64,000 nt of DNA, from positions 95,277 through 159,276 of the forward strand of contig NZ_JAMOLN010000001.1 in assembly GCF_024448165.1 (NCBI RefSeq). The letters run 5' to 3'. Under the pieces are notes generated by a model. It ran no database searches. It saw only the letters and a program-made list of their open reading frames with translations, and was not told the origin of the DNA. Both the position numbers and the translations under genes were made by a program. Shown here piece by piece: positions 1 to 64,000 of this stretch (positions are counted from its first letter, which is position 1; the number at the start of each line of letters is the position of its first letter). This stretch comes from Streptomyces longispororuber. Its GTDB lineage: Bacteria > Actinomycetota > Actinomycetes > Streptomycetales > Streptomycetaceae.

Positions 1-1158
1 GACAGGGATGCCGGTCTCGACCGTGAAGGCGGCGTGCGCGGACAACTCCTTGCCGCGGTCCCAGGTGAGAGACCGCCGAAGTTGGTCAGGCAGTGTCGTC
101 ATCGTCCTGGCCAGGGCGTTCTTCATCGTGATGGCGCCGTATCCGGCCAGAGCGGGTCCGTTCTTCGTGCGCGGGACCACACCGTAGCCCTCCTCGCGCG
201 GCAGGTGGACCAGCATGGTGAATCTGGTGGTGCGCTCGACGAGAGTCCCGATCGCCGAGCGCTTCAGCCCGATGATGAGGTCGCCCTCCCAGTGCCCGGG
301 AACGGCGCGGTCCTCGGCCTCGGCGGGACGCTCGCTGAGAAGGACCTTGTCGGTGACGTGGGCCCACGCCGTCTGCCGGCTGCGTGCCCGGGGAACACGC
401 AGCGCCCGTCCGGTGCGCAGGCAGGCCACCAGCTCGCGTTTCAGCGCACCACGTCCCTCGACGTAGAGCGCCTGGTAGATCGCCTCGTGACTGATGCGCA
501 TGTCCTCGTCGTCGGGGAACTCGACCGGCAGGCGGCGCGCGATCTGCTCCGGGCTCCATGCTGTAACCCAGCCTCTGTCGCCGCGGTGCGGCTTGTTGCG
601 CCCCTTCCAGGCCGGGCCCTCCGGGCCAACACGGTTGCCGCCGGCGTCGGTGACGTCTCCCGACAACCGGTCCTGGACAAAGGCTCTCAGCCTCGGATTG
701 TCCACGAGCTTGGCTGTCTTGGGGCGTCGGGCCCGGCGTTCAGCGTGCCACTGCGCGGTCGAGGCCCGGTAGTCCAGCTTGTAGGTCCGAGTAGAGGCAT
801 TGCGCCGCAGTTCGCGGGATATCGTCGACGGCGCCCGTCCGAGCCTGCGGGCGATCTCGCGGACGCCGGCGCCCTGGGCGTGCCAGACGGCGATGTCCTC
901 CCGTTCGGGAAACGACAGGTAGCGCCCGGACGCCTCATCAGGAAGACACGGATTCACGCCGCCAGCGTGCCGGAACCAGCGGAATCCCACCGGCCCGGAC
1001 ACCCCGGCAGCACTGCACGCATCCTCGGTCTTGGCACCCCGAGCGATCGCCGTCCAGAATCTGACCCTGTCCTCGCGCCAGGCCACCGACGGCCTGCCCG
1101 GCGACGGCATCAATCCCCGATACGCACGAACCTGCTTGTGCCGCTCCACAGATCCCAT
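1..1158 (-). CDS. IS30-family transposase (3' end beyond window)
   Basis: Reading the minus strand from ATG at 1158 gives an uninterrupted frame of about 386 codons that runs off the left edge. The N-terminal third has a helix-turn-helix of the IS30 type (REIARRLGRAPSTISRELRR) followed by the DDE catalytic core, with GHWEGDLIIG carrying the first acidic residue and LTWDRGKELSAH near the edge carrying the second. No frameshift or stop is visible, so this is the only transposase in the window that still looks functional. It sits directly inside the 1160-1200 inverted-repeat end and interrupts an IS3 element. The third acidic residue of the DDE triad lies outside the window. Confidence 0.93.
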   Translation of the reverse strand, partial: MGSVERHKQVRAYRGLMPSPGRPSVAWREDRVRFWTAIARGAKTEDACSAAGVSGPVGFRWFRHAGGVNPCLPDEASGRYLSFPEREDIAVWHAQGAGVREIARRLGRAPSTISRELRRNASTRTYKLDYRASTAQWHAERRARRPKTAKLVDNPRLRAFVQDRLSGDVTDAGGNRVGPEGPAWKGRNKPHRGDRGWVTAWSPEQIARRLPVEFPDDEDMRISHEAIYQALYVEGRGALKRELVACLRTGRALRVPRARSRQTAWAHVTDKVLLSERPAEAEDRAVPGHWEGDLIIGLKRSAIGTLVERTTRFTMLVHLPREEGYGVVPRTKNGPALAGYGAITMKNALARTMTTLPDQLRRSLTWDRGKELSAHAAFTVETGIPV

Positions 1159-1175
1159 CGCTTCACCTCTCGATC

Positions 1176-1199
1176 AAGGTGTTGCGACGATCAGTTGAA
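1176..1199. repeat. right terminal inverted repeat of the IS30 element
   Basis: The sequence ending TTGCGACGATCAGTTGAA lies just upstream of the IS30 transposase start and marks the point where IS3 orfB coding sequence resumes. Read inward it begins TTCAACTGATCGTCGCAAC, the style of terminus seen in actinobacterial IS30 elements. The partner repeat is outside the window, so the exact end and any target duplication cannot be confirmed. Confidence 0.6.
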
Positions 1200-1961
1200 T
1201 CCGTCCTGCGATCCGCGATCGCTGTGCAGGATGCACCCGGCGACGCTCCCACGCCGGGCAACCGCGTTGTTCAGGGCTGTGACGGCCAGGCGGGACTTCA
1301 TCCGCGTGTCGATCGAGTAGCCCACGATCCTCTTGCTGAAGACGTCCTTGATCGCGCAGAGATACAACTTGCCCTCAGTGGTGGCGTGTTCGGTGATATC
1401 GGTGAGCCACAGCTGGTTCGGTCCGGTCGCGCTGAAGTCGCGGCGGACGAGGTCGTCGTGCACCGGCGGGCCGGCCTTCTTGCTTCGGCTGCGCTTCTTG
1501 CCGAAGACGCTCCACCAGTTGTTGTCGCGGCAGATCCGCCACGCGGTCCGGTCCGCCATGCCCGATCCCGCGCTGCGGGCCTCGTCGGCCAGAAAGCGGT
1601 AGCCGAACTCCGGGTCGTCGCGGTGCGCGTCGAACAGTGCGTTCGCGCGGCTGACCCGCTCCAACTCGGTCTCGGTCACCGGTCGTTCCAGCCAGCGGTA
1701 GTAGGGCTGGCGGGCGAGCTTGAGCACCCGGCACGTCACCGTGACGGGCACCCCGTCCACGGCCAGCTCTTTCACGAGCGGGTAGATCCTTTTCCCGGCA
1801 GGTGTGCCTGCGACAGGTAGGCCGCGGCCCGCCGCAGGACTTCGTTCTCCTGCTCCAGCAGCTTGATCCGCCGACGCGCTTCCCGCAGTTCCGCGCTCTC
1901 CTGGCTGCTTGTTCCGGGCCTGGTCCCATCGTCGATGTCCGCCCGGCGCATCCACTTCCAC
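1200..1961 (-). pseudogene. IS3-family transposase OrfB, 3' end cut off by IS30
   Basis: The frame encodes the N-terminal helix region (KRIYPLVKELAVDGVPV) and most of the integrase catalytic domain: WLTDITEHATTEGKLYLC contains the first Asp and CILHSDRGSQ the second. It then stops after DGFN exactly at the IS30 terminus, so the final DDE glutamate and C-terminus are displaced to the other side of the IS30 copy. The natural OrfB product is expected by minus-one frameshifting from orfA, which ends in the overlapping frame at 1772. The conserved part looks unmutated, so the IS30 insertion is probably recent. Confidence 0.88.
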
Positions 1962-2080
1962 AGTGTCATCGCGGGGACCCCGAAGTCGGCGGCCACCTGC
2001 TCCACCGTCACGCCCGGGCCGCGGTTCCTCGCGACCCGCACAACGTCCTGGCGGAACTCTTCCGGATAAGGCTTGGGCAC
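1772..2080 (-). CDS. IS3-family transposase OrfA
   Basis: A 102-residue protein from a GTG at 2080 preceded by AAGGAT. It starts VPKPYPEEFRQDVVRVARN, has a helix-turn-helix (VEQVAADFGVPAMTLWKWMRRA) and ends with a leucine-zipper-like segment (RRIKLLEQENEVLRRAAAYL), the standard layout of IS3 OrfA. An ATG in the same frame 33 bases upstream is possible but has no better ribosome site. The 3' end overlaps orfB in the minus-one frame, as expected for programmed frameshifting. It is intact, but its partner is truncated by IS30, so no full transposase can be made from this copy. Confidence 0.88.
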   Translation of the reverse strand: MPKPYPEEFRQDVVRVARNRGPGVTVEQVAADFGVPAMTLWKWMRRADIDDGTRPGTSSQESAELREARRRIKLLEQENEVLRRAAAYLSQAHLPGKGSTRS

Positions 2081-2359
2081 AGCGGCATCCTTCCCACCCG
2101 CCCCACAGGGCAAGCCAGTTCAGATGTCACCCGATCGTGCATCAGCCCCAGTAGAACTCGCCCCGGAAGCGTGACAGTTCCGCCAGCGATTCCTGCCGGA
2201 CATCCTGATACTGCAGACTCATCCTCACGGCCTTCGCGTTGGACGTGTGTGTTCCTTGGCCGGAGCACATGTTCAGGCGAAGGCCGTTTCCGCGTACGGC
2301 AGTTACCGAACCGAGTGATCAAGTACGACGCACCGTTCGACGGCATACGTTAAAGATCA
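2081..2359. other. intergenic stretch, no gene recognised
   Basis: About 280 bases between IS3 orfA and the next transposase relic. It should contain the outer end of IS3 close to 2110-2150. I see no open frame with a ribosome site and no recognisable family on either strand. Confidence 0.5.
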
Positions 2360-2763
2360 AGCTAGTGGCTAAAGCCGTGCCGACGCAGCATCTTCGCGAT
2401 GCCAGAGAGAGTGAAACTCTTGTGGAACCGGCGTCCGATGAGCGTTCTGATCCTGGCCAGCGTCCAGGTCTGGTCCGGCCCAGCCATGCGCCACCGGGCC
2501 CTTGGCCAACTCCTGTTCCAGCACCACGAACAGGGCCTCGCTCAGTCCTGGCCGAGAGGCCGATCCATTCGAGCACAAGCCGTGCTCTCCGGTGCCCTGC
2601 CATACCTGGCGCCATCGCTGCACCGACCTGATGCTGACCCGAAGCTGTTTGGCGATCACCGTGTTGTCCTGCCCGGCAGCGAACATCCTGGCTGCGTCCA
2701 TACGGATGCCTCGCGAAACGCGCGCCGCTCGGCAGTCAGGCCACCGCCTTGCGGATACCTCAT
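2360..2763 (-). pseudogene. IS630-like transposase N-terminal relic
   Basis: Starting at ATG 2763 the frame gives MRYPQGGGLTAERRAFRE, then shifts. The next frame has a helix-turn-helix of the IS630 type (GIRMDAARMFAAGQDNTVIA, RVSIRSVQRWRQVWQGTG). After GPVAHGW an extra base (TGGGCCGGAC where TGGCCGGAC is expected) moves the winged-helix part (TWTLARIRTLIGRRFHKSF) into a third frame, ending around 2360. No DDE catalytic domain follows. Two frameshifts plus the missing C-terminus make this a dead fragment. Confidence 0.75.
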
Positions 2764-2834
2764 GGCTCGGGCATACCGCGACAATCGCCATCCGTCCGCC
2801 ATCGCGACAACACACAGACAAGCTCAGTAAGCGT

Positions 2835-3100
2835 CTGGCCCGCACCTGGCAGCGCAGAATCTCCTGAATCTGCTGGTCGAGACCGTCCTCGCGCCACAGG
2901 GGGAAGGAGTAGAACACCGCCGACCAGGCCGGGAGATCATGCGGCAGCAGCCTCCACTGACAGCCCGTCCGGTTCTGGTACAGCAGCGCGTTCACGACTT
3001 CGCGCAGGTCGCAGGGGCCTGGATCTCCGGCCCTGTCGTCAACCGCCATCGGATCCTCTTGGATCTGAGCCGCCATCAAGCCCGGAAAGGCCGGGTTCAT
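2835..3100 (-). pseudogene. IS5-family (DUF4096) transposase N-terminal fragment
   Basis: The frame from ATG 3100 reads MNPAFPGLMAAQIQEDPMA and then the DUF4096 signature REVVNALLYQNRTGCQWRLL and LPHDLPAWSAVFYSF. It loses similarity at about 2835, where it abuts the IS630-like relic in one continuous open frame. Only the DNA-binding N-terminal part of an IS5-group transposase is present; the catalytic domain is missing. One IS probably landed in, or recombined with, the other. Confidence 0.75.
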
Positions 3101-3228
3101 TGGACGCGCACTCAGTCTGTCGTCGTTCGATCGTTTGTCGACAGGGTGAAGCGCGACACGGAAGCCCGGCCTGCGGTCGGGTGTTCCACCCGGCAGATGC
3201 GCGTGAGCTGGCGAGGCCGGGGCGGCGG

Positions 3229-3840
3229 TCAGCGGTAGGCGGCGAGAAAGACACGGGCGCCGGCGGCGGCGTAGCGGTCGAGGTCGGCCTCGGTGTACTG
3301 GACACGGCCGGTGAACATGGCCTTGTTCACCGGGATCCATAGCAGCAGGCCGGAGAAGTGGTTCGCCGCCAGGAGCGGGTCGTCGACGCGAAGGAGCCCC
3401 TGGTCGGCCAGGCGCTGGAAGGTTGCCGCCAGCGTGGTGAGCCCTCGTTGGAAGCCTCGCTCGTACCACTCGGTTCCCAGGTCGGGGAAGAAGTCGGCGT
3501 TGGCGATGATCAGGCGCCGCAGTTGGATCACACGGGGGTCAGTGAGGGCGGTCAGGAATTGACGGGCGAGCCGGGTCAGGTTCTCTTCCAGGTTGGCGTC
3601 GTCGGTGGGGAGTTCGGCCAACAGGTCGATCGTGGTGTCAAGTCGGTCGGTGGTGGCCAGGACGATGTCGGCGAAGAGCTTTTCCTTGTCGGAGAAGTGC
3701 TTGTAGACGGTCTGTTTGGAGACCGCGGCCAGCTTCGCGATGTCGTCCATGCTCGTTCCCGCGTATCCCTTGTCCAGGAAGACGTTGGTCGCAGCCTCCA
3801 GGATTGCTTCGTGCTTGCGCGCTGAACGGCTGTCCATCAT
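3229..3840 (-). CDS. TetR/AcrR-family transcriptional regulator
   Basis: 203 residues, normal for the family. Residues 8-55 form the TetR helix-turn-helix: ILEAATNVFLDKGYAGTSMD, then IAKLAAVSKQTVYKHFSDKE. The rest is an alpha-helical ligand-binding domain (TLAATFQRLADQGLLRVDDP). I chose the double ATG at 3840, preceded by a GAAGGAG ribosome site; longer readings would run through the operator. It is divergent from the hydrolase at 3980, and a strong palindrome at 3877-3895 lies between them. The usual logic would be ligand-relieved repression of both genes; the ligand is not evident from sequence. Confidence 0.93.
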   Translation of the reverse strand: MMDSRSARKHEAILEAATNVFLDKGYAGTSMDDIAKLAAVSKQTVYKHFSDKEKLFADIVLATTDRLDTTIDLLAELPTDDANLEENLTRLARQFLTALTDPRVIQLRRLIIANADFFPDLGTEWYERGFQRGLTTLAATFQRLADQGLLRVDDPLLAANHFSGLLLWIPVNKAMFTGRVQYTEADLDRYAAAGARVFLAAYR

Positions 3841-3876
3841 CGGCTCCTTCTTCGTGTGTCTGCCTCTCCGACGAGA

Positions 3877-3895
3877 GTACTGGACTGACCAGTAC
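3877..3895. promoter_or_regulatory. probable TetR operator 1
   Basis: GTACTGGACTGACCAGTAC is a perfect 7-base inverted repeat around a 5-base centre, located 37 bases upstream of the TetR start in the divergent gap. Its size and place match an autoregulated TetR operator. Confidence 0.7.
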
Positions 3896-3903
3896 CCATG
3901 CGA

Positions 3904-3920
3904 GTACTGTACCGTCCAGT
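3904..3920. promoter_or_regulatory. possible TetR operator 2 (degenerate)
   Basis: GTACTG and CCAGTT, spaced 5 bases apart, repeat the half-sites of the upstream palindrome imperfectly and lie between it and the hydrolase start. It may be a weaker second site controlling the hydrolase promoter. Confidence 0.4.
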
Positions 3921-3979
3921 TCCAAAGAGGTGGGGCTTCCGGCCCTGCGTACCGCGCATACATGTGGAGTGGGTTTCTC

Positions 3980-4783
3980 ATGGACAAGGTGTTCTCTGCC
4001 GACGGCACTGCCATCGCCTACGAACGGCAGGGCTCGGGCCCCGCGGTGGTGCTCGTCGGCGGCGCTTTCATGACGCGCGGCGATTCCGCCGCGCTCGCCG
4101 GCCTGCTGGCCGAGTACTACACCGTCATCACGTACGACCGCCGGGGACGCGGCGACAGCGGGGACAGTCCGGAGTACGACGTGCAGCGCGAGGTCGAGGA
4201 CCTGGACGCCCTGATCGAGCGCGCGGGTGGCGAGGCGATGGTGTTCGGCATGTCCTCCGGCGCCGTGCTGGCGCTGGAGGCCGTCGCCCGTGGCAGCGTC
4301 GTCTCCAGGCTGGCCATGTACGAGCCGCCCTTCATCACCGACTCCAGCCGCCCGCCGCTGCCAGCCGACTACGTTGCCCACCTGGCGGACCTCGTGAAGC
4401 AGGGGGCGTACGGCGACGCTGCGGCCTACTTCATGAGCGCAGCCGTGGGCATGCCCGCCGAGGCCATCGCCGGGATGCGGCAGGCCCCCTTCTGGGCGGG
4501 CATGGAAGCCACCGCCCGCACTCTGCCCTATGACGGCCAGGTCATGGGTGACACCATGTCTGGTCGGCCGCTGCGCGCCGACCGCTGGCGGTCTGTGACT
4601 GTGCCCGTCCTCATCGGCAGCGGGGACGCGGGCGCCCCGCACATGCTCACCGGCGCACGAGAACTCGCCGTACTGGCCGACAACTTCACCCTGCACGTCT
4701 TCCCCGGCCAAGAGCACAACATCGGCCCAGAGATCCTCGCCCCCGTCCTGACCTGCTTCTTCACCACCGAAGAGCAGGCATGA
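3980..4783 (+). CDS. alpha/beta-fold hydrolase
   Basis: 267 residues starting MDKVFSADGTAIAYERQGSG. The fold signature is complete: oxyanion-side GGAFMTRGDSAALA, the strand TVITYDRRGRGDSGDSP, the nucleophile elbow GMSSGAVLALEA (Ser near residue 91), and a late His in FPGQEHNIGPEIL. An in-frame ATG 18 bases upstream is an alternative start. It is divergent from the TetR gene and likely under its control. The family includes many esterases and lactonases, and the substrate cannot be read from the sequence. The stop codon overlaps the next ATG (ATGA), so a downstream partner gene was once translationally coupled; that partner is now truncated. Confidence 0.92.
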   Translation: MDKVFSADGTAIAYERQGSGPAVVLVGGAFMTRGDSAALAGLLAEYYTVITYDRRGRGDSGDSPEYDVQREVEDLDALIERAGGEAMVFGMSSGAVLALEAVARGSVVSRLAMYEPPFITDSSRPPLPADYVAHLADLVKQGAYGDAAAYFMSAAVGMPAEAIAGMRQAPFWAGMEATARTLPYDGQVMGDTMSGRPLRADRWRSVTVPVLIGSGDAGAPHMLTGARELAVLADNFTLHVFPGQEHNIGPEILAPVLTCFFTTEEQA

Positions 4784-4863
4784 GTAAGGTCTTCGCCACT
4801 CTAGGCATGCCCCTGGACGGCTTCATCGCCGGCCCCGATTCCCGTCCCGACAACCCGCTCGAT
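4780..4863 (+). pseudogene. dihydrofolate-reductase-like (RibD C-terminal domain) protein, N-terminal stub
   Basis: MSKVFATLGMPLDGFIAGPD is the typical start of the small RibD_C/dihydrofolate-reductase-like oxidoreductases of actinobacteria. After RPDNPL the frame passes into IS256 transposase DNA read on the wrong strand, so only about 27 native residues remain. The ATG overlaps the hydrolase stop, which suggests the two formed an operon before the IS256 insertion. I do not find the missing 3' part beyond the IS copy. Confidence 0.7.
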
Positions 4864-5814
4864 CGGGTCCGTGGCCCGCAGATGGAGCCAGTGCTCGGCG
4901 GGGAAGTCGTAGACCGCCAACAGCTGATCCTCGTCATCGACGATCTTCTTGACGGCCAAACTCGGCCCCGTACTGCTTGGCGAACGCCTTGACCGCGGCG
5001 GCCGCGTGCTCCTTGTCCTCGGCGTTGTAGATGTCCTGGTTGGCCCTCTTCGCCGCGGGCTGGGCCGTCAGTTGGCCGTTCTGTGAACCCAGCATCTTTG
5101 GTCTTAGGTGGCGGGTTTCGGGGAAGATCTCGTTCAGCGCGTGCCAGAAGCCGAGGGCACCGTCGCCGACGGTGAGGACGGGAGCGCGCGTACCGCGCCG
5201 CTGGCAGTCGCGCAGCAGGCTCGCCCAGGACTCCGAGGACTCGCGGTAGCCGTCGGCCCTCGCGATCACCTCCTTGGTGCCGTCCGCGCTCGCCCATGAC
5301 GACCACGACCGCGGCCTTCGCCTCGTCCAGGCGTATTGCCGTCGGCTCAGACGTAGACGTAGTCCGTGGCCGACAGGTCGCGCTCGCTGAACGTCTTGTG
5401 GTCGGCCTGCCACTGGGTGATCCAGGTGACGGTGGCCGGTGACAGGCCGACCGAAGAACCGAGGAACTGCTCGAGCGCAGGCACGAAATGCCCGCTGGAC
5501 AGCCCGTGGAGGTAGAGGAGCGGCAGCACCTCGCTGATCTTCGGGGACTTCCTTGCCCAGAGCGGCGGGATCGCCAAGGGGAGCCGCTTGCGCTCGCCCG
5601 TCTCCTCGTCGATGCGTTCGGCATTCACGTGGGGAGCCTTGGCCTCGACCGTCTCGGCCGCGGTGGTCACGTTCCGGAGCTGGTGATGTCCGTTGCGGAC
5701 CACGAGCCGCCGCTCACGCTCGTGCTTCTCATCGGCCAACTCGGCTACGTACGAGTCAATTTCGACCTCCAGAGCGGCGGCCGGCACTCGCCTGGCGCCC
5801 TCCCGGACGATGTC
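4862..5814 (-). pseudogene. IS256-family transposase relic, copy 1
   Basis: Minus-strand reading gives the Mutator-type transposase in pieces. One frame carries IVREGARRVPAAALEVEIDS and EVLPLLYLHGLSSGHFVPAL up to TDYVYV and a stop near 5347. Another has GTKEVIARADGYRESSESWA, LLRDCQRRG, and ALGFWHALNEIFPETRH, and a third has the C-terminal DEDQLLAVYDFPAEHWLHLR. At least two frameshifts and a nonsense codon are present, and the last 60 or so residues are missing. It resembles copy 2 at 10.0-11.3 kb but has decayed independently. Its left edge cuts the dihydrofolate-reductase-like gene and its right edge cuts a small native gene. Confidence 0.82.
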
Positions 5815-5964
5815 CAACTCATCAAAGCTCTGCAGCCCGGCCTCTTGCATGAACCGGGCGACGTCCTCTACGGAGTACGCGCGGCCGTGGATCGTCCCGT
5901 CGATACGGACGCGACGACCGCCGCCTGCGTCGGGCGGATAGATCACTAGAGGCATGGGGGCCAT
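5815..5964 (-). pseudogene. N-terminal stub of a small conserved actinobacterial protein
   Basis: From ATG 5964 (or 5955) the frame reads MAPMPLVIYPPDAGGGRRVR and continues through AYSVEDVARFMQEAGLQSFD before entering IS256 coding sequence in the same frame. The VIYPPD...GGRRVR...EFLRRAGL pattern is one I associate with small Streptomyces proteins of about 70 residues and unknown function. The native C-terminus is absent. The in-frame join yields a long but artificial fusion. Confidence 0.5.
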
Positions 5965-6004
5965 ACCCTCAGCGTGCGGGACGGACGAGCGGGAGCAGCC
6001 TGGG

Positions 6005-6150
6005 TTACTCCCGCTCGCTGGCATCGGCTCTGTGCAAGAGCAGCTGGTGGTCGAGTTCACGGCGGATCACGGGGTCGAGCTGCGTGGTCTGCGCCCATGC
6101 AATCAACTGGTCAGCCACTGCGCGGAGCTCGGACGAGTTCCAGGCCGTGA
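6005..6150 (-). pseudogene. unassigned open frame, C-terminal fragment
   Basis: A minus-strand frame reads WNSSELRAVADQLIAWAQTT followed by QLDPVIRRELDHQLLLHRAD and ends at TAA 6005. Its composition looks like a real amphipathic protein tail, but no start codon with a ribosome site precedes it and a stop lies just upstream. It is probably the end of a gene destroyed by the IS activity nearby. I do not recognise the family. Confidence 0.25.
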
Positions 6151-6189
6151 CTCTTCAACGGATGCCCCAGTTCCCACCTCATGTCGTCT

Positions 6190-6210
6190 GTAACCAGTTA
6201 TATTGGTTAC
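6190..6210. promoter_or_regulatory. perfect palindrome abutting the CGNR gene start
   Basis: GTAACCA-N7-TGGTTAC ends on the base before the ATG at 6211. A 7-base perfect inverted repeat in this position can act as an operator that blocks transcription or a leaderless start. The likeliest ligand is the CGNR protein encoded next to it. Confidence 0.65.
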
Positions 6211-6813
6211 ATGGATTCCCTGCCCATCGCGGGGCTGACGCTGCAGTCCCACACCGGCGTCAGCTATCGCTTCGACCCCGGTGCGCTGTGCCTGGAACTG
6301 CTGACCACCGGCGGCCCCGACCCCTACAGCCGGTATGAGGTCCTGCACGGGCCTGCCGACCTGGCCGCCTGGGTGGACCGGTCCCGGCTGACCCCGACGC
6401 CCGCGCTGGACATCTCCCATGCGGAAGTGGCCGACATCCGCAGGCTGCGCGACGCGCTGTTCCAGGTGGTCATCTCCCAGATGCGCGGGGAGCCTCACCC
6501 GCCCCGCGACCTGGAGGTCATCAACGAAGCGGCTGCCCGTTTGGCCATGGCCCCCGCCATCACCCCGGACGGCAAACGGCAGTGGGCCGCGGCCCTCACC
6601 GCAACGCACCTGACGGCCACCGTCGCCCGGGATGCCATCGACCTGCTTACCGGCCCTCTCGCGCACCGCGTCCGCACCTGCGCCGCGGAGGACTGTCACC
6701 TCATCTACGTCGACACCTCACGCCCCGGCCGTCGCCGCTGGTGCTCCATGGAGCACTGCGGCAACCGCCACAAAGTCAGGGCGCTGCGCGCCCGCCACAT
6801 CGAGGAAGGATGA
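6211..6813 (+). CDS. CGNR zinc-finger (ABATE-domain) transcriptional regulator
   Basis: Reading from ATG 6211 gives 200 residues: MDSLPIAGLTLQSHTGVSYR at the start, an alpha/beta stress-regulator (ABATE, DUF1470) domain through about residue 130, and a C-terminal zinc finger with RTCAAEDCHLIYVDTSRPG and WCSMEHCGNRHKVRAL, which holds the four cysteines and the namesake CGNR. An upstream in-frame ATG at 6181 is less likely because the 6190-6210 palindrome would then be coding. The 3' end overlaps the SRPBCC gene by ATGA. The pairing suggests the regulator controls the SRPBCC protein and itself. Confidence 0.9.
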   Translation: MDSLPIAGLTLQSHTGVSYRFDPGALCLELLTTGGPDPYSRYEVLHGPADLAAWVDRSRLTPTPALDISHAEVADIRRLRDALFQVVISQMRGEPHPPRDLEVINEAAARLAMAPAITPDGKRQWAAALTATHLTATVARDAIDLLTGPLAHRVRTCAAEDCHLIYVDTSRPGRRRWCSMEHCGNRHKVRALRARHIEEG

Positions 6814-7214
6814 CCCTCATGCCCACAGGGCTCACTCAGGACGCCGGCTGGCAGATCGGCGTGTCCCGCACCCTCCCCTATCCCGCAGCCATCGTCTGGG
6901 ACTTCATCAGCAGCCCCGAAGGCATCGGCCTCTGGCTCGGCCCCGGCGCGGCCCTCACCCCGGAACGGGGCGCGCCCTACCGGACCGACGAAGGAGTGAC
7001 GGGTGAGGTGCGCGGCTACCGTCCCGCGGACCGTATCCGCGTCACCCACGGCACCACCACGGTCCAGGTCGCCCTTGCCCCCGCCGCCGACGGCACCCGC
7101 ACGATGCTCCGCTTCCACCAGGAGCACCTGGCCGACGCGGAAGAGCGCGAACGGCGACGCGCACACTGGCAGCAGGTCGTGGACCAGGTCGCCATCGCCC
7201 TCGACGAGCGGTAA
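6810..7214 (+). CDS. SRPBCC/AHSA1-domain protein
   Basis: 134 residues starting MTLMPTGLTQDAGWQIGVSR. Signatures of the Activator-of-Hsp90 homology (Bet v1-like) fold are visible: SRTLPYPAAIVWDFISSPEG at the start, GLWLGPG, a middle EVRGYRPADRIRVTH and a C-terminal helix AHWQQVVDQVAIALDE. Such proteins bind hydrophobic ligands and are often co-transcribed with small regulators. The start ATG overlaps the CGNR stop, indicating translational coupling. An ATG nine bases downstream is an alternative. The ligand is unknown. Confidence 0.88.
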   Translation: MTLMPTGLTQDAGWQIGVSRTLPYPAAIVWDFISSPEGIGLWLGPGAALTPERGAPYRTDEGVTGEVRGYRPADRIRVTHGTTTVQVALAPAADGTRTMLRFHQEHLADAEERERRRAHWQQVVDQVAIALDER

Positions 7215-7780
7215 CAACGGCGCGCGGAATCCGACCGGAGGCCGGTAGGCTCCGGCGACGACGGACCGGGCACTGCTCCGCTTCGAACGGTCCTGCACGC
7301 GGGACAGGCCCCCTCATTGTCAGGGCTGGCCTGTCCCGGACTGCCCCCACCGGCACCAGAACGAGGGCGGTCAGCAGTGCCATACGGCGAGCACAGGACA
7401 AAAGGAGATCCCGGCTGCCGCCATGTGGCAGACGGATCGGCAGGTGAGAGGCCGCCGGTTGTCCGCCGGTCGCAAGGCGTTCGTTCGGCAGACGCAACCG
7501 GGTGCGGGTGGGTTCCTTGGAGGCGTTAACGAAGCCGTCTGTGCCAGTCGGGCTTGTCGAACCCGCGCCGGAACACTGCAACACCGGCGAACATCGACCG
7601 GTCACCGCCGGACTCCAGACGGAAGACGCTGTAACCAGCAGCGTGACCGCCGGTGCGGCTGACTTGCGCCGCTACTGCCCCTTGACGGTCACCGCACGAC
7701 ACCCGACCACGCGGTCGCGGCAACAGGGCTCCGCGCGACGCAGGTCCGCCCCCGGATCCGTAGACAACCAATGCCCTTTC
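7215..7780. other. gene-free stretch
   Basis: Several open frames exist on both strands because of the GC content, but none has a ribosome site plus a recognisable protein. It lies between an intact operon and transposon debris and is probably decayed sequence. Confidence 0.5.
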
Positions 7781-7950
7781 TCACGCGGCGTCGACAGGGA
7801 CCTTCTCCGCGCCGATTCGCTGGATGCCCTCCTGTCCCCACGCTGCCAGTGGCTCCAGACCGGTATGGAGGGTGAGGCCGTGCTCCATGAGGGAGTACTC
7901 GACCCGCGGCGCCACCACGGCGTGCACCTCCCGGTGCAGAAGTCGAGGGT
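7781..7950 (-). pseudogene. HxlR-family regulator, C-terminal fragment
   Basis: The minus strand reads HREVHAVVAPRVEYSLMEHG then LTLHTGLEPLAAWGQEGIQ and stops at 7781. The P-R-VEYSLTE-G-L pattern is the hallmark of the winged-helix wing and last helix of HxlR/MarR-like regulators. Everything upstream of the wing is missing because IS5 sequence begins here, so no functional DNA-binding protein remains. Confidence 0.6.
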
Positions 7951-7961
7951 GCGACCGCAGG

Positions 7962-8330
7962 GCGGCGGGACACCGGATACGCCAGATGAGATGCTGTTTG
8001 CGGCGATCGTCTAGGTGCTGGCCACCGGATGCGCATGACGGCAGTTGCCGCCCTGTTTTGGGATCTCGAAGTCGACTGCTCATCGGCGGTTCTTGATCTG
8101 GTCGAGAGCCGGTGTCCGGGGTCGGCTGCACGAGGCCGTGCTCCACCGACTCGACGATGCCGGCGTCATCGACGTCACCCGCGTCGTGCTCGACACCGCC
8201 CATGTCCTCGCTAGAAGGAGGGGGCGGACACACAGGCCCAAGCCCCGTGGACCGGCGCAAGCCAGGTACCAAGATGCACATCCTGTCGGACGCGAACGGA
8301 CTGCCCCTGGCCGTCGGGATCGGAAATAAT
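7962..8330 (+). pseudogene. IS5-family transposase fragment with stops
   Basis: Plus-strand translation gives TPDEMLFAAIV, a TAG, VLATGCA, a TGA, then RQLPPCFGISKSTAHRRFLI. It continues with GRLHEAVLHRLDDAGVIDVT, and, after a frameshift, HTGPSPVDRRKPGTKMHILS ending near 8330. This is the N-terminal and central part of an IS5-group transposase. Two nonsense codons and a frameshift show it is dead. It truncates the HxlR gene on its left. Confidence 0.75.
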
Positions 8331-8555
8331 CACACCATCCGGCCGATTCTTTCTGTGCAGAATCCGGCGATATCTCCACCCCGTGTACTCACAATCCCGT
8401 TCTCCGGCATCTCGGGGCGTCAGTAAAGACGCGGAGCTGAATCGTCACGCCTCGACGCGGTTGACGATTTCCGCATTCAGATCTCTGTCGGTCCGTCCTT
8501 CTTTGGTCTGGGAGTTCGAGGTGTGGTCCGGACGGGTGAAGTCGCAGGGGTCGGC

Positions 8556-8586
8556 CAATCCGTGTCCCGCCGACGCTCCGGATTGC
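8556..8586 (+). promoter_or_regulatory. SigK-type promoter upstream of chaplin gene
   Basis: CAATCC at 8556-8561, an 18-base spacer, then GGATTGC at 8580-8586. The same two boxes with 17-18 base spacing occur upstream of the intact sigK and five other genes here. The predicted start site near 8593 leaves a leader of about 65 bases to the chaplin ATG. Confidence 0.6.
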
Positions 8587-8657
8587 GAGTGAGGAGCAAG
8601 TAGTTCCTTGCCTCCGCCCGTTTGGGTCGGGGCTGTATGAGCAGTGAGGGAAAGTTC

Positions 8658-8990
8658 ATGTCTCGTGTACTGAAGAGTGCGGCGATCGCGGTCACCGTCG
8701 GCGGTGCGGTCCTGGCCGGTGCGGGTGCCGCGTCCGCGGACGCCGGCGCTCAGGGTGCCGCTTGGGGCTCGCCGGGTGTCCTGTCGGGCAACGTGGTCCA
8801 GGTCCCGGTGCACGTCCCGGTCAACGCCTGCGGCAACACCGTCAACGTCATCGGCCTGCTCAACCCGGCCTTCGGCAACAACTGCTCCAACGGTTCGGAC
8901 GGCTGGGGCGGTCACGCCTGGGATGAGGGCCACATGGGCGGCCAGCACGGCTCGATGAACCACGACGGCGACATGGGCACGTGGAAGTAG
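8658..8990 (+). CDS. short chaplin-like secreted protein with His/Gly/Met-rich tail
   Basis: 110 residues. Residues 1-27 are a signal peptide (MSRVLKSAAIAVTVGGAVLA ... ASA). The mature part is one chaplin domain: GSPGVLSGNVVQVPVHVPVN, then ACGNTVNVIGLLNPAFGNNC, with the two conserved cysteines. Short chaplins normally end soon after the second Cys. This one adds about 30 residues rich in Gly, His, Met and Asp (GGHAWDEGHMGGQHGSMNHD), a possible metal-binding or hydrated tail. A GAGG ribosome site precedes ATG 8658. Chaplins assemble into amyloid-like surfactant films on aerial hyphae and spores. Its promoter matches the SigK-type boxes in this window, not an obvious BldN site. Confidence 0.9.
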   Translation: MSRVLKSAAIAVTVGGAVLAGAGAASADAGAQGAAWGSPGVLSGNVVQVPVHVPVNACGNTVNVIGLLNPAFGNNCSNGSDGWGGHAWDEGHMGGQHGSMNHDGDMGTWK

Positions 8991-9040
8991 GCAACCACCC
9001 CACGCCAATCCGGGGCATCACCTGATGCCGCACGGTGAAA

Positions 9041-9078
9041 GGGCTCTGGCGCCGTCCGATCGGACGGCGCCAGAGCCC
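9041..9078 (+). terminator. terminator after chaplin gene
   Basis: A perfect 19-base inverted repeat, GGGCTCTGGCGCCGTCCGA followed directly by its complement, 50 bases after the chaplin stop. It has the long GC stem common in Streptomyces terminators, without a T-run. Confidence 0.85.
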
Positions 9079-9092
9079 CTCGTGGCTCCGAC

Positions 9093-9239
9093 GACATGGC
9101 GTCCCCGTCAACGGCCTAGTTTTGCTCACGTCGGCCTTTCGGTAACAGCTACGCCGACGGTTCGGGCGGTTGGGGCGTCGGCCAGCGGGGCGACGGCGGC
9201 GGTATGAGCCACAGCGATCAGGGCGGTATGCCGAAATAG
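9093..9239 (+). pseudogene. degenerate second chaplin copy (C-terminal relic)
   Basis: Plus-strand DNA reads VPVN near 9100, then after indels PFGNSYADGSGGWGVGQRGD and GGGMSHSDQGGMPK ending at TAG 9239. It aligns with the intact chaplin's AFGNNC...GWGG...MGGQHGSMNH...GTWK tail. The second cysteine is replaced by Tyr, the CGN core is deleted and no signal peptide remains. It is a decayed tandem duplicate directly behind the functional gene and its terminator. Confidence 0.6.
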
Positions 9240-9402
9240 CCCTCACCTCCTGGAGCAGCGCATTTGGTGACGCCCGTAGACGAGGATGCGCAAGGCTCTC
9301 TGACGTCCGGGGCACAGACAGGCCGCACCGGGCTGCCATCGGCACCCGTCCGGCGCGCGTGTAGGAGAAGTTTTCAAGAGTTGTGGATTGGGTCGTCGAC
9401 AT

Positions 9403-9960
9403 CTAACGCTGTTCCCACTCTGTCCGGGTGAGTTCGTACTCGACTTCACCGTGCTCGGACCCCTCGATCGCCTCCGGCCAGTCCCCGCTGAAGTTCCGGA
9501 CGAAGGAGAGCCCCGACTTCTCCATGACACGGCGGGAACGGGTGTTGACGGCCATCGTGTTCGCCGTGACCCGCTCGACCTCCATGTCGGTGAACCCCTG
9601 ATGGATTAGGGCCCGGGACCCCTCGGTGGCGTAGCCGTGCCCCCATGCCGCCTGGTTCAACCGGTAGCCGAGTTCGACCAGGGCGGAGCTGTACTCGTCC
9701 AGTGGGCGGAACTCGAACCAGCCCAGGAAAGTGCCGGTGGTCTTCTCCTGCACAGCCCAGTAACCGCGACTCTCCCAGCACGGGTAGTCGTGCAGAAGTC
9801 GCGGCAGGACTCGCGTCTCGATTGCCTCACGGCTGGTAGGACGGCCTCCGTTGATGAAGCGCATGACCTCGGGGTCGTTGTCCAGGTCGAGCAGATGGTC
9901 GGTGTCGGCCGCTGTGAAGGCGCGCAGGGCGAGCCGGTCGGTCTCCAGGAAGTTGGGCAT
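9403..9960 (-). CDS. GNAT-family N-acetyltransferase (RimJ/RimL type)
   Basis: 185 residues from ATG 9960: MPNFLETDRLALRAFTAADT is the classic RimJ/RimL opening. The acetyl-CoA-binding region is GYRLNQAAWGHGYATEGSRA with the R/Q-x-x-G-x-G/A pattern, followed by VERVTANTMAVNTRSRRVME. Length is normal. Such enzymes acetylate protein N-termini, small molecules or toxins; the substrate is not predictable. It stands alone between the chaplin relic and an IS256 copy. Confidence 0.9.
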   Translation of the reverse strand: MPNFLETDRLALRAFTAADTDHLLDLDNDPEVMRFINGGRPTSREAIETRVLPRLLHDYPCWESRGYWAVQEKTTGTFLGWFEFRPLDEYSSALVELGYRLNQAAWGHGYATEGSRALIHQGFTDMEVERVTANTMAVNTRSRRVMEKSGLSFVRNFSGDWPEAIEGSEHGEVEYELTRTEWEQR

Positions 9961-10027
9961 GTCGCGATCTTCACCATGGGCTGGCGGGTCTGCCACCGGT
10001 TTTCCGGCCGGCGGCCGTCGGTAGTGT

Positions 10028-11252
10028 TCAGGCCGCGCGGGCCGCGGATCGCTCCACGAGGATGCCCCGTTCGAAGCAGGCCCCGGCACGGACCAGTGCG
10101 ACGAGGTGGGGCGCGTTCACGGCTCGCCTCCGCTGCAGGGCGGAATCCACCAGTTTGACGACCATCGCCAAGTCGGCGGCCGCGCTGCCGGCGCCCTTCG
10201 TGACCTTCGTGCGGAGCCGGACCGTCGCGAAGGTGGACTCGATGGGGTTGGTGGTGCGCAGGTGGATCCAGTGCTCGGCAGGGAAGTCGTAGAACGCGAG
10301 CAGTTCGTCCGTGTCGTCGGTGATCTTCTTGACAGCTTTGGGGAACTTAACCCCGTAGGTCTTCTCGAACGCCGCGACGGCCTTGAGCGCGTGGTCGCGG
10401 TCCTCGGCGTTGTATTTCTCCCGCAGAGCGTCCTTTGCTCCAGGCAGGGACTTCGGCAGGGCGTTCGCGACGTTGGCGATCTTGTGAACCCAGCACCTCT
10501 GGTGGCGGGTCTCGGGGAAGACCTCGGTCAGAGCCCGCAAGGACGGGGGCGTGCATCCCGCGCCGCTGGCAGTCGCGCAGCAGGTCGGCCCAGGAGTCGG
10601 CCGATTCCCGGTAGCCGTCGCTCATGGCGGTCAACTCCTTGGTGCCGTCCATGCGCACACCCATCAACACGAGCACGCACGACTTCGCCTCCCGCAGGCG
10701 TATGCGCAGGTGGATGCCGTCGGCCCACACGTAGACGTAGTCACTGCCGGACAGATCACGCTCGCCGAACGCCTAGTGATCGGCCTGCCACTGCTGAGTG
10801 AGTCGAGTGACCGTCGCCGGTGACAGGCCCACCGAGCTGCCGAGGAAGTGCTCAAGAGCGGGCACGAAGTCGCCTGATGACAGGCCGTGCAGGTAGAGCA
10901 GAGGCAGCACCTCGCTGATCTTCGGAGACTTACGGCACCAGGGCGGAAGAATCGCCGAGGAAAACCGCTTGCGCTCACCTGTTGCCTCATCGATGGGCTT
11001 GTCGTTGACGCGCGGGGCCCGCACCTCGACGGCTCCCGCGGCCATGGATACCTTCCGCGGCTGGTGGTGACCGTTGCGGACCACGAGCCAGCGCCCCCGC
11101 TCGTCCTTCTCGTGCGCCAACTCAGCTATGTAGAAGTTGACTTCAGACTCCGGCGCGCCGGCCAGCATCCGCCTCGCACCTTCCCGGACGATCTCGTCGA
11201 TCAAAGAGGAGACGTTGACCGTGGTGCCGTCGTTGTTCACTACGCTGAGCAC
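10028..11252 (-). pseudogene. IS256-family transposase, copy 2 (nearly full length, inactivated)
   Basis: From ATG 11252 the frame runs MLSVVNNDGTTVNVSSLIDE, LVVRNGHHQPRKVSMAAGAV and EVLPLLYLHGLSSGDFVPAL to QWQADH, where a TAG interrupts it near 10773. The same frame continues through VYVWADGIHLRIRLREAKSC and DGTKELTAMSDGYRESADSW. After PVLAGSD a small deletion shifts the frame; the rest (ALTEVFPETRHQRCWVHKIA to the normal C-terminus) is in frame to the stop at 10028. So one nonsense codon and one frameshift inactivate an otherwise full-length Mutator-type transposase. Confidence 0.88.
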
Positions 11253-11420
11253 GCACGTGCCTTCCCGGCCGGCGCTGCAACGTCGGCCTTGCTCGGTGCC
11301 CCATAGATCTCAGCCGGGAAGGTACCTCCTCCCAGGCTGATCCACAGGTCCTGAGCATTGCTCCCGCGTGTGGCGACGTAATACCAGTGACAGACATGCA
11401 GTCCTGGTGAGGCGAGTGCG
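11253..11420. other. short unassigned stretch
   Basis: A minus-strand frame here (LWISLGGGTFPAEIYGAPSK) reads like protein but has no start or recognisable family. It may be a gene remnant at the IS256 border. Confidence 0.3.
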
Positions 11421-11564
11421 ATGCCGCAGGAAGAGTTCAGGCGGCTCATGGAGCAGGCTCGCGCGGAAGCCCGGCGCACCACCCTCGCTCGACGAGACGT
11501 CAGCGCCAGGGATCTGTACGAAGCCCGGGCGCGGCACGAGGAGTTCGGCGCCTGCGCTCATTGA
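11421..11564 (+). CDS. small hypothetical protein (47 aa)
   Basis: ATG at 11421 with an upstream GTGAGG stretch encodes MPQEEFRRLMEQARAEARRT followed by TLARRDVSARDLYEARARHE and ends ACAH. The sequence is strongly helical and charged (repeated E, R and A), with good GC third positions. There is no membrane segment or signal. I do not recognise a family. It could equally be the 3' part of a longer regulatory gene lost to the IS256 insertion. Confidence 0.4.
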   Translation: MPQEEFRRLMEQARAEARRTTLARRDVSARDLYEARARHEEFGACAH

Positions 11565-11812
11565 GGTCGGCTCCGAGGGGCCAGACGTTATGGCTGGCAG
11601 AACGCCAGGAGCGGGCAGGAGGGGTGGGTTTGCTGTCGCGACCCCATCCCTCCCGCCCGCTGGACACGACCGCCGGGAAGGCACCGCAACCTCCCCGGCC
11701 CGACTCCGCAGGCCCGTGTGCACCCCGGATACCCAAGGAATCACCTGGGGCGGGCCTGTGTGCGGAGGCCGTTCGGCGCAGGCCGTCCCGCCGGCCGGCC
11801 TGCGCGGTCGTG

Positions 11813-12460
11813 TCAGCTCTTCGGCATGAGGACCGTGTCGATGATGTAGACGTTGGCGTTGGCGGTCTTGACGTTGCCGCAGACGACGTTGGCGCTGTCG
11901 TTGACCTTGTAGTTCTCGCCGGAGCCGGAGGTGGTGAGCCTCGACTTCTCCAGGGTGTCGAAGGAGCCGTTCTCCAGGTCCTTGGGCGCCAGCTTCTGGC
12001 CCACGACGTGGTAGGTCAGGATCTTGGTGAGCTGGGCCTTGTCGTTCAGGACCTTGTCCAGGTCGGCCTTCGGGATCTTGGCAAAGGCGTCGTTGGTGGG
12101 CGCGAAGACCGTGATGTCCTTGGCGTTGTTCAGGGTGTCGACGAGGCCGGCCTTCTTCACCGCGGTGACCAGGGTGGACAGGGCCGGGTTGTTGGAGGCG
12201 GCGGTGGCGACGGGGTCCTTGGCCATGCCGTCGAAGGAGCCCGCGCCGTCCTTGGGCACGGAGGAGCAGGCCGGGCCGAACGGCTCGTCGGCGGTGCTCA
12301 TGTCGTCGGAGGGGCTGGCCATGCCCGACCCCTTCGACGCGGATGAGGCGCTGTCGGAGGCCTTGTCCTTGGAGTCGCTGTCGGAGCACGCGGTCAGGGC
12401 CAGCGGCAGCATGGCCGCGGCGGCGACGACGACGGCGGCACGACGAAGGCGAGTCTGCAT
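11813..12460 (-). CDS. fasciclin-domain lipoprotein (MPT83-like)
   Basis: 215 residues. A lipoprotein signal ends at the lipobox LALTAC (Cys near residue 25), followed by a low-complexity Ser/Asp/Lys linker (SDSDSKDKASDSASSASKGS). The FAS1 domain spans about residues 65-215: DPVATAASNNPALSTLVTAV, ITVFAPTNDAFAKIP, TKILTYHVVGQKLAPKDL and the final VYIIDTVLMPKS. The domain is nearly identical to that of the secreted fasciclin at 13881, so the two are recent paralogues. The M. tuberculosis pair MPT83 (lipoprotein) and MPT70 (secreted) has the same arrangement and is SigK-controlled. A SigK-type promoter lies at 12511-12540. Confidence 0.95.
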   Translation of the reverse strand: MQTRLRRAAVVVAAAAMLPLALTACSDSDSKDKASDSASSASKGSGMASPSDDMSTADEPFGPACSSVPKDGAGSFDGMAKDPVATAASNNPALSTLVTAVKKAGLVDTLNNAKDITVFAPTNDAFAKIPKADLDKVLNDKAQLTKILTYHVVGQKLAPKDLENGSFDTLEKSRLTTSGSGENYKVNDSANVVCGNVKTANANVYIIDTVLMPKS

Positions 12461-12510
12461 GAAAATCCCTCAACGATCGGAACTGTGGAGGCCATCCGCC
12501 TCCATCGCGG

Positions 12511-12540
12511 GGAATCCGGTGCGGTCGCCGCCGCGGATTG
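12511..12540 (-). promoter_or_regulatory. SigK-type promoter of fasciclin lipoprotein
   Basis: On the minus strand CAATCC (12540-12535), 17 bases, then GGATTCC (12517-12511). The predicted start near 12504 gives a leader of about 45 bases. Confidence 0.65.
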
Positions 12541-12595
12541 GTCGGTTCCTCGAACGAGTGAAACCCAAGGGGAGGAGAGTCCTCGTCCGCCCTGG

Positions 12596-13096
12596 TCAGC
12601 CTGGGTGCCGGGAGCGCCAGTACGGGTTGTCGTGAGGGAGCCCTCCGCTGACTCTTCCGTACATGCCGCCGGTCATCAGCAGCAGTCCGGCGGCGAAGCT
12701 GAACAACACGTTCTGCATCCGGAAGTTGAGAAAGTTGAGGCGGCTGTCCAGCGCGAACAGGAACGCGAAGCCGGCCAGCAGGAAGCCGATGCCGAGCACC
12801 ATGTTCACGGTGGACGCGGTGTTCCCGCCACGGACGGCGGCCGCCAGAAGGACGCCGCCGACCAGCAAGGACAGGACGCTCAGGGCCCCGTTGGTGTTGA
12901 GGCCGAGGACGGTGTTGGCGCCGGTGTCGAAGAAGCCGATACGGCGGATGAGGCCCAGGACGCCGAACGCCAGCAGGAACACGCCCATGATCCCGGCGCT
13001 GAACCGGTAGACCCGGCTCAGGCGGTGGTCGACCGGCAGGTGATCGTCGAGTGTCACCCGCGGTCGGGCGTGGGAGCCGGCGTGCAGTGTGGTCAC
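12596..13096 (-). CDS. DUF4383 membrane protein
   Basis: 166 residues starting MTTLHAGSHARPRVTLDDHL. Four hydrophobic segments are visible: IMGVFLLAFGVLGLI, LSVLSLLVGGVLLAAAV, MVLGIGFLLAGFAFLFAL and VLFSFAAGLLLMTGGMYG. It ends with the conserved DNPYWRSRHPG. DUF4383 proteins are integral membrane proteins of unknown function common in actinobacteria. It lies 42 bases downstream of the SH3 gene on the same strand and is probably co-transcribed from the 13680-13710 promoter. A second DUF4383 gene is at 32551. Confidence 0.9.
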   Translation of the reverse strand: MTTLHAGSHARPRVTLDDHLPVDHRLSRVYRFSAGIMGVFLLAFGVLGLIRRIGFFDTGANTVLGLNTNGALSVLSLLVGGVLLAAAVRGGNTASTVNMVLGIGFLLAGFAFLFALDSRLNFLNFRMQNVLFSFAAGLLLMTGGMYGRVSGGLPHDNPYWRSRHPG

Positions 13097-13138
13097 TGCG
13101 AGAACCTCCTTGCCCCTCCTGGCGGATAAGGGCAGCTG

Positions 13139-13588
13139 TCAGCAGCTGGGCGGCTGCCAGCCGGTGGGCCGGACATGGGCGGCGCTGATCCAGCCGTGGG
13201 CGTCGTTGTCGAAGTACCAGACCGTTCCGTCCGCGTGGCCGCCGTCGGTCTGGCAGAACAGCCGGACGTGGGAGCCCGCGGGCAGCGTGGCGGTGGCCCT
13301 CGCGTGCACGGTCGGCGCGTCACGGACGTAGACCTCGGTCCGTGCCGTCACGACGGCCGGAGCGGCATGGTCGTCATGCCCGTTCCCGGACCAGGTCCAG
13401 GTCTCGGCCGCGGACTCCGTCCAGGACCCCGACCAGGTCAAGGTCTCAGACCAGGAGCCGCCGGGCCCCCAGTCGTCCGGATCCCAGCCGGAGGCGTGGG
13501 CGCTGCCGCCGGCGGCGAGGCCGGTCAGGGCGAAGGCCCCTGTCAGGACCGCGGCGCAGGCCCGGGTGAGGATCTTCGAGTGGTTCAT
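13139..13588 (-). CDS. secreted SH3-like domain protein
   Basis: 149 residues. Residues 1-32 form a signal peptide (ACAAVLTGAFALTGLAAGGS ... AHA). A Trp/Ser/Thr-rich linker follows (WSETLTWSGSWTESAAETWT). Residues 80-149 are a bacterial SH3-type domain (TEVYVRDAPTVHARATATLP ... WYFDNDAHGWISAAHVRP) with two cysteines that could form a disulfide. Such domains often bind peptidoglycan. It is the first gene of a likely two-gene transcript with DUF4383 and is divergent from the secreted fasciclin, with a SigK-type promoter facing each way. Confidence 0.88.
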   Translation of the reverse strand: MNHSKILTRACAAVLTGAFALTGLAAGGSAHASGWDPDDWGPGGSWSETLTWSGSWTESAAETWTWSGNGHDDHAAPAVVTARTEVYVRDAPTVHARATATLPAGSHVRLFCQTDGGHADGTVWYFDNDAHGWISAAHVRPTGWQPPSC

Positions 13589-13679
13589 GGCCGGCTCCTC
13601 CTTGAAGCGCCCCTCCTGTCCCGTGCGCCCGCGGATCCCGCTGCGAATGGCGCCGCACCACTGGGTGTGCCCTCCACCG

Positions 13680-13710
13680 GTAATCCGGCACCAGTATCCG
13701 CCGCGGATTG
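13680..13710 (-). promoter_or_regulatory. SigK-type promoter of SH3/DUF4383 genes
   Basis: On the minus strand CAATCC (13710-13705), 18 bases, GGATTAC (13686-13680). It sits back to back with the plus-strand promoter at 13740. Confidence 0.65.
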
Positions 13711-13739
13711 CCGAAAGTGACGAAATTCTCAGAACGAGG

Positions 13740-13769
13740 CAATCCGGATCCCGTGTGGCGTCGAATTAC
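13740..13769 (+). promoter_or_regulatory. SigK-type promoter of secreted fasciclin gene
   Basis: CAATCC (13740-13745), 17 bases, GAATTAC (13763-13769). The leader to ATG 13881 is about 105 bases. Confidence 0.65.
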
Positions 13770-13880
13770 TGGTGTGAGGGCGCGAATGACGCGCCGACCC
13801 CCGGTAGCCCGCGCTCTCACCGGCCCCGGGCCGCTCGGGGGCCCGGCGGGTCCGCAGCCCGCCGCAAAGGAGTGTTGATC

Positions 13881-14462
13881 ATGACTGCTCATCGCGTAAG
13901 CACCCGGATCCTGGTCGGAACGGCGGCGCTCGCGCTCCCGTTCTCGCTGGCGGCGCTGGCCCCGGCCGCCTCGGCCGACGACATGACGGGCCCGTTCGGC
14001 CCCGCCTGCTCCTCCGTCCCCAAGGACGGCGCGGGTTCCTTCGACGGCATGGCCAAGGACCCGGTGGCCACGGCAGCCTCGCACAACCCCGACCTGTCGA
14101 CGCTGGTCACGGCGGTGAAGAAGGCCGGTCTCGTCGACACCCTGAACAACGCCAAGGACATCACGGTCTTCGCGCCGACGAACGAGGCGTTCGCGAAGAT
14201 CCCGAAGGCGGACCTGGACAAGGTCCTCAACGACAAGGCGCAGCTGACCAAGATCCTCACGTACCACGTGGTGGGTGAGAAGGTCACGCAGGACAAGCTG
14301 GCCGACGGCAGCTTCAAGACGCTGGAGGGCAGCAAGCTGACGACCTCGGGCTCCGGCGAGAAGTTCAAGGTCAACGACAGCGCGAACATTGTCTGTGGCG
14401 ATGTGCAGACCTCGAACGCCACTGTCCACATCATCGACAGTGTCCTGATGCCCAAGAGCTGA
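13881..14462 (+). CDS. secreted fasciclin-domain protein (MPT70-like)
   Basis: 193 residues with an AAAGGAG ribosome site before ATG 13881. Residues 1-33 are a signal peptide (LVGTAALALPFSLAALAPAA ... ASA) with no lipobox. The remainder is one FAS1 domain: DPVATAASHNPDLSTLVTAV, ITVFAPTNEAFAKIP, TKILTYHVVGEKVTQDKL and VHIIDSVLMPKS. It is the non-lipidated partner of the lipoprotein at 11813, mirroring the MPT70/MPT83 pair. FAS1 domains mediate cell-surface adhesion. A strong bidirectional terminator separates it from the convergent anti-sigma gene. Confidence 0.95.
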   Translation: MTAHRVSTRILVGTAALALPFSLAALAPAASADDMTGPFGPACSSVPKDGAGSFDGMAKDPVATAASHNPDLSTLVTAVKKAGLVDTLNNAKDITVFAPTNEAFAKIPKADLDKVLNDKAQLTKILTYHVVGEKVTQDKLADGSFKTLEGSKLTTSGSGEKFKVNDSANIVCGDVQTSNATVHIIDSVLMPKS

Positions 14463-14502
14463 CTGTACGACCGAACGGCGCGCAGTCGGAGGGAAAAGGG
14501 GA

Positions 14503-14535
14503 GTCAAGGGGTGCACCGAAGGTGCACCCCTTGAC
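14503..14535. terminator. bidirectional terminator
   Basis: GTCAAGGGGTGCACC, GAA loop, GGTGCACCCCTTGAC: a perfect 15-base stem between the convergent fasciclin and rskA-like genes. Confidence 0.85.
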
Positions 14536-14560
14536 CATGGCCCGGGAAGGTCCGAATCGA

Positions 14561-15166
14561 TCAGGCGGGCAGCTGCAGCAGGGCCACCGGCTGGGTGGTG
14601 GGCTGCTTGGAGCCGCCGTCCGGTTCGAGGGTGACACCCACGCCGGACGCCTTGCCGACGGCGCCCGCCATCAGGACGCTCTGGTTCGTCCGGGAGGGGT
14701 TCATCAGGCTCGAGGTCACCTTGGCGTCCGGAGCGGAGAGCACCTCGGTGATCTGGTCGGCCTGCCGCTGCGCGACCTGGGCCTGTTGACGGGCTTCGTC
14801 GGCCTGCTGGTGCTGCCACAGCGTCGTGCCGCCGAGCGCGGCAGCAGCGGCGACACAGGCGGCGAGCGCCCAACGCATGGCGTGCCCGCGACGTGCTGTG
14901 CGCGACAAGGCCGTCACCCCGGAATGAGGACGCTCCTGCTGCCGCACACCAGCGATCTGCTCCAATACCTGAGCCTTGAGGCGAGGCGGTGGCGGCATTG
15001 TGGCCGCGAGCGCCAGCCGTCCGGCGGTCGCCGTCAGCTCACATACTTCCTGGGCGCAGTCCTCGCACTTGGCGAGGTGTTGTTCGAACGCGACGCGCTC
15101 GTCTTCTTCCAGGGCATCCAGTGCGTAGGCGCCCGTCAGCGTGTGCAGGTCCGCCTGGGCGGTCAT
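14561..15166 (-). CDS. anti-sigma-K factor RskA-like, internally deleted (copy 1)
   Basis: 201 residues. The cytoplasmic zinc anti-sigma domain is intact: TGAYALDALEEDERVAFEQH with HLAKCEDCAQEVCELTATA. A membrane segment follows (RWALAACVAAAAALGGTTLW). Compared with the 251-residue copy at 19569, the external RskA domain has lost about 50 residues between APDA and LM, removing the part equivalent to SKSRDRAVFVVSRMARPPRG and KVYQLWFDDGG. The C-terminal GVGVTLEPDGGS is kept. It can probably still bind a sigma factor but may not sense or be proteolysed normally. Its ATG overlaps the stop of the adjacent sigK-like gene. Confidence 0.88.
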   Translation of the reverse strand: MTAQADLHTLTGAYALDALEEDERVAFEQHLAKCEDCAQEVCELTATAGRLALAATMPPPPRLKAQVLEQIAGVRQQERPHSGVTALSRTARRGHAMRWALAACVAAAAALGGTTLWQHQQADEARQQAQVAQRQADQITEVLSAPDAKVTSSLMNPSRTNQSVLMAGAVGKASGVGVTLEPDGGSKQPTTQPVALLQLPA

Positions 15167-15755
15167 GCGGTCACCCCCAAGCAGTCGCGTAGCCGGATGA
15201 GCCCGTCACGCAGTCGCGTCTTGATCGTGCCCAACGGCGTGGACAGCGCCTCCGCGACCTCCTTGTAGGTAAGGCCCTGGTAGTACGCCAGCGTCACCGA
15301 CTGACGCTGGATCTCACTGAGAGAACGCAGGCAGCGGCGCAGCTGTTTCCGCTCCAACTGCCCCTCCACCTGTTCACTCACCTCGTCGAACTCCGGGACC
15401 TGATCGAGCAGCGCGACCCGGTGGTCGCGCGCGGCAGCCGCCTCCACCGAACGGATCCGGTCCACGGTGCGCCGGTGCGCCGGTGCGCCAAGGTGAGCAC
15501 CCAGTTCAGGACAGTGCCCTGATCCGCGCGGTAGCGCGCCGCGGTACGCCAGACCTCGACGAGCACTTCCTGAGCGACTTCCTCGGACTGGGCATGATCG
15601 CGCAGCAGCTTGCACACGACGCCGAACACGGGCGCGGCCACCGCCTCATAGATGACGGAGAACGCCTCGCGATCCCCCTGCGCGACGAGGGCAAGCTGAT
15701 CCTGCAGATCAAGTCCACGGGCTGGACCGGGCCCGACCGGCCTGGGGTGTGTCAT
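15163..15755 (-). pseudogene. ECF sigma factor SigK-like, frameshifted (copy 1)
   Basis: From ATG 15755 the first frame reads MTHPRPVGPGPARGLDLQDQ, then the sigma-2 region SEEVAQEVLVEVWRTAARYR and VLNWVLTLAHRR. There it leaves the frame, and the sequence resumes in another frame as TVDRIRSVEAAAARDH. The sigma-4 part LRSLSEIQRQSVTLAYYQGL and VAEALSTPLGTIKTRLRDGL is complete to 15163. The cause is a third tandem copy of GGTGCGCC at 15466-15489; removing 8 bases restores 195 codons, the same count as the intact copy. I see no good SigK-type promoter upstream. Confidence 0.88.
15466..15489. repeat. three tandem copies of an 8-bp unit inside sigK-like copy 1
   Basis: GGTGCGCC occurs three times in a row (15466-15473, 15474-15481, 15482-15489) at the junction of the sigma-2 and sigma-4 coding parts. 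Two copies would keep the gene in frame. Confidence 0.9.
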
Positions 15756-15845
15756 GTGCCGCCTTCCGAACACCGCTGGGCTGCGGCTGAGCAGGTCAAA
15801 GACACCAGTAACGCACAACGTTGCCCCTCCACTCGAATCAGGGGC

Positions 15846-15861
15846 CCGAAGTGCGCTTCGG
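15846..15861 (-). terminator. possible terminator after the oxidoreductase gene
   Basis: CCGAAGTGCGCTTCGG forms a 6-base stem with a 4-base loop just downstream of the oxidoreductase stop on the minus strand. It is short, so the call is tentative. Confidence 0.35.
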
Positions 15862-15868
15862 CCAGGAG

Positions 15869-17542
15869 TCAGTCGACGGTGACGACGACGGAGTGCCATC
15901 CGGAGGCGCCGTCGGGGATGGTCGGAGTGCGCTTCTCGGTCTGGGTCTCGCCCGTCCGGTCCGTGGCCCGCACGGTCAGAGTGTGGCCGCCCTTGGTGGC
16001 GTCCCAGGGGTAGGACCACTGCCGCCAGGTGTCCCGGGTGTCCTCAGCGGCGAGCCGTGCTTCTTCCCAGGGCCCGTCGTCGACCCGGATCTCGACCTTG
16101 TCGATGCCGCGGTGCTGCGCCCAGGCGACACCGGCGACCATGACCGTGCCGGCCTTCGGGCGGGCGAACGGCTTGGGCGCGTCGATGCGCGACTCGGTCT
16201 TGATCGGCGCCTTCTGCGCCCAGTCCCGTTTGACCCAGTACGAGTCGTAGGCGTCGAACGTGGTCAGCTCGATGTCCTGGATCCACTTGCAGGCCGACAC
16301 GTAGCCGTACAGTCCCGGGACGACCATGCGTACCGGGAAGCCGTGCTCGAACGGCAGCGGCTGGCCGTTCATGCCGAGGGCGAGCATCGCGTCGCGGCCG
16401 TCCATCACGTCCTCGACAGGGCTGCCGATGGTCATCCCGTCCACCGACCGCGCCACCAGTTGGTCGGCGGGCCCGCCCTTCGACGGCGGCTTCACCCCGC
16501 ACTGCTTGAGCAGGTCGGTCAAGCGGACGCCGATCCAGCGAGCGTTGCCGACGTAGGGGCCGCCGACCTCGTTGGAGACGCAGGTCAGGGTGATGTTGCG
16601 TTCGATGAGCGGCATCTTCAGCAGGTCGTCGAAGGAGACGGTCAGTTCGCGCTCGACGCCCTTGCCGTGGATACGCAGCTTCCAGCTGGTGGCGTCGACC
16701 TTGGGGACAACCAGGGCGGTGTCGACGCGGTAGAAGTCACCGTTGGGCGTCACAAACGGGCTGATGCCCTTGATCCGCAGGGCGGCCCCGCGCGGCACCG
16801 GGGCCGCCTTCGACGCCGGGGCGGGAATCACCACGTCCTTCCGGGAGGCGACGGCGTTCTGGCCCTGCGAGCCGTTCAGTGCCCGGCCCGCGAGCCCAGC
16901 ACCGGTGGAGGCCGCTGCCGCCGCGGTCGCGGCCAGGATGAACCCGCGCCGGTCCCACCCCGACCCACCTGAGCCGTCGGCGTCATGTACGGGGGCTGTG
17001 TCATCCAGTGCCGGCGCCGCGCCGTCATCCGGGACCGAGCCTCGAGAGGCAGAGGTCTGGCCGGTGACGTCCCCGGCGCGTCCAAGGCGCCCGATCAAGT
17101 AGTAGAGCAGGCAGGCGCCGACGATGGCGCCGACGGCGGAGGGCAGCGCGTCCGTGACGCTGGTGGAATCGGGCCTGCTGGTCGCGGCCAGGGCACCGAC
17201 GACGCCGAACGCGAGGACACCCAGTGAGCCGATCAGTCGCCATCGCGCGGCGAGCGCCCCGAGCACCAGGGCGAGCACGGTCAGCACGGCCAGAATGCCC
17301 AGTTGCAGCACCAGCTTGTCGTTCGTGCCGAACTGCCGGATCGCCCAGTCCTTGACCGCCGGAGGGGTGCGGTCGATCGCCGCCCCGCCCACCGCGATGA
17401 CCGGACCAGATTCGGGCCGCACCGCCGCGGAGACCAGCTCGGCGACCGCGATCGCCGCGTATCCGGCGAGCAGGCCGCTCAGCGCGCCCAAAGAGAAGCG
17501 TTTGATGCCGCGCAGCGGCGTGGGAGTCGAGTCGTCGTCCAT
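15869..17542 (-). CDS. membrane-anchored molybdopterin oxidoreductase (sulfite-oxidase/YedY fold)
   Basis: 557 residues from ATG 17542. The first 180 residues hold about four membrane segments (SLGALSGLLAGYAAIAVAEL, LGILAVLTVLALVLGALAAR, IGSLGVLAFGVVGALAA, VGAIVGACLLYYLIG). A charged linker and a twin-arginine-like WDRRGFILAATAAAAASTGA follow. The molybdopterin domain has the cofactor-ligand cysteine in ERNITLTCVSNEVGGPYVGN and ends in a Mo-co dimerisation domain (AGVAWAQHRGIDKVEIRVDD). The catalytic domain should be outside the membrane. A SigK-type promoter ends 6 bases before the ATG, implying a leaderless mRNA. Longer starts upstream would put the promoter inside the gene. Confidence 0.92.
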   Translation of the reverse strand: MDDDSTPTPLRGIKRFSLGALSGLLAGYAAIAVAELVSAAVRPESGPVIAVGGAAIDRTPPAVKDWAIRQFGTNDKLVLQLGILAVLTVLALVLGALAARWRLIGSLGVLAFGVVGALAATSRPDSTSVTDALPSAVGAIVGACLLYYLIGRLGRAGDVTGQTSASRGSVPDDGAAPALDDTAPVHDADGSGGSGWDRRGFILAATAAAAASTGAGLAGRALNGSQGQNAVASRKDVVIPAPASKAAPVPRGAALRIKGISPFVTPNGDFYRVDTALVVPKVDATSWKLRIHGKGVERELTVSFDDLLKMPLIERNITLTCVSNEVGGPYVGNARWIGVRLTDLLKQCGVKPPSKGGPADQLVARSVDGMTIGSPVEDVMDGRDAMLALGMNGQPLPFEHGFPVRMVVPGLYGYVSACKWIQDIELTTFDAYDSYWVKRDWAQKAPIKTESRIDAPKPFARPKAGTVMVAGVAWAQHRGIDKVEIRVDDGPWEEARLAAEDTRDTWRQWSYPWDATKGGHTLTVRATDRTGETQTEKRTPTIPDGASGWHSVVVTVD

Positions 17543-17547
17543 GTCCG

Positions 17548-17577
17548 GGAATCCGTCCTTGCGCAGCGCTTGGATTG
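17548..17577 (-). promoter_or_regulatory. SigK-type promoter of molybdopterin oxidoreductase
   Basis: On the minus strand CAATCC (17577-17572), 17 bases, GGATTCC (17554-17548). The expected start site falls at or next to the A of the ATG at 17542. Confidence 0.6.
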
Positions 17578-17854
17578 GTCGTTCACGCCATCGAGGGATG
17601 AAGGGGCATGCGGCAGCAGTAGCAGGCAAAGCAGCGCGGTCCCTGGTGACAGCGCCGCCGGGCTGCCGGTATTCCACGGTCTGGAAGGCAGCGTGCGCGG
17701 CGAAAGAGTGACGGCTTGTGCGAAGACCAAGCCGCGGGGCACAGGCCGCCGGATTACCGGAGGGCACACGGACCCACACGACACCGCCCGATCAGGTCAG
17801 GCAATGACCGCCGCAGGAAAGCGGTGATACCCGCCGCTTCAGCGGCCAGGTCGA

Positions 17855-18165
17855 CTACTCCGGGGGAGCAGCCGTGAGAGTGCACATCCTGTCCGCGCCG
17901 TTGATGAGGCGGGTACGGCCCAACGCTGCCTGCTCGTTGGGGAAGTGCCCGCGGGCCTTGACCGCCCGGCGGATGCGGGCAGTCACCGGCTCGATCGCGT
18001 TCATCGTGCACACGATGCGGCGGATCCCGGTGTCGAACCGCAGGAACGGGGTGAACTCCTCCCAAGCGTTCTCCCACAGCTTCACGATCGCCGGGTACTT
18101 GCGGCCTCAGGCATCGGCGAACTCGGCGACCCGCTCCGGGGCACGGGAGCATCAGTGACGTGACG
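17855..18165 (-). pseudogene. IS256-family transposase C-terminal fragment
   Basis: Minus strand reads KLWENAWEEFTPFLRFDTGI, RRIVCTMNAIEPVTARIRRA and VKARGHFPNEQAALG, the end of the catalytic domain of a Mutator transposase different from copies 1 and 2. The last 35 residues or so are replaced by unrelated sequence, and a TGA interrupts the frame just upstream (GRKYPAIVKLWEN is preceded by a stop). It separates the oxidoreductase from the hydrolase gene. Confidence 0.75.
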
Positions 18166-18177
18166 GGGTGAGGCGGC

Positions 18178-18837
18178 TCATCGCCGCAGCAAGCCCGCCA
18201 CGGTCGAGGCAGCGGTACGGTGCCAGCGCGCGCTGTCCCGCAGCATCGCGTGGTCACCGCCGGGCACAAGGGACACGTCCGCCTGCGCTCCGGCATCCCG
18301 GGCCCGCCGCACGAACGCCACGGATGCCTGTGCGTCGGTGACGCGGTCGTCATCGCCGTGGAGCACGACGACATCCTTGCCGGCCAGGTGCGCAACCGGT
18401 TCCCCCTCCGGGCACCAAGGCGCCAGGGCCAGCACCGCCCGCACCTGCGGCGCGGCCGCGGCACGGAGCGCCGCCCGGCCCCCCATCGAATGCCCCACGA
18501 GCACCACCGGCACATCCCCGGCGATCCAAGCCAGTCCGTCGAGCGCCCGCCGGGCATCGTGCAGCGCGTCGGCGGCGTCCCCGTTCCAGCCGCGCACGCG
18601 GTAGCGCACCGTCGCCAGCAGGACATCATCGTCCGGCAGCGCCGCGGCGACGGCCCGGACGAAGGGCTTCATCCGCAGTGCGGCAAGGTGCCAGGGCCGC
18701 GACGGGGAGCGGCCGTCGGCGCGACCGCCGTGCAGGAACAGCACCGCGGCACGCGCTTCGGGCGGAGTACGGCGCAGGATCAGCGCTCCGTCCGCCCCGC
18801 TCCCGCCCACGCGCGCCCTCTGCTCATGCCCGGTCAT
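18178..18837 (-). CDS. alpha/beta hydrolase, dienelactone-hydrolase-like
   Basis: 219 residues from ATG 18837, preceded by GAGGAGG. It opens MTGHEQRARVGGSGADGALI; AAVLFLHGGRADGRSPSRPW is the oxyanion loop, VVLVGHSMGGRAALRAAAA the nucleophile elbow, HLAGKDVVVLHGDDDRVTDA the acid and VPGGDHAMLRDSARW the catalytic His. Length matches small cytoplasmic esterases. It is divergent from sigK and shares the intergenic region holding the SigK-type promoter, but I see no copy of the boxes facing this gene. Confidence 0.88.
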   Translation of the reverse strand: MTGHEQRARVGGSGADGALILRRTPPEARAAVLFLHGGRADGRSPSRPWHLAALRMKPFVRAVAAALPDDDVLLATVRYRVRGWNGDAADALHDARRALDGLAWIAGDVPVVLVGHSMGGRAALRAAAAPQVRAVLALAPWCPEGEPVAHLAGKDVVVLHGDDDRVTDAQASVAFVRRARDAGAQADVSLVPGGDHAMLRDSARWHRTAASTVAGLLRR

Positions 18838-18926
18838 CGGTCCTCCTCGCTCCACCCCGGTGTCACCGCCGGACACCCGCTACCGATCATTCGTCACCGG
18901 GTGCCGAAAGGTTTGGCCGCCTGGAC

Positions 18927-18956
18927 CAATCCATGGGCGCTCGGGGTCCGGATTAC
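18927..18956 (+). promoter_or_regulatory. SigK-type promoter of the intact sigK-rskA operon (autoregulation)
   Basis: CAATCC (18927-18932), 17 bases, GGATTAC (18950-18956), about 25 bases before the probable start site and GTG 18988. It matches the boxes upstream of the putative target genes, as expected for an autoregulated ECF sigma factor. Confidence 0.7.
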
Positions 18957-18987
18957 GGCTGGACACACCCGACCACGGAGGGGCCCC

Positions 18988-19572
18988 GTGAAAGAAGCCG
19001 TACACATCGGCAGACATCCATCCGCCGAGCCGGATCTGGAGGAGCTCGTGAGCCGTGTCGCCCTGGGCGACGAGGACGCGTTCGCCTCCGTGTACGACAG
19101 AGTGGCGGGCCCGGTCCTCGGCACGGTGCGCGCGGTCCTGCGTGACCTGGCGCAGTCCGAGGAGGTGGCGCAGGAGACCCTCGTGGAGGTGTGGCGGACG
19201 GCACCGCGCTACCGCTCCGACCGGGGAACGGCGATCAACTGGATCCTCACCCTGGCGCACCGGCGCGCGATCGACCGGGTGCGCTCGGCCGAGGCTGCCG
19301 CGGCCCGCGACCACAAGGCCGCTCTCCTCGACCGTACGCCCGACTTCGACGAGGTGACCGAGCAGGTGGAGGCCCGTCTGGAGCGGGAGCAGGTGCGGCG
19401 CTGTCTGCGCACGCTGACCGAGATCCAGCGCCAGGCCGTCACGCTCGCCTACTACCGCGGGCTGACCTACCGTCAGGTGGCGGAATCCCTGGCTCTGCCG
19501 CTGGGCACGGTCAAGACGCGGCTGCGCGACGGTCTCATCCGGCTGCGCGACTGCCTGGGGGTGACCGCGTGA
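18988..19572 (+). CDS. sigK: ECF sigma factor SigK
   Basis: 194 residues from GTG 18988 with GGAGGGG five to eleven bases upstream. Sigma region 2 is LGDEDAFASVYDRVAGPVLG, SEEVAQETLVEVWRTAPRYR and INWILTLAHRRAIDRVRS. Region 4 is LRTLTEIQRQAVTLAYYRGL, TYRQVAESLALPLGTVKTRL. Length is normal for a group-IV sigma factor. Its stop overlaps the GTG of the anti-sigma gene. Synteny with fasciclins and the FAD oxidoreductase to DUF1295 operon identifies it with M. tuberculosis SigK. It should direct RNA polymerase to the CAATCC...GGATTAC promoters found here once RskA is inactivated by proteolysis. Confidence 0.93.
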   Translation: MKEAVHIGRHPSAEPDLEELVSRVALGDEDAFASVYDRVAGPVLGTVRAVLRDLAQSEEVAQETLVEVWRTAPRYRSDRGTAINWILTLAHRRAIDRVRSAEAAAARDHKAALLDRTPDFDEVTEQVEARLEREQVRRCLRTLTEIQRQAVTLAYYRGLTYRQVAESLALPLGTVKTRLRDGLIRLRDCLGVTA

Positions 19573-20324
19573 CCACCGCCGACCTGCACACCCTGACGGG
19601 CGCCTACGCACTGCACGCTTTGCCGGACGAGGAACGCTCCGCCTTCGAGCGGCACCTGGCCGACTGCGACGCGTGCGCCCAGGAAACGGCCGAACTCACC
19701 GCGACCGCTGCCCGCCTGGGCCTGGCCGCCACCGTCGTTCCACGGGCCGCGCTGCGCGACCAGGTGCTGCGCCGGATCACGACGATCCGTCAGGAGCCGC
19801 CCCACGAGGCCGTCCTGCCGCGGGCCGCTCGCACGGCGGCGGCCCGCGGGCGGCTGATGTCACGCTGGGCGCTCGCCGCCTGCCTCGCGGCGGCCGCGGC
19901 ACTCGGCGGGACCACGGTGTGGCAGCACCAGCGGGCCGACGACGCCGCCGAGCAGGCCCGGCGGGCGGAACAGGGGGCCGACGAGATCGCCGCCGTGCTC
20001 GCCGCGCCGGACGCCAGGACCGGTCCGGCGAAGCTGGCCGACGGCGCCTCCGGCACCGTCGTCGTCTCCAAGAGCCGGGACAGGGCCGTGTTCGTCGTCT
20101 CCCGCATGGCACGTCCGCCGCGCGGAAAGGTCTACCAACTGTGGTTCGACGACGGCGGAACCATGCGGGACGCGGGACTCATGGATGCCGGGCGCAGTGA
20201 CCAGGCCGTGCTGCTGAGCGGCGACGTCGACGGGGCCTCGGGCATGGGCGTGACCGTGGAGCCCGCCGGCGGCTCCGACCACCCGACCTCGGAGCCGGTG
20301 GCGCTGATGCGTCTTCCCGCCTGA
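19569..20324 (+). CDS. rskA: anti-sigma-K factor RskA
   Basis: 251 residues from GTG 19569, overlapping the sigK stop (GTGA). Residues 1-75 are the zinc anti-sigma domain (TGAYALHALPDEERSAFERH, HLADCDACAQETAEL with the H-x3-C-x2-C motif). Residues about 97-116 form the single membrane helix (RWALAACLAAAAALGGTTVW). The rest is the external RskA domain, with VVSKSRDRAVFVVSRMARPP, GKVYQLWFDDGG and GMGVTVEPAGGSDHPTSEPV. In mycobacteria RskA sequesters SigK and is released by regulated intramembrane proteolysis. This copy is complete, unlike copy 1. Confidence 0.94.
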   Translation: MTTADLHTLTGAYALHALPDEERSAFERHLADCDACAQETAELTATAARLGLAATVVPRAALRDQVLRRITTIRQEPPHEAVLPRAARTAAARGRLMSRWALAACLAAAAALGGTTVWQHQRADDAAEQARRAEQGADEIAAVLAAPDARTGPAKLADGASGTVVVSKSRDRAVFVVSRMARPPRGKVYQLWFDDGGTMRDAGLMDAGRSDQAVLLSGDVDGASGMGVTVEPAGGSDHPTSEPVALMRLPA

Positions 20325-20367
20325 GCCGGATCGCGGCCGCCGGCCGGGGCCCCGCCGCCGGGCGGAG

Positions 20368-20390
20368 CCCCGCCCTCGTCAACGGCGGGG
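20368..20390. terminator. possible terminator between rskA and the convergent DUF1295 gene
   Basis: CCCCGCC and GGCGGGG with a 9-base loop lie between the convergent genes, overlapping the last codons of DUF1295. Confidence 0.35.
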
Positions 20391-21179
20391 CGGCAGCGGA
20401 AAGAAGCCGCTGGTACGGGCCGCGTACTCGGCGTAGCCGGGACGCCGGGCCATGTGCCGCTCCAGCAGACGCTTACCGCTGCCCCGCGTCAGCAGCAGGC
20501 TCATCAGCAGCGGCGAGACGGCACCCGCGGCTGCCGCGGCGGGCGCGTCGCAGGCGATCAGGAACAGGCCCCACCACACACAGAAGTCCCCGAAGTAGTT
20601 GGGGTGCCTGGTGTAGCGCCACAGCCCTCGGTCCATGATCCGGCCCTTGTTCGCCGGGTCCTTCTTGAACCGGGCGAGCTGGTCGTCCCCCACCGCCTCG
20701 AAGAACACGCCGACCGCCCACAGGGCCGTACCCGCCCAGGCGACGCCGGTCATCGGGCCAGGCACGTACTGGGCCGCCTGGACGGGCAGCGACACGATCC
20801 ACACCAACGCTCCTTGGAGCACGTAGACCATGCGCAGGGCGTACACGTTCCGGTTCCCGGGGGCCCTGGCGAGCAGCTTCTCGTAGCGCGGGTCCTCGCC
20901 GTGCCCGCGTCCACGCCGGGCGATGTGCCCGGCGAGGCGCAGCCCCCACACGGCCGTCAGGACGGTCACCAGGGTGCGCCGTCCCGGGTCGCCGGCACCG
21001 GTGGACGCCACGAAGCTCACCACGACGACCACGGTGAACCCGAGCCCCCACGCGACGTCGACGATGCGGTGCACGCCCTTGCGCACGGCCACGGCGAAGG
21101 TGACGAGCATGACGCCGAACGCGGCGCCCGCCGACCAGGCCAGACCGACGGCGAAGTCACCCCAGGGGAAGCCGCTCAC
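20379..21179 (-). CDS. DUF1295 membrane protein (steroid 5-alpha-reductase-like)
   Basis: 266 residues from GTG 21179, overlapping the previous stop (GTGA). It has six or so membrane segments (GVMLVTFAVAVRKGVHRIVD, VALGFTVVVVVSFVAS type stretches, MTGVAWAGTALWAVGVFFEA). The conserved C-terminal signature is DRGLWRYTRHPNYFGDFCVW, with GYAEYAARTSGFFPLPPR at the end. The homologue in the M. tuberculosis sigK cluster is Rv0446c. These resemble NADPH-dependent lipid reductases. It is the last gene of the operon that makes modified fatty acyl chains; its exact role is unproven. Confidence 0.9.
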   Translation of the reverse strand: MSGFPWGDFAVGLAWSAGAAFGVMLVTFAVAVRKGVHRIVDVAWGLGFTVVVVVSFVASTGAGDPGRRTLVTVLTAVWGLRLAGHIARRGRGHGEDPRYEKLLARAPGNRNVYALRMVYVLQGALVWIVSLPVQAAQYVPGPMTGVAWAGTALWAVGVFFEAVGDDQLARFKKDPANKGRIMDRGLWRYTRHPNYFGDFCVWWGLFLIACDAPAAAAAGAVSPLLMSLLLTRGSGKRLLERHMARRPGYAEYAARTSGFFPLPPRR

Positions 21180-22486
21180 AGCCGGTCCAGCCCGATGTAC
21201 CAGTCCTTCGGCGTCGCCCCCGCACCGCTGTGCCCGGCGGCCGACGGGTGCACGGCGAGGATCTGGTCGACGCCCATGCGCCCCTCCTCGAACGCGAGGG
21301 CTCCACCGACCAGGTACAGCCGCCACACACGTGCCGTCTCCTCGCCGACCAGACGCACGACGTCGGCCCAGCGTTCCTCCAGCGTGCGGTGCCAGGCGGC
21401 GACCGTACGCACGTAGTGCTCACGCATCGACTCCACCGACCTGACCTCCAGTCCCGCCCCTTCCAGCAGACCGACGGTCGCGCCCACCGGCCGCATGTGC
21501 ATGTCGGGGGCGATGTACGCCTCGATGAAGGCGCCGCCGCCCGGAGCCGTCGCCCCGCGGGACATCTGCTGGACCAGGACGCGTCCCATGGGCCGGACCA
21601 TGCGGTGCAGCGTGCGGGCGAACGCCGGATACTCGCTGTCGCCCACGTGCTCACCCATCTCGACGGTGGCCACCGCGTCGTAGCCGCCGCCCGCGATGTC
21701 CCGGTAGTCCTGGCACACCACCTCGACGCGGTCGCTCAGGCCCCGCTCGCGCACCTGCTCGCGCACGTGGGCCGCCTGTTCCCGGGCCAGGGTCACCGCG
21801 GTGACCTGTACCTTGTGGCGTTCGGCCGCGTGCAGCGTGAGCGAGCCCCAGCCGCAGCCGATGTCGAGCAGCCGGGCTCCGGGCACCAGAGCGAGCTTGC
21901 GGCAGATCAGTTCCAGCTTGGCGCGCTGCGCGTCGGCTGCGGTGAACTCCGCTTCGTCACTGGCCCAGTAGCCGCACGAGTAGGCCATCGTCTCGTCGAG
22001 GAGCAGCCGGTAGAAGGCGTTGGACAGGTCGTAGTGGTGGCTGATGGCGGCCCGGTCGCGGGACTTGGTGTGCAGCGCTCCGCGCAGCCGGGCCTGGGAG
22101 GCCGGTGGGGGCACCGGCGGGCCCGCGACGCCCAGCCGGGCGGCGGTGCCGGCCGCGCGGGCCCGGTCGGCGAGGGTGAGGCGGGGCGGGTGGAGGCTGC
22201 GCTCCCGGGCCGCCGACCACATGGCCCGCAGCCCGGCGGCGAGATCGCCCTCCACGTCGAGCTCCGCGGTGACGTAGGCCTGGGCGAGACCCAACTCGCC
22301 GGGCTGCCACAGCAGTCGGCGCAGGGCGCGGCGGGACCGCACGACGACCACGGGGCCGTCGGGTGGCCCCGCCTCGGCGCCGTCCCAGGTGCGCAGGCGG
22401 ACCGGGAGCGGTCCGCCGAGGGCGGTCTCGGCCAGTGCGGCGAGGCGGTGCGCGGCGCCGGCCCGGGCGGGACGGGGGGTGGTCAT
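21176..22486 (-). CDS. cyclopropane-fatty-acid-synthase-like methyltransferase (UfaA1-type), first copy
   Basis: 436 residues from ATG 22486. The N-terminal third is the acyl-chain-binding part. AISHHYDLSNAFYRLLLDET and MAYSCGYWASDEAEFTAADA lead into the SAM-binding motif LLDIGCGWGSLTLHAAERHK. ATVEMGEHVGDSEYPAF, YIAPDMHMRPVGATVGLLEG and AWHRTLEERWADVVRLVGEE complete the family signature. It uses SAM to methylate or cyclopropanate unsaturated acyl chains of phospholipids. Both ends overlap neighbours by 4 bases, so the operon is tightly coupled. The M. tuberculosis equivalent is ufaA1 (Rv0447c). Here the gene is present twice in tandem. Confidence 0.93.
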   Translation of the reverse strand: MTTPRPARAGAAHRLAALAETALGGPLPVRLRTWDGAEAGPPDGPVVVVRSRRALRRLLWQPGELGLAQAYVTAELDVEGDLAAGLRAMWSAARERSLHPPRLTLADRARAAGTAARLGVAGPPVPPPASQARLRGALHTKSRDRAAISHHYDLSNAFYRLLLDETMAYSCGYWASDEAEFTAADAQRAKLELICRKLALVPGARLLDIGCGWGSLTLHAAERHKVQVTAVTLAREQAAHVREQVRERGLSDRVEVVCQDYRDIAGGGYDAVATVEMGEHVGDSEYPAFARTLHRMVRPMGRVLVQQMSRGATAPGGGAFIEAYIAPDMHMRPVGATVGLLEGAGLEVRSVESMREHYVRTVAAWHRTLEERWADVVRLVGEETARVWRLYLVGGALAFEEGRMGVDQILAVHPSAAGHSGAGATPKDWYIGLDRL

Positions 22487-23766
22487 CGGACGGTGTCCTC
22501 CTTGGTGAGCAGGTACTGCTGGACATCGAGGTATCCGGAGCGGAACCCCGCTTCGGAGTAGGCGAGATAGAACGTCCACATGCGGCGGAAGGTCTCGTCG
22601 AAGCCCAGTACGCCGACCTCGTCCGCGCGCTCGGTGAACCGTTCGCGCCACAGGCGCAGCGTCTCGGCGTAGTGGGCGCCGTAGCCGTCGCGTCGGGCGA
22701 CGGTGAGGCGGGTGTGATCGCGTACGGTCTCGGCGACCGCGTCGACGGAGGGCAGCAGTCCGCCGGGGAAGATGTACTTCTGGATCCAGGTGTAGGTGGA
22801 ACGGCTGGCCAGCATGCGGTCGTGCGGCATGGTGATGGCCTGCAGCACGGCCCGGCCGCCCGGCGCCAGGCGCTCGTCGAGCGTCCGGAAGTACACGGGC
22901 CAGAACTCGGCGCCGACGGCCTCGATCATCTCGACGCTGACCACGGCGTCGTAGGTACCGCGGGCTTCGCGGTAGTCGCACAGCTCCACCTCGACCCGGC
23001 CGGACAGTCCGGCCGCCGCGATGCGCTCGCGCGCGAGGTCGCGCTGTTCGCGGGAGAGGGTGAGCGAGGTGACCTGGGCGCCGCGGGCGGCGGCACGCAG
23101 GGCGAGTTCGCCCCACCCGGTGCCGATCTCCAGGACCCGGCTGCCCTCCCCCACGCCGGCGAGATCGAGAAGACGGTCGATCTTGCGGCGCTGGGCGTCG
23201 GCGAGCAGACCCCACTGGGCGGGAAGGATCCGGAAGACGGCCGAGGAGTAGCTGAGTGTCTCGTCCAGGAAGAGTGCGAACAGGTCGTTGGACAGGTCGT
23301 AGTGGTGGCTGATGTTGGCCCGGGAGCCGACCGGGGTGTTGCGCCGTGCCGACGGCTGCCGCAGCGCCCACAGCCCGCGCAGCCGCTGCAGGGGTGCGGG
23401 GACCAGCTCCGGGGCGTGCGCGGCGAGCACGGTGAGGGCGGCCACCAGGTCGGGGGCGTCCCACTCCCCCGCCATGTACGACTCGCCGAACCCGATCAGT
23501 CCGTGCCTGCCGATGCGGCCGTGGAACGCGGTCGGGCGGTGGATGTCCAGGGCCGGCCCGCCCTGGCCCAGCACGGCTTTGTCGGCGAAGCGCACGCGCA
23601 GTGGCAACCGCCGCAGGGCATGCCGGACGACGGCGGCGGCTATGGCGGTACGGGGCCGGGACGCGGCCGGCGGGGCCGCGACGTCGGGCCAGCGGACCGG
23701 GTCCGCGGGGGCAGGTGCTGGGGCGGCCGGGCGCGCGGTCGCGCAGTGGGCCCCGCCGGTTGTCAT
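22483..23766 (-). CDS. cyclopropane-fatty-acid-synthase-like methyltransferase, second copy
   Basis: 427 residues from ATG 23766. NISHHYDLSNDLFALFLDET and LSYSSAVFRILPAQWGLLAD precede the SAM motif VLEIGTGWGELALRAAARGA. SVEMIEAVGAEFWPVYFRTL, YIFPGGLLPSVDAVAETVRD and ERFTERADEVGVLGFDETFR follow. It is only moderately similar to the adjacent copy, so the pair is old and probably specialised (for example methyl transfer versus cyclopropanation, or successive methylation and reduction of the same chain). Start and stop both overlap neighbours by ATGA. Confidence 0.93.
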   Translation of the reverse strand: MTTGGAHCATARPAAPAPAPADPVRWPDVAAPPAASRPRTAIAAAVVRHALRRLPLRVRFADKAVLGQGGPALDIHRPTAFHGRIGRHGLIGFGESYMAGEWDAPDLVAALTVLAAHAPELVPAPLQRLRGLWALRQPSARRNTPVGSRANISHHYDLSNDLFALFLDETLSYSSAVFRILPAQWGLLADAQRRKIDRLLDLAGVGEGSRVLEIGTGWGELALRAAARGAQVTSLTLSREQRDLARERIAAAGLSGRVEVELCDYREARGTYDAVVSVEMIEAVGAEFWPVYFRTLDERLAPGGRAVLQAITMPHDRMLASRSTYTWIQKYIFPGGLLPSVDAVAETVRDHTRLTVARRDGYGAHYAETLRLWRERFTERADEVGVLGFDETFRRMWTFYLAYSEAGFRSGYLDVQQYLLTKEDTVR

Positions 23767-24505
23767 CGGGCGTTCTCCGGGGTGCTGTGATCGGGGTGGG
23801 CGGGGCGGGGCTGGACGGGCAGTCCCCGCAGGTACAGCCGGATGCCGTGCAGGCGGATGGCCGCGGACACGGCGAGCGTCGACCAGGGCCGGCGCAGGGC
23901 CATGGACAGCAGGGTGCGTGTGCGCAGGTGCCGTCTGGTGCCGCGCACGGTCGCGGTGAAGGGGCGGCCGTCGGCGCGCTCCAGGTGCATGGTGAAGTCG
24001 ACCCGGTCGCCGGGGGCGGGCAGCCGCATGCGGTAGCGGCCGTCCACGGGGAAGAACGGCGAGACGTAGAACTCCTTCGCGGTGACCGCCGTTCCCGAGT
24101 CGTCGGGTCGCAGCAGGTAGCAGTGGCGTTCGCCGTAGGTGTTGTGGACCTCGGCGACGACACAGCGCGGGGTGCCGTCGGGGTCGTGGCACCGTAGAGG
24201 GTGAGCGGGTTGAACACGTACCCGAGGACGCGTGCGTGGGTGAGCATCAGCACCGGGCCACCCTGGAGGTCGACTCCCTGCCCGGTCAGGAAGGCGTCGA
24301 GGCCGGCGCGCAGGGACGGCCCTCGGCCACTGAAGTGGTCGCGCGGGTCGAAGCGTGCCAACGGCCGCAGGAGCACGGGCAGTCGGGGAGGGTGGTCGGG
24401 GTCGATGAGCCACATGTAGGTTCGGTGGCGCAGCGCGTACCGCTGCGGGGCGGTGCGTATGTGCACGACCTCGACGCCGTACAGGGCCGACGCGCCGCTC
24501 ACCAT
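23763..24505 (-). pseudogene. DUF1365 protein with a single-base deletion
   Basis: From ATG 24505 the frame reads MVSGASALYGVEVVHIRTAP, YMWLIDPDHPPRLPVLLRPL and ARVLGYVFNPLTLY. The next residues should be WCHDPDG, but TAC is followed by GGTGCCAC instead of TGGTGCCAC. One T is missing at about 24193/24194 and the frame is lost. The remainder (CVVAEVHNTYGERHCYLLRP, EFYVSPFFPVDGRYRMRLPA) continues in the neighbouring frame to 23763. DUF1365 proteins accompany this operon in mycobacteria (Rv0448c). All other genes of the operon are intact, so a sequencing error is as likely as a true mutation. Confidence 0.85.
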
Positions 24506-25821
24506 GTCACCCCGAGGGCCGCGGCGGCCTCCACCCCGGAACGGCAGCCGTCCTCGTGGAAACCCCAGCCGTGATAGGCCCCGGCGAACGCGGTGACACG
24601 GGTGCGCAGTTCGGGCAGCCGCTGTTGGGCGGCCACCGACTCCGGTGTGTAGACCGGGTGTTCGTAGACCATGCGGGCCAGGACCCGGGCCGCGTCGACG
24701 CGGTCCTCGCCGCCGAGCGTGACCACGTACGTCTCGGGCGCGTCCAGGCGCTGGAGCCGGTTCATGTCGTAACTGACCCGAACCTGGCCGGTGTCCGCCG
24801 CGCAGGACGGCATCAGGTAGTTCCAGGAGGCCCGGGCGCCCCGGGCCCGCGGCAGCAGACCGGTGTCTGTGTGCAGGAGCGTGGTGTTGCGCGAGTACCG
24901 GAACGCGCCGAGGACCTCCTTCTCCCGCGGGGTGGCGTCGGCCAGCAGTCTCAGCGCCTGGTCCGGGTGGGTGGCGACGACCACGGAGTCGTACGAGCGG
25001 GGGGTGCCGTCGGCGGTGGTGAGGGTGACGCCGTCCGGGTGCCGTTGCACGGCGCGGACCGGCGTCGCCAGGTGCACCGCGTGCAGGCGCCGGGCCACCT
25101 GGTCGACGTAGCTGCGGGAGCCGCCGGTGACGGTGCGCCAGGTCGGCGAGCCGGCGACCGAGAGCATCCCGTGATGGTGCAGGAACCGGAACAGGTAGAT
25201 GGCCGGGTAGCGCTGCGCGGTGGCGGCGTCGCAGGACCACACGGCCGACACGAGTGGGGTCATGAAGTGCGTGCGGAAGTAGGAGGAGAAGCCCTCGCGG
25301 TCCAGGAACTCTCCCAGGGTGAGGGCCGTTCCGGCCTCTTGGGCGAGCAGGCGCCGCGCGGCCCGGTGGAAGACGGGCACCTGGGCGAGCAGCCGCAGGT
25401 AGCGCGGGTGAAAGGCGCTGCGGGGGCGGGCGAGGAGTCCGGCGGGGCCGCGGGCACCGGCGTACTCCAGCCCGCATCCCTCGCACCGCACGGACATGCT
25501 CATCTCCGACTCCTGTGTGGCGACGCCGAGCTCGGAGAACAGCCGCAGGAGGTTCGGATAGGTGCGGCGGTTGTGCACGATGAACCCGGAGTCGACGCGG
25601 TGTGCGGCTCCGTCGGGCGAGGTCACGTCGTGGGTGTGGGCGTGCCCTCCGAGCCGCTCGTCGGCCTCGTACAGCGTGACGTGATGGTCACGGGCGAGCA
25701 CATGTGCGGCGGTGAGCCCGGCCACTCCGCTGCCGATCACGGCGGTACGCCGCCGGCCTTCGTCCGCGCGGGCCACCGGCTGCCCGGCCCTCCGCACGTC
25801 GCCCCTCGGCGTTATCGGCAT
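24499..25821 (-). CDS. FAD-dependent oxidoreductase (amine-oxidase-like)
   Basis: 440 residues. After a short basic leader the FAD-binding fingerprint is TAVIGSGVAGLTAAHVLARD with EADERLGGHAHTHDV. VDSGFIVHNRRTYPNLLRLF, RTHFMTPLVSAVWSCDAATA and PLARPRGAR-type motifs typical of the Rv0449c family follow, with DSVVVATHPDQALRLLADAT and YHGWGFHEDGCRSGVEAAAA near the C-terminus. It is the first gene of the five-gene operon and has a purine-rich GAGAGGAGAGGAG leader. A SigK-type promoter lies at 25866-25895. The substrate is unknown; neighbours suggest oxidation or desaturation of acyl lipids. Confidence 0.93.
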   Translation of the reverse strand: MPITPRGDVRRAGQPVARADEGRRRTAVIGSGVAGLTAAHVLARDHHVTLYEADERLGGHAHTHDVTSPDGAAHRVDSGFIVHNRRTYPNLLRLFSELGVATQESEMSMSVRCEGCGLEYAGARGPAGLLARPRSAFHPRYLRLLAQVPVFHRAARRLLAQEAGTALTLGEFLDREGFSSYFRTHFMTPLVSAVWSCDAATAQRYPAIYLFRFLHHHGMLSVAGSPTWRTVTGGSRSYVDQVARRLHAVHLATPVRAVQRHPDGVTLTTADGTPRSYDSVVVATHPDQALRLLADATPREKEVLGAFRYSRNTTLLHTDTGLLPRARGARASWNYLMPSCAADTGQVRVSYDMNRLQRLDAPETYVVTLGGEDRVDAARVLARMVYEHPVYTPESVAAQQRLPELRTRVTAFAGAYHGWGFHEDGCRSGVEAAAALGVTW

Positions 25822-25865
25822 CGCCTCTCCTCTCCTCTCGCCCCGCCACGAACGCGGTCCCAGGA

Positions 25866-25895
25866 GTTATCCGGAGCCGCCAGGCAGGCGGATTG
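25866..25895 (-). promoter_or_regulatory. SigK-type promoter of the lipid-modification operon
   Basis: On the minus strand CAATCC (25895-25890), 17 bases, GGATAAC (25872-25866). The start would be near 25859, giving a 38-base leader to ATG 25821. Confidence 0.65.
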
Positions 25896-25983
25896 GAGTC
25901 AGCTGGCCAGCGCTTGCGTCGCGCACGCGGGTCGGTGCGGGGTGCGTCCCGCTCGCCCCGCACAGGCCCGGTGGAGCTCCCGA

Positions 25984-26427
25984 TCAGCTCGTAACGCCGA
26001 TCGTGGCGATCAGGACGGTGGCTTCGAAGCGGACGGCGAGTTTGTCGAACCTGGTGGCGACCGCCCGGTTGCGCTTGAGCCGGTTGATCCCGCACTCGAC
26101 CGCATGCCGGGCCTTGTCATCCCCGCGGTCGAACGCAGGAGGCCTCCCATCGGCCTTCCCGCGACGTCCGGTTGGCTGCCTGGTCTGCGGGCTTCGGAAT
26201 CGTGCAGCGGATTCCCCACTCTCGCAGGTAGGCCCGGTTGGCGCGGGAGGAGTACGCCTGGTCGCCTCGCACTCGTAGTGGGCGGACGCAGGGACGGCCG
26301 GATCCGGTACGGGGCACCGCAGGTCAGCGCGGTGACAGACCTCAGTTCGCCGCCCTCCTCGAGGGCATCCGACAGACTCGAGTCCGCCGTGTAGCCGTCG
26401 CCGTAACTGCCACTCGGGCTGACCGCA
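25984..26427 (-). pseudogene. IS5-family transposase C-terminal fragment
   Basis: One minus frame reads VRGDQAYSSRANRAYLREWG and IRCTIPKPADQAANRTSRE. After a frameshift, GRPPAFDRGDDKARHAVECG, INRLKRNRAVATRFDKLAVR and FEATVLIATIGVTS follow to 25984. This is the end of the catalytic domain and C-terminus of an IS5-group transposase. The 5' half is missing and the sequence joins a fasciclin lipoprotein relic at about 26428. Confidence 0.75.
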
Positions 26428-26550
26428 TGCTCCACAGTGACTCCAAGGACAAGGCGTCCGACAGCGCATCGGCGCCCGCGGAGAAGGGCTCGGACATGGC
26501 AAGCCCTTCCGACGACATGCCCCAGGCCGACGCACCCTTCGGACCGTCAC
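26428..26550 (+). pseudogene. fasciclin lipoprotein relic (linker only)
   Basis: Plus-strand DNA reads SDSKDKASDSASAPAEKGSD then MASPSDDMPQADAPFGP. It matches the post-lipobox linker of the fasciclin lipoprotein at 11813 (SDSKDKASDSASSASKGS, MASPSDDMSTADEPFGP) almost residue by residue. The signal peptide is cut off by IS5 sequence and no FAS1 domain follows. It is a third, dead member of the MPT83-like family. Confidence 0.7.
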
Positions 26551-27300
26551 CCCGGGAATGCAGCGGCTTGAGCTTCTGCGACAGTGCGCTATGAAAGTCC
26601 TGGACACCTGGCACTTTGCCGGTGGTTCCAGCCGCATCGTCCGACCGCCCGTCCAGCTCGCGCACATCCTCCGTGTCCTGACGCCGGTCGACCGGCCCAT
26701 ACAGGTCCTGCACAGAGTGCAGCCACCTCCGTCAGGGGCACAACGCGGAAAGCAGAGCGTGCGACGATGACAACCCTGGCTCTGACCTGCGGCCCGGCCC
26801 TGCTTCCTGATCCTGCTGAACAGGCCTTCCCGCGCACACCACCCGTTTCGCTGCGCATCACGAGCGGCCCAGTCGCTCCACCTAGGGAAAGGCCACCGGA
26901 CAGGCCGGCATCGAGCGGACCTGTTGACGCACCGTCCCTGAAATTGCCACCCCGTCCCTCCCATCGCACGGCAGCCTGGGCGCGAGAGGCTCTCTGGCGG
27001 CCATCTCCCGGCAAAGCGCTCCCCCTACAGCGGCGGGACGGGCGCCGTGACCTCAGCCACCGCCGAGCACAGCACAGAACAGGCACGTGCTCGGCGGCCC
27101 GTGAGCGGCGAGCAGTGAGCTGACCACCGGGGTGCCCACCGCGCCACCTCGCTATTGGCCGCGTGCAACCTCAGAGCTTCCTTGGATACCGGGCAGAGAA
27201 AAGTAACAGCCTCGCATCCGAATGTCGGATTGGCGGCGAATGTCGTGTTGTGAGTGCGCGCCTGCGCATGGATCACGGCAGAACGAAGCAGTTCCGCTCC
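26551..27300. other. about 750 bases without a recognisable gene
   Basis: Overlapping open frames occur on both strands but none shows family motifs, a signal peptide or a good ribosome site. A CAATCC on the minus strand near 27240 lacks a matching downstream box. It is probably debris beside the IS5/fasciclin relic. Confidence 0.45.
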
Positions 27301-27320
27301 CGCACATCCATGGAGGAATC

Positions 27321-27536
27321 GTGATCGTCAAGAAGCTGCACGAAGCCGGCCTGAAGAGCGAGCACGCCTATCTGGCCGCCATCGGGTCCATCGGACTGTC
27401 ACTGGCCTCATGGGTCGCGTCCAGCAGGAGCGAAAGCGTGGAGCGCGCAGACCGCTGGGGGATCTTCGTCGGTGAATGGGCCCCCACGTTCTTCGCCCTG
27501 GGGCTTGCACTCGCGAACTACGAGGAGGCCGAGTAG
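27321..27536 (+). CDS. small membrane protein (71 aa)
   Basis: GTG at 27321 follows GGAGGAA by four bases, one of the clearest ribosome sites in the window. The product begins VIVKKLHEAGLKSEHAYLAA, has a hydrophobic stretch IGSIGLSLASWVA, a polar turn SSRSESVERADRWG and a second hydrophobic segment FVGEWAPTFFALGLALANY, ending EEAE. Two short membrane helices with a charged hairpin are likely. I do not know the family by name. It lies 75 bases before the DUF2071 gene and may share its transcript. Confidence 0.65.
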   Translation: MIVKKLHEAGLKSEHAYLAAIGSIGLSLASWVASSRSESVERADRWGIFVGEWAPTFFALGLALANYEEAE

Positions 27537-27610
27537 CGGCGCCTGCTCCCACGGCCAACGCCCGTCCGGAGCTCGGATGACGTCGACCTGTCGAGGAAAG
27601 AAGGGTTCCA

Positions 27611-28360
27611 GTGAACGCGTCAGAGGCCGAGCCGGTCACCCCATTGGCGCCTCGGCCTCTGGAACACACTCTGTTCCGCCAGTTCTGGCGGGACGTGGTG
27701 TTCCTGCACTGGGAAGTATGCCCTTTCGAAGTGGCAGCGCTTCTGCCACCTGGCGCCGCACCCGATCTGTATCAAGGCCGGGCCTACGTGGGTCTGGTCT
27801 TCTTCCGCATGGAGAATCTTGCGCTCGGAGCCGGTCCGCGACTGCCCCACGCAGGAACCTTCAACGAGGTCAATGTGCGCCTCTACAGCCGCGATACCTC
27901 GGGCAGACGAGGAGTGGTATTTCGTTCTCTCGACTGCGACCGGCTGGCGTCCGTCGTCGCGGCCCGCGGCGCCTTCGGTCTTGCCTACCAATGGTCACGG
28001 GTCTCCCACCGGTGGTTCGGGGATGACCGAAGACTGTTGTACCGCTCGCGACGCCGTTCCCGTAGTCCGGCCCGGAGCCATGTGTGGCTTGACGTTGTTC
28101 CTGAAGTACACACGCGTGCCAGCCAGTTGGAGTCGTTCCTGACCAACCGCTGGGGACTTCACGAAAGAGTGCTCGGGCGGACGTACTACCTCCCCAACAC
28201 CCACCCGCAGTGGTCTTTTCTCCGTTGCAGCCTTCTCGGCTGGGACGCTTCGGTCGTCGGAGACAGCGGGCTAGGGCCACCAGCAGGCGAGCCGGTCAGC
28301 GTCTTGTACTCCCCCGGCCTGCCTGTCCGCTTCGGCCTTCCCTCACGCCTGTCGGCATAG
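27611..28360 (+). CDS. DUF2071 (YqjF-like) protein
   Basis: 249 residues from GTG 27611 with AAAGAAGG upstream. The signature YqjF pattern is present: LFRQFWRDVVFLHWEVCPFE, VAALLPPGAAPDLYQGRAYV, GLVFFRMENLALG, FNEVNVRLYSRDTSGRRGVV and the late LTNRWGLHERVLGR. Family members are cytoplasmic proteins of about 240 residues with no established reaction. A basic patch (RSRRRSRSPAR) in the middle is unusual for the family. Confidence 0.88.
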   Translation: MNASEAEPVTPLAPRPLEHTLFRQFWRDVVFLHWEVCPFEVAALLPPGAAPDLYQGRAYVGLVFFRMENLALGAGPRLPHAGTFNEVNVRLYSRDTSGRRGVVFRSLDCDRLASVVAARGAFGLAYQWSRVSHRWFGDDRRLLYRSRRRSRSPARSHVWLDVVPEVHTRASQLESFLTNRWGLHERVLGRTYYLPNTHPQWSFLRCSLLGWDASVVGDSGLGPPAGEPVSVLYSPGLPVRFGLPSRLSA

Positions 28361-28393
28361 TCGCTCAGCAGCTCCGCGTCGCAGCCGGGGCCG

Positions 28394-30448
28394 TCATGAG
28401 AAATCCTGCTCTGCGTCGTGGGTCCCCGCAGTGATGCGGTACTCGGACGCAAGCACGGAGGCCATGCGCTCGACCGAGTAGTTCTCTTGGACAACCCTCT
28501 GGGCCGAGCCGGCCATCATCACGCGCTCCGCTGCCGTAAGACGAGCGAGTCGCCGCATGCCGCGGACCAGACCCCATGAATGGCTGGTGTTCCACAGAAT
28601 GCCGTTGACACCATCGTCGATATAGTGCGGGGCTCCGCCGGCTCGCGGCGCCGCCACTGGCAAACCAGCGTCCATCGCCTCCAGTACCGCGATGCCGAAC
28701 TCCTCCTTCAGACTTGGGCATACGTACCAGACCGGGATCTCGCGAGCGCGATCAGCAAGCGTCCGCTCCAGGCATCTGACCCAGTGGTTGGGTCTGGCCG
28801 GCAGCATCGCCAATCGACGCCGCGCTGTCAGGTTGTGTGCGAGGAGGCCGTCGATGTCACGCCTCACACCGTCCTCGACACTCGTCGGCCTGCTCTGTGA
28901 TCCTCCGACCAGGACGAGTGTGGAGGCGCGCCACATGCCGGACTCCAGCCAGGCGCGCACCAGTTGGTACTGCTGCTTCAAGGGGTGCAGGCGCCCCACA
29001 CACAGCCAGACCGGCAGGGCCATGTCTTCGGTTCCGAGCGCATCAGGGCGCCGGCTGTCGGCGTACAAGGTCTGCAGGACGGACGCACGGGCCTTCGCGT
29101 CCTGCCTCCTTGCCGGGTAGGGCGTAATGCCCTCGGGGGCCGGGGTGGGACCGGCCCCGGCATTGACCGAGTGAATCTGCGGAAAGAAGCGGCCGAGTTG
29201 CTCGGCGTTGTCCCGGCCGGGGATGGATACGACGCGTGTGGCTCGAGCGACCAGGCGGTCGGCCAGGTAAACCTTATGGAGATCGAACCTCAGCTCGCGC
29301 ATGCCCCCAAGATCACTGGCTCTGGTGTCCGCATGCCGCTGACTCACATGGCGGTGCGGATCCGGCGTCACGGTGAACACCACATCGCTGCCGAGCCGCT
29401 CAGCGGCCTGCGCCAACGCCAGAGTTCCGTCATCGGCATAACGCAGATGCATGGCATCGATTCGTGGCACCTGGCGCAGCAGATGGGTGGTCCACCACGT
29501 GAGCGCACTGTGGTGGAGGCGCATGTCGTACTGGGCGGGGACAGTGGGGGCGTCGACCGGCACCCGCACGATGTGGTGGCCAGGGCTTCGCTCGTACGAC
29601 AGGCGCGGGTCGTGCAGAAGGTCATCGAGTCCAGCAGCGACCAGTGTGATCACCTGCGCGATGCCGGTCTGGCGGACCAGTTGGTCTCCGAGTCCGGCAA
29701 GCAGTACCGAAAGGCCGCCGCTTGCGCCTTGGCCGGGCGTCTCGAGCCCGCCGAGCAGCATGCTCTGGACAACGCAGAGCCCCTCGCTCGCCGGACGGAC
29801 GGGCAGGTCGAGCCGCGGCGGCTGCGCCAGGAACTTCTCGTAGGGGTCGGATTCCTTGGGGATAGCCGGCAGCGTGGCCTTCCCGGAAGGACTGGCCTGG
29901 TGCAGGTAGCGCCACAGCGTGTGCCGCAGACTGCGGTCACGTGTGGTTTGCAGCAGCCGGACCGCCTCGGAGGTGTCGAGCGGACGCAGGTCAGCTGCAA
30001 CGGCCAGGTCTATCAGGCGCCTTGTGTCCTGCGGTGAAGAGGTGCGGAGCAGCGCCGATGCCAGGCGTTTCCCGGCGTGGGACGCTCCGACTCGGCGCAC
30101 TGCGTCGGGCCACATCTCGGCCACCGCAATGGTGGCGTGGGGGCTTGTGTGCGTGTGCGCAAGCAGGGTGTCCAACGAGAGTGGAGTTCCGCTCCTGCGG
30201 GCGCGCCGCAGCTCAGCCACCGCGCGGTCTTGGGGGCTCAGGAATGCGGGGCTGACCTGGTCGCAGGCGCCCAGAGACGCCGGGCCGTACTCGGCCTGGA
30301 GCATCCGTTGCAGGACACTGTCGCCGGCCGCTGGCGGCTCCTGGTCGAAAGTTTGGGGGCTCCCAACGGTGGCCCGAGCCCGGACGAAGGTGTCGACCAC
30401 CAGCTCTGGACCGGTGGCATCCCTGCGGGAGGAAAGGTGGGGGGCCAC
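28394..30448 (-). CDS. GT4-type glycosyltransferase with long N-terminal extension
   Basis: 684 residues from GTG 30448, placed by AAGGAG six bases upstream. The first 210 residues are helical and not a recognised catalytic fold (AVAELRRARRSGTPLSLDTL, TSSPQDTRRLIDLAVAADLR). From about residue 215 a GT-B glycosyltransferase begins: LLGGLETPGQGASGGLSVLL (sugar-acceptor loop), DVVFTVTPDPHRHVSQRHAD, VSIPGRDNAEQLGRFFPQI, the donor-side PVWLCVGRLHPLKQQYQLVR and the E-x7-E motif KEEFGIAVLEAMDAGLPVAA. The layout resembles sucrose-phosphate-synthase-like GT4 enzymes. A small peptide ORF lies just upstream on the same strand and a GT1 enzyme is divergent, so a shared glycosylated product is possible but unproven. 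Confidence 0.85.
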   Translation of the reverse strand: MAPHLSSRRDATGPELVVDTFVRARATVGSPQTFDQEPPAAGDSVLQRMLQAEYGPASLGACDQVSPAFLSPQDRAVAELRRARRSGTPLSLDTLLAHTHTSPHATIAVAEMWPDAVRRVGASHAGKRLASALLRTSSPQDTRRLIDLAVAADLRPLDTSEAVRLLQTTRDRSLRHTLWRYLHQASPSGKATLPAIPKESDPYEKFLAQPPRLDLPVRPASEGLCVVQSMLLGGLETPGQGASGGLSVLLAGLGDQLVRQTGIAQVITLVAAGLDDLLHDPRLSYERSPGHHIVRVPVDAPTVPAQYDMRLHHSALTWWTTHLLRQVPRIDAMHLRYADDGTLALAQAAERLGSDVVFTVTPDPHRHVSQRHADTRASDLGGMRELRFDLHKVYLADRLVARATRVVSIPGRDNAEQLGRFFPQIHSVNAGAGPTPAPEGITPYPARRQDAKARASVLQTLYADSRRPDALGTEDMALPVWLCVGRLHPLKQQYQLVRAWLESGMWRASTLVLVGGSQSRPTSVEDGVRRDIDGLLAHNLTARRRLAMLPARPNHWVRCLERTLADRAREIPVWYVCPSLKEEFGIAVLEAMDAGLPVAAPRAGGAPHYIDDGVNGILWNTSHSWGLVRGMRRLARLTAAERVMMAGSAQRVVQENYSVERMASVLASEYRITAGTHDAEQDFS

Positions 30449-30590
30449 GAGCAACTCCTTGTCACGAACGGCTGGCGCGGGGTTTTCAGCAGGTGCAGGC
30501 GCATCGGATGCAGGAAGAGTTGATCGTCGCGGTCCGCGAGTGTTCAGGCCGGACCGGAGGCAGCCTTGGATTCGGTGAGCGCATTGACGA

Positions 30591-30719
30591 TCAGGCAGTC
30601 GTCATCCGTGATGGGCAGTTCCAGAGGTGGACGGAGCGGCTTCCGGCGATCCCACGGCCGGCGAAACCGGCGGAATAGCCGTAAGAGCGTGGGACTGGGC
30701 GGGCCGCGATCGCCATCAT
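30591..30719 (-). CDS. candidate 42-aa peptide upstream of the glycosyltransferase
   Basis: The double ATG at 30719 is preceded by GCGGAGATCAC, a good ribosome site. The peptide is MMAIAARPVPRSYGYSAGFA followed by GRGIAGSRSVHLWNCPSRMT and TA: Gly/Ser/Arg-rich with a single Cys. An overlapping frame, 30544-30738 (64 residues, ending LPITDDDCLIVNALTESKAA), has no ribosome site but more protein-like composition. Only one of the two, if either, is real. Confidence 0.3.
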   Translation of the reverse strand: MMAIAARPVPRSYGYSAGFAGRGIAGSRSVHLWNCPSRMTTA

Positions 30720-31018
30720 GTGATCTCCGCGTGTCCATTCAGGCGGTGTCGAGGTCCCTGGGTTGTGGTGCTTGATTCGCTCGTCTCTCGTTCGGATGAG
30801 CCACCAGAGATGGATGCACCAACTGAGCCTTTTGCTGTTTCCGGTCTGGTGTGACGCTCTTTCTGACCTGGGGGCTGGTGTGGCCAGGGCTTTGTCCGCG
30901 CTCTCCCCGGGCCGGAGGTGTGCGCGCTCCAGGTGCATCCGGGAGTGTGCGCCTTCAGGAAGGGTGAGATGCAATCGCGTCGCGTCCAGCGGCACGCGCC
31001 TATGGCGAGAGGGAGAGC

Positions 31019-32371
31019 ATGCCGCGCGTTGTGGTGGTGAGCCCGCCGTTCAGCTCGCATGCGGAGCCGTTGGCCTCCCTGGCTGCGGCGCTTCGCCGCA
31101 CCGGGGCCGATGTCCATTTCGCCTGCGCGCCTGGGTTTCAGGACCTCGCTCATCGGGCCCAGGTCCTTTTCGAGACTCTCGTCGTGACACGCAATGCGAA
31201 CACGGGCGTCGCGGAGTCCACCGCACAGTCCTCCCGGGACGCACAACGACTCGCCGACTTCTTGGAGTCCACGCGACGAGGAGCAGTATCGGCGCTCCTC
31301 ACTCAGGCGGCCCACCGGCGCGACGACATGCTGCCGGATCCAGGGGCAGTGCTTGACGCGATGCGCGCGTTGCACGCCCGGGTACGAGCCGACTGGTACG
31401 TCGTCGACCAGCTGAGCTATCCCGTCACCCTCGCCCTGCACTGTCTGCGGCTGCCCTACGCCACCTTGTGTCCGGGGCATCCAAGCTATGTGCTGGGCAG
31501 CGACGACGCGTTCTTCGGGATGCCACACAGCTGGCCGTCCCGCATTCGCCCCACGTCTCAGGACCTGGCCGCACTGCAGGCATCGGTGAAGGACAACGAC
31601 CGGGCGTTCACTGCGGCGTTCGCGGATGTCGCGCGCAGTTCCGCACCAGGTTCCCCGTCTCCCGGGCGGGCCTTCGCGCTCACCTCCTCTCACGCGGTGG
31701 TCTATTCCTATCCGCATCTGCCGTGGCTGCCGGCCCGGCCCCACGGACCGGCTCACTTCTTCGCCGGGCACATGGTGGGACTTCAGCGTCCGCTTCCCGC
31801 ACGATGGGTGGACCGCGTGACGAAACTACGAGGTGACGGGCGACGCCTGGTGCTGGTGGCCCTCGGTACCTTTCTGTCCGCGCGAGATGACGTGCTGCGT
31901 GCTGTGGCACGAAGCATTCTCGAGTCGTTCGACGACGTGGGCGTCATCGTGGCCGGAGGGGGACGCACCGCCGCTTTGGAAGACCTGGCCGGCGAACGAT
32001 GCCTGGTCTTCCCGACCGTGCCGCAGCAGGCGCTCCTCGAGCAGGTCGACGCCATGGTGCATCACGGTGGCGCGAACTCGTTCACCGAGTGTCTGCGGGC
32101 CGGAGTTCCTGCCGTCGTACTTCCCTTCTCGAGTGACCAGTTCAGCGTTGCCGCAGATGCTGAACGGGCGGGAGTGGCAGCCGTATTGGACCCCAACTCG
32201 CTGAGCGAGCGCGATGTGCCGAACGCACTGCGCACACTGTGGTCGGGCCGCCGACGGCCGCTGGGCATCGTGGCGGCCGGTGCGGTGCGGGAGCGGGGAC
32301 CAGCGTGGGCAGCAACGCAACTGCTCGAGGCAATGAGCCGGCCCCAGGGCCATCACCACCGCACCGGCTAG
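31019..32371 (+). CDS. GT1 (MGT/UGT-type) glycosyltransferase
   Basis: 450 residues from ATG 31019 with GAGAGGGAG upstream. It begins MPRVVVVSPPFSSHAEPLAS, the usual MGT opening. The donor-binding C-half has RLVLVALGTFLSARDDVLRA, LVFPTVPQQALLEQVDAMVH and the signature HHGGANSFTECLRAGVPAVV with LPFSSDQFSVAADAERAGVA. Related enzymes glycosylate macrolides, lipids or peptides with NDP-sugars. It is divergent from the small ORF and GT4 enzyme across about 570 bases. The acceptor is unknown. Confidence 0.9.
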   Translation: MPRVVVVSPPFSSHAEPLASLAAALRRTGADVHFACAPGFQDLAHRAQVLFETLVVTRNANTGVAESTAQSSRDAQRLADFLESTRRGAVSALLTQAAHRRDDMLPDPGAVLDAMRALHARVRADWYVVDQLSYPVTLALHCLRLPYATLCPGHPSYVLGSDDAFFGMPHSWPSRIRPTSQDLAALQASVKDNDRAFTAAFADVARSSAPGSPSPGRAFALTSSHAVVYSYPHLPWLPARPHGPAHFFAGHMVGLQRPLPARWVDRVTKLRGDGRRLVLVALGTFLSARDDVLRAVARSILESFDDVGVIVAGGGRTAALEDLAGERCLVFPTVPQQALLEQVDAMVHHGGANSFTECLRAGVPAVVLPFSSDQFSVAADAERAGVAAVLDPNSLSERDVPNALRTLWSGRRRPLGIVAAGAVRERGPAWAATQLLEAMSRPQGHHHRTG

Positions 32372-32550
32372 AACCACGGCTTCACGACAGGCAGCGAGAG
32401 AGCCCAGCGATCCCGGCGCCCGTTACCACGTCCTTCTGTACGCCCACGCGGACCCGGCCACCTGCACGACTCACACCTCGACTTCGGAGCGGCCAGTCAG
32501 GACGCTCCGAAGTCACTGCCGACTCTTTCCCGCCGACCGCGCAACGGTGC

Positions 32551-33114
32551 CTACGGGGTCCCGGTCCCGATGGGCTTGGGAGTGACGCTCGGTGCGATCG
32601 CCGTGGTGCCTGCCGCTTGGAGTGCCCTGCGCGCGGCTGCCTCTTTCGCCGCCTCTCGCGGATGGCGCCGCCGCCAGTAGGGGTTGTCGTGCGGCAGCCG
32701 ACTGGACACGCGCCCGTACATGCCGAACGTCAGGATGACCAACCCCATGACGAAGCTGAAGATGACGTTGGTCATGCCGAAATCAAGCACGTTCGCGCCC
32801 TTGTCCAGGATAAAGATGTGGACGAAACCGCTGATCAGAAACAGGGTGCCGACGATCATGTTGAGCGTCGAAGCGATGTTCCCCCCGACGACGCCCCCGG
32901 CGATGAGGGCGAGACCGACGACCACGGAGATGAGGCTCAGAACCCCGTTGGTGCTCATGCCTGCGATCTCACCACCGCTGGTGTTGAAAGGACTCAGCTG
33001 GTCGGCGAAGCCGAGACAGCCGAACACCAGCAGGACGCCGCCGCAGAACGCGGCACCCCACCTGTACACCTGCGCCAACTTGTGGTCGAGGGGAAGTTCA
33101 TCCTTGAGTTCCAT
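32551..33114 (-). CDS. DUF4383 membrane protein, second copy
   Basis: 187 residues from ATG 33114 (AGAGAGG upstream). Like the copy at 12596 it opens with ELPLDHKLAQVYRWGAAF and has four membrane segments (GGVLLVFGCLGFADQL, VLSLISVVVGLALIAGGVV, MIVGTLFLISGFVHIFIL, VIFSFVMGLVILTFGMYGRV), then DNPYWRRRHPREAAKEAAAR. It carries an extra Ala-rich, basic C-terminal tail. It is not next to any SigK-type promoter, so it is probably regulated differently from the first copy. Confidence 0.88.
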   Translation of the reverse strand: MELKDELPLDHKLAQVYRWGAAFCGGVLLVFGCLGFADQLSPFNTSGGEIAGMSTNGVLSLISVVVGLALIAGGVVGGNIASTLNMIVGTLFLISGFVHIFILDKGANVLDFGMTNVIFSFVMGLVILTFGMYGRVSSRLPHDNPYWRRRHPREAAKEAAARRALQAAGTTAIAPSVTPKPIGTGTP

Positions 33115-33195
33115 GATGCGGGCACCTCTCTGATCGCATGTCGCGCCTTGTGCCCCCCGACCTCGATTCTTCTCAAATGGGTCCCGCGGTTGCAT

Positions 33196-34062
33196 TCAGC
33201 GCAAATTGCCACCGCATGCATGGCTTGCGCCCAGGAAACCCAGGGCGGTCGTCAGGAACTGATCCGCGCCGTCGAGCCATGGGAAGTGTCCGGTTCCGGG
33301 TTGCACAACGAAATCGGCATTCGGAAACAGTCCAGCAAGCTCGGCACTCGTGGACGGAGGAGCGCCCGGGTCGACCTCACCGGTGAGCACGAGGACGGGT
33401 GCCGAGAAGCAGGCGATCGCCGCACGGGTGGCGTGCGGGGTGAAGGCGCCATCGGCGCCGAAAGCGGCCACGACCTCCATGTTCATCTGCTTCTCCTCGG
33501 CCGCCTGATGAGCCCGGGCCGCTTCGTCCCAGCGGCCGTAGGAGAACGGGGCGATGGCCTGCCAAGTACCGGTGTCGGCCTGGCCCGCTGCGATCGCCTC
33601 CAGGGCCGCGAACGCCTCAGGGAACCACGGCTCACTGCGACGCAGGCGCACGGTCTCGCGCCGCAGGTCCGCGGTGATCGCGATCCCGACGGCTCGAACG
33701 CTCGGCGTGACCAATACGAGCCTGCTGATACGTTCCGGACAGCGGCTCACGTACTGCACGGCCAGGTTGGCACCGCCAGAATGAGCCAGCAGGTCCATCC
33801 GGTCAAGGCCCAGGTGCTCCCTGAGTGCTTCTACGTCGTCGACCATCCGGTCGCAGCGGCAGAGGGCGAGGTCATCCGGCATCGCGGAGGCGCCGGTGCC
33901 ACGAAGGTCCAGCCGGACCACCTGCCGGTGCGCGGGCAGGCAGCCGAGATCGCCCAGGTAGGCCGAGTCCTGCGGTCCCCCCGGCAGGCAGACCAACGGC
34001 GGGCCTTCCCCGGAGACGTGGTAGGCGAGTCTGGCTCCGTCGTACGAGGTGAAGAACTCCAT
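33196..34062 (-). CDS. alpha/beta hydrolase (proline-iminopeptidase-like)
   Basis: 288 residues from ATG 34062. MEFFTSYDGARLAYHVSGEG, PPLVCLPGGPQDSAYLGDLG (the GGPG-like oxyanion loop), RQVVRLDLRGTGASAMPDDL and the nucleophile elbow DLLAHSGGANLAVQYVS are all present, with the late VLTGEVDPGAPPSTSAELAG (acid) and VQPGTGHFPWLDGA (His). It is divergent from an ArsR-type regulator with a TTTAGC/GCTAAA palindrome between them, the usual arrangement of a regulator and its target. Confidence 0.9.
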   Translation of the reverse strand: MEFFTSYDGARLAYHVSGEGPPLVCLPGGPQDSAYLGDLGCLPAHRQVVRLDLRGTGASAMPDDLALCRCDRMVDDVEALREHLGLDRMDLLAHSGGANLAVQYVSRCPERISRLVLVTPSVRAVGIAITADLRRETVRLRRSEPWFPEAFAALEAIAAGQADTGTWQAIAPFSYGRWDEAARAHQAAEEKQMNMEVVAAFGADGAFTPHATRAAIACFSAPVLVLTGEVDPGAPPSTSAELAGLFPNADFVVQPGTGHFPWLDGADQFLTTALGFLGASHACGGNLR

Positions 34063-34102
34063 GTGGCACAGCCTGGGGAGCGGCCAAGCGTGTCCGCTAC
34101 CG

Positions 34103-34118
34103 TTTAGCCCCTGCTAAA
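34103..34118. promoter_or_regulatory. palindromic operator between hydrolase and ArsR-type genes
   Basis: TTTAGCCCCTGCTAAA is a perfect 6-base inverted repeat around a 4-base centre, lying between the divergent starts at 34062 and 34132. It is AT-rich against a GC-rich background. Confidence 0.6.
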
Positions 34119-34131
34119 TGATGGGGGCCGG

Positions 34132-35097
34132 ATGGCAGTCGAGTTCAGGTTCACCGCGGCGTCTGTCGCCAAGGTTCGATTTGCCGTCTCGCCCCTGGGC
34201 GAGACGGTTCTGGCCCTGCGAACCCTGCTCGGCGCGGGCGGGCACACCGTGCACCAACCGTGGCTGCGCAGGACCCGGCCGCTGCTGGCAGGCGAGCCCG
34301 AGTTGCCACTTCTACGGGCTCTCATCTCGGGGCCGATGCCATCATTCCTGTTCCCGGTGCCGCATGAGCGGCTGCCGTCGATCGCGACGGAGCTGGACCT
34401 GCTCCGGGCCACGGACGAAACCTTCTTCCGGCGGGAGTGCAGCGCGGTCCTGGGCGCACCGATCGAGAACGTCCCGGAACCGGATACGGTCCTGCCTCGG
34501 CTTGCGGAGGCGCTTCACCGCTGTCACGAGCGGCTGATCTCTCCGCAATGGGGCCGGATGCGCGCGGTGCTGGAAGCCGACGTCGGCAGGCGGGCGCTCA
34601 CCCTGGTGAACGGCGGTACGCAGGCACTCTTCGCCGAGCTGCACCAAGACATCGCCTGGGACGGTGGCCAATTGGTGGTGCACGGCCGCCGCACCCCGCA
34701 CTCCGTGCACACCGTGGATACCGGCGGTCATGGGCTGGTGCTGCTGCCCAGCATCTTCAACTGGCCGAACATCGGCGTCGACAAGTCCCCGGTCGAAGCG
34801 GCTTCGATTCGCTATCCGGCGGTGGGCGTCGGCCTGCTCTGGGAACCGCCCCCGCCGGCCCTGGCGGGCCTGGCCCCTGTGCTGGGCCGCACGAGGACGG
34901 AGCTCCTCGCCGCCCTGGCCGAGCCTCTGACAACTGCCGCCCTGGCCGGCCACCTGGGCGTCACCCCAAGCGCTGTCTCGCAGCACCTGGGTGCCCTGCG
35001 CGGCGCGGGTCTGGTGTCGACGCACCGCAACGGCCGCATGGCCCTCCATCTGCGCACGGAGCGAGCGAACCACCTGCTGGCGCCCTCAGCGTCGTAG
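34132..35097 (+). CDS. ArsR-family transcriptional regulator with N-terminal DUF5937-type domain
   Basis: 321 residues from ATG 34132. The first 230 residues are the effector-side domain seen in long actinobacterial ArsR proteins (SVAKVRFAVSPLGETVLALR, PQWGRMRAVLEADVGRRALT, HGLVLLPSIFNWPNIGVDKS). The winged helix is at the C-terminus: RTELLAALAEPLTTAALAGH, LGVTPSAVSQHLGALRGAGL and VSTHRNGRMALHLRTERANH. No metal-binding cysteine pair is seen. It probably represses itself and the divergent hydrolase through the TTTAGC/GCTAAA palindrome. Confidence 0.88.
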   Translation: MAVEFRFTAASVAKVRFAVSPLGETVLALRTLLGAGGHTVHQPWLRRTRPLLAGEPELPLLRALISGPMPSFLFPVPHERLPSIATELDLLRATDETFFRRECSAVLGAPIENVPEPDTVLPRLAEALHRCHERLISPQWGRMRAVLEADVGRRALTLVNGGTQALFAELHQDIAWDGGQLVVHGRRTPHSVHTVDTGGHGLVLLPSIFNWPNIGVDKSPVEAASIRYPAVGVGLLWEPPPPALAGLAPVLGRTRTELLAALAEPLTTAALAGHLGVTPSAVSQHLGALRGAGLVSTHRNGRMALHLRTERANHLLAPSAS

Positions 35098-35171
35098 ACG
35101 CCGCCAACCGCCGCCAAGGGGCATGCCCCCTCCGAGTCGGAACATCGATCGCTCCAAAGGCGAAGCACCCG

Positions 35172-35693
35172 TCAGCCGTCGTACCCGTCGCCCCCCGACG
35201 CGGTCTTGGAGAAGCCGTCGTGCCAGGCGGCCTTCGCCCCTGAGTCGCCGATGCGGTAGACGTCCACCACAGCTCCCACGGAGACGACGATCGCCAGCAC
35301 CGCGGCCGCGATGCGCACGAGCGCGGCGGACAGTTGGGTACGGCCGCCCGAGGAGCCGGATCCGGATGCGGCGGCGCGGCGAGCCATCCACCAGATGGCG
35401 ACCGCCAAGAGAAACAGGCACCCGACCCAGGGCAGCAGACCGTCACCGAGCGAGGCATGCCGCCGCACCAACGCGTCGCGGTCTACGTGCCTCTCCAGCC
35501 ACTCACCGGCCTCCGTGGTCAGCGGAACGCTGACGAGCGTGACCAGGGCCAGCAACGGCAGCACGATCCCCATGCGCCGTGCAACTCTCGGCCAGATCGC
35601 GCAGACCGCGAGTGCCAGGGCGGTGAGGGGAACGAGCACAACGACGAAATGCACGAGCAGAATATGCGCGGGCAGTCCGTTGATCAGGCTCAT
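35172..35693 (-). CDS. DUF2231-type membrane protein
   Basis: 173 residues from ATG 35693. It begins MSLINGLPAHILLVHFVVVL, the HxLLVH motif of DUF2231, and has four membrane segments (LTALALAVCAIWP, IVLPLLALVTLVSVPLTT, LLPWVGCLFLLAVAIWWMA, LVRIAAAVLAIVVSVGAVVD). After the second segment it has HVDRDALVRRHASLGDGLLP, with the conserved HxxLGD that often carries histidines for heme or metal binding. The function of DUF2231 is not established. Confidence 0.85.
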   Translation of the reverse strand: MSLINGLPAHILLVHFVVVLVPLTALALAVCAIWPRVARRMGIVLPLLALVTLVSVPLTTEAGEWLERHVDRDALVRRHASLGDGLLPWVGCLFLLAVAIWWMARRAAASGSGSSGGRTQLSAALVRIAAAVLAIVVSVGAVVDVYRIGDSGAKAAWHDGFSKTASGGDGYDG

Positions 35694-36048
35694 CAGAGCT
35701 CCTCCAGCGGGTCGGTCATGCGATGTGCCGTCAGGCGCGCCAGCCTGGCACAGGAAGTTCTGAGCTCCTTCTGAGATCACGCACGACCAGCCCTCGCTCG
35801 TCGCGCGCCATGTGATGGACGCCGTACAACCGACGATGTGCCAGTCAGGCCACTGACTTCCCGTCAGAGCGAGCGCGCTTCACGGGGTCCTCGCCCCCAC
35901 GACGGGCAGGCATGATCCAGACGCGTGTGCGGAGGGCCGACCAGCCCCGTGTCAAGGCCGGCCAGTCCCTGCCCCGGGCCTCGACGCCGGGATGAGATGA
36001 GGAGAGACCGATCCAGCAGTCTCTGCGCCGGTCCTACCGAGGTGTGCC
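35694..36048. other. intergenic region upstream of the P-type ATPase
   Basis: About 350 bases between divergent genes. I see no gene. A GGGGTCCTCGCCCCC run near 35884 resembles the GC-rich boxes found further right but is a weak match. Confidence 0.4.
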
Positions 36049-38382
36049 ATGACCCACTCCGCCCGCACAGCAGCACGACGGCGCCGTTCGAGTCGCGCAG
36101 CCGTGTCACCGCGACTCGAACCAGTTCTTCTGGCCGTCACATCAGCAGCCCTGATCGCCGGTGCCGTCGCCTGGCTCACGGATGCCGTCGCCCTCGCCGA
36201 CCTGTTCTGGGCGATAGGAACCGTCTCCGCCGTCGTCCCCGCAGTGGGATGGGTGCTGGCCGCCCTGCGGCGCGGACAGGCAGGCGTGGATCTGATCGCC
36301 GTGCTCGCGCTCGGCGGCACCGTGGCCGTGGGCGAGTACCTGGCCGGTGCCCTCATCGCGCTCATGCTCGCCACCGGCCGCACCCTGGAAGCCGTGGCCC
36401 AGCGGCGCGCCTCCCACGACCTGCGCGCCTTGCTCGAGCACTCCCCGCGCTCGGCACATCGCCGCACTGATACCGGAGTGGACACGGTGCCGCTGGGCGA
36501 GGTCGCCGTCGGCGACCTGCTCGTCATCCGCCCAGGTGAAGTCGTCGGCGTCGACGGCCTCGTGGAGAGCACGGCCGCCGTGCTCGATGAGTCGGTACTG
36601 ACCGGTGAGACCCTGCCGGTCGAGCGACCCCGTGGCGAAGGCGTGCGCAGCGGTGTGGTCAACGCGGGCGGCGCCTTCGAACTGCGCACCACCGCGGCCG
36701 AACAGGACAGCACCTACGCAGAAATCGTGCGGCTGGCCCGGCAGGCCGGGGCCGAGTCCGCGCCGCTGGTGCGGCTGGCCGACCGGTACGCGGCCTGGTT
36801 CCTTCCCGTGTCCCTCGCGGTGGCGGGGCTGGCTTGGCTGATCAGCGGATCCGTCGTACGCGCGGTCGCCGTCCTGGTCGTCGCCACCCCCTGCCCCCTG
36901 CTGCTGGCCGCCCCCGTCGCCATCGTCTCCGGCCTGTCCCGGGCCTCCCGCCTCGGCGTCATCATTCGCGACGGCGGCGCGTTGGAGAACCTCGGCCGCG
37001 GCCGCACTCTCGTGCTCGACAAAACCGGCACGCTCACCCGCGGGCACCCTCGCGTCCTCGACGTCACCGCCGCCCCCGGCCTGCGGCCCGCGGAAGTGCT
37101 GCGCCTGGCGGCCTCGGTCGACCAGTACTCGCCGCACGTCCTGGCCCGGGCCCTCGTCGACACCGCTCGGGAACGCGGACTGGAGTTGTCCGCCCCGACC
37201 GAAGTCACCGAAGAACCCGGCACAGGGGCCACCGGCACCGTGGACGGACACCGGGTCTCCATCGGCCGCCTCGGCCCCGCAACCGCACATCCCGCCTGGG
37301 CCAGGGCAGTTGACCACCGCGCCCTCCTCGACGGTGCGGCCGTCGCTTGGCTCACCCTCGACGGACAGCCGGCCGGTGCCGTCCTGCTGATCGACCCTCT
37401 ACGCAATGACGCACCCCGCACCCTGCGCCACCTACGGGCGTCCGGTATCGATCGACTGCTGATGCTGACCGGTGACCGCACGGCACCCGCCCGTGAAGTC
37501 GCCTCCGTTCTCGGCCTCGACGTCGTACGCGCCGAACTCTCCCCGGCCGACAAAGTGGCCGCCGTGCGAGCCGAACGTGAACGCGCCGTCACCATCATGG
37601 TCGGTGACGGTGTCAACGACGCCCCCGCCCTCGCCGCGGCGGACGTAGGCGTCGCCATGGGTGCCCACGGCTCCACCGCCTCCTCCGAAGCCGCCGACAT
37701 CGTCCTGACCACCGACCGCGTCGGCCGTCTCGCCGACGCCGTCACCCTCGCCCAGGGCGCCCGTCGGATCGCCGTCCAAAGCGCTCTCGGCGGCATGCTG
37801 ATGTCCTTGGCCGCCATGGCCGCAGCTGCCGTGGGCCTGCTCCCGCCCGCTGTCGGCGCACTCTTGCAGGAGGGTATCGATGTCACCGTCATTCTCTACA
37901 GCCTGCGCGCCCTGCGACTCGGTCAGGCCGCGCGGCCGGCCCTCACCCCCGCCGCCGAGGCTCTCATCCACCGTTTCGCCGGCGAGCACGACGACCTCCA
38001 GGACGTCCTCGACGCGGTACGCGACGCAGCCGACCGCCTCTCCGACGCCCCTGGGCCCAAGGCTCTGGCCGCAGCCGAGGCGACCCATCGCCTGCTCACC
38101 GACCGACTGCTGCCCCACGAGTACGCCGAAGAACACCAGCTCTACCCAGCCCTCGCCCCCACCCTCGGCGGTCCCGAATCCACCGCCACCATGAGCCGAG
38201 CCCATACCGAGATCGAACGTCTCTCCCGCCGCATCGCCACCCACGTGCAACTGGCCCACGCCGAAGGCGGCCTGGCGCCCGAACAACTCGACGATCTGCG
38301 CGCCTGCCTCTACGGCCTCAACACCGTCCTGCGTCTGCACTTCGCCCAGGAAGAGGAGAACTACTTCTCGCTCGCACCGTAG
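36049..38382 (+). CDS. P1B-type metal ATPase with C-terminal hemerythrin domain (P1B-5-like)
   Basis: 777 residues from ATG 36049 (GAGGTG upstream). There is no N-terminal metal-binding domain. After the first helices the actuator loop has LDESVLTGETLPVERPRGEG, the membrane metal site is VATPCPLLLAAPVAIVSGLS (TPCP), the phosphorylation site is VLDKTGTLTRGHP and the hinge is VGDGVNDAPALAAADVGVAM. From about residue 640 a hemerythrin-like domain follows: HRFAGEHDDLQDVLDAV, LLPHEYAEEHQLYPALAPTL, RAHTEIERLSRRIATHVQLA and LRLHFAQEEENYFSLAP, supplying the His and Glu ligands for a di-iron site. The TPCP motif plus hemerythrin is the P1B-5 architecture, linked to Ni/Fe transport. The diiron tail could sense oxygen or iron. 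Confidence 0.93.
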   Translation: MTHSARTAARRRRSSRAAVSPRLEPVLLAVTSAALIAGAVAWLTDAVALADLFWAIGTVSAVVPAVGWVLAALRRGQAGVDLIAVLALGGTVAVGEYLAGALIALMLATGRTLEAVAQRRASHDLRALLEHSPRSAHRRTDTGVDTVPLGEVAVGDLLVIRPGEVVGVDGLVESTAAVLDESVLTGETLPVERPRGEGVRSGVVNAGGAFELRTTAAEQDSTYAEIVRLARQAGAESAPLVRLADRYAAWFLPVSLAVAGLAWLISGSVVRAVAVLVVATPCPLLLAAPVAIVSGLSRASRLGVIIRDGGALENLGRGRTLVLDKTGTLTRGHPRVLDVTAAPGLRPAEVLRLAASVDQYSPHVLARALVDTARERGLELSAPTEVTEEPGTGATGTVDGHRVSIGRLGPATAHPAWARAVDHRALLDGAAVAWLTLDGQPAGAVLLIDPLRNDAPRTLRHLRASGIDRLLMLTGDRTAPAREVASVLGLDVVRAELSPADKVAAVRAERERAVTIMVGDGVNDAPALAAADVGVAMGAHGSTASSEAADIVLTTDRVGRLADAVTLAQGARRIAVQSALGGMLMSLAAMAAAAVGLLPPAVGALLQEGIDVTVILYSLRALRLGQAARPALTPAAEALIHRFAGEHDDLQDVLDAVRDAADRLSDAPGPKALAAAEATHRLLTDRLLPHEYAEEHQLYPALAPTLGGPESTATMSRAHTEIERLSRRIATHVQLAHAEGGLAPEQLDDLRACLYGLNTVLRLHFAQEEENYFSLAP

Positions 38383-38480
38383 AGATGCCCGTCCGCAGAA
38401 CCTTCGCCACGTCAGGGCCGACGAACTGCGGGCGAATACGACACTGGGACGACGGCGGGTCTACGCCGTCCCTCCGTAGC

Positions 38481-38879
38481 ATGAGGAGCGTGACGCTCCG
38501 AGAACCGCATCGGGCCGCTCCGGCTGTTGGGCGGTGGCGTGCAGTGCTGGTGCTTGCGCTGCTGGCCGGGCTCTTGGGCATGCATGCCTTGGCGCCTGTG
38601 GCCATGATGCGCCCACGGGCCATGCAGGAGCACGCGGTTGTGACCGTCGCCGCTCAGGGGGCGTGCCACGGCGGTGAACGGGGCGGAGGGCATGCCCATC
38701 ATGCCGATCCGGTCTGTGCGTCCAGTGCGATCAGCGGCGGATTCCGGCTGCCCCCGCCGGCGCTCTCCGGAAGTGAAACGCCTGCCGCGGACCGCGCAGT
38801 GTGGCGTCAGGTGCCATCAGCACCGCAAGAGGCCCGTGGGCCGCCGGATCTGACTGTTCTCCAGGTGCTGCGGACGTAG
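38481..38879 (+). CDS. small exported histidine-rich protein (DUF6153-like)
   Basis: 132 residues from ATG 38481. A membrane/signal segment is WRAVLVLALLAGLLGMHALA. The exported part contains a Cys/His/Gly cluster (GACHGGERGGGHAHHADPVC) and ends DLTVLQVLRT. Such proteins often sit next to DUF305 proteins and copper or metal ATPases in Streptomyces, as here. A metal-binding periplasmic role is plausible but not shown. It probably shares a transcript with the DUF305 gene 90 bases downstream. Confidence 0.65.
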   Translation: MRSVTLREPHRAAPAVGRWRAVLVLALLAGLLGMHALAPVAMMRPRAMQEHAVVTVAAQGACHGGERGGGHAHHADPVCASSAISGGFRLPPPALSGSETPAADRAVWRQVPSAPQEARGPPDLTVLQVLRT

Positions 38880-38969
38880 GAGAGGCCGCGCCGCCGGTTC
38901 TGCCCGCTGGGCCGGACGCGCTGCGGCAGACGGCTCTGTCCACGACCACCGCACACCAGGAGATCAACC

Positions 38970-39591
38970 ATGACCACCACCCGTACCGTGGCTCGCCGCA
39001 CGGCTCTGACCGTCGCCGCCCTGACGACGGCGCTCACTCTTGCCGCGTGCGGCAGCGACAGCAGCACCTCCTCGCCCAAGGGCACAGCCCCGGCGAACGC
39101 GCGGAACACCACAGGTGCCCTCAACGACCAGGACGTTTCGTTCGCCCAGGGCATGATTCCCCATCACCGGCAGGCACTGCAGATGGCACGCCTGACCGAC
39201 CGTCGCGCCGCCTCCCCCGACGTCAAGGACCTCGCGGCGCGCATCGAAACGGCTCAGGGCGCGCAGATCAGGACGATGTCCGGCTGGCTGAGGGCCTGGG
39301 GGGGACGACGTGCCCTCCTGGTCCATGCCCGGCATGGGCCAGGACAGGTCCCCTGGGGTGCCCGGGATGATCGACCAGGATCACATGAACGGCCTACGTC
39401 GGGCGTCCGGCACGGGCTTCGACACGATGTTCCTGACCATGATGGTCAAACACCACAACGGCGCCGTCCGGATGGCCGTGATCGAGAAGAACGAAGGACG
39501 TTACGGTCCCGCCATGAAGATGGCCCGGACCATCATCGCCACCCAGAACGCCGAGATCACGGAGATGAACACGATGCTGGGCAAGGGCTGA
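38970..39591 (+). pseudogene. DUF305 lipoprotein, frameshifted in a G-run
   Basis: From ATG 38970 (AGGAG upstream): lipoprotein signal ALTTALTLAACGSDSSTSS with lipobox LAAC, then the DUF305 ferritin-like helix pair NDQDVSFAQGMIPHHRQALQ, MARLTDRRAASPDVKDLAAR and TMSGWLRAWGG. After TGG a run of seven G shifts the frame. With six G it would read DDVPSWSMPGMGQDRSPGVP, FDTMFLTMMVKHHNGAVRMA and end IATQNAEITEMNTMLGKG at 39591. The two MxxHHxxA motifs typical of the family are split between frames. Homopolymer length could be a sequencing error or natural variation. Confidence 0.85.
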
Positions 39592-39616
39592 CACCGGAAG
39601 CCCCACCCGTGATCGT

Positions 39617-39644
39617 GGGGTCTCCGCTTACGGGTGGAGACCCC
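39617..39644 (+). terminator. terminator after DUF305 gene
   Basis: GGGGTCTCC, a 10-base loop, GGAGACCCC: a perfect 9-base stem 26 bases past the DUF305 stop, between convergent genes. Confidence 0.75.
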
Positions 39645-39657
39645 GTACGGCCACAGG

Positions 39658-40027
39658 TCAACTCTCGCGCCAGACAAGCTTGAGGAGCCGGTTCTTGGCG
39701 TCCTCAGCGACATCGGGGGCGGTGACCACGTCGTAGCGGGCGGCGACGATCTGGCTCCGGGAGGCGAAGTCGCGACGGCCTCGGGTGAGGGCATGGCCGG
39801 TGCAGCCGAACAGGGCGCCGAAGGCCGGCCCCGGTCAGCGCGGCACGGCCGACGGTCAGGCGGCCGAGAACGGTTTCGACCACGCGCGGATCGCTGCCGA
39901 TGATCGCGGTGCGCTCCACCGGGAAGTGGCTGTCGGACAGGAAGTCGACCGCCCGCTGGGCGCCTTCCTAGGTGGGGTAGGAGCCGACGACCGGCCGGTC
40001 GTCGAGGGTGGGCTGCTGTTCGGTCAC
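39658..40027 (-). pseudogene. general stress protein (17M-like), nonsense and internal deletion
   Basis: From GTG 40027 the frame reads VTEQQPTLDDRPVVGSYPT, then TAG where the family has Tyr (SYPTYEEAQRAVD). The same frame continues EGAQRAVDFLSDSHFPVERT and AIIGSDPRVVETVLGRLTVG, RAALTGAG. The normal long Gly/hydrophobic membrane hairpin is missing, and RRDFASRSQIVAARYDVVTA plus DVAEDAKNRLLKLVWRES end the gene at 39658 in another frame. This is a decayed member of the Streptomyces general stress protein family. Confidence 0.7.
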
Positions 40028-40297
40028 AGAGGCTCTACTTCCAGGACGGGCGCCTGTGCGGCCGCACGCTCGGCCGTGCCACCACGAGTGCCGCACCCGG
40101 CGACGCCCATGTGCTCCGGGGATTCGTGGTGGATGGACTCCCGTGCGGCGGACTGCGAGGGGCCAGAACGTGGGAATGAGGGCGGCCATGCGGCGGGGCA
40201 TCCCGCCGGTCGCAGCGCCGCGGTCCGCGCCGAAGGCCCCCACTGCGGTTCAGGCCCTACGCTGAGCAAACTCCCCCCGACGGCACAGGAAGTCCTG
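40028..40297. other. intergenic stretch, nothing recognised
   Basis: No open frame with a ribosome site and no convincing hairpin. It is downstream of the ACP gene on one side and upstream of the stress-protein relic on the other. Confidence 0.4.
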
Positions 40298-40546
40298 TCA
40301 CACTCCCGCCCGGGCCGCGACGAGGCGAGCACCGTCCGCGAGTGTGGTGAGGTCCTGGTAGTCGTCCTCGTCGAGACGGACCCCCGTCAGCCCGGAGAGG
40401 ACCTCGACGAACTCCAGGAAGTCGAGCGAGTCGACCTCCAGGACGTCGCGGAACTTCTCGTCGGGGCCGACGGAGGCGAAGCCCGCGTCGGGCACGACGC
40501 GGGAGAGCGCCTCCCTGACGAGGCCGAGTGCCTGTTCGTACGTCAT
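40298..40546 (-). CDS. acyl carrier protein
   Basis: 82 residues from ATG 40546, overlapping the E2 stop. MTYEQALGLVREALSRVVPD is followed by the phosphopantetheine site EVDSLDFLEFVEVLSGLTGV, with the DSL serine near residue 40. Length and acidity are typical of a stand-alone ACP. Finding an ACP as the last gene of a 2-oxoacid dehydrogenase operon is unusual and suggests that the acyl group made by E1-E2 is handed to, or primed on, this carrier. No ketosynthase is nearby. Confidence 0.9.
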   Translation of the reverse strand: MTYEQALGLVREALSRVVPDAGFASVGPDEKFRDVLEVDSLDFLEFVEVLSGLTGVRLDEDDYQDLTTLADGARLVAARAGV

Positions 40547-41907
40547 AGCTCCTCCGGGTGCTGCAACAGGCGGTCGACAGTGGTGAGGTAGCGGGCGCCC
40601 ACGGCGCCGTCGGAGGCCCGGTGGTCGGCACTGAGGGTGGCGGTCACCATGGGGTGGACGCCGAGCAGACCGTTCACCGCGCAGGGGCGGTCGGTGACCG
40701 CGCCGAAGCCGACGACTGCCACCTGGGGCGGAAGGATGACACCGAGGACCGTCTCGATGCCCTGGTCTCCCAGGTTGGTGACGGTGAGGGTGGCGTCGGT
40801 CAGTTCGCTCGCGCGCAGGCGGCCGGCGCGGGCGCGGCCCGCGAGGTCCTTCAACGCGGCCATCAGGGCAGGAAGTTGCAGAGTGTCCGCGTCCCGTAGG
40901 ACCGGTGTGAGCAAGCCTCCGCCGCGCAGGGACACGGCGACGCCGAGGTGAACCCCGTCACCGGGTTCGAAGTGGTCGTCGTGCCAGTAGCCGTTGAGGT
41001 CGGGTACTGCCCGGGCGGCGCGGGCTGCGGCCTTGAGGAGCAGCGCGGCAGGCAACACCCTCTCCTTCACCGGGCGTTGACGGTTGGCGGCACGCAGCCA
41101 GGCGAGCGCCGTCGCGAGGTCGAGGGTGGTGGACAGGTAGTAGTGCGGGATCTCGCGCTTCGAGCGGGCCATGAGATGTGCGATGGTTCCGCGCATGGAT
41201 TGGCCGCCGCCGTGCTGTTCCGGTGGGCGAGTCACCGGGGCAGGACGTCCGCCCTTTCCCTTCGTGGCGGCCCCGGCCGCACGCACGTCCGCGGCCCGCA
41301 CGGCCCCCTGTTCACCCGTCCCTTGGAGGGCGGTGAGATCGATGTTCAGTTCCTCGGCAACTTTGCGGGCGTACGGGGTGGCCCGCACGCGTGGGATGCC
41401 TGCCACCGAGGCTCGATCCACGTCGTGGCGGGTGACGCGCCCACCGCGACCGGTGCCCCTGATCCGCGCTATGTCCACGTTCCTGTCGTGGGCCAGGTGC
41501 CGTACGAGAGGGCCCGTCACAGGAGGTCCCGCAGCGACCGGAGCCCTTGCCGGCGGCCTGGCGAGCTGCGGAACGAGGTTCTCGGTGGGAGTTGCGGGCA
41601 CGACAACCGGCACGGCCACCAGCGGCTTCTTGGCGGCCGGTTCACGCCGCGCCTCGGTCGGCGCCCGTGTGTCGGCCGTTTCGATCACGGCGAGCGGCGC
41701 CCCCACGGGCACGCGGGTGCCTGGCTCAACCAGCAGCACACCTACGGTACCGGTCTCGAAGCACTCCACCTCGATGGTCGCCTTGTCCGTCTCGACGACC
41801 GCGACGACGTCGCCCTTGGCCACGCGCACACCGGGCGAGACGAGCCACTCCTGAAGCACGCCCTCGTCCATGTCGGCGCCCAGCGACGGCATGGTGAACT
41901 CGGCCAT
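40543..41907 (-). CDS. 2-oxoacid dehydrogenase E2 (dihydrolipoyl acyltransferase)
   Basis: 454 residues from ATG 41907. Residues 1-78 are the lipoyl domain, with the lipoylated lysine in VVAVVETDKATIEVECFETG. Two peripheral-subunit-binding-like segments follow: LVRHLAHDRNVDIARIRGTG and TPYARKVAEELNIDLTALQG, each ending in a G-x-G-G/A turn. The catalytic domain starts about residue 220 (MRGTIAHLMARSKREIPHYY) and has the active-site HRASDGAVGARYLTTVDRLL. Partner of the E1 pair immediately upstream. Two E3/E1-binding modules in one bacterial E2 is less common than one. Confidence 0.92.
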   Translation of the reverse strand: MAEFTMPSLGADMDEGVLQEWLVSPGVRVAKGDVVAVVETDKATIEVECFETGTVGVLLVEPGTRVPVGAPLAVIETADTRAPTEARREPAAKKPLVAVPVVVPATPTENLVPQLARPPARAPVAAGPPVTGPLVRHLAHDRNVDIARIRGTGRGGRVTRHDVDRASVAGIPRVRATPYARKVAEELNIDLTALQGTGEQGAVRAADVRAAGAATKGKGGRPAPVTRPPEQHGGGQSMRGTIAHLMARSKREIPHYYLSTTLDLATALAWLRAANRQRPVKERVLPAALLLKAAARAARAVPDLNGYWHDDHFEPGDGVHLGVAVSLRGGGLLTPVLRDADTLQLPALMAALKDLAGRARAGRLRASELTDATLTVTNLGDQGIETVLGVILPPQVAVVGFGAVTDRPCAVNGLLGVHPMVTATLSADHRASDGAVGARYLTTVDRLLQHPEEL

Positions 41908-41908
41908 G

Positions 41909-42961
41909 TCAGCCCACCGCCTCCCGCGCGGCCGTCACGATGTCGGCAACCTGGGGCAGAGCCGCAGCTTCCAGTTCGCGGGCGTAGGGAATGGGGACTT
42001 CCGCGCTGCACACGCGTCGCACTCGGGCGTCGAGCGAGTAGAAGGCCTGTTCACCGATACGCGCCGAGACCTCGGCGGCGAGGGAACCGGTACGCCACGC
42101 CTCGTCGACGACCACGGCCCGGTGGGTGCGGACCACCGAATCGATGATCGTGGTGTCGTCGAGCGGGCGCAGGCTTCGCAGGTCCACGACCTCTGCCGAG
42201 ATACCGGCCGCGGCGAGTTCGTCGGCCGCCGCGAGGGTCTTCGGCAAGGACCCCCCGTAGGTGATGAGGGTGACGTCCGTTCCCGTCCGGCGGATCGCCG
42301 CTCGGTCGAGGGGCAACGGCTCTGCCGCCGGGCCGAGTTCACCTGAGGCGTTGTACAGAGTGCCGTGCTCGAAGATCAGGACCGGGTCGGGGTCGGCGAG
42401 GGCCGGTGCGAGCATGTGACGGGCGTCCTCGATGGTCGCGGGCGCGAGCACGCGCAGACCGGGGATGTGCGCGTACCAGCCCTCCAGACTGTGCGAGTGC
42501 TGCGCGGCGAGTTGCCGCCCGGCGCCCGTCGTCATCCGGATCACGAGCGGGACCGGCAGCTGGCCTCCGGACATATGCAGCAGCGTGGCCGCGTTGTTGA
42601 GGATCTGGTCGAGTGCCAGCAGACTGAAGTTCACGGTCATGATCTCGACGATCGGTCGCATCCCGGCCAGCGCGGCGCCGATCCCCGCACCGACGAACGC
42701 CGACTCCGACAGCGGCGTGTCCCGGATCCGCTCCGGTCCGAACTCCTCCAGCAGGCCGAGACTGACGCCGAAGCAGCCGCCGTACGCGCCCACGTCCTCC
42801 CCCATGAGGAACACCCGCCCGTCGGTGTTCAACGCCTCGCGCAGCGCCTCGCGGAGCGCTTCCCGATAGGTGGTCTTGTGCGGGGCCGCTGATGTCCCGC
42901 TCCGCGATGCCGTCTCCGCCTTCTCCGTCGCTGTCCGGTCGTTGACGTTCACGGCGGTCAT
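41909..42961 (-). CDS. 2-oxoacid dehydrogenase E1 beta subunit
   Basis: 350 residues from ATG 42961. After a polar leader ([20 protein letters not shown]) come the E1-beta signatures: [80 protein letters not shown] and [20 protein letters not shown]. It forms the thiamine-diphosphate heterotetramer with E1 alpha. Its start overlaps the E1 alpha stop by 4 bases. Substrate could be pyruvate, a branched-chain oxoacid or acetoin; sequence alone does not settle it. Confidence 0.93.
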
Positions 42962-44013
42962 AGCCGTGCCTCCTCCTCTTTCCGGGTCTCCCCCACCCCG
43001 CTGGTCACGTGCAGCAGCAGGTCCTCGACAGGTTCGGCCGCAGCCAGGTCCGCGGCCTCCACCGCGTGATCGATCTCCGCGCCCACCCGGTTCTCGATGT
43101 CCCGCAGCCGCGCGGTCGGCAAGGAGTGTTCGCGGCGCAGCCGGTCGGCGAACGTGACAACGGGGTCGCGTTTCCTCCATCGCTCGATCTCGTCCTTGTC
43201 GCGGTAGCGGTCGGGGTCGTACATCGAGTGGGCACGGAAGCGGTACGTGCGCAGTTCCAGGAAGTGCGGGCCGCTGCCCGAACGGATGGCCTCGGTGGCG
43301 CGCAGCGCGGCGCGTTCGACAGCCTCGACGTCCATGCCGTCGACCGCCCAGGCCACCATGCCGTACGAGGAGGCGCGCAGCGCCAGGTCCGTCTCGGCCT
43401 GGGCACGGTCGAGGGCGGTGCCCATCGCGTACTGGTTGTTCTCGCAGACAAGGAGCAGCGGCAGCCCCCAGAGGGCGGCCAGGTTCGCGGTCTCGTGAAA
43501 CTCGCCCTCGGCCACCGCGCCGTCCCCGAAGAAGCAACAGGTGACGCGGCAGCGGCCGTTCATCCGGTCCGCGAGGGCGAGCCCCGCCGCGAGCGGCAGG
43601 CCGCCGCCGACGATCGCATTGCCGCCGTAGAAGCGCCGGCTCGCGTCGAAGAGGTGCATGGAGCCGCCCCGGCCGTGACTGCATCCGGTGACCTTCCCGA
43701 ACATCTCGGCCATCACGGCCTCCGACGTCAGCCCCCGGGCCAGCGCATGGCCGTGCTCCCGGTACGTCGACACGATCGCGTCATCCTCGGTCAGCGCCTC
43801 GTTGACGCCGACGGCGACGGCTTCCTCTCCTACATAGAGATGGACGAAGCCCCGGATTCGAGCGGCGCTGTACAGCTCCACGCTGCGTTCCTCGAAGCGC
43901 CGGATGCGCAGCATGGACTCCAGCAACTTCTGCCGGTGCTCCGCCGTCGCCTTTCGGGCGGTACCCCGTCGGTTCGTCGCGCTCGCGGCGCGGTCGGTGC
44001 GTTTGGTGGTCAC
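42958..44013 (-). CDS. 2-oxoacid dehydrogenase E1 alpha subunit
   Basis: 351 residues from ATG 44013, overlapping the synthetase stop. After a basic N-terminus ([20 protein letters not shown]) the family motifs are [60 protein letters not shown] and the thiamine-binding [20 protein letters not shown] ending with NNQYAMGT. The phosphorylation-loop-like [20 protein letters not shown] follows. Length matches pyruvate/acetoin-type E1 alpha. No E3 gene is in the operon, so a housekeeping lipoamide dehydrogenase would be needed. Confidence 0.93.
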
Positions 44014-45833
44014 GGCTGTTCCTCCGATCCCTCCGGTCCTTCAACGGTCGAGAGATCTCCTTCGGGCAGACCCAGTTCACGGGCTCGCAGCAGTCGCCGC
44101 ATGACCTTGCCACTACGGGTGTGCGGCAGGTTCTGGTCGAAGGCAATCTCGCGCGGGGAAACCGCGGGGCCGAGCCTGCGCCGGGCGAAGACCAGCAACT
44201 CCCTTTCCAGCTCGGGTCCTTGTTCATACCCGGAGCGCACCGACACGAAGGCCTTCACGATGTTCCCGGCGACCGGATCCGGCCGCCCCACGACCCCGGC
44301 CTCGGCGACGGCGGGATGTTCCATCAGCGCGCTCTCGACCTCGAAGGGACCGATCAGATGCCCCGCCGACTTGATCACGTCGTCGGCGCGCCCCACGAAC
44401 CAGTACCAACCGTCCGCGTCCCGTCGCGCCAGGTCTCCGGTGAGGTACCAACCGTCAACGAATGCCTCGTCGTAACGCGCCTTGTCGTGGAGGTAGCCGC
44501 GGAACATCGACGGCCAGCCGGGGCGCAGCGCCAATTCGCCTTCCAGGTCCGCGGTTTCGAGGACGTGGACGTGTCCGTCGGCGGTGACCTTCGCCCGTCC
44601 GTCTGCGCCCTGTTCGAGCACCGCCGCGGTCACGCCGGGCAGCGGCCGCCCCATGGAGCCGGGCCGGATCTCGCACGCCGCGAAGTTGCCGATCATGATG
44701 GCGCCTGTCTCGGTCTGCCACCAATTGTCGTGCACAGGAAGCCCCAGGACCTCCTGCCCCCACACCACGGCCTCCGGATTGAGCGGTTCACCGACGGAGG
44801 CGATGAACCGCAGCGCCGACAGGTCGTACTCGCGAGGCAGCCGGTGGTCCCCCTGGCGGGGTGTCGTCCGCATCAGCATGCGCAACGCGGTGGGTGCCGT
44901 GTACCAGACGGTGACGTGCTGCTCCGCGAGGATGCGATACCAGCGCCGCGCGTCGAAGTCGCCCTCGTCCACGACCAGGCTGACCCCATGGGTGAGCGGG
45001 GCGACGATCCCGTACGACACGCCGGTCACCCAGCCCGGATCGGCGGTGCACCAGAACACGTCGCCGTGGTGCAGGTCCAACGCGTAGGCGGCGGTGACGT
45101 GATGCGCGAGCACGGCTTCGTGCACGTGCACGGCGCCCTTGGGGGCGGCGGTCGTCCCGCTGGTGAAATGCAGCAATGCCATGTCCTCACCGGACGTCGG
45201 CGGGATCGTGAACTCCGGCGGGGCGGCCGCCATGAGTTCGTCGTAGGACTGCGTCCCGGGCAGGTCCTGTGCCCCCTCCCCCACGATCAGTACGTGCCAC
45301 AGACCGGGGAGCTCATTCCGGATGCCCGCGACTTTCCGCCGGTACAGCGCGGCTGTGGTGACCAGGATCCGGGCGTCGCTCAGGGCGAGGCGTTGGCGCA
45401 CCGGCTCCGGCCCGAACGCGGAGAACAGCGGGCACAGCACACTCGTGTTCTTCAGCGCGCCGAGAACAACAGTGAACAGCTCGGGTCCGCGTCCCAACAA
45501 CGTGCACACACGGTCGCCGCGACCGATGCCGAGAGAGCGCAGGAGGTTCGCGAACTGGTTCGTCAGCTGGGCGAGTTCGGAGTAGGTGATGGTCGCGAGG
45601 GTGTCGTCACGTCCGACGCAGCGCAGTGCCACCGTCGCCCCGTGGCCCGCATGGACATGCCGGTCCACCGCCTCGTACGCGATGTTCAGGCCGCACCCGC
45701 CCGGCAGGCCGAGTAACTGTCCGCGTGCGTTGGACCAGGTGAACCAGCGGCGCTCGCGCTCGTAGTCGGCCAAGTTCGGCGGCACACGAAACCCTGTTCC
45801 CTCTGCGGGTTTGTGGATGGTCTGCCACGGCAT
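44010..45833 (-). CDS. acsA: acyl-CoA synthetase (acetyl-CoA synthetase-like)
   Basis: 607 residues from ATG 45833, preceded by GGAGGGCGTC. The adenylate-forming signatures are [20 protein letters not shown] (P-loop), [57 protein letters not shown] [18 protein letters not shown] and the C-terminal lysine region [20 protein letters not shown]. The W-QTETG motif favours acetate or propionate. It heads the operon with E1, E2 and ACP, so both acetate activation and oxoacid decarboxylation feed acyl-CoA here. A GGGGCCGAACGACCCC box lies 63 bases upstream. Confidence 0.92.
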
Positions 45834-45895
45834 GACGCCCTCCCATCGGCTACGGCTCCTCCTTCGACCATCCGCCCCTGAGCCAAAGGCCTGGA

Positions 45896-45911
45896 GGGGC
45901 CGAACGACCCC
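45896..45911. promoter_or_regulatory. GC-rich dyad upstream of acsA operon (DevR/OsdR-like candidate)
   Basis: GGGGCCGAACGACCCC; its complement GGGGTCGTTCGGCCCC shares CGTTCGGCCCC with the box at 50860. It lies upstream of the acsA ribosome site. Assignment to a dormancy response regulator rests on gene context. Confidence 0.35.
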
Positions 45912-46137
45912 GAATGGGGCCCCGGCCGGACCTCGCTCGGCGCTGCCAGGCACTTCCGGGCGGGCTCACGCAGCCGGCCCAGCCTGGCCTCCCGACGCTC
46001 ACCTGCGGCGAGCCAGGGGCGCCGCCACGACAGCCGGCTCCTGCAACGGTCCCCAGGTACCGCTCATCGCCGACCTCTCCCGGAGGGCGGGGTGGTGTGT
46101 GCTTCGAAGCCTGGGACGTCCGCGCGCGGGGCACCAA

Positions 46138-46152
46138 GGGGCGATCGGCCCG
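46138..46152. promoter_or_regulatory. GGGGCGATCGGCCCG box (DevR/OsdR-like candidate)
   Basis: A near-palindromic box centred on CGATCG, 124 bases upstream of the small membrane protein gene at 46276. It is close to the boxes at 45896 and 50860. Confidence 0.35.
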
Positions 46153-46275
46153 CGAAGAGGCCGGCCGATCACTCCTGCCGGCGGAGTGCGTGGGAGCACT
46201 GTGGGGACAGGGGCCAGAAAGGGCCGTCAGACCTGATGGCCCGGAACACACTGAACGCAGGAAGGAAGGCACCCC

Positions 46276-46610
46276 ATGTACGGGTTCGCAATGCTCGCAC
46301 TGCTCGGCCTCGCCGTGCTCGCCGTTGCGCAGGTCGGCCCCGGTTCGTCTCCCTCGACCCGGAACTGTGGGCGTTCGTCCTGGTCACACTGAGCGTCGGC
46401 GCGGCATGGCTGGTGGACTTCAACCTGTTCGCGATCTGGAGGATGCCGGTGCGCAACGACACGATCGGAGTCACGGTGACCGGTCTGCTCATCGGAGGCG
46501 CAGGGCTCTTCTGGCTCGAAGTGCTGCGCTTTTACGCGGGTCTCGCCCGCAAGCTGACCGACGAGGCGGCCACCATGGAGAAGTCGGAGGGACTGCGCCG
46601 CGTCGCCTGA
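46276..46610 (+). pseudogene. small membrane protein, probably frameshifted
   Basis: ATG 46276 with GGAAGG upstream gives MYGFAMLALLGLAVLAVAQV, a first membrane helix, and then a frame ending in a stop near 46390. The neighbouring frame, open from about 46340, encodes RFVSLDPELWAFVLVTLSVG, AAWLVDFNLFAIWRMPVRND, TIGVTVTGLLIGGAGLFWLE and ends MEKSEGLRRVA at 46610. Together they would make a three-helix membrane protein of about 110 residues, so one indel near 46345 is likely. The family is unknown to me. Confidence 0.55.
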
Positions 46611-46908
46611 ACCAGTCGCGGTGGATCCGGAGAGCTCCGCTCCGTGCGGCCCGGCGTTCTTCTCTCACCGGGCCACGCACGAGCGGGGGAACCCCACCAA
46701 AGAGGAGGTCGCTCGGCCCACCTTGTTCTTGGCCACTCCAAGCAGGGCCGGGCGTCCTGCCGTCTTCGCCCCGGTCGGCACTGGCACACCGCCTGGGCAT
46801 CCGTAGGCTGGGATCAGCCTGCGGGCGAGCGGCCTCTCCCCTCCACCTCGCAGGTTCCGGCTGTTTCCCGAAGCTGCGATGCCGATGGGAGAGCGGGGAC
46901 GGTGAATC
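46611..46908. other. intergenic stretch before the phosphoribosyltransferase
   Basis: No gene recognised. Frames open here are shadows without ribosome sites. Confidence 0.4.
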
Positions 46909-47568
46909 ATGATGGTGTTCACGTGTCGTACCGCCGCGGGCCGCTGCCTGGCCCAGCAGGTGGCGGCTCTGCCTCGATGGACCGCATGCCGAACTCCCCG
47001 GGCGGTGTTCGGAATCGCCCGCGGGGGTGTTCCCGTCGCAGCCGAGGTCGCGCATCTCCTCGGCGCCCCTCTCGACATCGTTGTCGTACGCAAGGTCACC
47101 GCTCCCGGCAATCCCGGTCTGACCGTCGGGGCGATGGCGGAGGACGGGACACTCGTGTGCACGGGCGCCTTCCTGCGACGATTCGCCGCAGACAGCCCCC
47201 GGCTGCCCGAACTGGCCCGGGAGACCGAAAGCTGGCTCGCACGGCAGGCACACCTGCTGCGTGGGCGACACGAAGCCTTGGGCATCCGGGGTGGTGACGT
47301 CGTGCTGGTGGACGATGCCGCGTGCACCGGCGCCTCGGCACACGCCGCCCTGAAGGTCCTGCGACACCGGGGAGCTGCTTCGCTCGTCCTGGCCCTGCCG
47401 GGCGGGTCGCCGGAGGCTCTGGGACGTCTGCGCCCGTCGGTCGACGAGATCGTCTGCCTCGAGGCACTCGACACTGCGCTTGACTCCTGGTATGTGGATC
47501 AGAATCCCGTCAGTGACAGAGAGATCGTCAGCCTGCTGGAGACACATCGCACTGCGGTCGGGCGCTAG
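46909..47568 (+). CDS. phosphoribosyltransferase-family protein
   Basis: 219 residues from ATG 46909 (a second ATG follows immediately). The fold is type I PRTase: FGIARGGVPVAAEVAHLLGA, PLDIVVVRKVTAPGNPGLTV, GAMAEDGTLVCT and the PRPP loop GDVVLVDDAACTGASAHAAL, with LVLALPGGSPEALGRLRPSV near the end. In the loop, DDAACTGAS replaces the usual DDGIATGAT. These short PRTases of stress islands often occur with universal stress proteins; the base substrate is unknown. Confidence 0.88.
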   Translation: MMVFTCRTAAGRCLAQQVAALPRWTACRTPRAVFGIARGGVPVAAEVAHLLGAPLDIVVVRKVTAPGNPGLTVGAMAEDGTLVCTGAFLRRFAADSPRLPELARETESWLARQAHLLRGRHEALGIRGGDVVLVDDAACTGASAHAALKVLRHRGAASLVLALPGGSPEALGRLRPSVDEIVCLEALDTALDSWYVDQNPVSDREIVSLLETHRTAVGR

Positions 47569-47950
47569 CCGCTCCCCTCCGGTCCGAGTTTCCAGAGCCC
47601 ACGTCCCGCGCCTGCTCGACGGGGCGCGCGGCCACCGGTCGCGTCTCAAGCCGCCCCGGGTGCGGCCTCTGGGACGGTCGACCCCACGGCTGGGCCGATT
47701 GGCTCCCTTTTGGGGCCTGTCGCCTGTGTATGCATGTATGGCGTCGTCGTACAACAGAAGTAGAGGTTTCCCGTCCTCCAAACCAGGCGGCATCGTTCCT
47801 CCCGCGGCGCCGAGGTACGGGACGGGTGGCCTCTCGGCAGCGATCCAGCTGCCGGGGCGGCGGGCCGCTGGAGCGGGAGCGCGGCCCGCTCGCCTCGTTT
47901 CCCCTTGCTGCCTCAACTGGCTTGCGAGGTCTACGATGCGTGAGACCTGA
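47569..47950. other. gene-free stretch
   Basis: About 380 bases with only shadow frames. Nothing recognisable on either strand. Confidence 0.4.
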
Positions 47951-48157
47951 CTTGATGAACACGTAGGCGACCCGCCGGGTTCGGGCATTTCCGATGCCCA
48001 GCGCCGGGCCATCGCGGTGATCGTCCAGGCGATAGCCGACGGCGAGCGGTGGCGGGTGGCACTGTTGATGGAGCGCTTCATCGTGGACGCGGAACTGACA
48101 GCTCTGTTGGCACTGCGCGAGGCTCTCCGACAAGCACGCGCGAACGACGAGACCTGA
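47951..48157 (+). pseudogene. small conserved-looking protein lacking a clear start
   Basis: The frame DEHVGDPPGSGISDAQRRAI then AVIVQAIADGERWRVALLME and RFIVDAELTALLALREALRQ ends ARANDET at 48157. It is acidic and helical and clearly protein-like. The only in-frame starts are an unsupported GTG at 48017; a stop precedes at 47948. Either the start lies at a non-canonical codon or the 5' end has been lost. Confidence 0.4.
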
Positions 48158-48357
48158 GCGTGCAGGGCCCCGTTCGGCCGTCTGTAAGCATGGACGAATC
48201 AAGCGCAGGGATGCCTGGCCTCGGTGCCCGGCCCTGTCGCACCGGCAGGGTGAACGCCACGCGGAGACGAGTCGACGGGTGTCCTGCGGGCCGGTCAGCC
48301 GTGCCACCGGGAAACTACGGCACCCGCGGCACAGGCACTCCGCGATGGCGGCCGACG

Positions 48358-48904
48358 TCAGCAGATGCGGGGCAGTTGCTCGCCCAACGGCATGTCCACG
48401 ATGCGTTTGCCACCCACCAGGGTGCGCAGGACCACGCGGCCGGCCGACGCCTTGACGGCTGTGCCTATACGGACCGCCGCGGTGCCTTCCGGCAAGGCGT
48501 GCAAGGCGTCGAGCGCGGCGTCGGCGGCGTGGGGGGCGATGAAGGCGACGAAGCAGCCTTCGTTGGCCACGACGAGCGGGTCCAGGCCGAGCAGGTCGCC
48601 GGCCGGAGGGACGGGGACGGCGCCCTCCTCGATCTCGACGCCGATGTGCGCGTCACGGGCGATCTCCTTCAGGGCCGCCGCGACTCCTCCCCAGGGGGAT
48701 CGCGCAGTGCGTGCACGTGTGCGCCGAAGGGAGCGAGCGCCGTGACGAGCCGGTGCAGGGGCTGGGTGTCGGAGGCGATCTCGACTTCGAAGCCGAGGCC
48801 CTCTCGGGTGGAGAGGATGGCGGTGCCGTGGAGTCCATGAGTCCACAGAGGAGTATGGCGTCACCGGGCCTGGCGCGGGCGGCGGACGGGGTGAGCCCGG
48901 GGCC
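48358..48904 (-). pseudogene. hypE: HypE (hydrogenase maturation) C-terminal relic
   Basis: The minus strand reads GDAILLCGLMDS, then in a second frame HGTAILSTREGLGFEVEIAS, DTQPLHRLVTALAPFGAHVH and ALRDP. The third frame has WGGVAAALKEIARDAHIGVE, LGLDPLVVANEGCFVAFIAP and the terminal LGEQLPRIC at 48358. HypE ends in a conserved Cys that carries the cyanide ligand precursor, and PRIC is present here. Two frameshifts, a small deletion (VPVPPAG...LLGLD) and the missing N-terminal half make it non-functional. It is joined directly to a HydB-like relic. Confidence 0.8.
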
Positions 48905-49567
48905 GCATCGACCGCTGCCCGTGCCACCGCCGCTGTCAGCTGATCGCTTTCCGCGCGGGGCACCCGGGCCAGAGTCCGAGCGCCTTCCGCGCTGCCGACC
49001 CTCACCAGGTATCGAGGCCCCCGGCGTCCGCCAACTCGGTCAGAGCGACATCGACCCCGGTGTCCGCCGCGGGTCCGCCCCCCATCGACACGCAGAAACA
49101 TGTCGCCCCCGGCTCGGTGCACTCGACAGCGACGAGGAACGCCCCCTTCCGGCACTCCCCGTATCCGTCGTCCTGGAAGCGCCCACGGGCCAGGACCCGG
49201 TCCTGAATGGCGATGAAGGCCGTTCCGGCTGAGCCGCACGTACGACGAGTTCGCCGTCCGCGTCCCGGTCGACGTCCCACAGCTTCTCGCGCTGCGGGTG
49301 CAGGAAGGACTCCCAGGACTGCGGTCCGGAGGTGTGCGCGAAGGCCGCGCCGTCGGTGCGGCGCACCAATCGGTAGCGCCCTGCGTCCAGTTCGGTTCCC
49401 CAGCCCCACGGCAGGACGTCCGCGCTGTCGATCTCGGCGAGGACGACCGCGCCGTCACGGACCGTCGGTCCGATCACCGGGCGTCCATCGGCCACCAAGG
49501 CCGCTACGAGGGCGTCGAGCCCCGCACGATCGAGAACCGCTGATCCTCCGGTCTCTGCATCGCCCAT
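48905..49567 (-). pseudogene. NiFe-hydrogenase-associated iron-sulfur subunit (HydB/AsrA-like) relic
   Basis: From ATG 49567: AVLDRAGLDALVAALVADGR, PVIGPTVRDGAVVLAEIDSA, DVLPWGWGTELDAGRYRLVR and SFLHPQREKLWDVDRDADGE, VVRAAQPE. After an internal deletion and frameshift, FIAIQDRVLARGRFQDDGYG, GAFLVAVECTEPGATCFCVS and MGGGPAADTGVDVALTELAD follow. A third frame has YLVRVGSAEGARTLARVPRA. These match the first half of the beta subunit of bidirectional (sulf)hydrogenases; the 4Fe-4S C-terminal domain is gone and HypE sequence follows. It is evidence that a group 3-type hydrogenase locus once stood here. Confidence 0.75.
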
Positions 49568-49715
49568 CCTCCGTCGTCGTCCGCCGCCCGCAGTTGCGGG
49601 CTCCGTTGCCAGCTTCACGCGAACGGCTCGTCACGGGGATGGGCCGGGCGGCCCCAGTGCCAGGGCCTGCCTGGCCCGCGGGCCCGCCCGCGCGTGGCGT
49701 GCCGCGACATGCTCG

Positions 49716-49970
49716 GTGGCGTGCGTGCCCGCGACGTGCGAGGTGAGAGCACGCGGCCGTTGGCCGGCGGTCTTGGATCTCACGTGCCGGGCGCCAAAGA
49801 GGCGGGGCACCGCGCGCCGCAACCCGATCGACCGGCCGGTTCCCGAGATCGGCGACGAACTCGCTGCCAGCCGAGCCTTGGAGGACCTGGCGCTACGGTT
49901 CCATGACGTCGCGTCGAGCGACATCGTCGAGTTGACCGGGCCCGCGGAGCCGGGGAACCGGCCCTTGTGA
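49716..49970 (+). pseudogene. DUF1876 protein, C-terminal half
   Basis: The frame ends GTARRNPIDRPVPEIGDELA, ASRALEDLALRFHDVASSDI, VELTGPAEPGNRPL at 49970. PEIGDELAASRALEDLA is the conserved end of DUF1876 (dsRBD-like) proteins common in actinobacterial stress clusters. The N-terminal half, which should contain an E-H-x-x-T-x-A region, is not readable in this frame and appears scrambled by indels. Confidence 0.6.
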
Positions 49971-49983
49971 GAGAGCGGAGCGC

Positions 49984-50235
49984 ATGTCCGTGGTCATCGC
50001 CCGCGCTCGTGCGCACGACTCCACCCGTGACGTCACCGCCCGGATCACACGGCCCGGCTTCGTCGTCGAGCTGCGCCGACTCGACGGTACGGCCGTGGCG
50101 CCACCCCGCGCAGCCGCACTCGCCAACGCGGTGCACGACGGGGCGTGGCTCCCACCGGACCGACTTCCCTCGCGGTCGGGTGAGTTGGTGGGTGCGTGGC
50201 GTGTGCCGCACGGGGCGCTGTGGTCTCGTTCGCTT
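49984..50235 (+). CDS. hypothetical protein, 3' end uncertain
   Basis: ATG 49984 follows GAGAGAGCGGAGCGC. The start MSVVIARARAHDSTRDVTAR, ITRPGFVVELRRLDGTAVAP, PRAAALANAVHDGAWLPPDR is protein-like. The frame stays open to 50598, but from about 50230 it runs antisense to a better supported membrane protein gene, so the true end is probably earlier and perhaps displaced by a frameshift. I do not recognise a family. Confidence 0.35.
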
Positions 50236-50607
50236 TCAGAGCAGCAAGGTCGGCCAGCCCTCCGCCACCGCGACCAGCACCGCCACGTCGAGCAGCAGCC
50301 CGGCGGTCAGCCGCGGGCTGTACCAGAAGAACTTGAGGACAAGTCCGACCACGGCAGCGGCCACGGCCGCAATTGCCCAGTCCGCGAGGCCCACGAGCAG
50401 TGCCGCACCCGCGATGGCGTACAGCGCTGCAGTCGTGCAGGCGAGCAACCTGGCCGCGGCCGGTGCCCGCGCCTGAGGCAGGTCGGCTGCAGCCAGCACC
50501 CACGAGCGGTGTGGGGCGCGGTAGCCGCGCCGACGCGGTGCCAGCCACATCGGCATGTGCACGAAGCCGTGGCCCAGCAGGTACGCGACGACGAGTGAGC
50601 TGACCAT
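50236..50607 (-). CDS. membrane protein (four helices), unknown function
   Basis: 123 residues from ATG 50607. MVSSLVVAYLLGHGFVHMPM with a conserved GHGFVHxPMWL motif, then a basic loop RRRGYRAPHRSWVLAAADLP, and three further hydrophobic stretches (LLACTTAALYAIAGAALLVG, WAIAAVAAAVVGLVLKFFWY, LTAGLLLDVAVLVAVAEGW). It follows the 50-residue gene at 50626 by 18 bases and is probably co-transcribed with it. Confidence 0.75.
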   Translation of the reverse strand: MVSSLVVAYLLGHGFVHMPMWLAPRRRGYRAPHRSWVLAAADLPQARAPAAARLLACTTAALYAIAGAALLVGLADWAIAAVAAAVVGLVLKFFWYSPRLTAGLLLDVAVLVAVAEGWPTLLL

Positions 50608-50625
50608 GGCAGCACTCCCGTGTTG

Positions 50626-50778
50626 TCAGCGGTGGTACGGGGAACGGTCGTCGAGGTCCCCGCCGTCGCCGACGCAGCGGCGCTCCACGACGACGGTCTC
50701 CCGCTCGCCCGGCAGGCGCCGCCTGTCCAGACCGACATCCAGGATCACCGCACCGGTCATCGACAGCGGAACGAACAT
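50626..50778 (-). CDS. small conserved protein (50 aa)
   Basis: ATG 50778 is preceded by TAGGAGACGATC, a good ribosome site. The product is MFVPLSMTGAVILDVGLDRR, RLPGERETVVVERRCVGDGG, DLDDRSPYHR. It is short but ends cleanly 18 bases before the membrane protein gene. A GC-rich dyad at 50860-50874 lies about 80 bases upstream. Family and function unknown. Confidence 0.55.
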   Translation of the reverse strand: MFVPLSMTGAVILDVGLDRRRLPGERETVVVERRCVGDGGDLDDRSPYHR

Positions 50779-50859
50779 GATCGTCTCCTACCTCTGGACC
50801 GCGAGCCTTGAGCCCTCGGCTTCCCATCTTCAGGCTCTACCCGGCCCGGTCGGACGTCT

Positions 50860-50874
50860 GGGGCCGAACGTCCC
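50860..50874. promoter_or_regulatory. GGGGCCGAACGTCCC box (DevR/OsdR-like candidate)
   Basis: Its complement GGGACGTTCGGCCCC resembles the GGGAC-NNN-GGCCC type of dormancy-regulator sites. It lies upstream of the 50778 gene and between it and the universal stress protein at 51119. Confidence 0.4.
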
Positions 50875-51118
50875 GCGCAAGGGCCCGGACCGGCTCTGCC
50901 GCCAGGCCGCCTCCGGGTGACAAGGTGACAGTGTGAAGCCGTCCCGGCCCGCCCCTGGCCGACAGCGGCGACAGGCGGCGGCACGGACTCCGTCAGGCGA
51001 GATCGTTCCGGTCGTCCCCACGGTGCTTCCGGTCGACGTCGTGCGTCGCGCCTGCACACCGGCAGATCCGCATTGACCGACTCACCGCAGCGACAGCACT
51101 CCTGGGGAGGCGAAGATC

Positions 51119-52018
51119 ATGACCAAACCGGTCGTCGTCGGCCTCGACGGCTCACGAGAAAGCCTTGCCGCGGCCGACTGGGGCGCCCGCGCGGCGCTCC
51201 ACCGCGACCTGCTGCTCCGGCTCATCCACGCCTGGGAAGGCGCACCGGGGCTCGGGACCGCCGAGATACTGCAGCACGGCCGCTGCGTACCGCAGTACTG
51301 GGCGCGACGCACCTTGCGCGGTGCGCTGGAAGTGATCACCGAGCGCTATCCGCAGGTGTACGTCAGCGCGGAGCAGGTGCACAAACCGCCCCGCGAGGCC
51401 CTGCTGTCCGAGGCGGCGAGCGCCGAACTGCTGGTCCTCGGCAACGCGGGGCTCAGTGGTGTCGGGAGCCTCCTCACGGGATCCGTCGCCCTGACGATCA
51501 TCTCTCACGCCACGGTCCCCGTCGTCCTCGTCCGTGCCGGCTGGTCCGCCGCGGCCGACCGCAGCCCCGAGGGCGGCCCCACGTCCCTACGCACCCCGTA
51601 CCGCGACACCGTCGTCGCCGTCGACCCGAGCCGGTCCTGCGACGGCCTGCTGGCGTTCGCGTTCGACGAGGCCGCCAGGCGCGGCACGGCGCTGCACGCG
51701 GTGCACATCTGGCACCTGCCGTACAGCACCTCGAACACGCCGGCCTCGAGCGTCCACTCCCGTGCTCAGGATGCCGCCGTGGCGGCACTCGACGAACAGC
51801 TGCAGCCTTGGCGGGACAAGTACCCCGTAGTACCCGTGCACGCCACCGCCGTCCATGCCCGCAGTGCCCACGAGATCGTCCACGCCGCTCGTGACGCCGG
51901 ACTGCTCGTCGTGGGACGCAGGCCACGCCGCATCGGTCTGGGACCACACACGGGACCCGTCACCCACACGGTCATTCACCATGTCGGGTGCCCCGTCGCG
52001 GTGGTGCCGCACGACTGA
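51119..52018 (+). CDS. universal stress protein, two tandem Usp domains
   Basis: 299 residues from ATG 51119. Domain 1 is TKPVVVGLDGSRESLAAADW to LLVLGNAGLSGVGSLLTGSV, VPVVLVRAG. Domain 2 is YRDTVVAVDPSRSCDGLLAF to LLVVGRRPRRIGLGPHTGPV, CPVAVVPHD. The first domain keeps the G-x-x-G-x-G-x9-G-S/T nucleotide motif; the second has the weaker GRRPRRIGLGPHTGPV. Tandem Usp proteins are typical of DevR-type dormancy regulons. A GGGACGTTCGGCCCC box lies about 250 bases upstream. Confidence 0.93.
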   Translation: MTKPVVVGLDGSRESLAAADWGARAALHRDLLLRLIHAWEGAPGLGTAEILQHGRCVPQYWARRTLRGALEVITERYPQVYVSAEQVHKPPREALLSEAASAELLVLGNAGLSGVGSLLTGSVALTIISHATVPVVLVRAGWSAAADRSPEGGPTSLRTPYRDTVVAVDPSRSCDGLLAFAFDEAARRGTALHAVHIWHLPYSTSNTPASSVHSRAQDAAVAALDEQLQPWRDKYPVVPVHATAVHARSAHEIVHAARDAGLLVVGRRPRRIGLGPHTGPVTHTVIHHVGCPVAVVPHD

Positions 52019-52253
52019 CAGCCGATGGCGGCTGACGTCCCTCTGGCAGGCCCCGCAAAGGTACACCGAGAGCCATATGGCCAGGGCATTCCGTCCCGGC
52101 CTGAGGCCGTACGACCTCTGCCCCTCACTGCCCCTGGACAGTGAGGCTCGAAGAAGGGACGAAGGAGAGCCGAACCGGAGAGCCAGTGAACCCGACTACA
52201 CCCGGCGCTGCGGGGCCAGTTGTCGGACACCCGGCGGGAGAGACGGTGCCGTC

Positions 52254-53306
52254 ATGGAAACGACGTCCACAAAGGGCTTGCGCCTCACAGCCGCGTATCC
52301 CTACCACGCGGCCAACTATCTGGTACGCGCGGCCATCACCGCGCCGTCCCTCCACAACTCGCAGCCGTGGCTGTTCATCGGCGACCGGACATGCCTCGAC
52401 CTGTACGCGAACCCCGCCCGCCAGCTACCGGCTGCCGACCCCGACGGCCGGGAACTCGTCATCGGTTGTGGGGCAGCCCTCTTCAACGTGCGGCTCGCCA
52501 TGCGGCACCTGGGGTTCCGGCCCGACGTCCGCGTCTGCCCGACCCGCTGGAACCCCGCGCACCTCGCGCGCATCGGCTGGGGCCCGTTCGGAAGGGCAGG
52601 TGCGAACGAGGAGTTGATGCATCACGCCCTGCGCGCCCGCCGCACGCACCGCGGCCCGTTCCAGTCGCCCCCGCTCCCCCAGCGGCTCGTCGACGACCTG
52701 CGTCGGCAGGCCCGAGCCGAGGGCGCCGACCTGTATGTCGTCACGGACGGCAACGTGCGGGGCCACCTCGCAGAGTTGGTGCGCGAGGCCGAGACGATCC
52801 AGCGCACGGACCCCGCATGGCGCGCCGAGCTCTACCACTGGACTCAGGAGTTCACCGGCACACGGCTGGATGGCGTCCCGCTCGCCACCTGTACTTATCA
52901 CCCCGACTGCGTCCCCTTCGCCGGACGTGATTTCCTCGGTCTGAGCGCCACCATGCCCGACCCACCAGAGGTGTGGTCCGAGCACACCGGGCTGGTCGCC
53001 GTACTGACAACCTGCTACGACACCCGTGTGGAGTGGCTCCAGGCGGGACAGGCGCTGCAGCGACTCCTGCTGCACGCGGCCGCCCATCGGGTGTCGGCAG
53101 CCTTCCACACGCAGCCGCTGGAACTGCCCCGTCTGCGGGCCCAAGTACGCGCCGGATTGCTGTTCGGTCAGTTCCCGCAGATGATCCTCCGCCTCGGTCA
53201 CACGCGACGCGGCGCGCCGACACCACGGCGTCCGGCCACCGACGTGCTGCGGATGCGCTCGGAGAGCGGTGGAGGAGCGACGCGTCTGGGTACGCCTCGG
53301 CGATGA
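52254..53306 (+). CDS. Acg-family nitroreductase
   Basis: 350 residues from ATG 52254. The sequence opens METTSTKGLRLTAAYPYHAA and AAITAPSLHNSQPWLFIGDR, the N-PSxHNxQPW signature of Acg (Rv2032-type) proteins. LMHHALRARRTHRGPFQSPP, LVREAETIQRTDPAWRAELY and the late GQALQRLLLHAAAHRVSAAF with LRAQVRAGLLFGQFPQMILR follow. The family binds FMN but covers its active site, and in mycobacteria it belongs to the dormancy regulon. It sits next to universal stress proteins here. The C-terminal 30 residues are basic and low-complexity. Confidence 0.92.
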   Translation: METTSTKGLRLTAAYPYHAANYLVRAAITAPSLHNSQPWLFIGDRTCLDLYANPARQLPAADPDGRELVIGCGAALFNVRLAMRHLGFRPDVRVCPTRWNPAHLARIGWGPFGRAGANEELMHHALRARRTHRGPFQSPPLPQRLVDDLRRQARAEGADLYVVTDGNVRGHLAELVREAETIQRTDPAWRAELYHWTQEFTGTRLDGVPLATCTYHPDCVPFAGRDFLGLSATMPDPPEVWSEHTGLVAVLTTCYDTRVEWLQAGQALQRLLLHAAAHRVSAAFHTQPLELPRLRAQVRAGLLFGQFPQMILRLGHTRRGAPTPRRPATDVLRMRSESGGGATRLGTPRR

Positions 53307-53311
53307 CGCGA

Positions 53312-54190
53312 TCAGTCGTGAGGCACGACGGCGACGGGGCAGGCCGCATGATGGAGGACGGCGTGAGTGACGGGGCCGACGCGCGGGCCGATGTGCGGTC
53401 CGGGCCGACGCCGCCGGCCGACGACTACGAGCCCGGCTCCGGACGCGGCGTCCAGCAACGCGTCCAGGAGATGCCCCTCGGTCAAGGCCCGGGCCACGCC
53501 TACCACGGGGTACTTGTCGCACCAGGTGCGCGGCATCGCCTCCTGGAAGCCGTCCCAGTCCAGGGCAGCGCCTGTTGCGGCGTTTCGGCCATGGCTACGT
53601 CGCCGGGGCCGACGGTGAGCGGATTGGGCCGGTGCCACGCGGAGACGACGCGCAGGCGGCCGTCGCGCACGCGAGCCGTCTGGAAGGCGAAGTCGATCAA
53701 CGCGTCACGAGGGTCGTCGAGGTCCAGGCCGAGGACGACATCCTGGGGCCTTCTGTCTCGCCTTCGTGGCGGTCACCGTCTCTGACGAGCACCACGGGGC
53801 ACGCCGCTCGCGCCACCGCTGCGGCCGCGACGGATCCGACGAGCATCCCGGACAGAGCGCCGAGGCCGCGCGAGCCGAGCACCAGAAAGCCCGCCTCCTC
53901 AGCGGCGTTCAGGAGGGCGGCCGTCGCCGGTCCTCGATCGTCTCGGTGGTGGCGTACCCGGCGGGCAGGATCTCCGACAGACGCGTGGCTGCGGCCGCCA
54001 CGACCTGGGAGGCACGACGGCGCTGTCCGGTAGCCTCCGGCACACTCGCGGGTGGATGCGGGGACCAGGCCCAGGCGTGCACCAGATGCAGGGGGGAATG
54101 CCGACGCCGCGCCTCGTGTGCCGCCCGGTGCAAGGCTACCGCGCTCTCGGGAGACTCGTCGACGCCGACGACGATGCGCTGGTGGGGCCT
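53312..54190 (-). pseudogene. tandem universal stress protein, multiply frameshifted
   Basis: Three frames must be joined: QRIVVGVDESPESAVALHRA to ASQVVAAAATRLSEILPAGY in the first, then FLVLGSRGLGALSGMLVGSV and CPVVLVRDGDRHEGETEGP in the second. After another shift come LIDFAFQTARVRDGRLRVVS, and finally KYPVVGVARALTEGHLLDAL and VGRRRRPGPHIGPRVGPVTH, CPVAVVPHD at 53312. Both Usp domains are recognisable but at least three indels prevent translation. It is convergent with the nitroreductase, only 5 bases apart. Confidence 0.8.
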
Positions 54191-54576
54191 GGCACGTCGC
54201 CTCCGGCCGGGCAGCTCCTTGTGGTTGTCAACCTTGTGCGGGACAGGGAGTCGTAGCAGGGGCCACCGGTCCTCGGAACAGAACCATTCGGCTCCTGCAC
54301 ACCACGTACACACAGCCGAGTCGACGGTGGACACGTCCGGCAGGTGGACAGTCCCGTAGTGCCCTACCTGCGGGCCGGGCCGACCCTGCCACCCGCCTGT
54401 GCGAACCGGGAACCGGGCGAGGCGCGTTCTGGCTCGGATCGGGCATGAAGGGGGCCCGTTGCCCAAGGACTTTGCCCGGCCGGCCCCTGGGGCGAGGGCC
54501 GGGACGGTGCGAGGTTGGGACCAGCGGCCGGCGGAACGGCGGTCGCGAGCGAGGCCCGGCCACGGAGGTGAGAATC
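54191..54576. other. intergenic region with two GC-rich boxes
   Basis: About 385 bases between divergent genes. GGGGCCACCGGTCC at 54259-54272 (facing the Usp relic) and GGGACCAGCGGCCGG at 54517-54531 (facing the lipoprotein gene) resemble the GGGAC-NNN-GGCCC style of dormancy-regulator site. No gene recognised. Confidence 0.35.
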
Positions 54577-55353
54577 ATGACGCGCAGGCGTGCACAGGCC
54601 GCCACTGCCGCGGCGCTGATCCTGGCGGCAACCATGTCCATCGGGGCCTGTGGGGCAGCCGGCACCGCCAGTACCACCCCCACCACGACGTCCAGCCCCG
54701 CCACCGCCCCGGGCAACAGCACACCGGAGCCCGGGGCGGGCCGCGCTCCGTCCACCGGGCCGACCAGTGGGTGGGGACCGGGCATGTGGAACACCGCCCG
54801 GGGGCCGGGAATGAGGGGCAACTGGGGCCCCGGCATGACGGGTCCGGGGACGATGGGCAACTGGTGGCTGGCCGGTGACGGCCACCGGGTGCAGACGCTC
54901 GATCAGGCCCGGCAGCGCGCTGTGGCGTTCGCTGATCGGCTCGGCCTGTCCGTCGGCGAGATCATGCAGTTCTCCCGGAACTTCTACGCGGAGCTGGAGA
55001 CCGTGGCCGGCCGGCCTGCCACCGAGGTACTGGTCAACCCGGCCGATGGCACCGTACAGATCGAGTACGGGCCCGCGATGATGTGGAACACCGCCTATGG
55101 CATGCGCCACGGCACCCGGGGCGGGCCCCAGGCCCGGATCTCCGCCACGGAGGCCCAGCAGATCGCCCAGCAGTGGCTCCGTGACCACCGCACCGGGTGG
55201 GCCGCGGGCAATCCCACAGTCTTCCCCGGCTACTGCACCCTGCACACCACGCAATCCGGGAGGATCACCGGCATGCTGTCGGTCAACGCCACGACCGGAC
55301 AGGTCTGGTACCACGCCTGGCACGGCACCCACATAGCATCCAGCCGGCGGTAA
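54577..55353 (+). CDS. exported lipoprotein with Gly/Met/Trp-rich segment
   Basis: 258 residues from ATG 54577 (GGAGGTG upstream). Signal and lipobox: TAAALILAATMSIGAC. A Ser/Thr/Pro linker is followed by a repeat-like GWGPGMWNTARGPGMRGNWG, PGMTGPGTMGNWW segment. The globular part, QTLDQARQRAVAFADRLGLS, FSRNFYAELETVAGRPATEV, VNPADGTVQIEYGPAMMWNT, looks like two PepSY-type units. The ending TGQVWYHAWHGTHIASSRR fits that fold. Methionine- and histidine-rich stretches (MMWNTAYGMRHG) suggest copper or other metal binding, as inference. Confidence 0.8.
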   Translation: MTRRRAQAATAAALILAATMSIGACGAAGTASTTPTTTSSPATAPGNSTPEPGAGRAPSTGPTSGWGPGMWNTARGPGMRGNWGPGMTGPGTMGNWWLAGDGHRVQTLDQARQRAVAFADRLGLSVGEIMQFSRNFYAELETVAGRPATEVLVNPADGTVQIEYGPAMMWNTAYGMRHGTRGGPQARISATEAQQIAQQWLRDHRTGWAAGNPTVFPGYCTLHTTQSGRITGMLSVNATTGQVWYHAWHGTHIASSRR

Positions 55354-55428
55354 CCCTCCACGGGCAGGCGTCGCGCCAGGTCCTTTCTGGCTTCCGGGCC
55401 AGCTTGAGACCCACCGGACGCGGTCAGT

Positions 55429-55857
55429 TCACGCCCGTGGAGCCGGGCTTGCCTCCTGGCCGCCGCTCGCGGCCGCCTCGCAGCCCTGGGGAGACATGCC
55501 CTGGGCCTCCGGCGGGAGAGCACTGTCGAGGCTTTCGACGACGTCCAGGACTCTGTCCACCCGCATCAGCCGAAACAGGCGACGGTGGAACGGGTTGTCG
55601 ACGACGACGGTCAACTGTCCCTTCTGCGCCTTGAGACGGTGGTGGACGCGGAGCAGCGATGACCGCCCGCTGCAGTCCATGAACGCAACGTCGCGCAGAT
55701 CGAGGACGAGCGAGTGACACTCCTCAGGGAGGAGTCGGAGCAGCCGGTCGGGCAGCCGACAGCCGGCGAAGACGTCGAGTTCGCCCCACAACTCGACGAC
55801 CAGCAGAACTCCCTGGCGGCGGATTCTGAGGCCGAAGGTCAGGTCGTCCTCGGGCAT
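55429..55857 (-). CDS. STAS-domain anti-sigma-factor antagonist
   Basis: 142 residues from ATG 55857. The STAS fold reads GVLLVVELWGELDVFAGCRL, PDRLLRLLPEECHSLVLDLR and DVAFMDCSGRSSLLRVHHRL, with the phosphorylatable serine in DCSG. KGQLTVVVDNPFHRRLFRLM and RVDRVLDVVESLDSALP follow. Such proteins free a sigma-B-like factor by binding its anti-sigma kinase when unphosphorylated. No kinase or sigma-B gene is adjacent. The last 20 residues are disordered. Confidence 0.9.
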   Translation of the reverse strand: MPEDDLTFGLRIRRQGVLLVVELWGELDVFAGCRLPDRLLRLLPEECHSLVLDLRDVAFMDCSGRSSLLRVHHRLKAQKGQLTVVVDNPFHRRLFRLMRVDRVLDVVESLDSALPPEAQGMSPQGCEAAASGGQEASPAPRA

Positions 55858-56030
55858 GGTCCCCTCGCTGTGGTGTTGCGCGCGGAGTTTCGGTGGGCTC
55901 CAACGCCCCCGTCCACCGGGGTCCTGGGTGGACCTGCATCGATGCCCCTGGCGTACCCGCGATGACGCCGAGACGCAACCCCCGTGACCGAGTCGGGAAA
56001 TCGGCGCGAACGGCCCCTCCTCCGCTGATG

Positions 56031-56494
56031 TCATCCGGTCCCGATCGCGACCCTCGGGGGGACGCGCAGCGTGTTGTCGGCCGTGCAGTGGCTGACCACT
56101 GCATGCAGTCCCTCGATGCGCGCCGTGCTGAGACCGGCCGGTGGGCGGACAGAGATGCTGATGGCCGCGACGCGGACGGGACGGTCGTCGGCGAGGTCGA
56201 AGTCGCCCCGGACACGCAGATGTTCGTACGACAGGTGGTGGCGCTGGAGGAAAAGCCCGGCGTAGTGGGCGACACAGGAGCGAGCGAGATCACGAACGGT
56301 TCCACCGGGTTGGGGCCGTCGTGGTCACCGCCGGAATCCAGCCGCAGCTCGACGGTGAGTTCGTGTCGCGGACGAAAACCGCGTATGCCTGGTCCACGAC
56401 CTGGGTCACCTCGATGCGGCCCGGCGGTTCCGCGGGCTCAGCGGCGCCGCGCCATGCGGAGACCGCGGGGGTGGAGTGGGGGGCGTTTTCATGG
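56031..56494 (-). pseudogene. OsmC-family protein, frameshifted
   Basis: The minus strand gives PGRIEVTQVVDQAYAVFVRD, then a one-base loss, ELTVELRLDSGG and DGPNPVEPFVISLA. Another one-base loss leads to CVAHYAGLFLQRHHLSYEHL, RVRGDFDLADDRPVRVAAIS, ISVRPPAGLSTARIEGLHAV and NTLRVPPRVAIGTG, ending at 56031. The active-site Cys (CVAHYAG) of the OsmC/Ohr peroxidase fold is preserved, but two indels, and perhaps a third near the start, block translation. It would have removed organic peroxides or acted in stationary-phase stress. Confidence 0.75.
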
Positions 56495-56961
56495 CACACC
56501 TTCTCTATGTGGTGCCGACAGGACCACGTCAGGGCGGGAAGTTGCCAGGTGGCTGAGGTGAGCCAGGCCAGAGCCCGGCTGAGGCCCGTAAGGGCGACGC
56601 AGCAGACAGGACGGCCGTCGTCGAGGACCAGGGGCAGCGGTCCCGACCCCACCTCACCGCGTACGACCCGTTGCGGCCCCCTGCCCACACCTTCATCGTG
56701 CGCCCATGAACAGCCGCTGGCGACAGGCCGGTCGGCCCCGACCATGGGATCTGCCGGTCAGAACCGCAGACCGCCCGCGCAGGACGAGCGAACACCGCAT
56801 ATCGCCCCACGACCACGCGCTGCACTGTGCCGCGGCCCCGGGCCGACGGCCCCCGCCAAAGGCCGAACGGGCCCTGCGCCCCGGCCCCTGCCTCATGCCA
56901 CGGTGAGACCGAGGACCCGCTCCGGCTCCCCCACGAGCCCGGTCGAGAGGCGGTGCACGCC
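56495..56961. other. intergenic stretch with one palindrome
   Basis: No recognised gene. GGGCCGACGGCCC at 56840-56852 is a perfect 6-base dyad with a single central base, 110 bases before the next universal stress gene. A minus frame reading LDDGRPVCCVALTGLSRALA has no start and no family I know. Confidence 0.35.
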
Positions 56962-57840
56962 ATGTCCCTTCCCCTGGTCGTCGGTGTCGACGGTTCCGAG
57001 GCCAGCCTCCGCGCGGTGGACTGGGCCGCCGAAGAGGCCGCGATGCGCGGGCTCGAACTACGCCTCCTGCACGCCTCTCTCTGGGAACCGTACGAAGGTA
57101 CCGGTCCCAACGTGCCCCTTAACCGACCCCACGGTCTCGACATCGCCGCGCAGATCCTGCAAGGCGCCATCGCACGGGCCGCGGCACGCCATCGGGAAGT
57201 GAAGATCTTCGCCGAGACGCTGGCGGAGGAACCCGAGCCCGTACTGATGCGCGCCGCACTCAACGCGACGGCGTTGGTGACCGGACGGCGCGGTCGCGGC
57301 CCGGTACAGGAGTTGCTCCTGGGGTCCGTAAGTCTCGCTGTGGCCGCGCACGCGCCGTGCCCGGTCATCGTGGTACGCGGCAGCGAAGCCGGGCGCAACG
57401 CCATCCACGAGCGCATTCTGCTCGGGGTAGGAGATGCCGACTCCTCGGTTTCAGCCATCCGATTCGCGTTCGCCGAGGCGGCGACGCGCCATTGCGTGCT
57501 CGACGCGGTGCGCGCCTGGCGCTCCCCTGTTCGCGAGCCACTCCACCACCCTCCGCAACCGGGAGAGTCGGCCTGTCCTGATCAGCTGCGCGCCCAGGAG
57601 CTGTTGGCCGACTCTCTGCGTGGACCGGCACGCGTGCATCCCGATGTGCGGATGCGCCCGGTCGCCGTGGAAGGCCCGGCCCGCCGGATCCTGATCGACC
57701 GTTCGGCCGCTGCCGACCTGCTGGTCGTCGGCACCCGACGCCGCCATAGCCACTTCGGACTCCAGCTCGGCCCGGTCGGCCACGCTCTCCTGCACCATGC
57801 GGACTGCCCGGTAGCCATCGTTCCGCAGCACGGCTCATGA
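56962..57840 (+). CDS. universal stress protein, two tandem Usp domains
   Basis: 292 residues from ATG 56962. Domain 1: LPLVVGVDGSEASLRAVDWA to ALVTGRRGRGPVQELLLGSV, CPVIVVRGS. Domain 2: HERILLGVGDADSSVSAIRF to LLVVGTRRRHSHFGLQLGPV, CPVAIVPQHGS. The nucleotide motif of domain 1 (GRRGRG-x9-GSV) is intact. It is 22 bases upstream of the beta-phosphoglucomutase gene on the same strand, so the stress protein and the disaccharide phosphorylase genes probably form one transcript. Confidence 0.93.
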   Translation: MSLPLVVGVDGSEASLRAVDWAAEEAAMRGLELRLLHASLWEPYEGTGPNVPLNRPHGLDIAAQILQGAIARAAARHREVKIFAETLAEEPEPVLMRAALNATALVTGRRGRGPVQELLLGSVSLAVAAHAPCPVIVVRGSEAGRNAIHERILLGVGDADSSVSAIRFAFAEAATRHCVLDAVRAWRSPVREPLHHPPQPGESACPDQLRAQELLADSLRGPARVHPDVRMRPVAVEGPARRILIDRSAAADLLVVGTRRRHSHFGLQLGPVGHALLHHADCPVAIVPQHGS

Positions 57841-57862
57841 CCTGGCTTTGTGAGGAGTTCTC

Positions 57863-58609
57863 GTGCGAGACCTCGCCCCACCGCTGCGTGCCGTCCGCGC
57901 GGTGATCTTCGACACCGACGGCGTGATCACTGATTCGGCCCGTCTGCACGCAACAGCCTGGAAGGCCACGTTCGACGCCTACCTCCGCGAGCATCCGCCT
58001 CGCCTGCCCGCACATTGGCGGCCGTTCGACATCTCCACCGACTATCCCCTGTATGTGGACGGCAAGTCCCGGCGCGAGGGCACGACCGCGTTCCTCGAAT
58101 CCCGCGGGATCAAGCCGATCTCCGAGACGGTCGAGGCTCTGGCCGCCGCCAAGGACCGTCGCTACACCGAGCGACTGCGCTCCGGAAACCCCGTACCCGC
58201 CTATCCCGGCACCGTCGACCTGCTCCACGCACTGCTGGAGGCTGACGTTCTGGTGGCCGCCGTGTCCGCGTCCCGTCATGCCCGGGAACTCCTGGTGGAG
58301 GCTCACGTGATGAGTCTCTTCGACACCGTGGTGGACGGTTCGGAAGCGGACCGCCTCGGGCTGCGCGGAAAGCCGGCTCCCGATCTCTTCCTCGAAGCGG
58401 CCCACAGGCTGCGCACCGTTCCCGCGCAGGCAGTGGTCGTCGAGGACGCCCTGGCCGGCGTCGAGGCGGGTGAGCGGGGCGGGTTCGGCCTCGTGGTCGG
58501 CGTCGACCGGACGGCCGGGCGCAACCGGACGGACGAACTGCTCAGCCACGGTGCCGATCTGGTGGTCGCCGACCTCTGTGAGCTTCTGATGGAGGGAGCC
58601 GCCCCGTGA
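57863..58609 (+). CDS. pgmB: beta-phosphoglucomutase-type HAD phosphatase
   Basis: 248 residues from GTG 57863 with GAGGAG upstream. HAD motif 1 is VIFDTDGVITDSARLHATAW, motif 2 VAAVSASRHARELL, motif 3 around RGKPAPDLFLEAAHRL and motif 4 VVVEDALAGVEAGERGGFGL. The cap insertion TTAFLESRGIKPISETVEAL is of the beta-PGM type. Its stop overlaps the GTG of the GH65 gene. Such pairs degrade trehalose, maltose or kojibiose by phosphorolysis to beta-glucose 1-phosphate, which this enzyme isomerises to glucose 6-phosphate. Confidence 0.93.
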   Translation: MRDLAPPLRAVRAVIFDTDGVITDSARLHATAWKATFDAYLREHPPRLPAHWRPFDISTDYPLYVDGKSRREGTTAFLESRGIKPISETVEALAAAKDRRYTERLRSGNPVPAYPGTVDLLHALLEADVLVAAVSASRHARELLVEAHVMSLFDTVVDGSEADRLGLRGKPAPDLFLEAAHRLRTVPAQAVVVEDALAGVEAGERGGFGLVVGVDRTAGRNRTDELLSHGADLVVADLCELLMEGAAP

Positions 58610-61005
58610 CCGATGAGTGGACATGGCGATACGACGGATACGCCCCGGACGAGGAACGTCTCAGGGAATCACTGTGCACCCTGGGTAACGGCTATTTCGC
58701 CACGCGCGGGGCTCTTCCCGAATGCGCGGCGGACGAGTTCCACTACCCCGGCACCTACGTGGCGGGCTGCTACGACCGACTTGCCTCGCAGGTCGCGGGC
58801 CGCCGCATCGGGAACGAGGACATGGTCAACCTGCCCAACTGGCTGCCCCTGCGCTTCCGTTGCCGGGGTGAGGACGGCAGTGGACCCTGGCTGCATCCCG
58901 ACAGCGCCCGGATCCTCGACCACCACCAGACGCTCATCATCACCAACGGCCTGCTGGAACGTCGAACGACGTACGAGGACAGCGAAGGCCGCCGGATCGC
59001 GGTTCGGCAGCTGCGCCTCGTGCACATGGCTGATGCGCACCTCGCCGCGCTGCGTACGGAGTTCACGGCCGAGAACTGGTCGGGTGAACTGGAGGTCGAG
59101 GCCTCTCTGGACGGCGCCGTGCGCAACGCGGGCGTAGCGCGCTACCGCGACCTGGACGGTCAGCACCTCGTCCACGGTCATACCGGCACCGCCGCGCCGG
59201 ACCTTCTGTGGCTGCGCTGCCGAACCCGTACTTCCGACGTCCGCATCGCCGTCGCCGCCCGCGCCACCTGTGCGGACGCCACACACGCCTACGGCGTCAA
59301 CACCCACGCACGAGCGACTCGGCTCCTGCGGCTGCCGCTCACGGCTGGCCGCACCGCGACGGTGGACAAGATCGTGGCCCTGCACACCTCCCGCGACCCT
59401 GCCATCAGTGACCCTCTCCAGGCGGCGGTCGACACCTCACGCCGGGCTCGTTCCTTCGACGAACTGCTCAAGACCCACCTCACCGCGTGGGACCAACTGT
59501 GGCGCAGGGCGGACCTCGACGTGCCGGGTAAGGCGGGTCGCATCCTGCGCCTGCACCTCTTCCACGTGCTGCAGACCCTGTCTCCCCACACCGCCGAGCT
59601 GGACGTCGGAGTACCGGCGCGCGGCCTGCACGGAGAGGCGTACCGGGGCCATGTCTTCTGGGACGAACTGTTCGTGCTGCCCTACCTGAACCTGCACTTC
59701 CCGGAGGTCTCCCGGGCCCTGCTCACCTACCGGCACCGGCGTCTCGGCGCAGCCTGCCGCGCGGCGCAGGATGCCGGACAGCGGGGCGCCATGTATCCGT
59801 GGCAGAGCGGCAGCGACGGTCGCGAGGAGACCCAGCGGATGCACCTCAACCCTCGCTCCGGCCGTTGGTTGCCGGACCACACGCACCTCCAGCATCACGT
59901 CGGTTCGGCGATCGCGTACAACATCTGGCGGTACTGGGAAGCGAGCGGCGACGCGGAGTTCCTGCACACCAAGGGCGCTGAGATGCTGCTACAGATCGCC
60001 CGTTTCTGGGCGGGCGCGGCAACCTACGACGCACGGTTCCGTCGCTACCGGATCCGGCAGGTCATCGGCCCCGACGAATACCACGACGCCTACCCGGGCG
60101 CCGAACATCCGGGAATCGACGACAACGCGTACACCAGCGTCACCGCCGCCTGGGTGCTCGCCCGCGCGCTCGACCTGCTGGAGGTCCTGCCCGAGCCACG
60201 CCGCCACGAGCTGGCTGAGCGAATCGGCTTCGACGGGGGCGAGCCGGAGCGGTGGCGGGACGTTTCGCGGTCTCTCCACGTCCCGTTCCACGACGGGGTC
60301 ATCAGCCAGTTCGAGGGATACGACCGCCTCGCTGAGCTGGACTGGGAGGCGTACACGAAGAAGTACGGCGACATCCGTCGGCTGGACCGGATCCTGGAGG
60401 CCGAAAGCGACAGCGTCAACCGTTACCAGGCCTCCAAACAGGCCGACGTCCTGATGCTCGGTCACCTCTTCCCTCCTCCCGAACTCGGCGCCCTGTTCGC
60501 CCAGTTGGGGTACACCGTCGATGATGCGACCTGGCATCGGACCATCGACCACTACCTGCGCCGCACCAGCCACGGTTCCACCCTCAGCGGTCTGGTGCAC
60601 GGCTGGGTGCTGGCGCGGGCCAGGCGCAGCGACGCCTGGAAGTTCGTGCACGAGGCGCTCATCGGAGACATCGCGGATGTCCAGGGCGGCACCACCGGCG
60701 AAGGGATCCACCTCGGCGCCATGGCCGGCACCCTCGACCTGGTCCAGCGAGGACTCACGGGCCTGGAGACGCGCGACGACGCGCTGTGGCTGGATCCGGC
60801 GCCGCTGCCGCAGCTGACCGGTTCCTCCTCGTACGGATTCACGCTCCGCTACCGAGGCCACTGGGGGATCCGGCTGCGCTTGTCCCCGGCTCGCTTGCGC
60901 GTCATCCTGCCTGCCTCGGACCGCTCCCCCATCACGATCGAGTTGCCTGACCGAGCGGTCACGGTCAGGCCGGGGGAGACCTGCGAACTGGTGCTGCTCG
61001 ATTGA
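58606..61005 (+). CDS. GH65 glycoside phosphorylase/hydrolase
   Basis: 799 residues from GTG 58606. N-terminal beta-sandwich: YAPDEERLRESLCTLGNGYF, ATRGALPECAADEFHYPGTY. The (alpha/alpha)6 barrel includes YRGHVFWDELFVLPYLNLHF, GAMYPWQSGSDGREETQRMH and the general acid in RIRQVIGPDEYHDAYPG. KQADVLMLGHLFPPPELGAL and STLSGLVHGWVLARARRSDA carry the phosphate/sugar site. Length matches maltose/trehalose/kojibiose phosphorylases. Overlap with the beta-PGM gene implies a cytoplasmic phosphorolysis route that saves ATP under energy limitation. Which disaccharide is used cannot be decided here. Confidence 0.93.
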   Translation: MTDEWTWRYDGYAPDEERLRESLCTLGNGYFATRGALPECAADEFHYPGTYVAGCYDRLASQVAGRRIGNEDMVNLPNWLPLRFRCRGEDGSGPWLHPDSARILDHHQTLIITNGLLERRTTYEDSEGRRIAVRQLRLVHMADAHLAALRTEFTAENWSGELEVEASLDGAVRNAGVARYRDLDGQHLVHGHTGTAAPDLLWLRCRTRTSDVRIAVAARATCADATHAYGVNTHARATRLLRLPLTAGRTATVDKIVALHTSRDPAISDPLQAAVDTSRRARSFDELLKTHLTAWDQLWRRADLDVPGKAGRILRLHLFHVLQTLSPHTAELDVGVPARGLHGEAYRGHVFWDELFVLPYLNLHFPEVSRALLTYRHRRLGAACRAAQDAGQRGAMYPWQSGSDGREETQRMHLNPRSGRWLPDHTHLQHHVGSAIAYNIWRYWEASGDAEFLHTKGAEMLLQIARFWAGAATYDARFRRYRIRQVIGPDEYHDAYPGAEHPGIDDNAYTSVTAAWVLARALDLLEVLPEPRRHELAERIGFDGGEPERWRDVSRSLHVPFHDGVISQFEGYDRLAELDWEAYTKKYGDIRRLDRILEAESDSVNRYQASKQADVLMLGHLFPPPELGALFAQLGYTVDDATWHRTIDHYLRRTSHGSTLSGLVHGWVLARARRSDAWKFVHEALIGDIADVQGGTTGEGIHLGAMAGTLDLVQRGLTGLETRDDALWLDPAPLPQLTGSSSYGFTLRYRGHWGIRLRLSPARLRVILPASDRSPITIELPDRAVTVRPGETCELVLLD

Positions 61006-61042
61006 CTATCGACCGGTCCACGTCGGTACCGCCGGGTCACCA

Positions 61043-61059
61043 GGTCTACGAGGTAGACC
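61043..61059 (+). terminator. possible terminator after GH65 gene
   Basis: GGTCTAC, GAG loop, GTAGACC, flanked by further partly pairing CCGGGTC/CCCGG bases, 38 bases past the GH65 stop. Confidence 0.5.
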
Positions 61060-61256
61060 CGGTCCCCGTACACGACCGCGCTCGACACACCGCACCGTGC
61101 GCCGTCGACCCAGGCGTTTGCGGTGGCGTCGGGCAGCACTGGCCGTGCCGGGCGATCCGGCGCGGGACGGGACTTCCGGACGGCTTGGTCGTGAACGTGA
61201 CACGCAGAAGGCATCCTCAGGAGTGTCGGACCCTGGGCGTTCTTTGATGGCGCGTC

Positions 61257-61500
61257 AGAGATCGCCCGATGGAGCGGCTACAGGTACCGAAGAGGTCGCG
61301 TCGGCGGTCGGCGCCCCGGAGTCGTGCTTACGCTGATGCATCAACAACCCCACGAACCCGGCGAGAAAGCCGCTGACGAACTCTCGCGCCGACGGCTCCG
61401 CCACCAGTGCAGCGAGGCTGAAGGCACTCCTCCAGAGGAAGCCCCGGCACGTCCTGCGGCCACCCCCTGGAACAGAGCGCGCACAGAACCTCAGCGAGCT
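61257..61500 (-). pseudogene. membrane protein C-terminal fragment, unassigned
   Basis: A minus frame open through this stretch reads FLWRSAFSLAALVAEPSARE, FVSGFLAGFVGLLMHQRKHD, SGAPTADATSSVPVAAPSGD, L and a stop at 61257. It has one clear hydrophobic helix and a polar tail. No start codon with a ribosome site is seen and the upstream DNA passes into IS3 sequence, so it looks like a truncated gene. Family unknown. Confidence 0.3.
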
Positions 61501-61529
61501 AGCGACCGCTGAACTGCACTGTGCGCCGA

Positions 61530-62696
61530 CTGCTCAGACGCGACTGGCCACACTCTTCCGCCACGTCCTGGAACCACATGCCCGTTCGAATCCAGCTCCG
61601 ACTGGATCCACTTGAGGTCGTACGGTCCGATGAGTGGGTGAGGCCGGACAAGGCCGCACCACCGCCCCCTGGTGTTGTAGCGGTGGAGCCATCTGAACGC
61701 GTCGAGTCTGGCCTCGCGCTCGTCTGGCCTGCCCTTTCATCCCTGCAGGGTCCCGCGTTTGAAGGTCACGTTGAAGGACTCGACGAGTGCGTTGTCCGCG
61801 CTGGACCCGACCGCGCTCATGCTCTGTCGGACCCCTGCTGACCTTCGGGCTTCAGCGAAGGTCGTGCTCGTGTACTGGGCTGAGTGGTCGGTGTGCATGA
61901 TCGATTCCGCGAGACTTCCGCAAGTACGGACGGGCCGCGGCCAGGGCATCGGTCACGAGGTCCACGCGCATGTGGTCGGCGATCGCCCAGCCGGCCAGAC
62001 GGCGCGAGGCGAGGTCGATGACGGTCGCCAGGTAGCAGAACTTCCCGCCGTCGATGGGCAGGTAGGTGATGTCGCCGACGTAATTCGTGTTCGGCCTTCC
62101 CGCGGTGAAGTCGCGGCGGATCAGGTCCGGAGCCTTGGCCGCAGCCGGATCGGGGACGGTGGTGCGTTGCCGGCGGCGCAACCGGACCCCTTCGATCCCG
62201 AATTCCCGCATGATCCTGGCGACCCGCTTGTGGTTGACCGCCTCACCGCTGGTTTCGCGGAGCTCGGCGGTGGTCCTCGGAGCTCCGTAAGTGCCGTCCG
62301 ATTCCTGGTGCACCACCCGTACCCCGGCAGCCAGTTGTGCGTCGGCTGCCCACCGGGCGGCCCGGTCGGCGGCTGTCCGGCGCCAGTGGCAGAAGCTCGA
62401 GCAGCTGACACCGAGGACGTGGCAGAGCCGCTTCATGCCGTATCGGCACTGCAGGCCGGCGACGCACTGGAAGCGGTTCACCAGCGCGTCTCCCCGGCGA
62501 AATACTTCGCTGCCTTCCGCAGGATCTCGCGTTCCCCCTCAAGCTCGCGGACCTTCTTCCGCAAGGCCGCGTTCTCTGCTTCCAGCGGTTCCCGCGGCTG
62601 GGCCGCCTCCGGTGTCCGGCGTCCCCGCGGACGGCTTGCTCCAGCAGCCCGCACCCAGTTCCGCAGGGTCTTGTCCGTGTTGGTCGAACGATCCAA
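61530..62696 (-). pseudogene. IS3-family transposase (OrfA/OrfB) relic
   Basis: OrfA's C-terminal part, TDKTLRNWVRAAGASRPRGR and REILRKAAKYFAGETRW, overlaps OrfB, which begins near 62481 with RFQCVAGLQCRYGMKRLCHV. OrfB continues DGTYGAPRTTAELRETSGEA, RRDFTAGRPNTNYVGDITYL and HMRVDLVTDALAAARPYLRK. It shifts frame at about 61930 (HTDHSAQYTSTTFAEARRSA, DNALVESFNVTFKRGTLQG) and again near 61740 before a short C-terminus. OrfA also lacks its helix-turn-helix start. Multiple indels make it inactive. It belongs to a different IS3 subgroup from the element at 1.2-2.1 kb. Confidence 0.85.
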
Positions 62697-62799
62697 GGCC
62701 CCTGCTCTTTGTGTCTATGTGATGGACAGCGACTGTGCGGCGATCGAAGCCCTCGGTGTCCGGACCGGATCCTGGCGGACCTGCCTGGGAAGGGAATCG

Positions 62800-63021
62800 A
62801 TGACTGCCTACATGGCCGAGAGCGGTGAGACCATCGAGGAATGGTTCCCATCGGCCGACGAGTCCGTGCGGGCGGCGCTGGACTGGGCGCGGGACGCGGG
62901 TGCCGATCCGTCCGAGAACGGTCTGGCGGAGGCCCTCGTCGCGGTGCCCGATCCGTTCGTGGAGCCGATCTTCGTTGCGATGCTGGAAGCCGTGGGGATC
63001 CGCTCCGTCTCCGACGACTGA
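62800..63021 (+). CDS. small acidic protein (73 aa)
   Basis: ATG 62800 follows GGGAAGGGAATCG. The product MTAYMAESGETIEEWFPSAD, ESVRAALDWARDAGADPSEN, GLAEALVAVPDPFVEPIFVA, MLEAVGIRSVSDD is acidic, helical and without membrane segments. The composition and ribosome site support a real gene. It sits alone between two transposase relics. I do not recognise the family. Confidence 0.5.
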   Translation: MTAYMAESGETIEEWFPSADESVRAALDWARDAGADPSENGLAEALVAVPDPFVEPIFVAMLEAVGIRSVSDD

Positions 63022-63221
63022 TGTCCATCGGGCGAACTGCATGTCAGGACTTGCCGCCCACACTCGGGACCAGTGACACCAGGGAGCCCGCCTGCGCTGA
63101 GATGGATGGAGGTTCGTGACGGACGTCGGCGGCTCCTCACGTTCGCAGCGACAAGCTCGTGCGGGCCAGCGAGATGGATCTGCGCTACGCGCATTTTCTC
63201 GCCCAGGTGGAACTTGCACTA

Positions 63222-64000
63222 CAGCCGGAGATCTTGAGGGTCGGTGATGGGTGGGATCGGCTGATGGTTGGCCCAGACTCGTAGGTGGTGCGGGAGAGGG
63301 TCGCCGCGGCGGCGGTAGTGGCTGACGAGGGCGCGGGTCTGGTGGAGTCGGCGCCAGAAGTCGCAGGCCAGGATGGTCTCGACGGGATGGTGGGGGTTGA
63401 GGTGGGTGGCGGCGAGGCAGTGCCGGATGGCGTGGGCCGAGGGCCGCAGGAACGGTCCGGGGATCAGCCGGTGGCCTCGCTCTCGGCTGTGACAGGGACC
63501 TTTCCCACGGTGCCATCCTGGTCCGGATCGGCTTCGGCTTCGGCTTCGGCTTCGGCTTCGGCTTCGGCTTCGGCTTCGGCTTCGGCTTCGGCTTCGGCTT
63601 CGGCTTCGGCTTCGGCTTCGGGGAACGCTGCGCGCCGGACGGCGAGGAAGGCGGTGGCGAGTATGCAGGCGGTGACGTGCCGGTGCCAGGGAGTCCACTT
63701 GCGGACCTGGTACTGGTCGAAGCCGACGAGCTGTTTGTTGAACTCGTTGTCCTCCTCGATCTGCCAGCGGCCGCCGGCCCGAGCGATGATCTCGGACACC
63801 CTGGCGTCGGCGGGTGCGTGGACGAGGAAGTAGGTAATCTCTCGGTGGAGTTGCCCGTCGTTGCCCCGCCGGTTGGGGTGCAGGGACCTGCGCAGGACCA
63901 GCCAGTGCGTGAAGCCCTCGACCGGCCTCTCGCTCTTGAGTAGCTCTTGTCGGCGACCACCCGCGCGGGGCGGGTGCGTGGACGTCCCGGGCCGGGGCCA
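63222..64000 (-). pseudogene. IS701-like transposase, 5' end beyond window, frameshifted
   Basis: Minus-strand reading enters at the right edge. The clear part is SEIIARAGGRWQIEEDNEFN, KQLVGFDQYQVRKWTPWHRH and VTACILATAFLAVRRAAFPE, the C-terminal DDE region (E of WQIEEDNE) of IS701-type transposases. An Ala-Glu run encoded by a hexanucleotide repeat follows. DQDGTVGKVPVTAESEATG then stops. The natural C-terminus, PFLRPSAHAIRHCLAATHLN to HYRRRGDPLPHHLRVWANHQ and PITDPQDLRL at 63222, lies in another frame, so a one-base indel sits near the repeat. Confidence 0.75.
63529..63618. repeat. 15 perfect tandem copies of CGGCTT (90 bp)
   Basis: The unit CGGCTT repeats 15 times without a mismatch inside the IS701-like transposase. 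On the coding strand it encodes alternating Glu-Ala. Because the unit is 6 bases, copy-number change would not alter the frame. Confidence 0.95.

Follow-up and report, generated by a model that had tools for sequence, protein, structure and literature searches.

The gene cluster described here lies within a 64,000-nucleotide stretch of Streptomyces longispororuber DNA (the window) and very probably forms a SigK regulon, in which SigK would jointly activate sigK-rskA, a chaplin gene, two fasciclin genes, an SH3/DUF4383 pair, a molybdopterin oxidoreductase gene and a lipid-modifying operon. Such a regulon had been proposed in an earlier note on this DNA and is supported by the family test of SigK, the rarity of the box, its orientation toward gene starts and its conservation in relatives. 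In the proposed mechanism, RskA would hold SigK at the membrane until a signal frees it; SigK would then bind a −35 element (GACCAATCCG) and a −10 element (CCGGATTAC) and initiate transcription at a G five bases past the −10, and sigK would feed back on itself via its own box.

Direct reading of the window DNA located all seven boxes of the earlier note where it had placed them, each with a gene start downstream (leader lengths predicted at 1 to 107 nt). The motif given there, CAATCC, a spacer of 17-18 bases and a GGATTAC-like box, is present, but the full element is longer. The inventory was also incomplete; it had overlooked a further box at 17728 (+), a second sigK-rskA pair in which sigK is broken, and a paralogous cluster. 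The one cluster contains eight matching boxes, seven of which precede intact genes. Scores are from a matrix whose training set was 110 boxes of other genomes, the window genome excluded, all with spacer 17 and lying before sigK, the FAD-oxidoreductase gene, the molybdopterin oxidoreductase gene or the fasciclin lipoprotein gene (fasL).
8556-8586 (+): chaplin box, CAATCC-N18-GGATTGC; matrix score 22.3; predicted +1 8591 (G)
12540-12511 (−): fasL box, CAATCC-N17-GGATTCC; matrix score 40.1; predicted +1 12506 (G)
13710-13680 (−): box of the SH3-like/DUF4383 pair, CAATCC-N18-GGATTAC; matrix score 24.2; predicted +1 13675 (G)
13740-13769 (+): secreted fasciclin box, CAATCC-N17-GAATTAC; matrix score 23.2; predicted +1 13774 (G)
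17577-17548 (−): molybdopterin oxidoreductase-sigK2-rskA2 box, CAATCC-N17-GGATTCC; matrix score 19.5; predicted +1 17543
17728-17757 (+): eighth, orphan box; matrix score 20.4; predicted +1 17762 (G)
18927-18956 (+): sigK-rskA box, CAATCC-N17-GGATTAC; matrix score 34.1; predicted +1 18961 (G)
25895-25866 (−): FAD-oxidoreductase operon box, CAATCC-N17-GGATAAC; matrix score 30.0; predicted +1 25861 (G)

The genes concerned are as follows.
8658-8990 (+): chaplin with ChpA-C domain (PF03777, 101.1 bits) and His/Met-rich tail
11813-12460 (−): fasciclin lipoprotein, fasL (PF02469, 119.8 bits)
12596-13096 (−): DUF4383 membrane protein (PF14325, 46.2 bits)
13139-13588 (−): secreted SH3-like protein, named after the earlier note (no Pfam match)
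13881-14462 (+): secreted fasciclin protein (PF02469, 130.5 bits)
14561-15166 (−): second rskA (rskA2), frame intact (RskA_C 35 bits, RskA_N 29.2 bits)
15163-15755 (−): second sigK (sigK2), frame broken (8-base unit in three tandem copies, about 15474-15497)
15869-17542 (−): membrane-fused molybdopterin oxidoreductase (profile matches; predicted leaderless mRNA)
18988-19572 (+): sigK, ECF sigma factor (profile matches)
19569-20324 (+): rskA, anti-sigma factor with zf-HC2 and RskA_C domains (RskA_C 112.8 bits, RskA_N 32.4 bits)
20379-21179 (−): DUF1295 membrane protein (PF06966, 243 bits)
21180-22486 (−): cyclopropane-synthase-type methyltransferase Cfa2 (profile matches)
22486-23766 (−): cyclopropane-synthase-type methyltransferase Cfa1 (profile matches)
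23763-24505 (−): DUF1365 gene with UfaO-type domain, divided between two frames in the present assembly
24499-25821 (−): FAD-dependent amine oxidase-like protein, probably UfaD-like (domain match)

The boxed operon from 25821 to 20379 holds the FAD-oxidoreductase, DUF1365, Cfa and DUF1295 genes; the DUF1365 copy in the paralogous cluster on contig C6 is a single frame. The N-terminus of the chaplin reads as signal-like from its sequence, and the start of rskA overlaps the end of sigK. The box before the molybdopterin oxidoreductase additionally heads the second sigK-rskA pair. The domain of this oxidoreductase is related to sulfite dehydrogenase and MsrP, with scores below every curated cut-off (SorA 123.9 against 600, SoxC 117.9 against 420, SorT 90.7 against 570, MsrP 46.2 against 207). 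Frame breaks in sigK recur (the second window copy, G003 and G005); a slippage hotspot was considered and set aside, because the breaks are not alike and could stem from draft-assembly error.

The full element reads GACCAATCCGC...CGG-N2-CCGGATTAC-N4-G and is asymmetric, gene-directed and nearly fixed in spacing. The G five bases past the box end, the predicted transcription start, is conserved in 90% of 122 boxes and in 7/8 window boxes, the exception being the molybdopterin oxidoreductase box, with C (17543). In this gene, the predicted +1 lies one base ahead of the ATG. Among boxed genes of this type an in-frame ATG or GTG stands 5 or 6 bases past the box in 30/30, compared with 0/65 for sigK, 2/31 for the FAD gene and 0/11 for fasL. 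Because the start codon lies on or beside the predicted +1, the mRNA of the oxidoreductase is predicted to be leaderless. The half-sites come close to being reverse complements of each other, and the 8556 site matches in reverse reading too, so that the near-inverted repeat CAATCC...GGATT(G) could be read as an operator bound by a dimeric repressor or activator instead of a promoter. We regard this as very improbable: the gene-directed orientation, the extra CGG before the second box, the conserved G five bases after it, and the oxidoreductase start codon at the predicted +1 or one base on in every case all fit a promoter. In addition, base 1 is C in 111/111 boxes from other genomes, while its mirror base in the second box is A in 84, C in 27 and never G, a count in which the choice of boxes by closeness to GGATTAC favours A but treats C and G alike; the 8556 box does have G at the mirror base, as symmetry demands.

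The promoter-like box is rare. The pattern CAATCC-N16..19-GGAT matches the window 7 times, where 0.26 matches would be expected, and none of 100 shuffles attains 7; this count includes 8558 (−), which is the 8556 site read in reverse, and excludes the 13740 box. The matrix ranks the seven boxes and the 17728 (+) box highest in the window (19.5-40.1), with the next match at 6.1 and the best of 40 shuffles at 14.1. Searching the 10.5 Mb genome with the strict pattern CAATCC-N15..19-GGATWMC, to which the boxes at 8556 and 13740 do not conform, gives 7 matches (5 in the window, 2 in the second SigK cluster) and, for the reversed control, 0; looser patterns add four single matches genome-wide (contigs C110, C403, C199 and C422). 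A longer form of the box gives 90 matches in 34/246 Streptomyces genomes, with 0 for the reversed control. Among 29 listed longer-form loci, the window's own excluded, tblastn places 23 upstream of a cluster gene (in 2/5 FAD cases the distance to the gene is 261 and 329 nt, and these may instead go with a remnant of the molybdopterin oxidoreductase gene), inspection by eye adds 2 more, and 4 are without assignment. Perfect matches number 46 with repeats kept, 45 of them upstream of cluster genes, in 119 loci fetched by SigK together with the window and L019.

A broken Mutator-type transposase gene (10031-11252) lies between the chaplin gene and fasL, and no intact gene was found downstream of the 17728 (+) box, as might be expected if a mobile promoter-like repeat had spread here or the boxes had clustered by chance. 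This is extremely improbable, given that the reversed, scrambled and permuted controls are near zero and that the flanks inspected for boxes of different genes are dissimilar; the contrast between the set of 251 boxes (identical 80-base contexts counted once) and its permuted control is partly circular, because the set contains the 110 training boxes. A by-eye reading of transposase debris behind the 17728 box was dropped, a Pfam search of that stretch giving no match.

The sigma factor passes the NCBIfam SigK model NF007228 (281 bits, cut-off 226), and M. tuberculosis SigK is its best solved relative. Both redox cysteines align: C139 and C189 of the window protein correspond to residues 150 and 200 of 4nqw, which, by a chain offset of 17, would be M. 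tuberculosis SigK cysteines 133 and 183. The genome has three more SigK-like genes, on contigs C6 (79% identical), C162 (62%) and C391 (41%), and window SigK therefore need not be the reader of the boxes. The second SigK cluster, a compact one on contig C6, shares this box form, which makes cross-reading by the C6 SigK possible. It is nonetheless unlikely that the boxes, as ECF promoters, are recognized chiefly by a different sigma factor, be it the C6 paralogue, the C162 SigK or another ECF: the window's own sigK carries the box, the C162 gene adjoins a gene with the CCGAAT form (L153) and not CCGGATTAC, and the −10 form follows the SigK clade. Across the SigK tree, the −10 form (CCGGAT or CCGAAT) changes 2 times, compared with 24.6 in shuffled data. 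SigK residue N84 is kept in 53/53 proteins of the CCGGAT form and 12/30 of the CCGAAT form, a comparison that leaves out 26 SigK proteins without a box form and 2 with a mixed form. Covariation of SigK residue and −10 as a contact was rejected, the tree, built by a quick method, offering a single well-supported independent contrast; we therefore claim only co-inheritance of SigK clade and box form. Promoter specificity could be approached through the leaderless prediction and through the occurrence, in a single sigma family, of both −10 forms, CCGGATTAC and CCGAAT.

Window SigK remains our preferred reader, and the box recurs upstream of the same genes in relatives. Of 121 sources, 118 had distinct sigK DNA and were used for locus counts; a box precedes sigK in 94/118 loci and the FAD gene in 40/50. 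The remaining sigK genes (24/118) lack a box scoring at least 12, several of them carrying the CCGAAT form, which the matrix scores low. Operon-internal genes are almost boxless: rskA 0/108, Cfa1 0/51, DUF1295 0/56 and DUF1365 1/51 loci. The earlier note had listed the oxidoreductase, the chaplin and the SH3 protein as additions to the mycobacterial set. The oxidoreductase proves to be a core streptomycete member (box in 37/47 loci) and the chaplin recurs, but the SH3 protein is boxed only here, in the single locus having it (1/1). SH3 and DUF4383 are therefore unsupported as conserved members, the DUF4383 relative in L057 also being boxless. A box of its own precedes fasL in just 20/57 loci, fasL often sitting behind the oxidoreductase instead, and the secreted-fasciclin box was found only in the window.

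Like the mycobacterial SigK-RskA system, the window has a SigK-family sigma factor, an RskA-type anti-sigma factor, both redox cysteines, fasciclins and a box on the sigma operon. The mycobacterial regulon includes FAD-oxidoreductase, DUF1365, Cfa and DUF1295 genes, and the boxed FAD-oxidoreductase/DUF1365/Cfa/DUF1295 operon of the window agrees with it at the level of the box only, as do the two fasciclin genes, each boxed, with mycobacterial fasciclin membership. CCGAAT is the mycobacterial SigK −10 and is seen in other actinobacteria, whereas the window −10 is CCGGATTAC; the −35/−10 register of the relatives is CMATCC-N15-CCGRAT. Beyond the mycobacterial set, the window adds the molybdopterin oxidoreductase, the chaplin, the SH3/DUF4383 pair, a second Cfa and paralogous clusters in one genome. 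The mycobacterial regulon is reported to comprise the mpt70/mpt83 fasciclins, dipZ and Rv0449c to rskA (PMC7509140, PMC9861118), and autoregulation runs via the Rv0449c promoter (PMC7509140), in contrast to the window sigK with its own box.

The signal sensed by SigK is described as obscure in PMC9861118, and a compact, boxed regulon in harmless Streptomyces makes it safe to ask what it is. A photolyase gene occurs in 28/118 SigK loci, while 41 Streptomyces genomes have at most one each. Since it lies directly behind sigK or sigK-rskA in 13 related loci, light-driven oxidation suggests itself as the signal. The window genome's own photolyase (contig C399) has no box among the strict or looser genome-wide motif matches. 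Domain matches place an FAD enzyme, DUF1365 and a Cfa-type methyltransferase in one window operon, as for a furan-fatty-acid pathway, and the co-location of photolyase and such genes yields one concrete candidate signal. It is a reasonable possibility, if short of probable, that the regulon serves to shield the envelope and the membrane lipids from oxidation of a light-driven or singlet-oxygen type, with furan-type fatty acids, redox repair and a coat of protein as its means.

A comparable arrangement is that of RpoE-ChrR (ECF11) of Rhodobacter sphaeroides, for which PMC7074977, PMC7380195 and PMC6852236 report co-regulation of the furan-fatty-acid genes UfaD, UfaO (DUF1365) and UfaM, the fasciclin RSP_1409, the photolyase PhrA and a second sigma factor. 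Furan-fatty-acid-type, fasciclin, photolyase and second sigma genes are likewise boxed in various relatives of the window cluster. The systems differ in several respects: (i) the window sigma scores as SigK and its anti-sigma as RskA, the anti-sigma matches listed in Pfam and NCBIfam searches including RskA_C/RskA_N and an anti-sigma model and no ChrR; (ii) a photolyase and a second ECF gene of that kind are both missing from the window cluster; and (iii) chaplin and molybdopterin oxidoreductase are absent from the RpoE-ChrR regulon table of PMC7074977. More tentatively, SigK-RskA might be the actinobacterial counterpart of RpoE-ChrR, with membrane photo-oxidation freeing SigK to induce furan fatty acids, fasciclins, an envelope molybdo-enzyme, a photolyase and, in certain Streptomyces, a chaplin coat, and with products of the furan-fatty-acid pathway feeding back on RskA, as furan-fatty-acid genes reportedly do on ChrR. 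If true, this would name the long-obscure signal of SigK, that of mycobacteria included.

A regulon that answers thiol-redox or metal stress, and not light or singlet oxygen, would suit the retention of both SigK cysteines, the His/Met-rich chaplin tail, a boxed DipZ-type redox protein in the relative L145, and the release of SigK under reducing conditions reported in PMC7509140. We consider it rather doubtful in view of the photolyase counts above, the resemblance of the FAD enzyme, DUF1365 and Cfa-type genes to the R. sphaeroides furan-fatty-acid pathway (PMC7380195), and the joint control of that pathway, a fasciclin and a photolyase by the R. sphaeroides singlet-oxygen sigma factor (PMC7074977).

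The window chaplin shares its domain with the developmental chaplins of Streptomyces and differs from them in its SigK cluster and SigK-type box. No title or abstract in the open-access literature searched connects SigK with Streptomyces fasciclins, or SigK/RskA with chaplins; one M. kansasii paper mentions all three terms, in passages that make no such link. The hydrophobic chaplin coat is otherwise studied as development; control of a chaplin by a stress sigma factor would link this coat to envelope-oxidation defence. Among 30 loci holding the top chaplin match of their respective Streptomyces genomes, a box scoring at least 9 precedes the chaplin in only three (the window, G367 and G571); in the same set, L199 gives a false match of 18.7 away from the upstream region of its chaplin, and L192 (14.4) is counted among possible false matches. 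Overall, boxed chaplins occur in five other genomes, four identified by the matrix and one by eye, with matrix scores of 15.5 to 17.2, weaker than that of the window box.

All seven SigK-type promoter boxes claimed in the earlier note (CAATCC, a spacer and a GGATTAC-like second box) were found at 8556, 12511 (-), 13680 (-), 13740, 17548 (-), 18927 and 25866 (-). The window contains seven matches to CAATCC-N16..19-GGAT where 0.26 would be expected, and all 100 shuffles fell short of seven; one of these matches is the 8556 site read in reverse, and the 13740 site (GAATTAC) is not covered by the pattern. Across the host genome (10.5 Mb, 442 contigs), CAATCC-N15..19-GGATWMC matches seven times, five in the window and two on contig C6, and its reversed control not at all. 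A longer pattern with one mismatch allowed gave 10 matches (five in the window, three in the C6 cluster, one each on C199 and C422), and a looser one gave 11, including single matches on C110 and C403 that we read as chance.

We then scored the window with a matrix trained on 110 distinct spacer-17 boxes, none from the host genome, upstream of sigK, the FAD-oxidoreductase gene heading the DUF1365-Cfa-DUF1295 operon (FAD), the molybdopterin oxidoreductase gene (moly) or the fasciclin lipoprotein gene (fasL). These came from SigK loci in 80 named records, nearly all Streptomyces, and 39 further genome stretches (a few of them repeats, and one from the host genome). Eight positions scored 19.5 to 40.1, namely the seven boxes and an eighth at 17728 (+); the next best scored 6.1, and the best score among 40 second-order Markov shuffles was 14.1. 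In 2.2 Mb of loci, the matrix gave 251 matches scoring at least 12, training boxes included (198 before a cluster gene), compared with one for a column-permuted matrix. Because these loci were chosen by SigK similarity and are cluster-enriched, the unbiased count is a pattern scan of 246 genus genomes, in which CCAATCC-N16-CGGATTMC has 90 matches in 34 genomes (five in the host genome) and the reversed control none. The scan returned 30 loci; apart from that of the window, tblastn places 23 of the remaining 29 upstream of a cluster gene, and two more were so placed by eye (FAD in L224 and a truncated moly in L233), leaving four unassigned. Operon-internal genes provide a built-in control: boxes scoring at least 12 precede rskA in 0/108, Cfa1 in 0/51, DUF1295 in 0/56 and DUF1365 in 1/51 loci, and sigK, FAD, moly and fasL in 94/118, 40/50, 37/47 and 20/57 loci, respectively.

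The consensus of 122 boxes reads GACCAATCCGC, a loose middle, CGG two bases ahead of CCGGATTAC, four bases, and then G in 90%. The transcription start is predicted at this conserved G, 29 bases past the end of CAATCC; it is present in seven of the eight window boxes, the moly box having C there. In all 30 distinct boxed moly genes, an in-frame ATG or GTG starts 5 or 6 bases past the box, from which the moly mRNA is predicted to be leaderless; in the window, the moly ATG lies one base past the predicted start. The same spacing occurs at 0/65 sigK, 2/31 FAD and 0/11 fasL boxes. The two boxes resemble an inverted repeat, but the first box begins with C in all 111 cases from other genomes, whereas the mirrored position of the second box holds A in 84 of them and C in 27, which counts against a symmetric operator.

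The SigK reading is supported as far as sequence reaches. The window SigK scores 281 bits in the NCBIfam model (cut-off 226), its closest solved structure is M. tuberculosis SigK (4nqw), to which both cysteines align, and RskA, the anti-sigma factor, matches RskA_C and RskA_N. The host genome has further SigK-like genes on C6 (79% identical, within a separate compact cluster), C162 (62%) and C391 (41%), besides a broken sigK copy in the window, so the boxes may be read by a SigK other than the window's. The second box takes one of two forms in relatives, CCGGAT(TAC) or CCGAAT, which share the register CMATCC-N15-CCGRAT. Among 111 distinct SigK proteins, the CCGGAT form accompanies 53 and the CCGAAT form 30; two are mixed, and for 26 none was found. 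On a tree of 83 proteins, the -10 form changes twice, versus 24.6 times in shuffles, which shows that -10 form and SigK are co-inherited and is not proof of contact. The C162 SigK adjoins a gene for a secreted DUF4331 protein with a CCGAAT-form box (L153, 9890-12184), so the host combines two types of SigK that differ in their -10 form. The kind of system is already known; what appears new is its gene content (chaplin, moly, photolyase link), together with a promoter belonging to sigK itself, two forms of the -10 and the duplication of the cluster.

The chaplin, moly and SH3 genes had been proposed as additions to the mycobacterial SigK regulon. Moly is a core member and the chaplin recurs in relatives, but the SH3 gene is boxed in the window alone and DUF4383 lacks a separate box. 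The window chaplin box scores 22.3; lower-scoring ones (15.5, 17.2 and 16.1) precede two 88% identical chaplins in genome G367 and one in G571. One G367 chaplin shares a cluster (L203) with rskA, fasL and a sigK cut by the contig end, and the G571 chaplin lies beside a boxed moly (L174). Boxed chaplins with two mismatches stand beside moly in L092 and L107, and the L148 chaplin has a CCGAAT-form box with one -35 mismatch (by eye, not scored by the matrix). Of 30 loci that each hold the top chaplin match of a genome, drawn from 295 genus genomes, just three (window, G367 and G571) have a box before the chaplin. A match at 18.7 in L199, lying away from the chaplin, resembles weaker ones in L183 and L192 and was read as false. 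Other genes are boxed in relatives:

Second ECF sigma factor gene, 9 of 13 loci
Alpha/beta hydrolase, 6 of 21 loci
DUF4331, 4 of 8 loci
CHRD-like proteins, 2 of 2 loci (the one scanned is just below the Pfam cut-off)
DipZ-like protein, 1 of 1 locus
Photolyase, 3 of 28 loci

A sigma cascade through the second ECF sigma factor is possible. SigK-type boxes at such genes were seen in L055, L058, L059, L060, L069, L073, L081, L089, L134 and L207, several divergent from moly.

These gene kinds recall Rhodobacter sphaeroides, whose RpoE-ChrR regulon is described as comprising furan-fatty-acid genes, a fasciclin, the photolyase PhrA and a second sigma factor, with 13 of 15 genes induced by singlet oxygen (PMC7074977); DUF1365-type, fasciclin, photolyase and second sigma factor genes are also met in SigK loci. 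In that species, furan fatty acids are made by UfaD, UfaM and UfaO, whose domain is DUF1365 (PMC7380195), and ChrR turnover is said to need the genes for their synthesis (PMC6852236). A photolyase lies inside the fetched stretch of 28 of 118 SigK loci. By match coordinates, it is directly behind sigK-rskA (12) or sigK (one, L114) on the same strand in 13 loci (L084, L104, L110-L117, L121, L142 and L151); in three further loci a photolyase gene with a box of its own stands next to the FAD operon and runs the opposite way. Five of these photolyases are Pfam-confirmed and a sixth was verified by a separate check. A single such photolyase is present in 33 of 41 genus genomes, and more than one in none; we therefore estimate that chance would bring it into a stretch of 20 kb roughly once in 500, which is no formal probability since the loci are related. 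Light is reported to raise two M. kansasii fasciclins with putative SigK sites (PMC9861118), and UV to lower RskA in a Nesterenkonia strain (PMC8965627). The host photolyase (contig C399) is absent among host-genome matches of the strict, looser and longer patterns, which counts against a light-related role. We tentatively suggest, at slightly under even confidence, that the regulon may guard against light-driven oxidation; the strongest form, with feedback on RskA, seems less probable again.

The C6 cluster (L019, 2107-10186) contains fasL, moly, the FAD-DUF1365-Cfa-DUF1295 operon and sigK-rskA, with four boxes, that of sigK having two mismatches. The window cluster carries several disruptions:

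10031-11252 (-), several pieces of a Mutator-family transposase, between chaplin and fasL
14561-15755 (-), second pair sigK2-rskA2 behind moly; sigK2 frame broken at a tandem 8-base unit, rskA2 intact
23763-24505 (-), DUF1365 of the FAD operon, split over two frames in the assembly but a single open frame in the C6 copy
26370-26560 (+), fasL fragment (55% match) beyond the FAD operon; start at 26370 extrapolated

One window box is also orphaned. A weak DDE transposase match below cut-off lies at 25987-26964, behind the FAD promoter, and the pieces tried at 17757-18629 gave no transposase match. The sigK-rskA pairs of the window (18988-20324) and of C6 are open frames. Thus, the window cluster appears to be a paralogue of the compact C6 type that has been rearranged, is partly in decay and carries additional surface genes; in it, rskA2 would supply a further anti-sigma factor from behind a SigK-type box. 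In L150 and L151 (G003 and G005), sigK is broken in the same region as sigK2 by different changes, either a slippage hotspot or assembly error. By eye, a stretch just behind the chaplin (9120-9238, +) looks like a second, degenerate copy of its C-terminal part, and a second DUF4383 copy, 53% identical to that of the cluster, lies at 32659-33108 (-).
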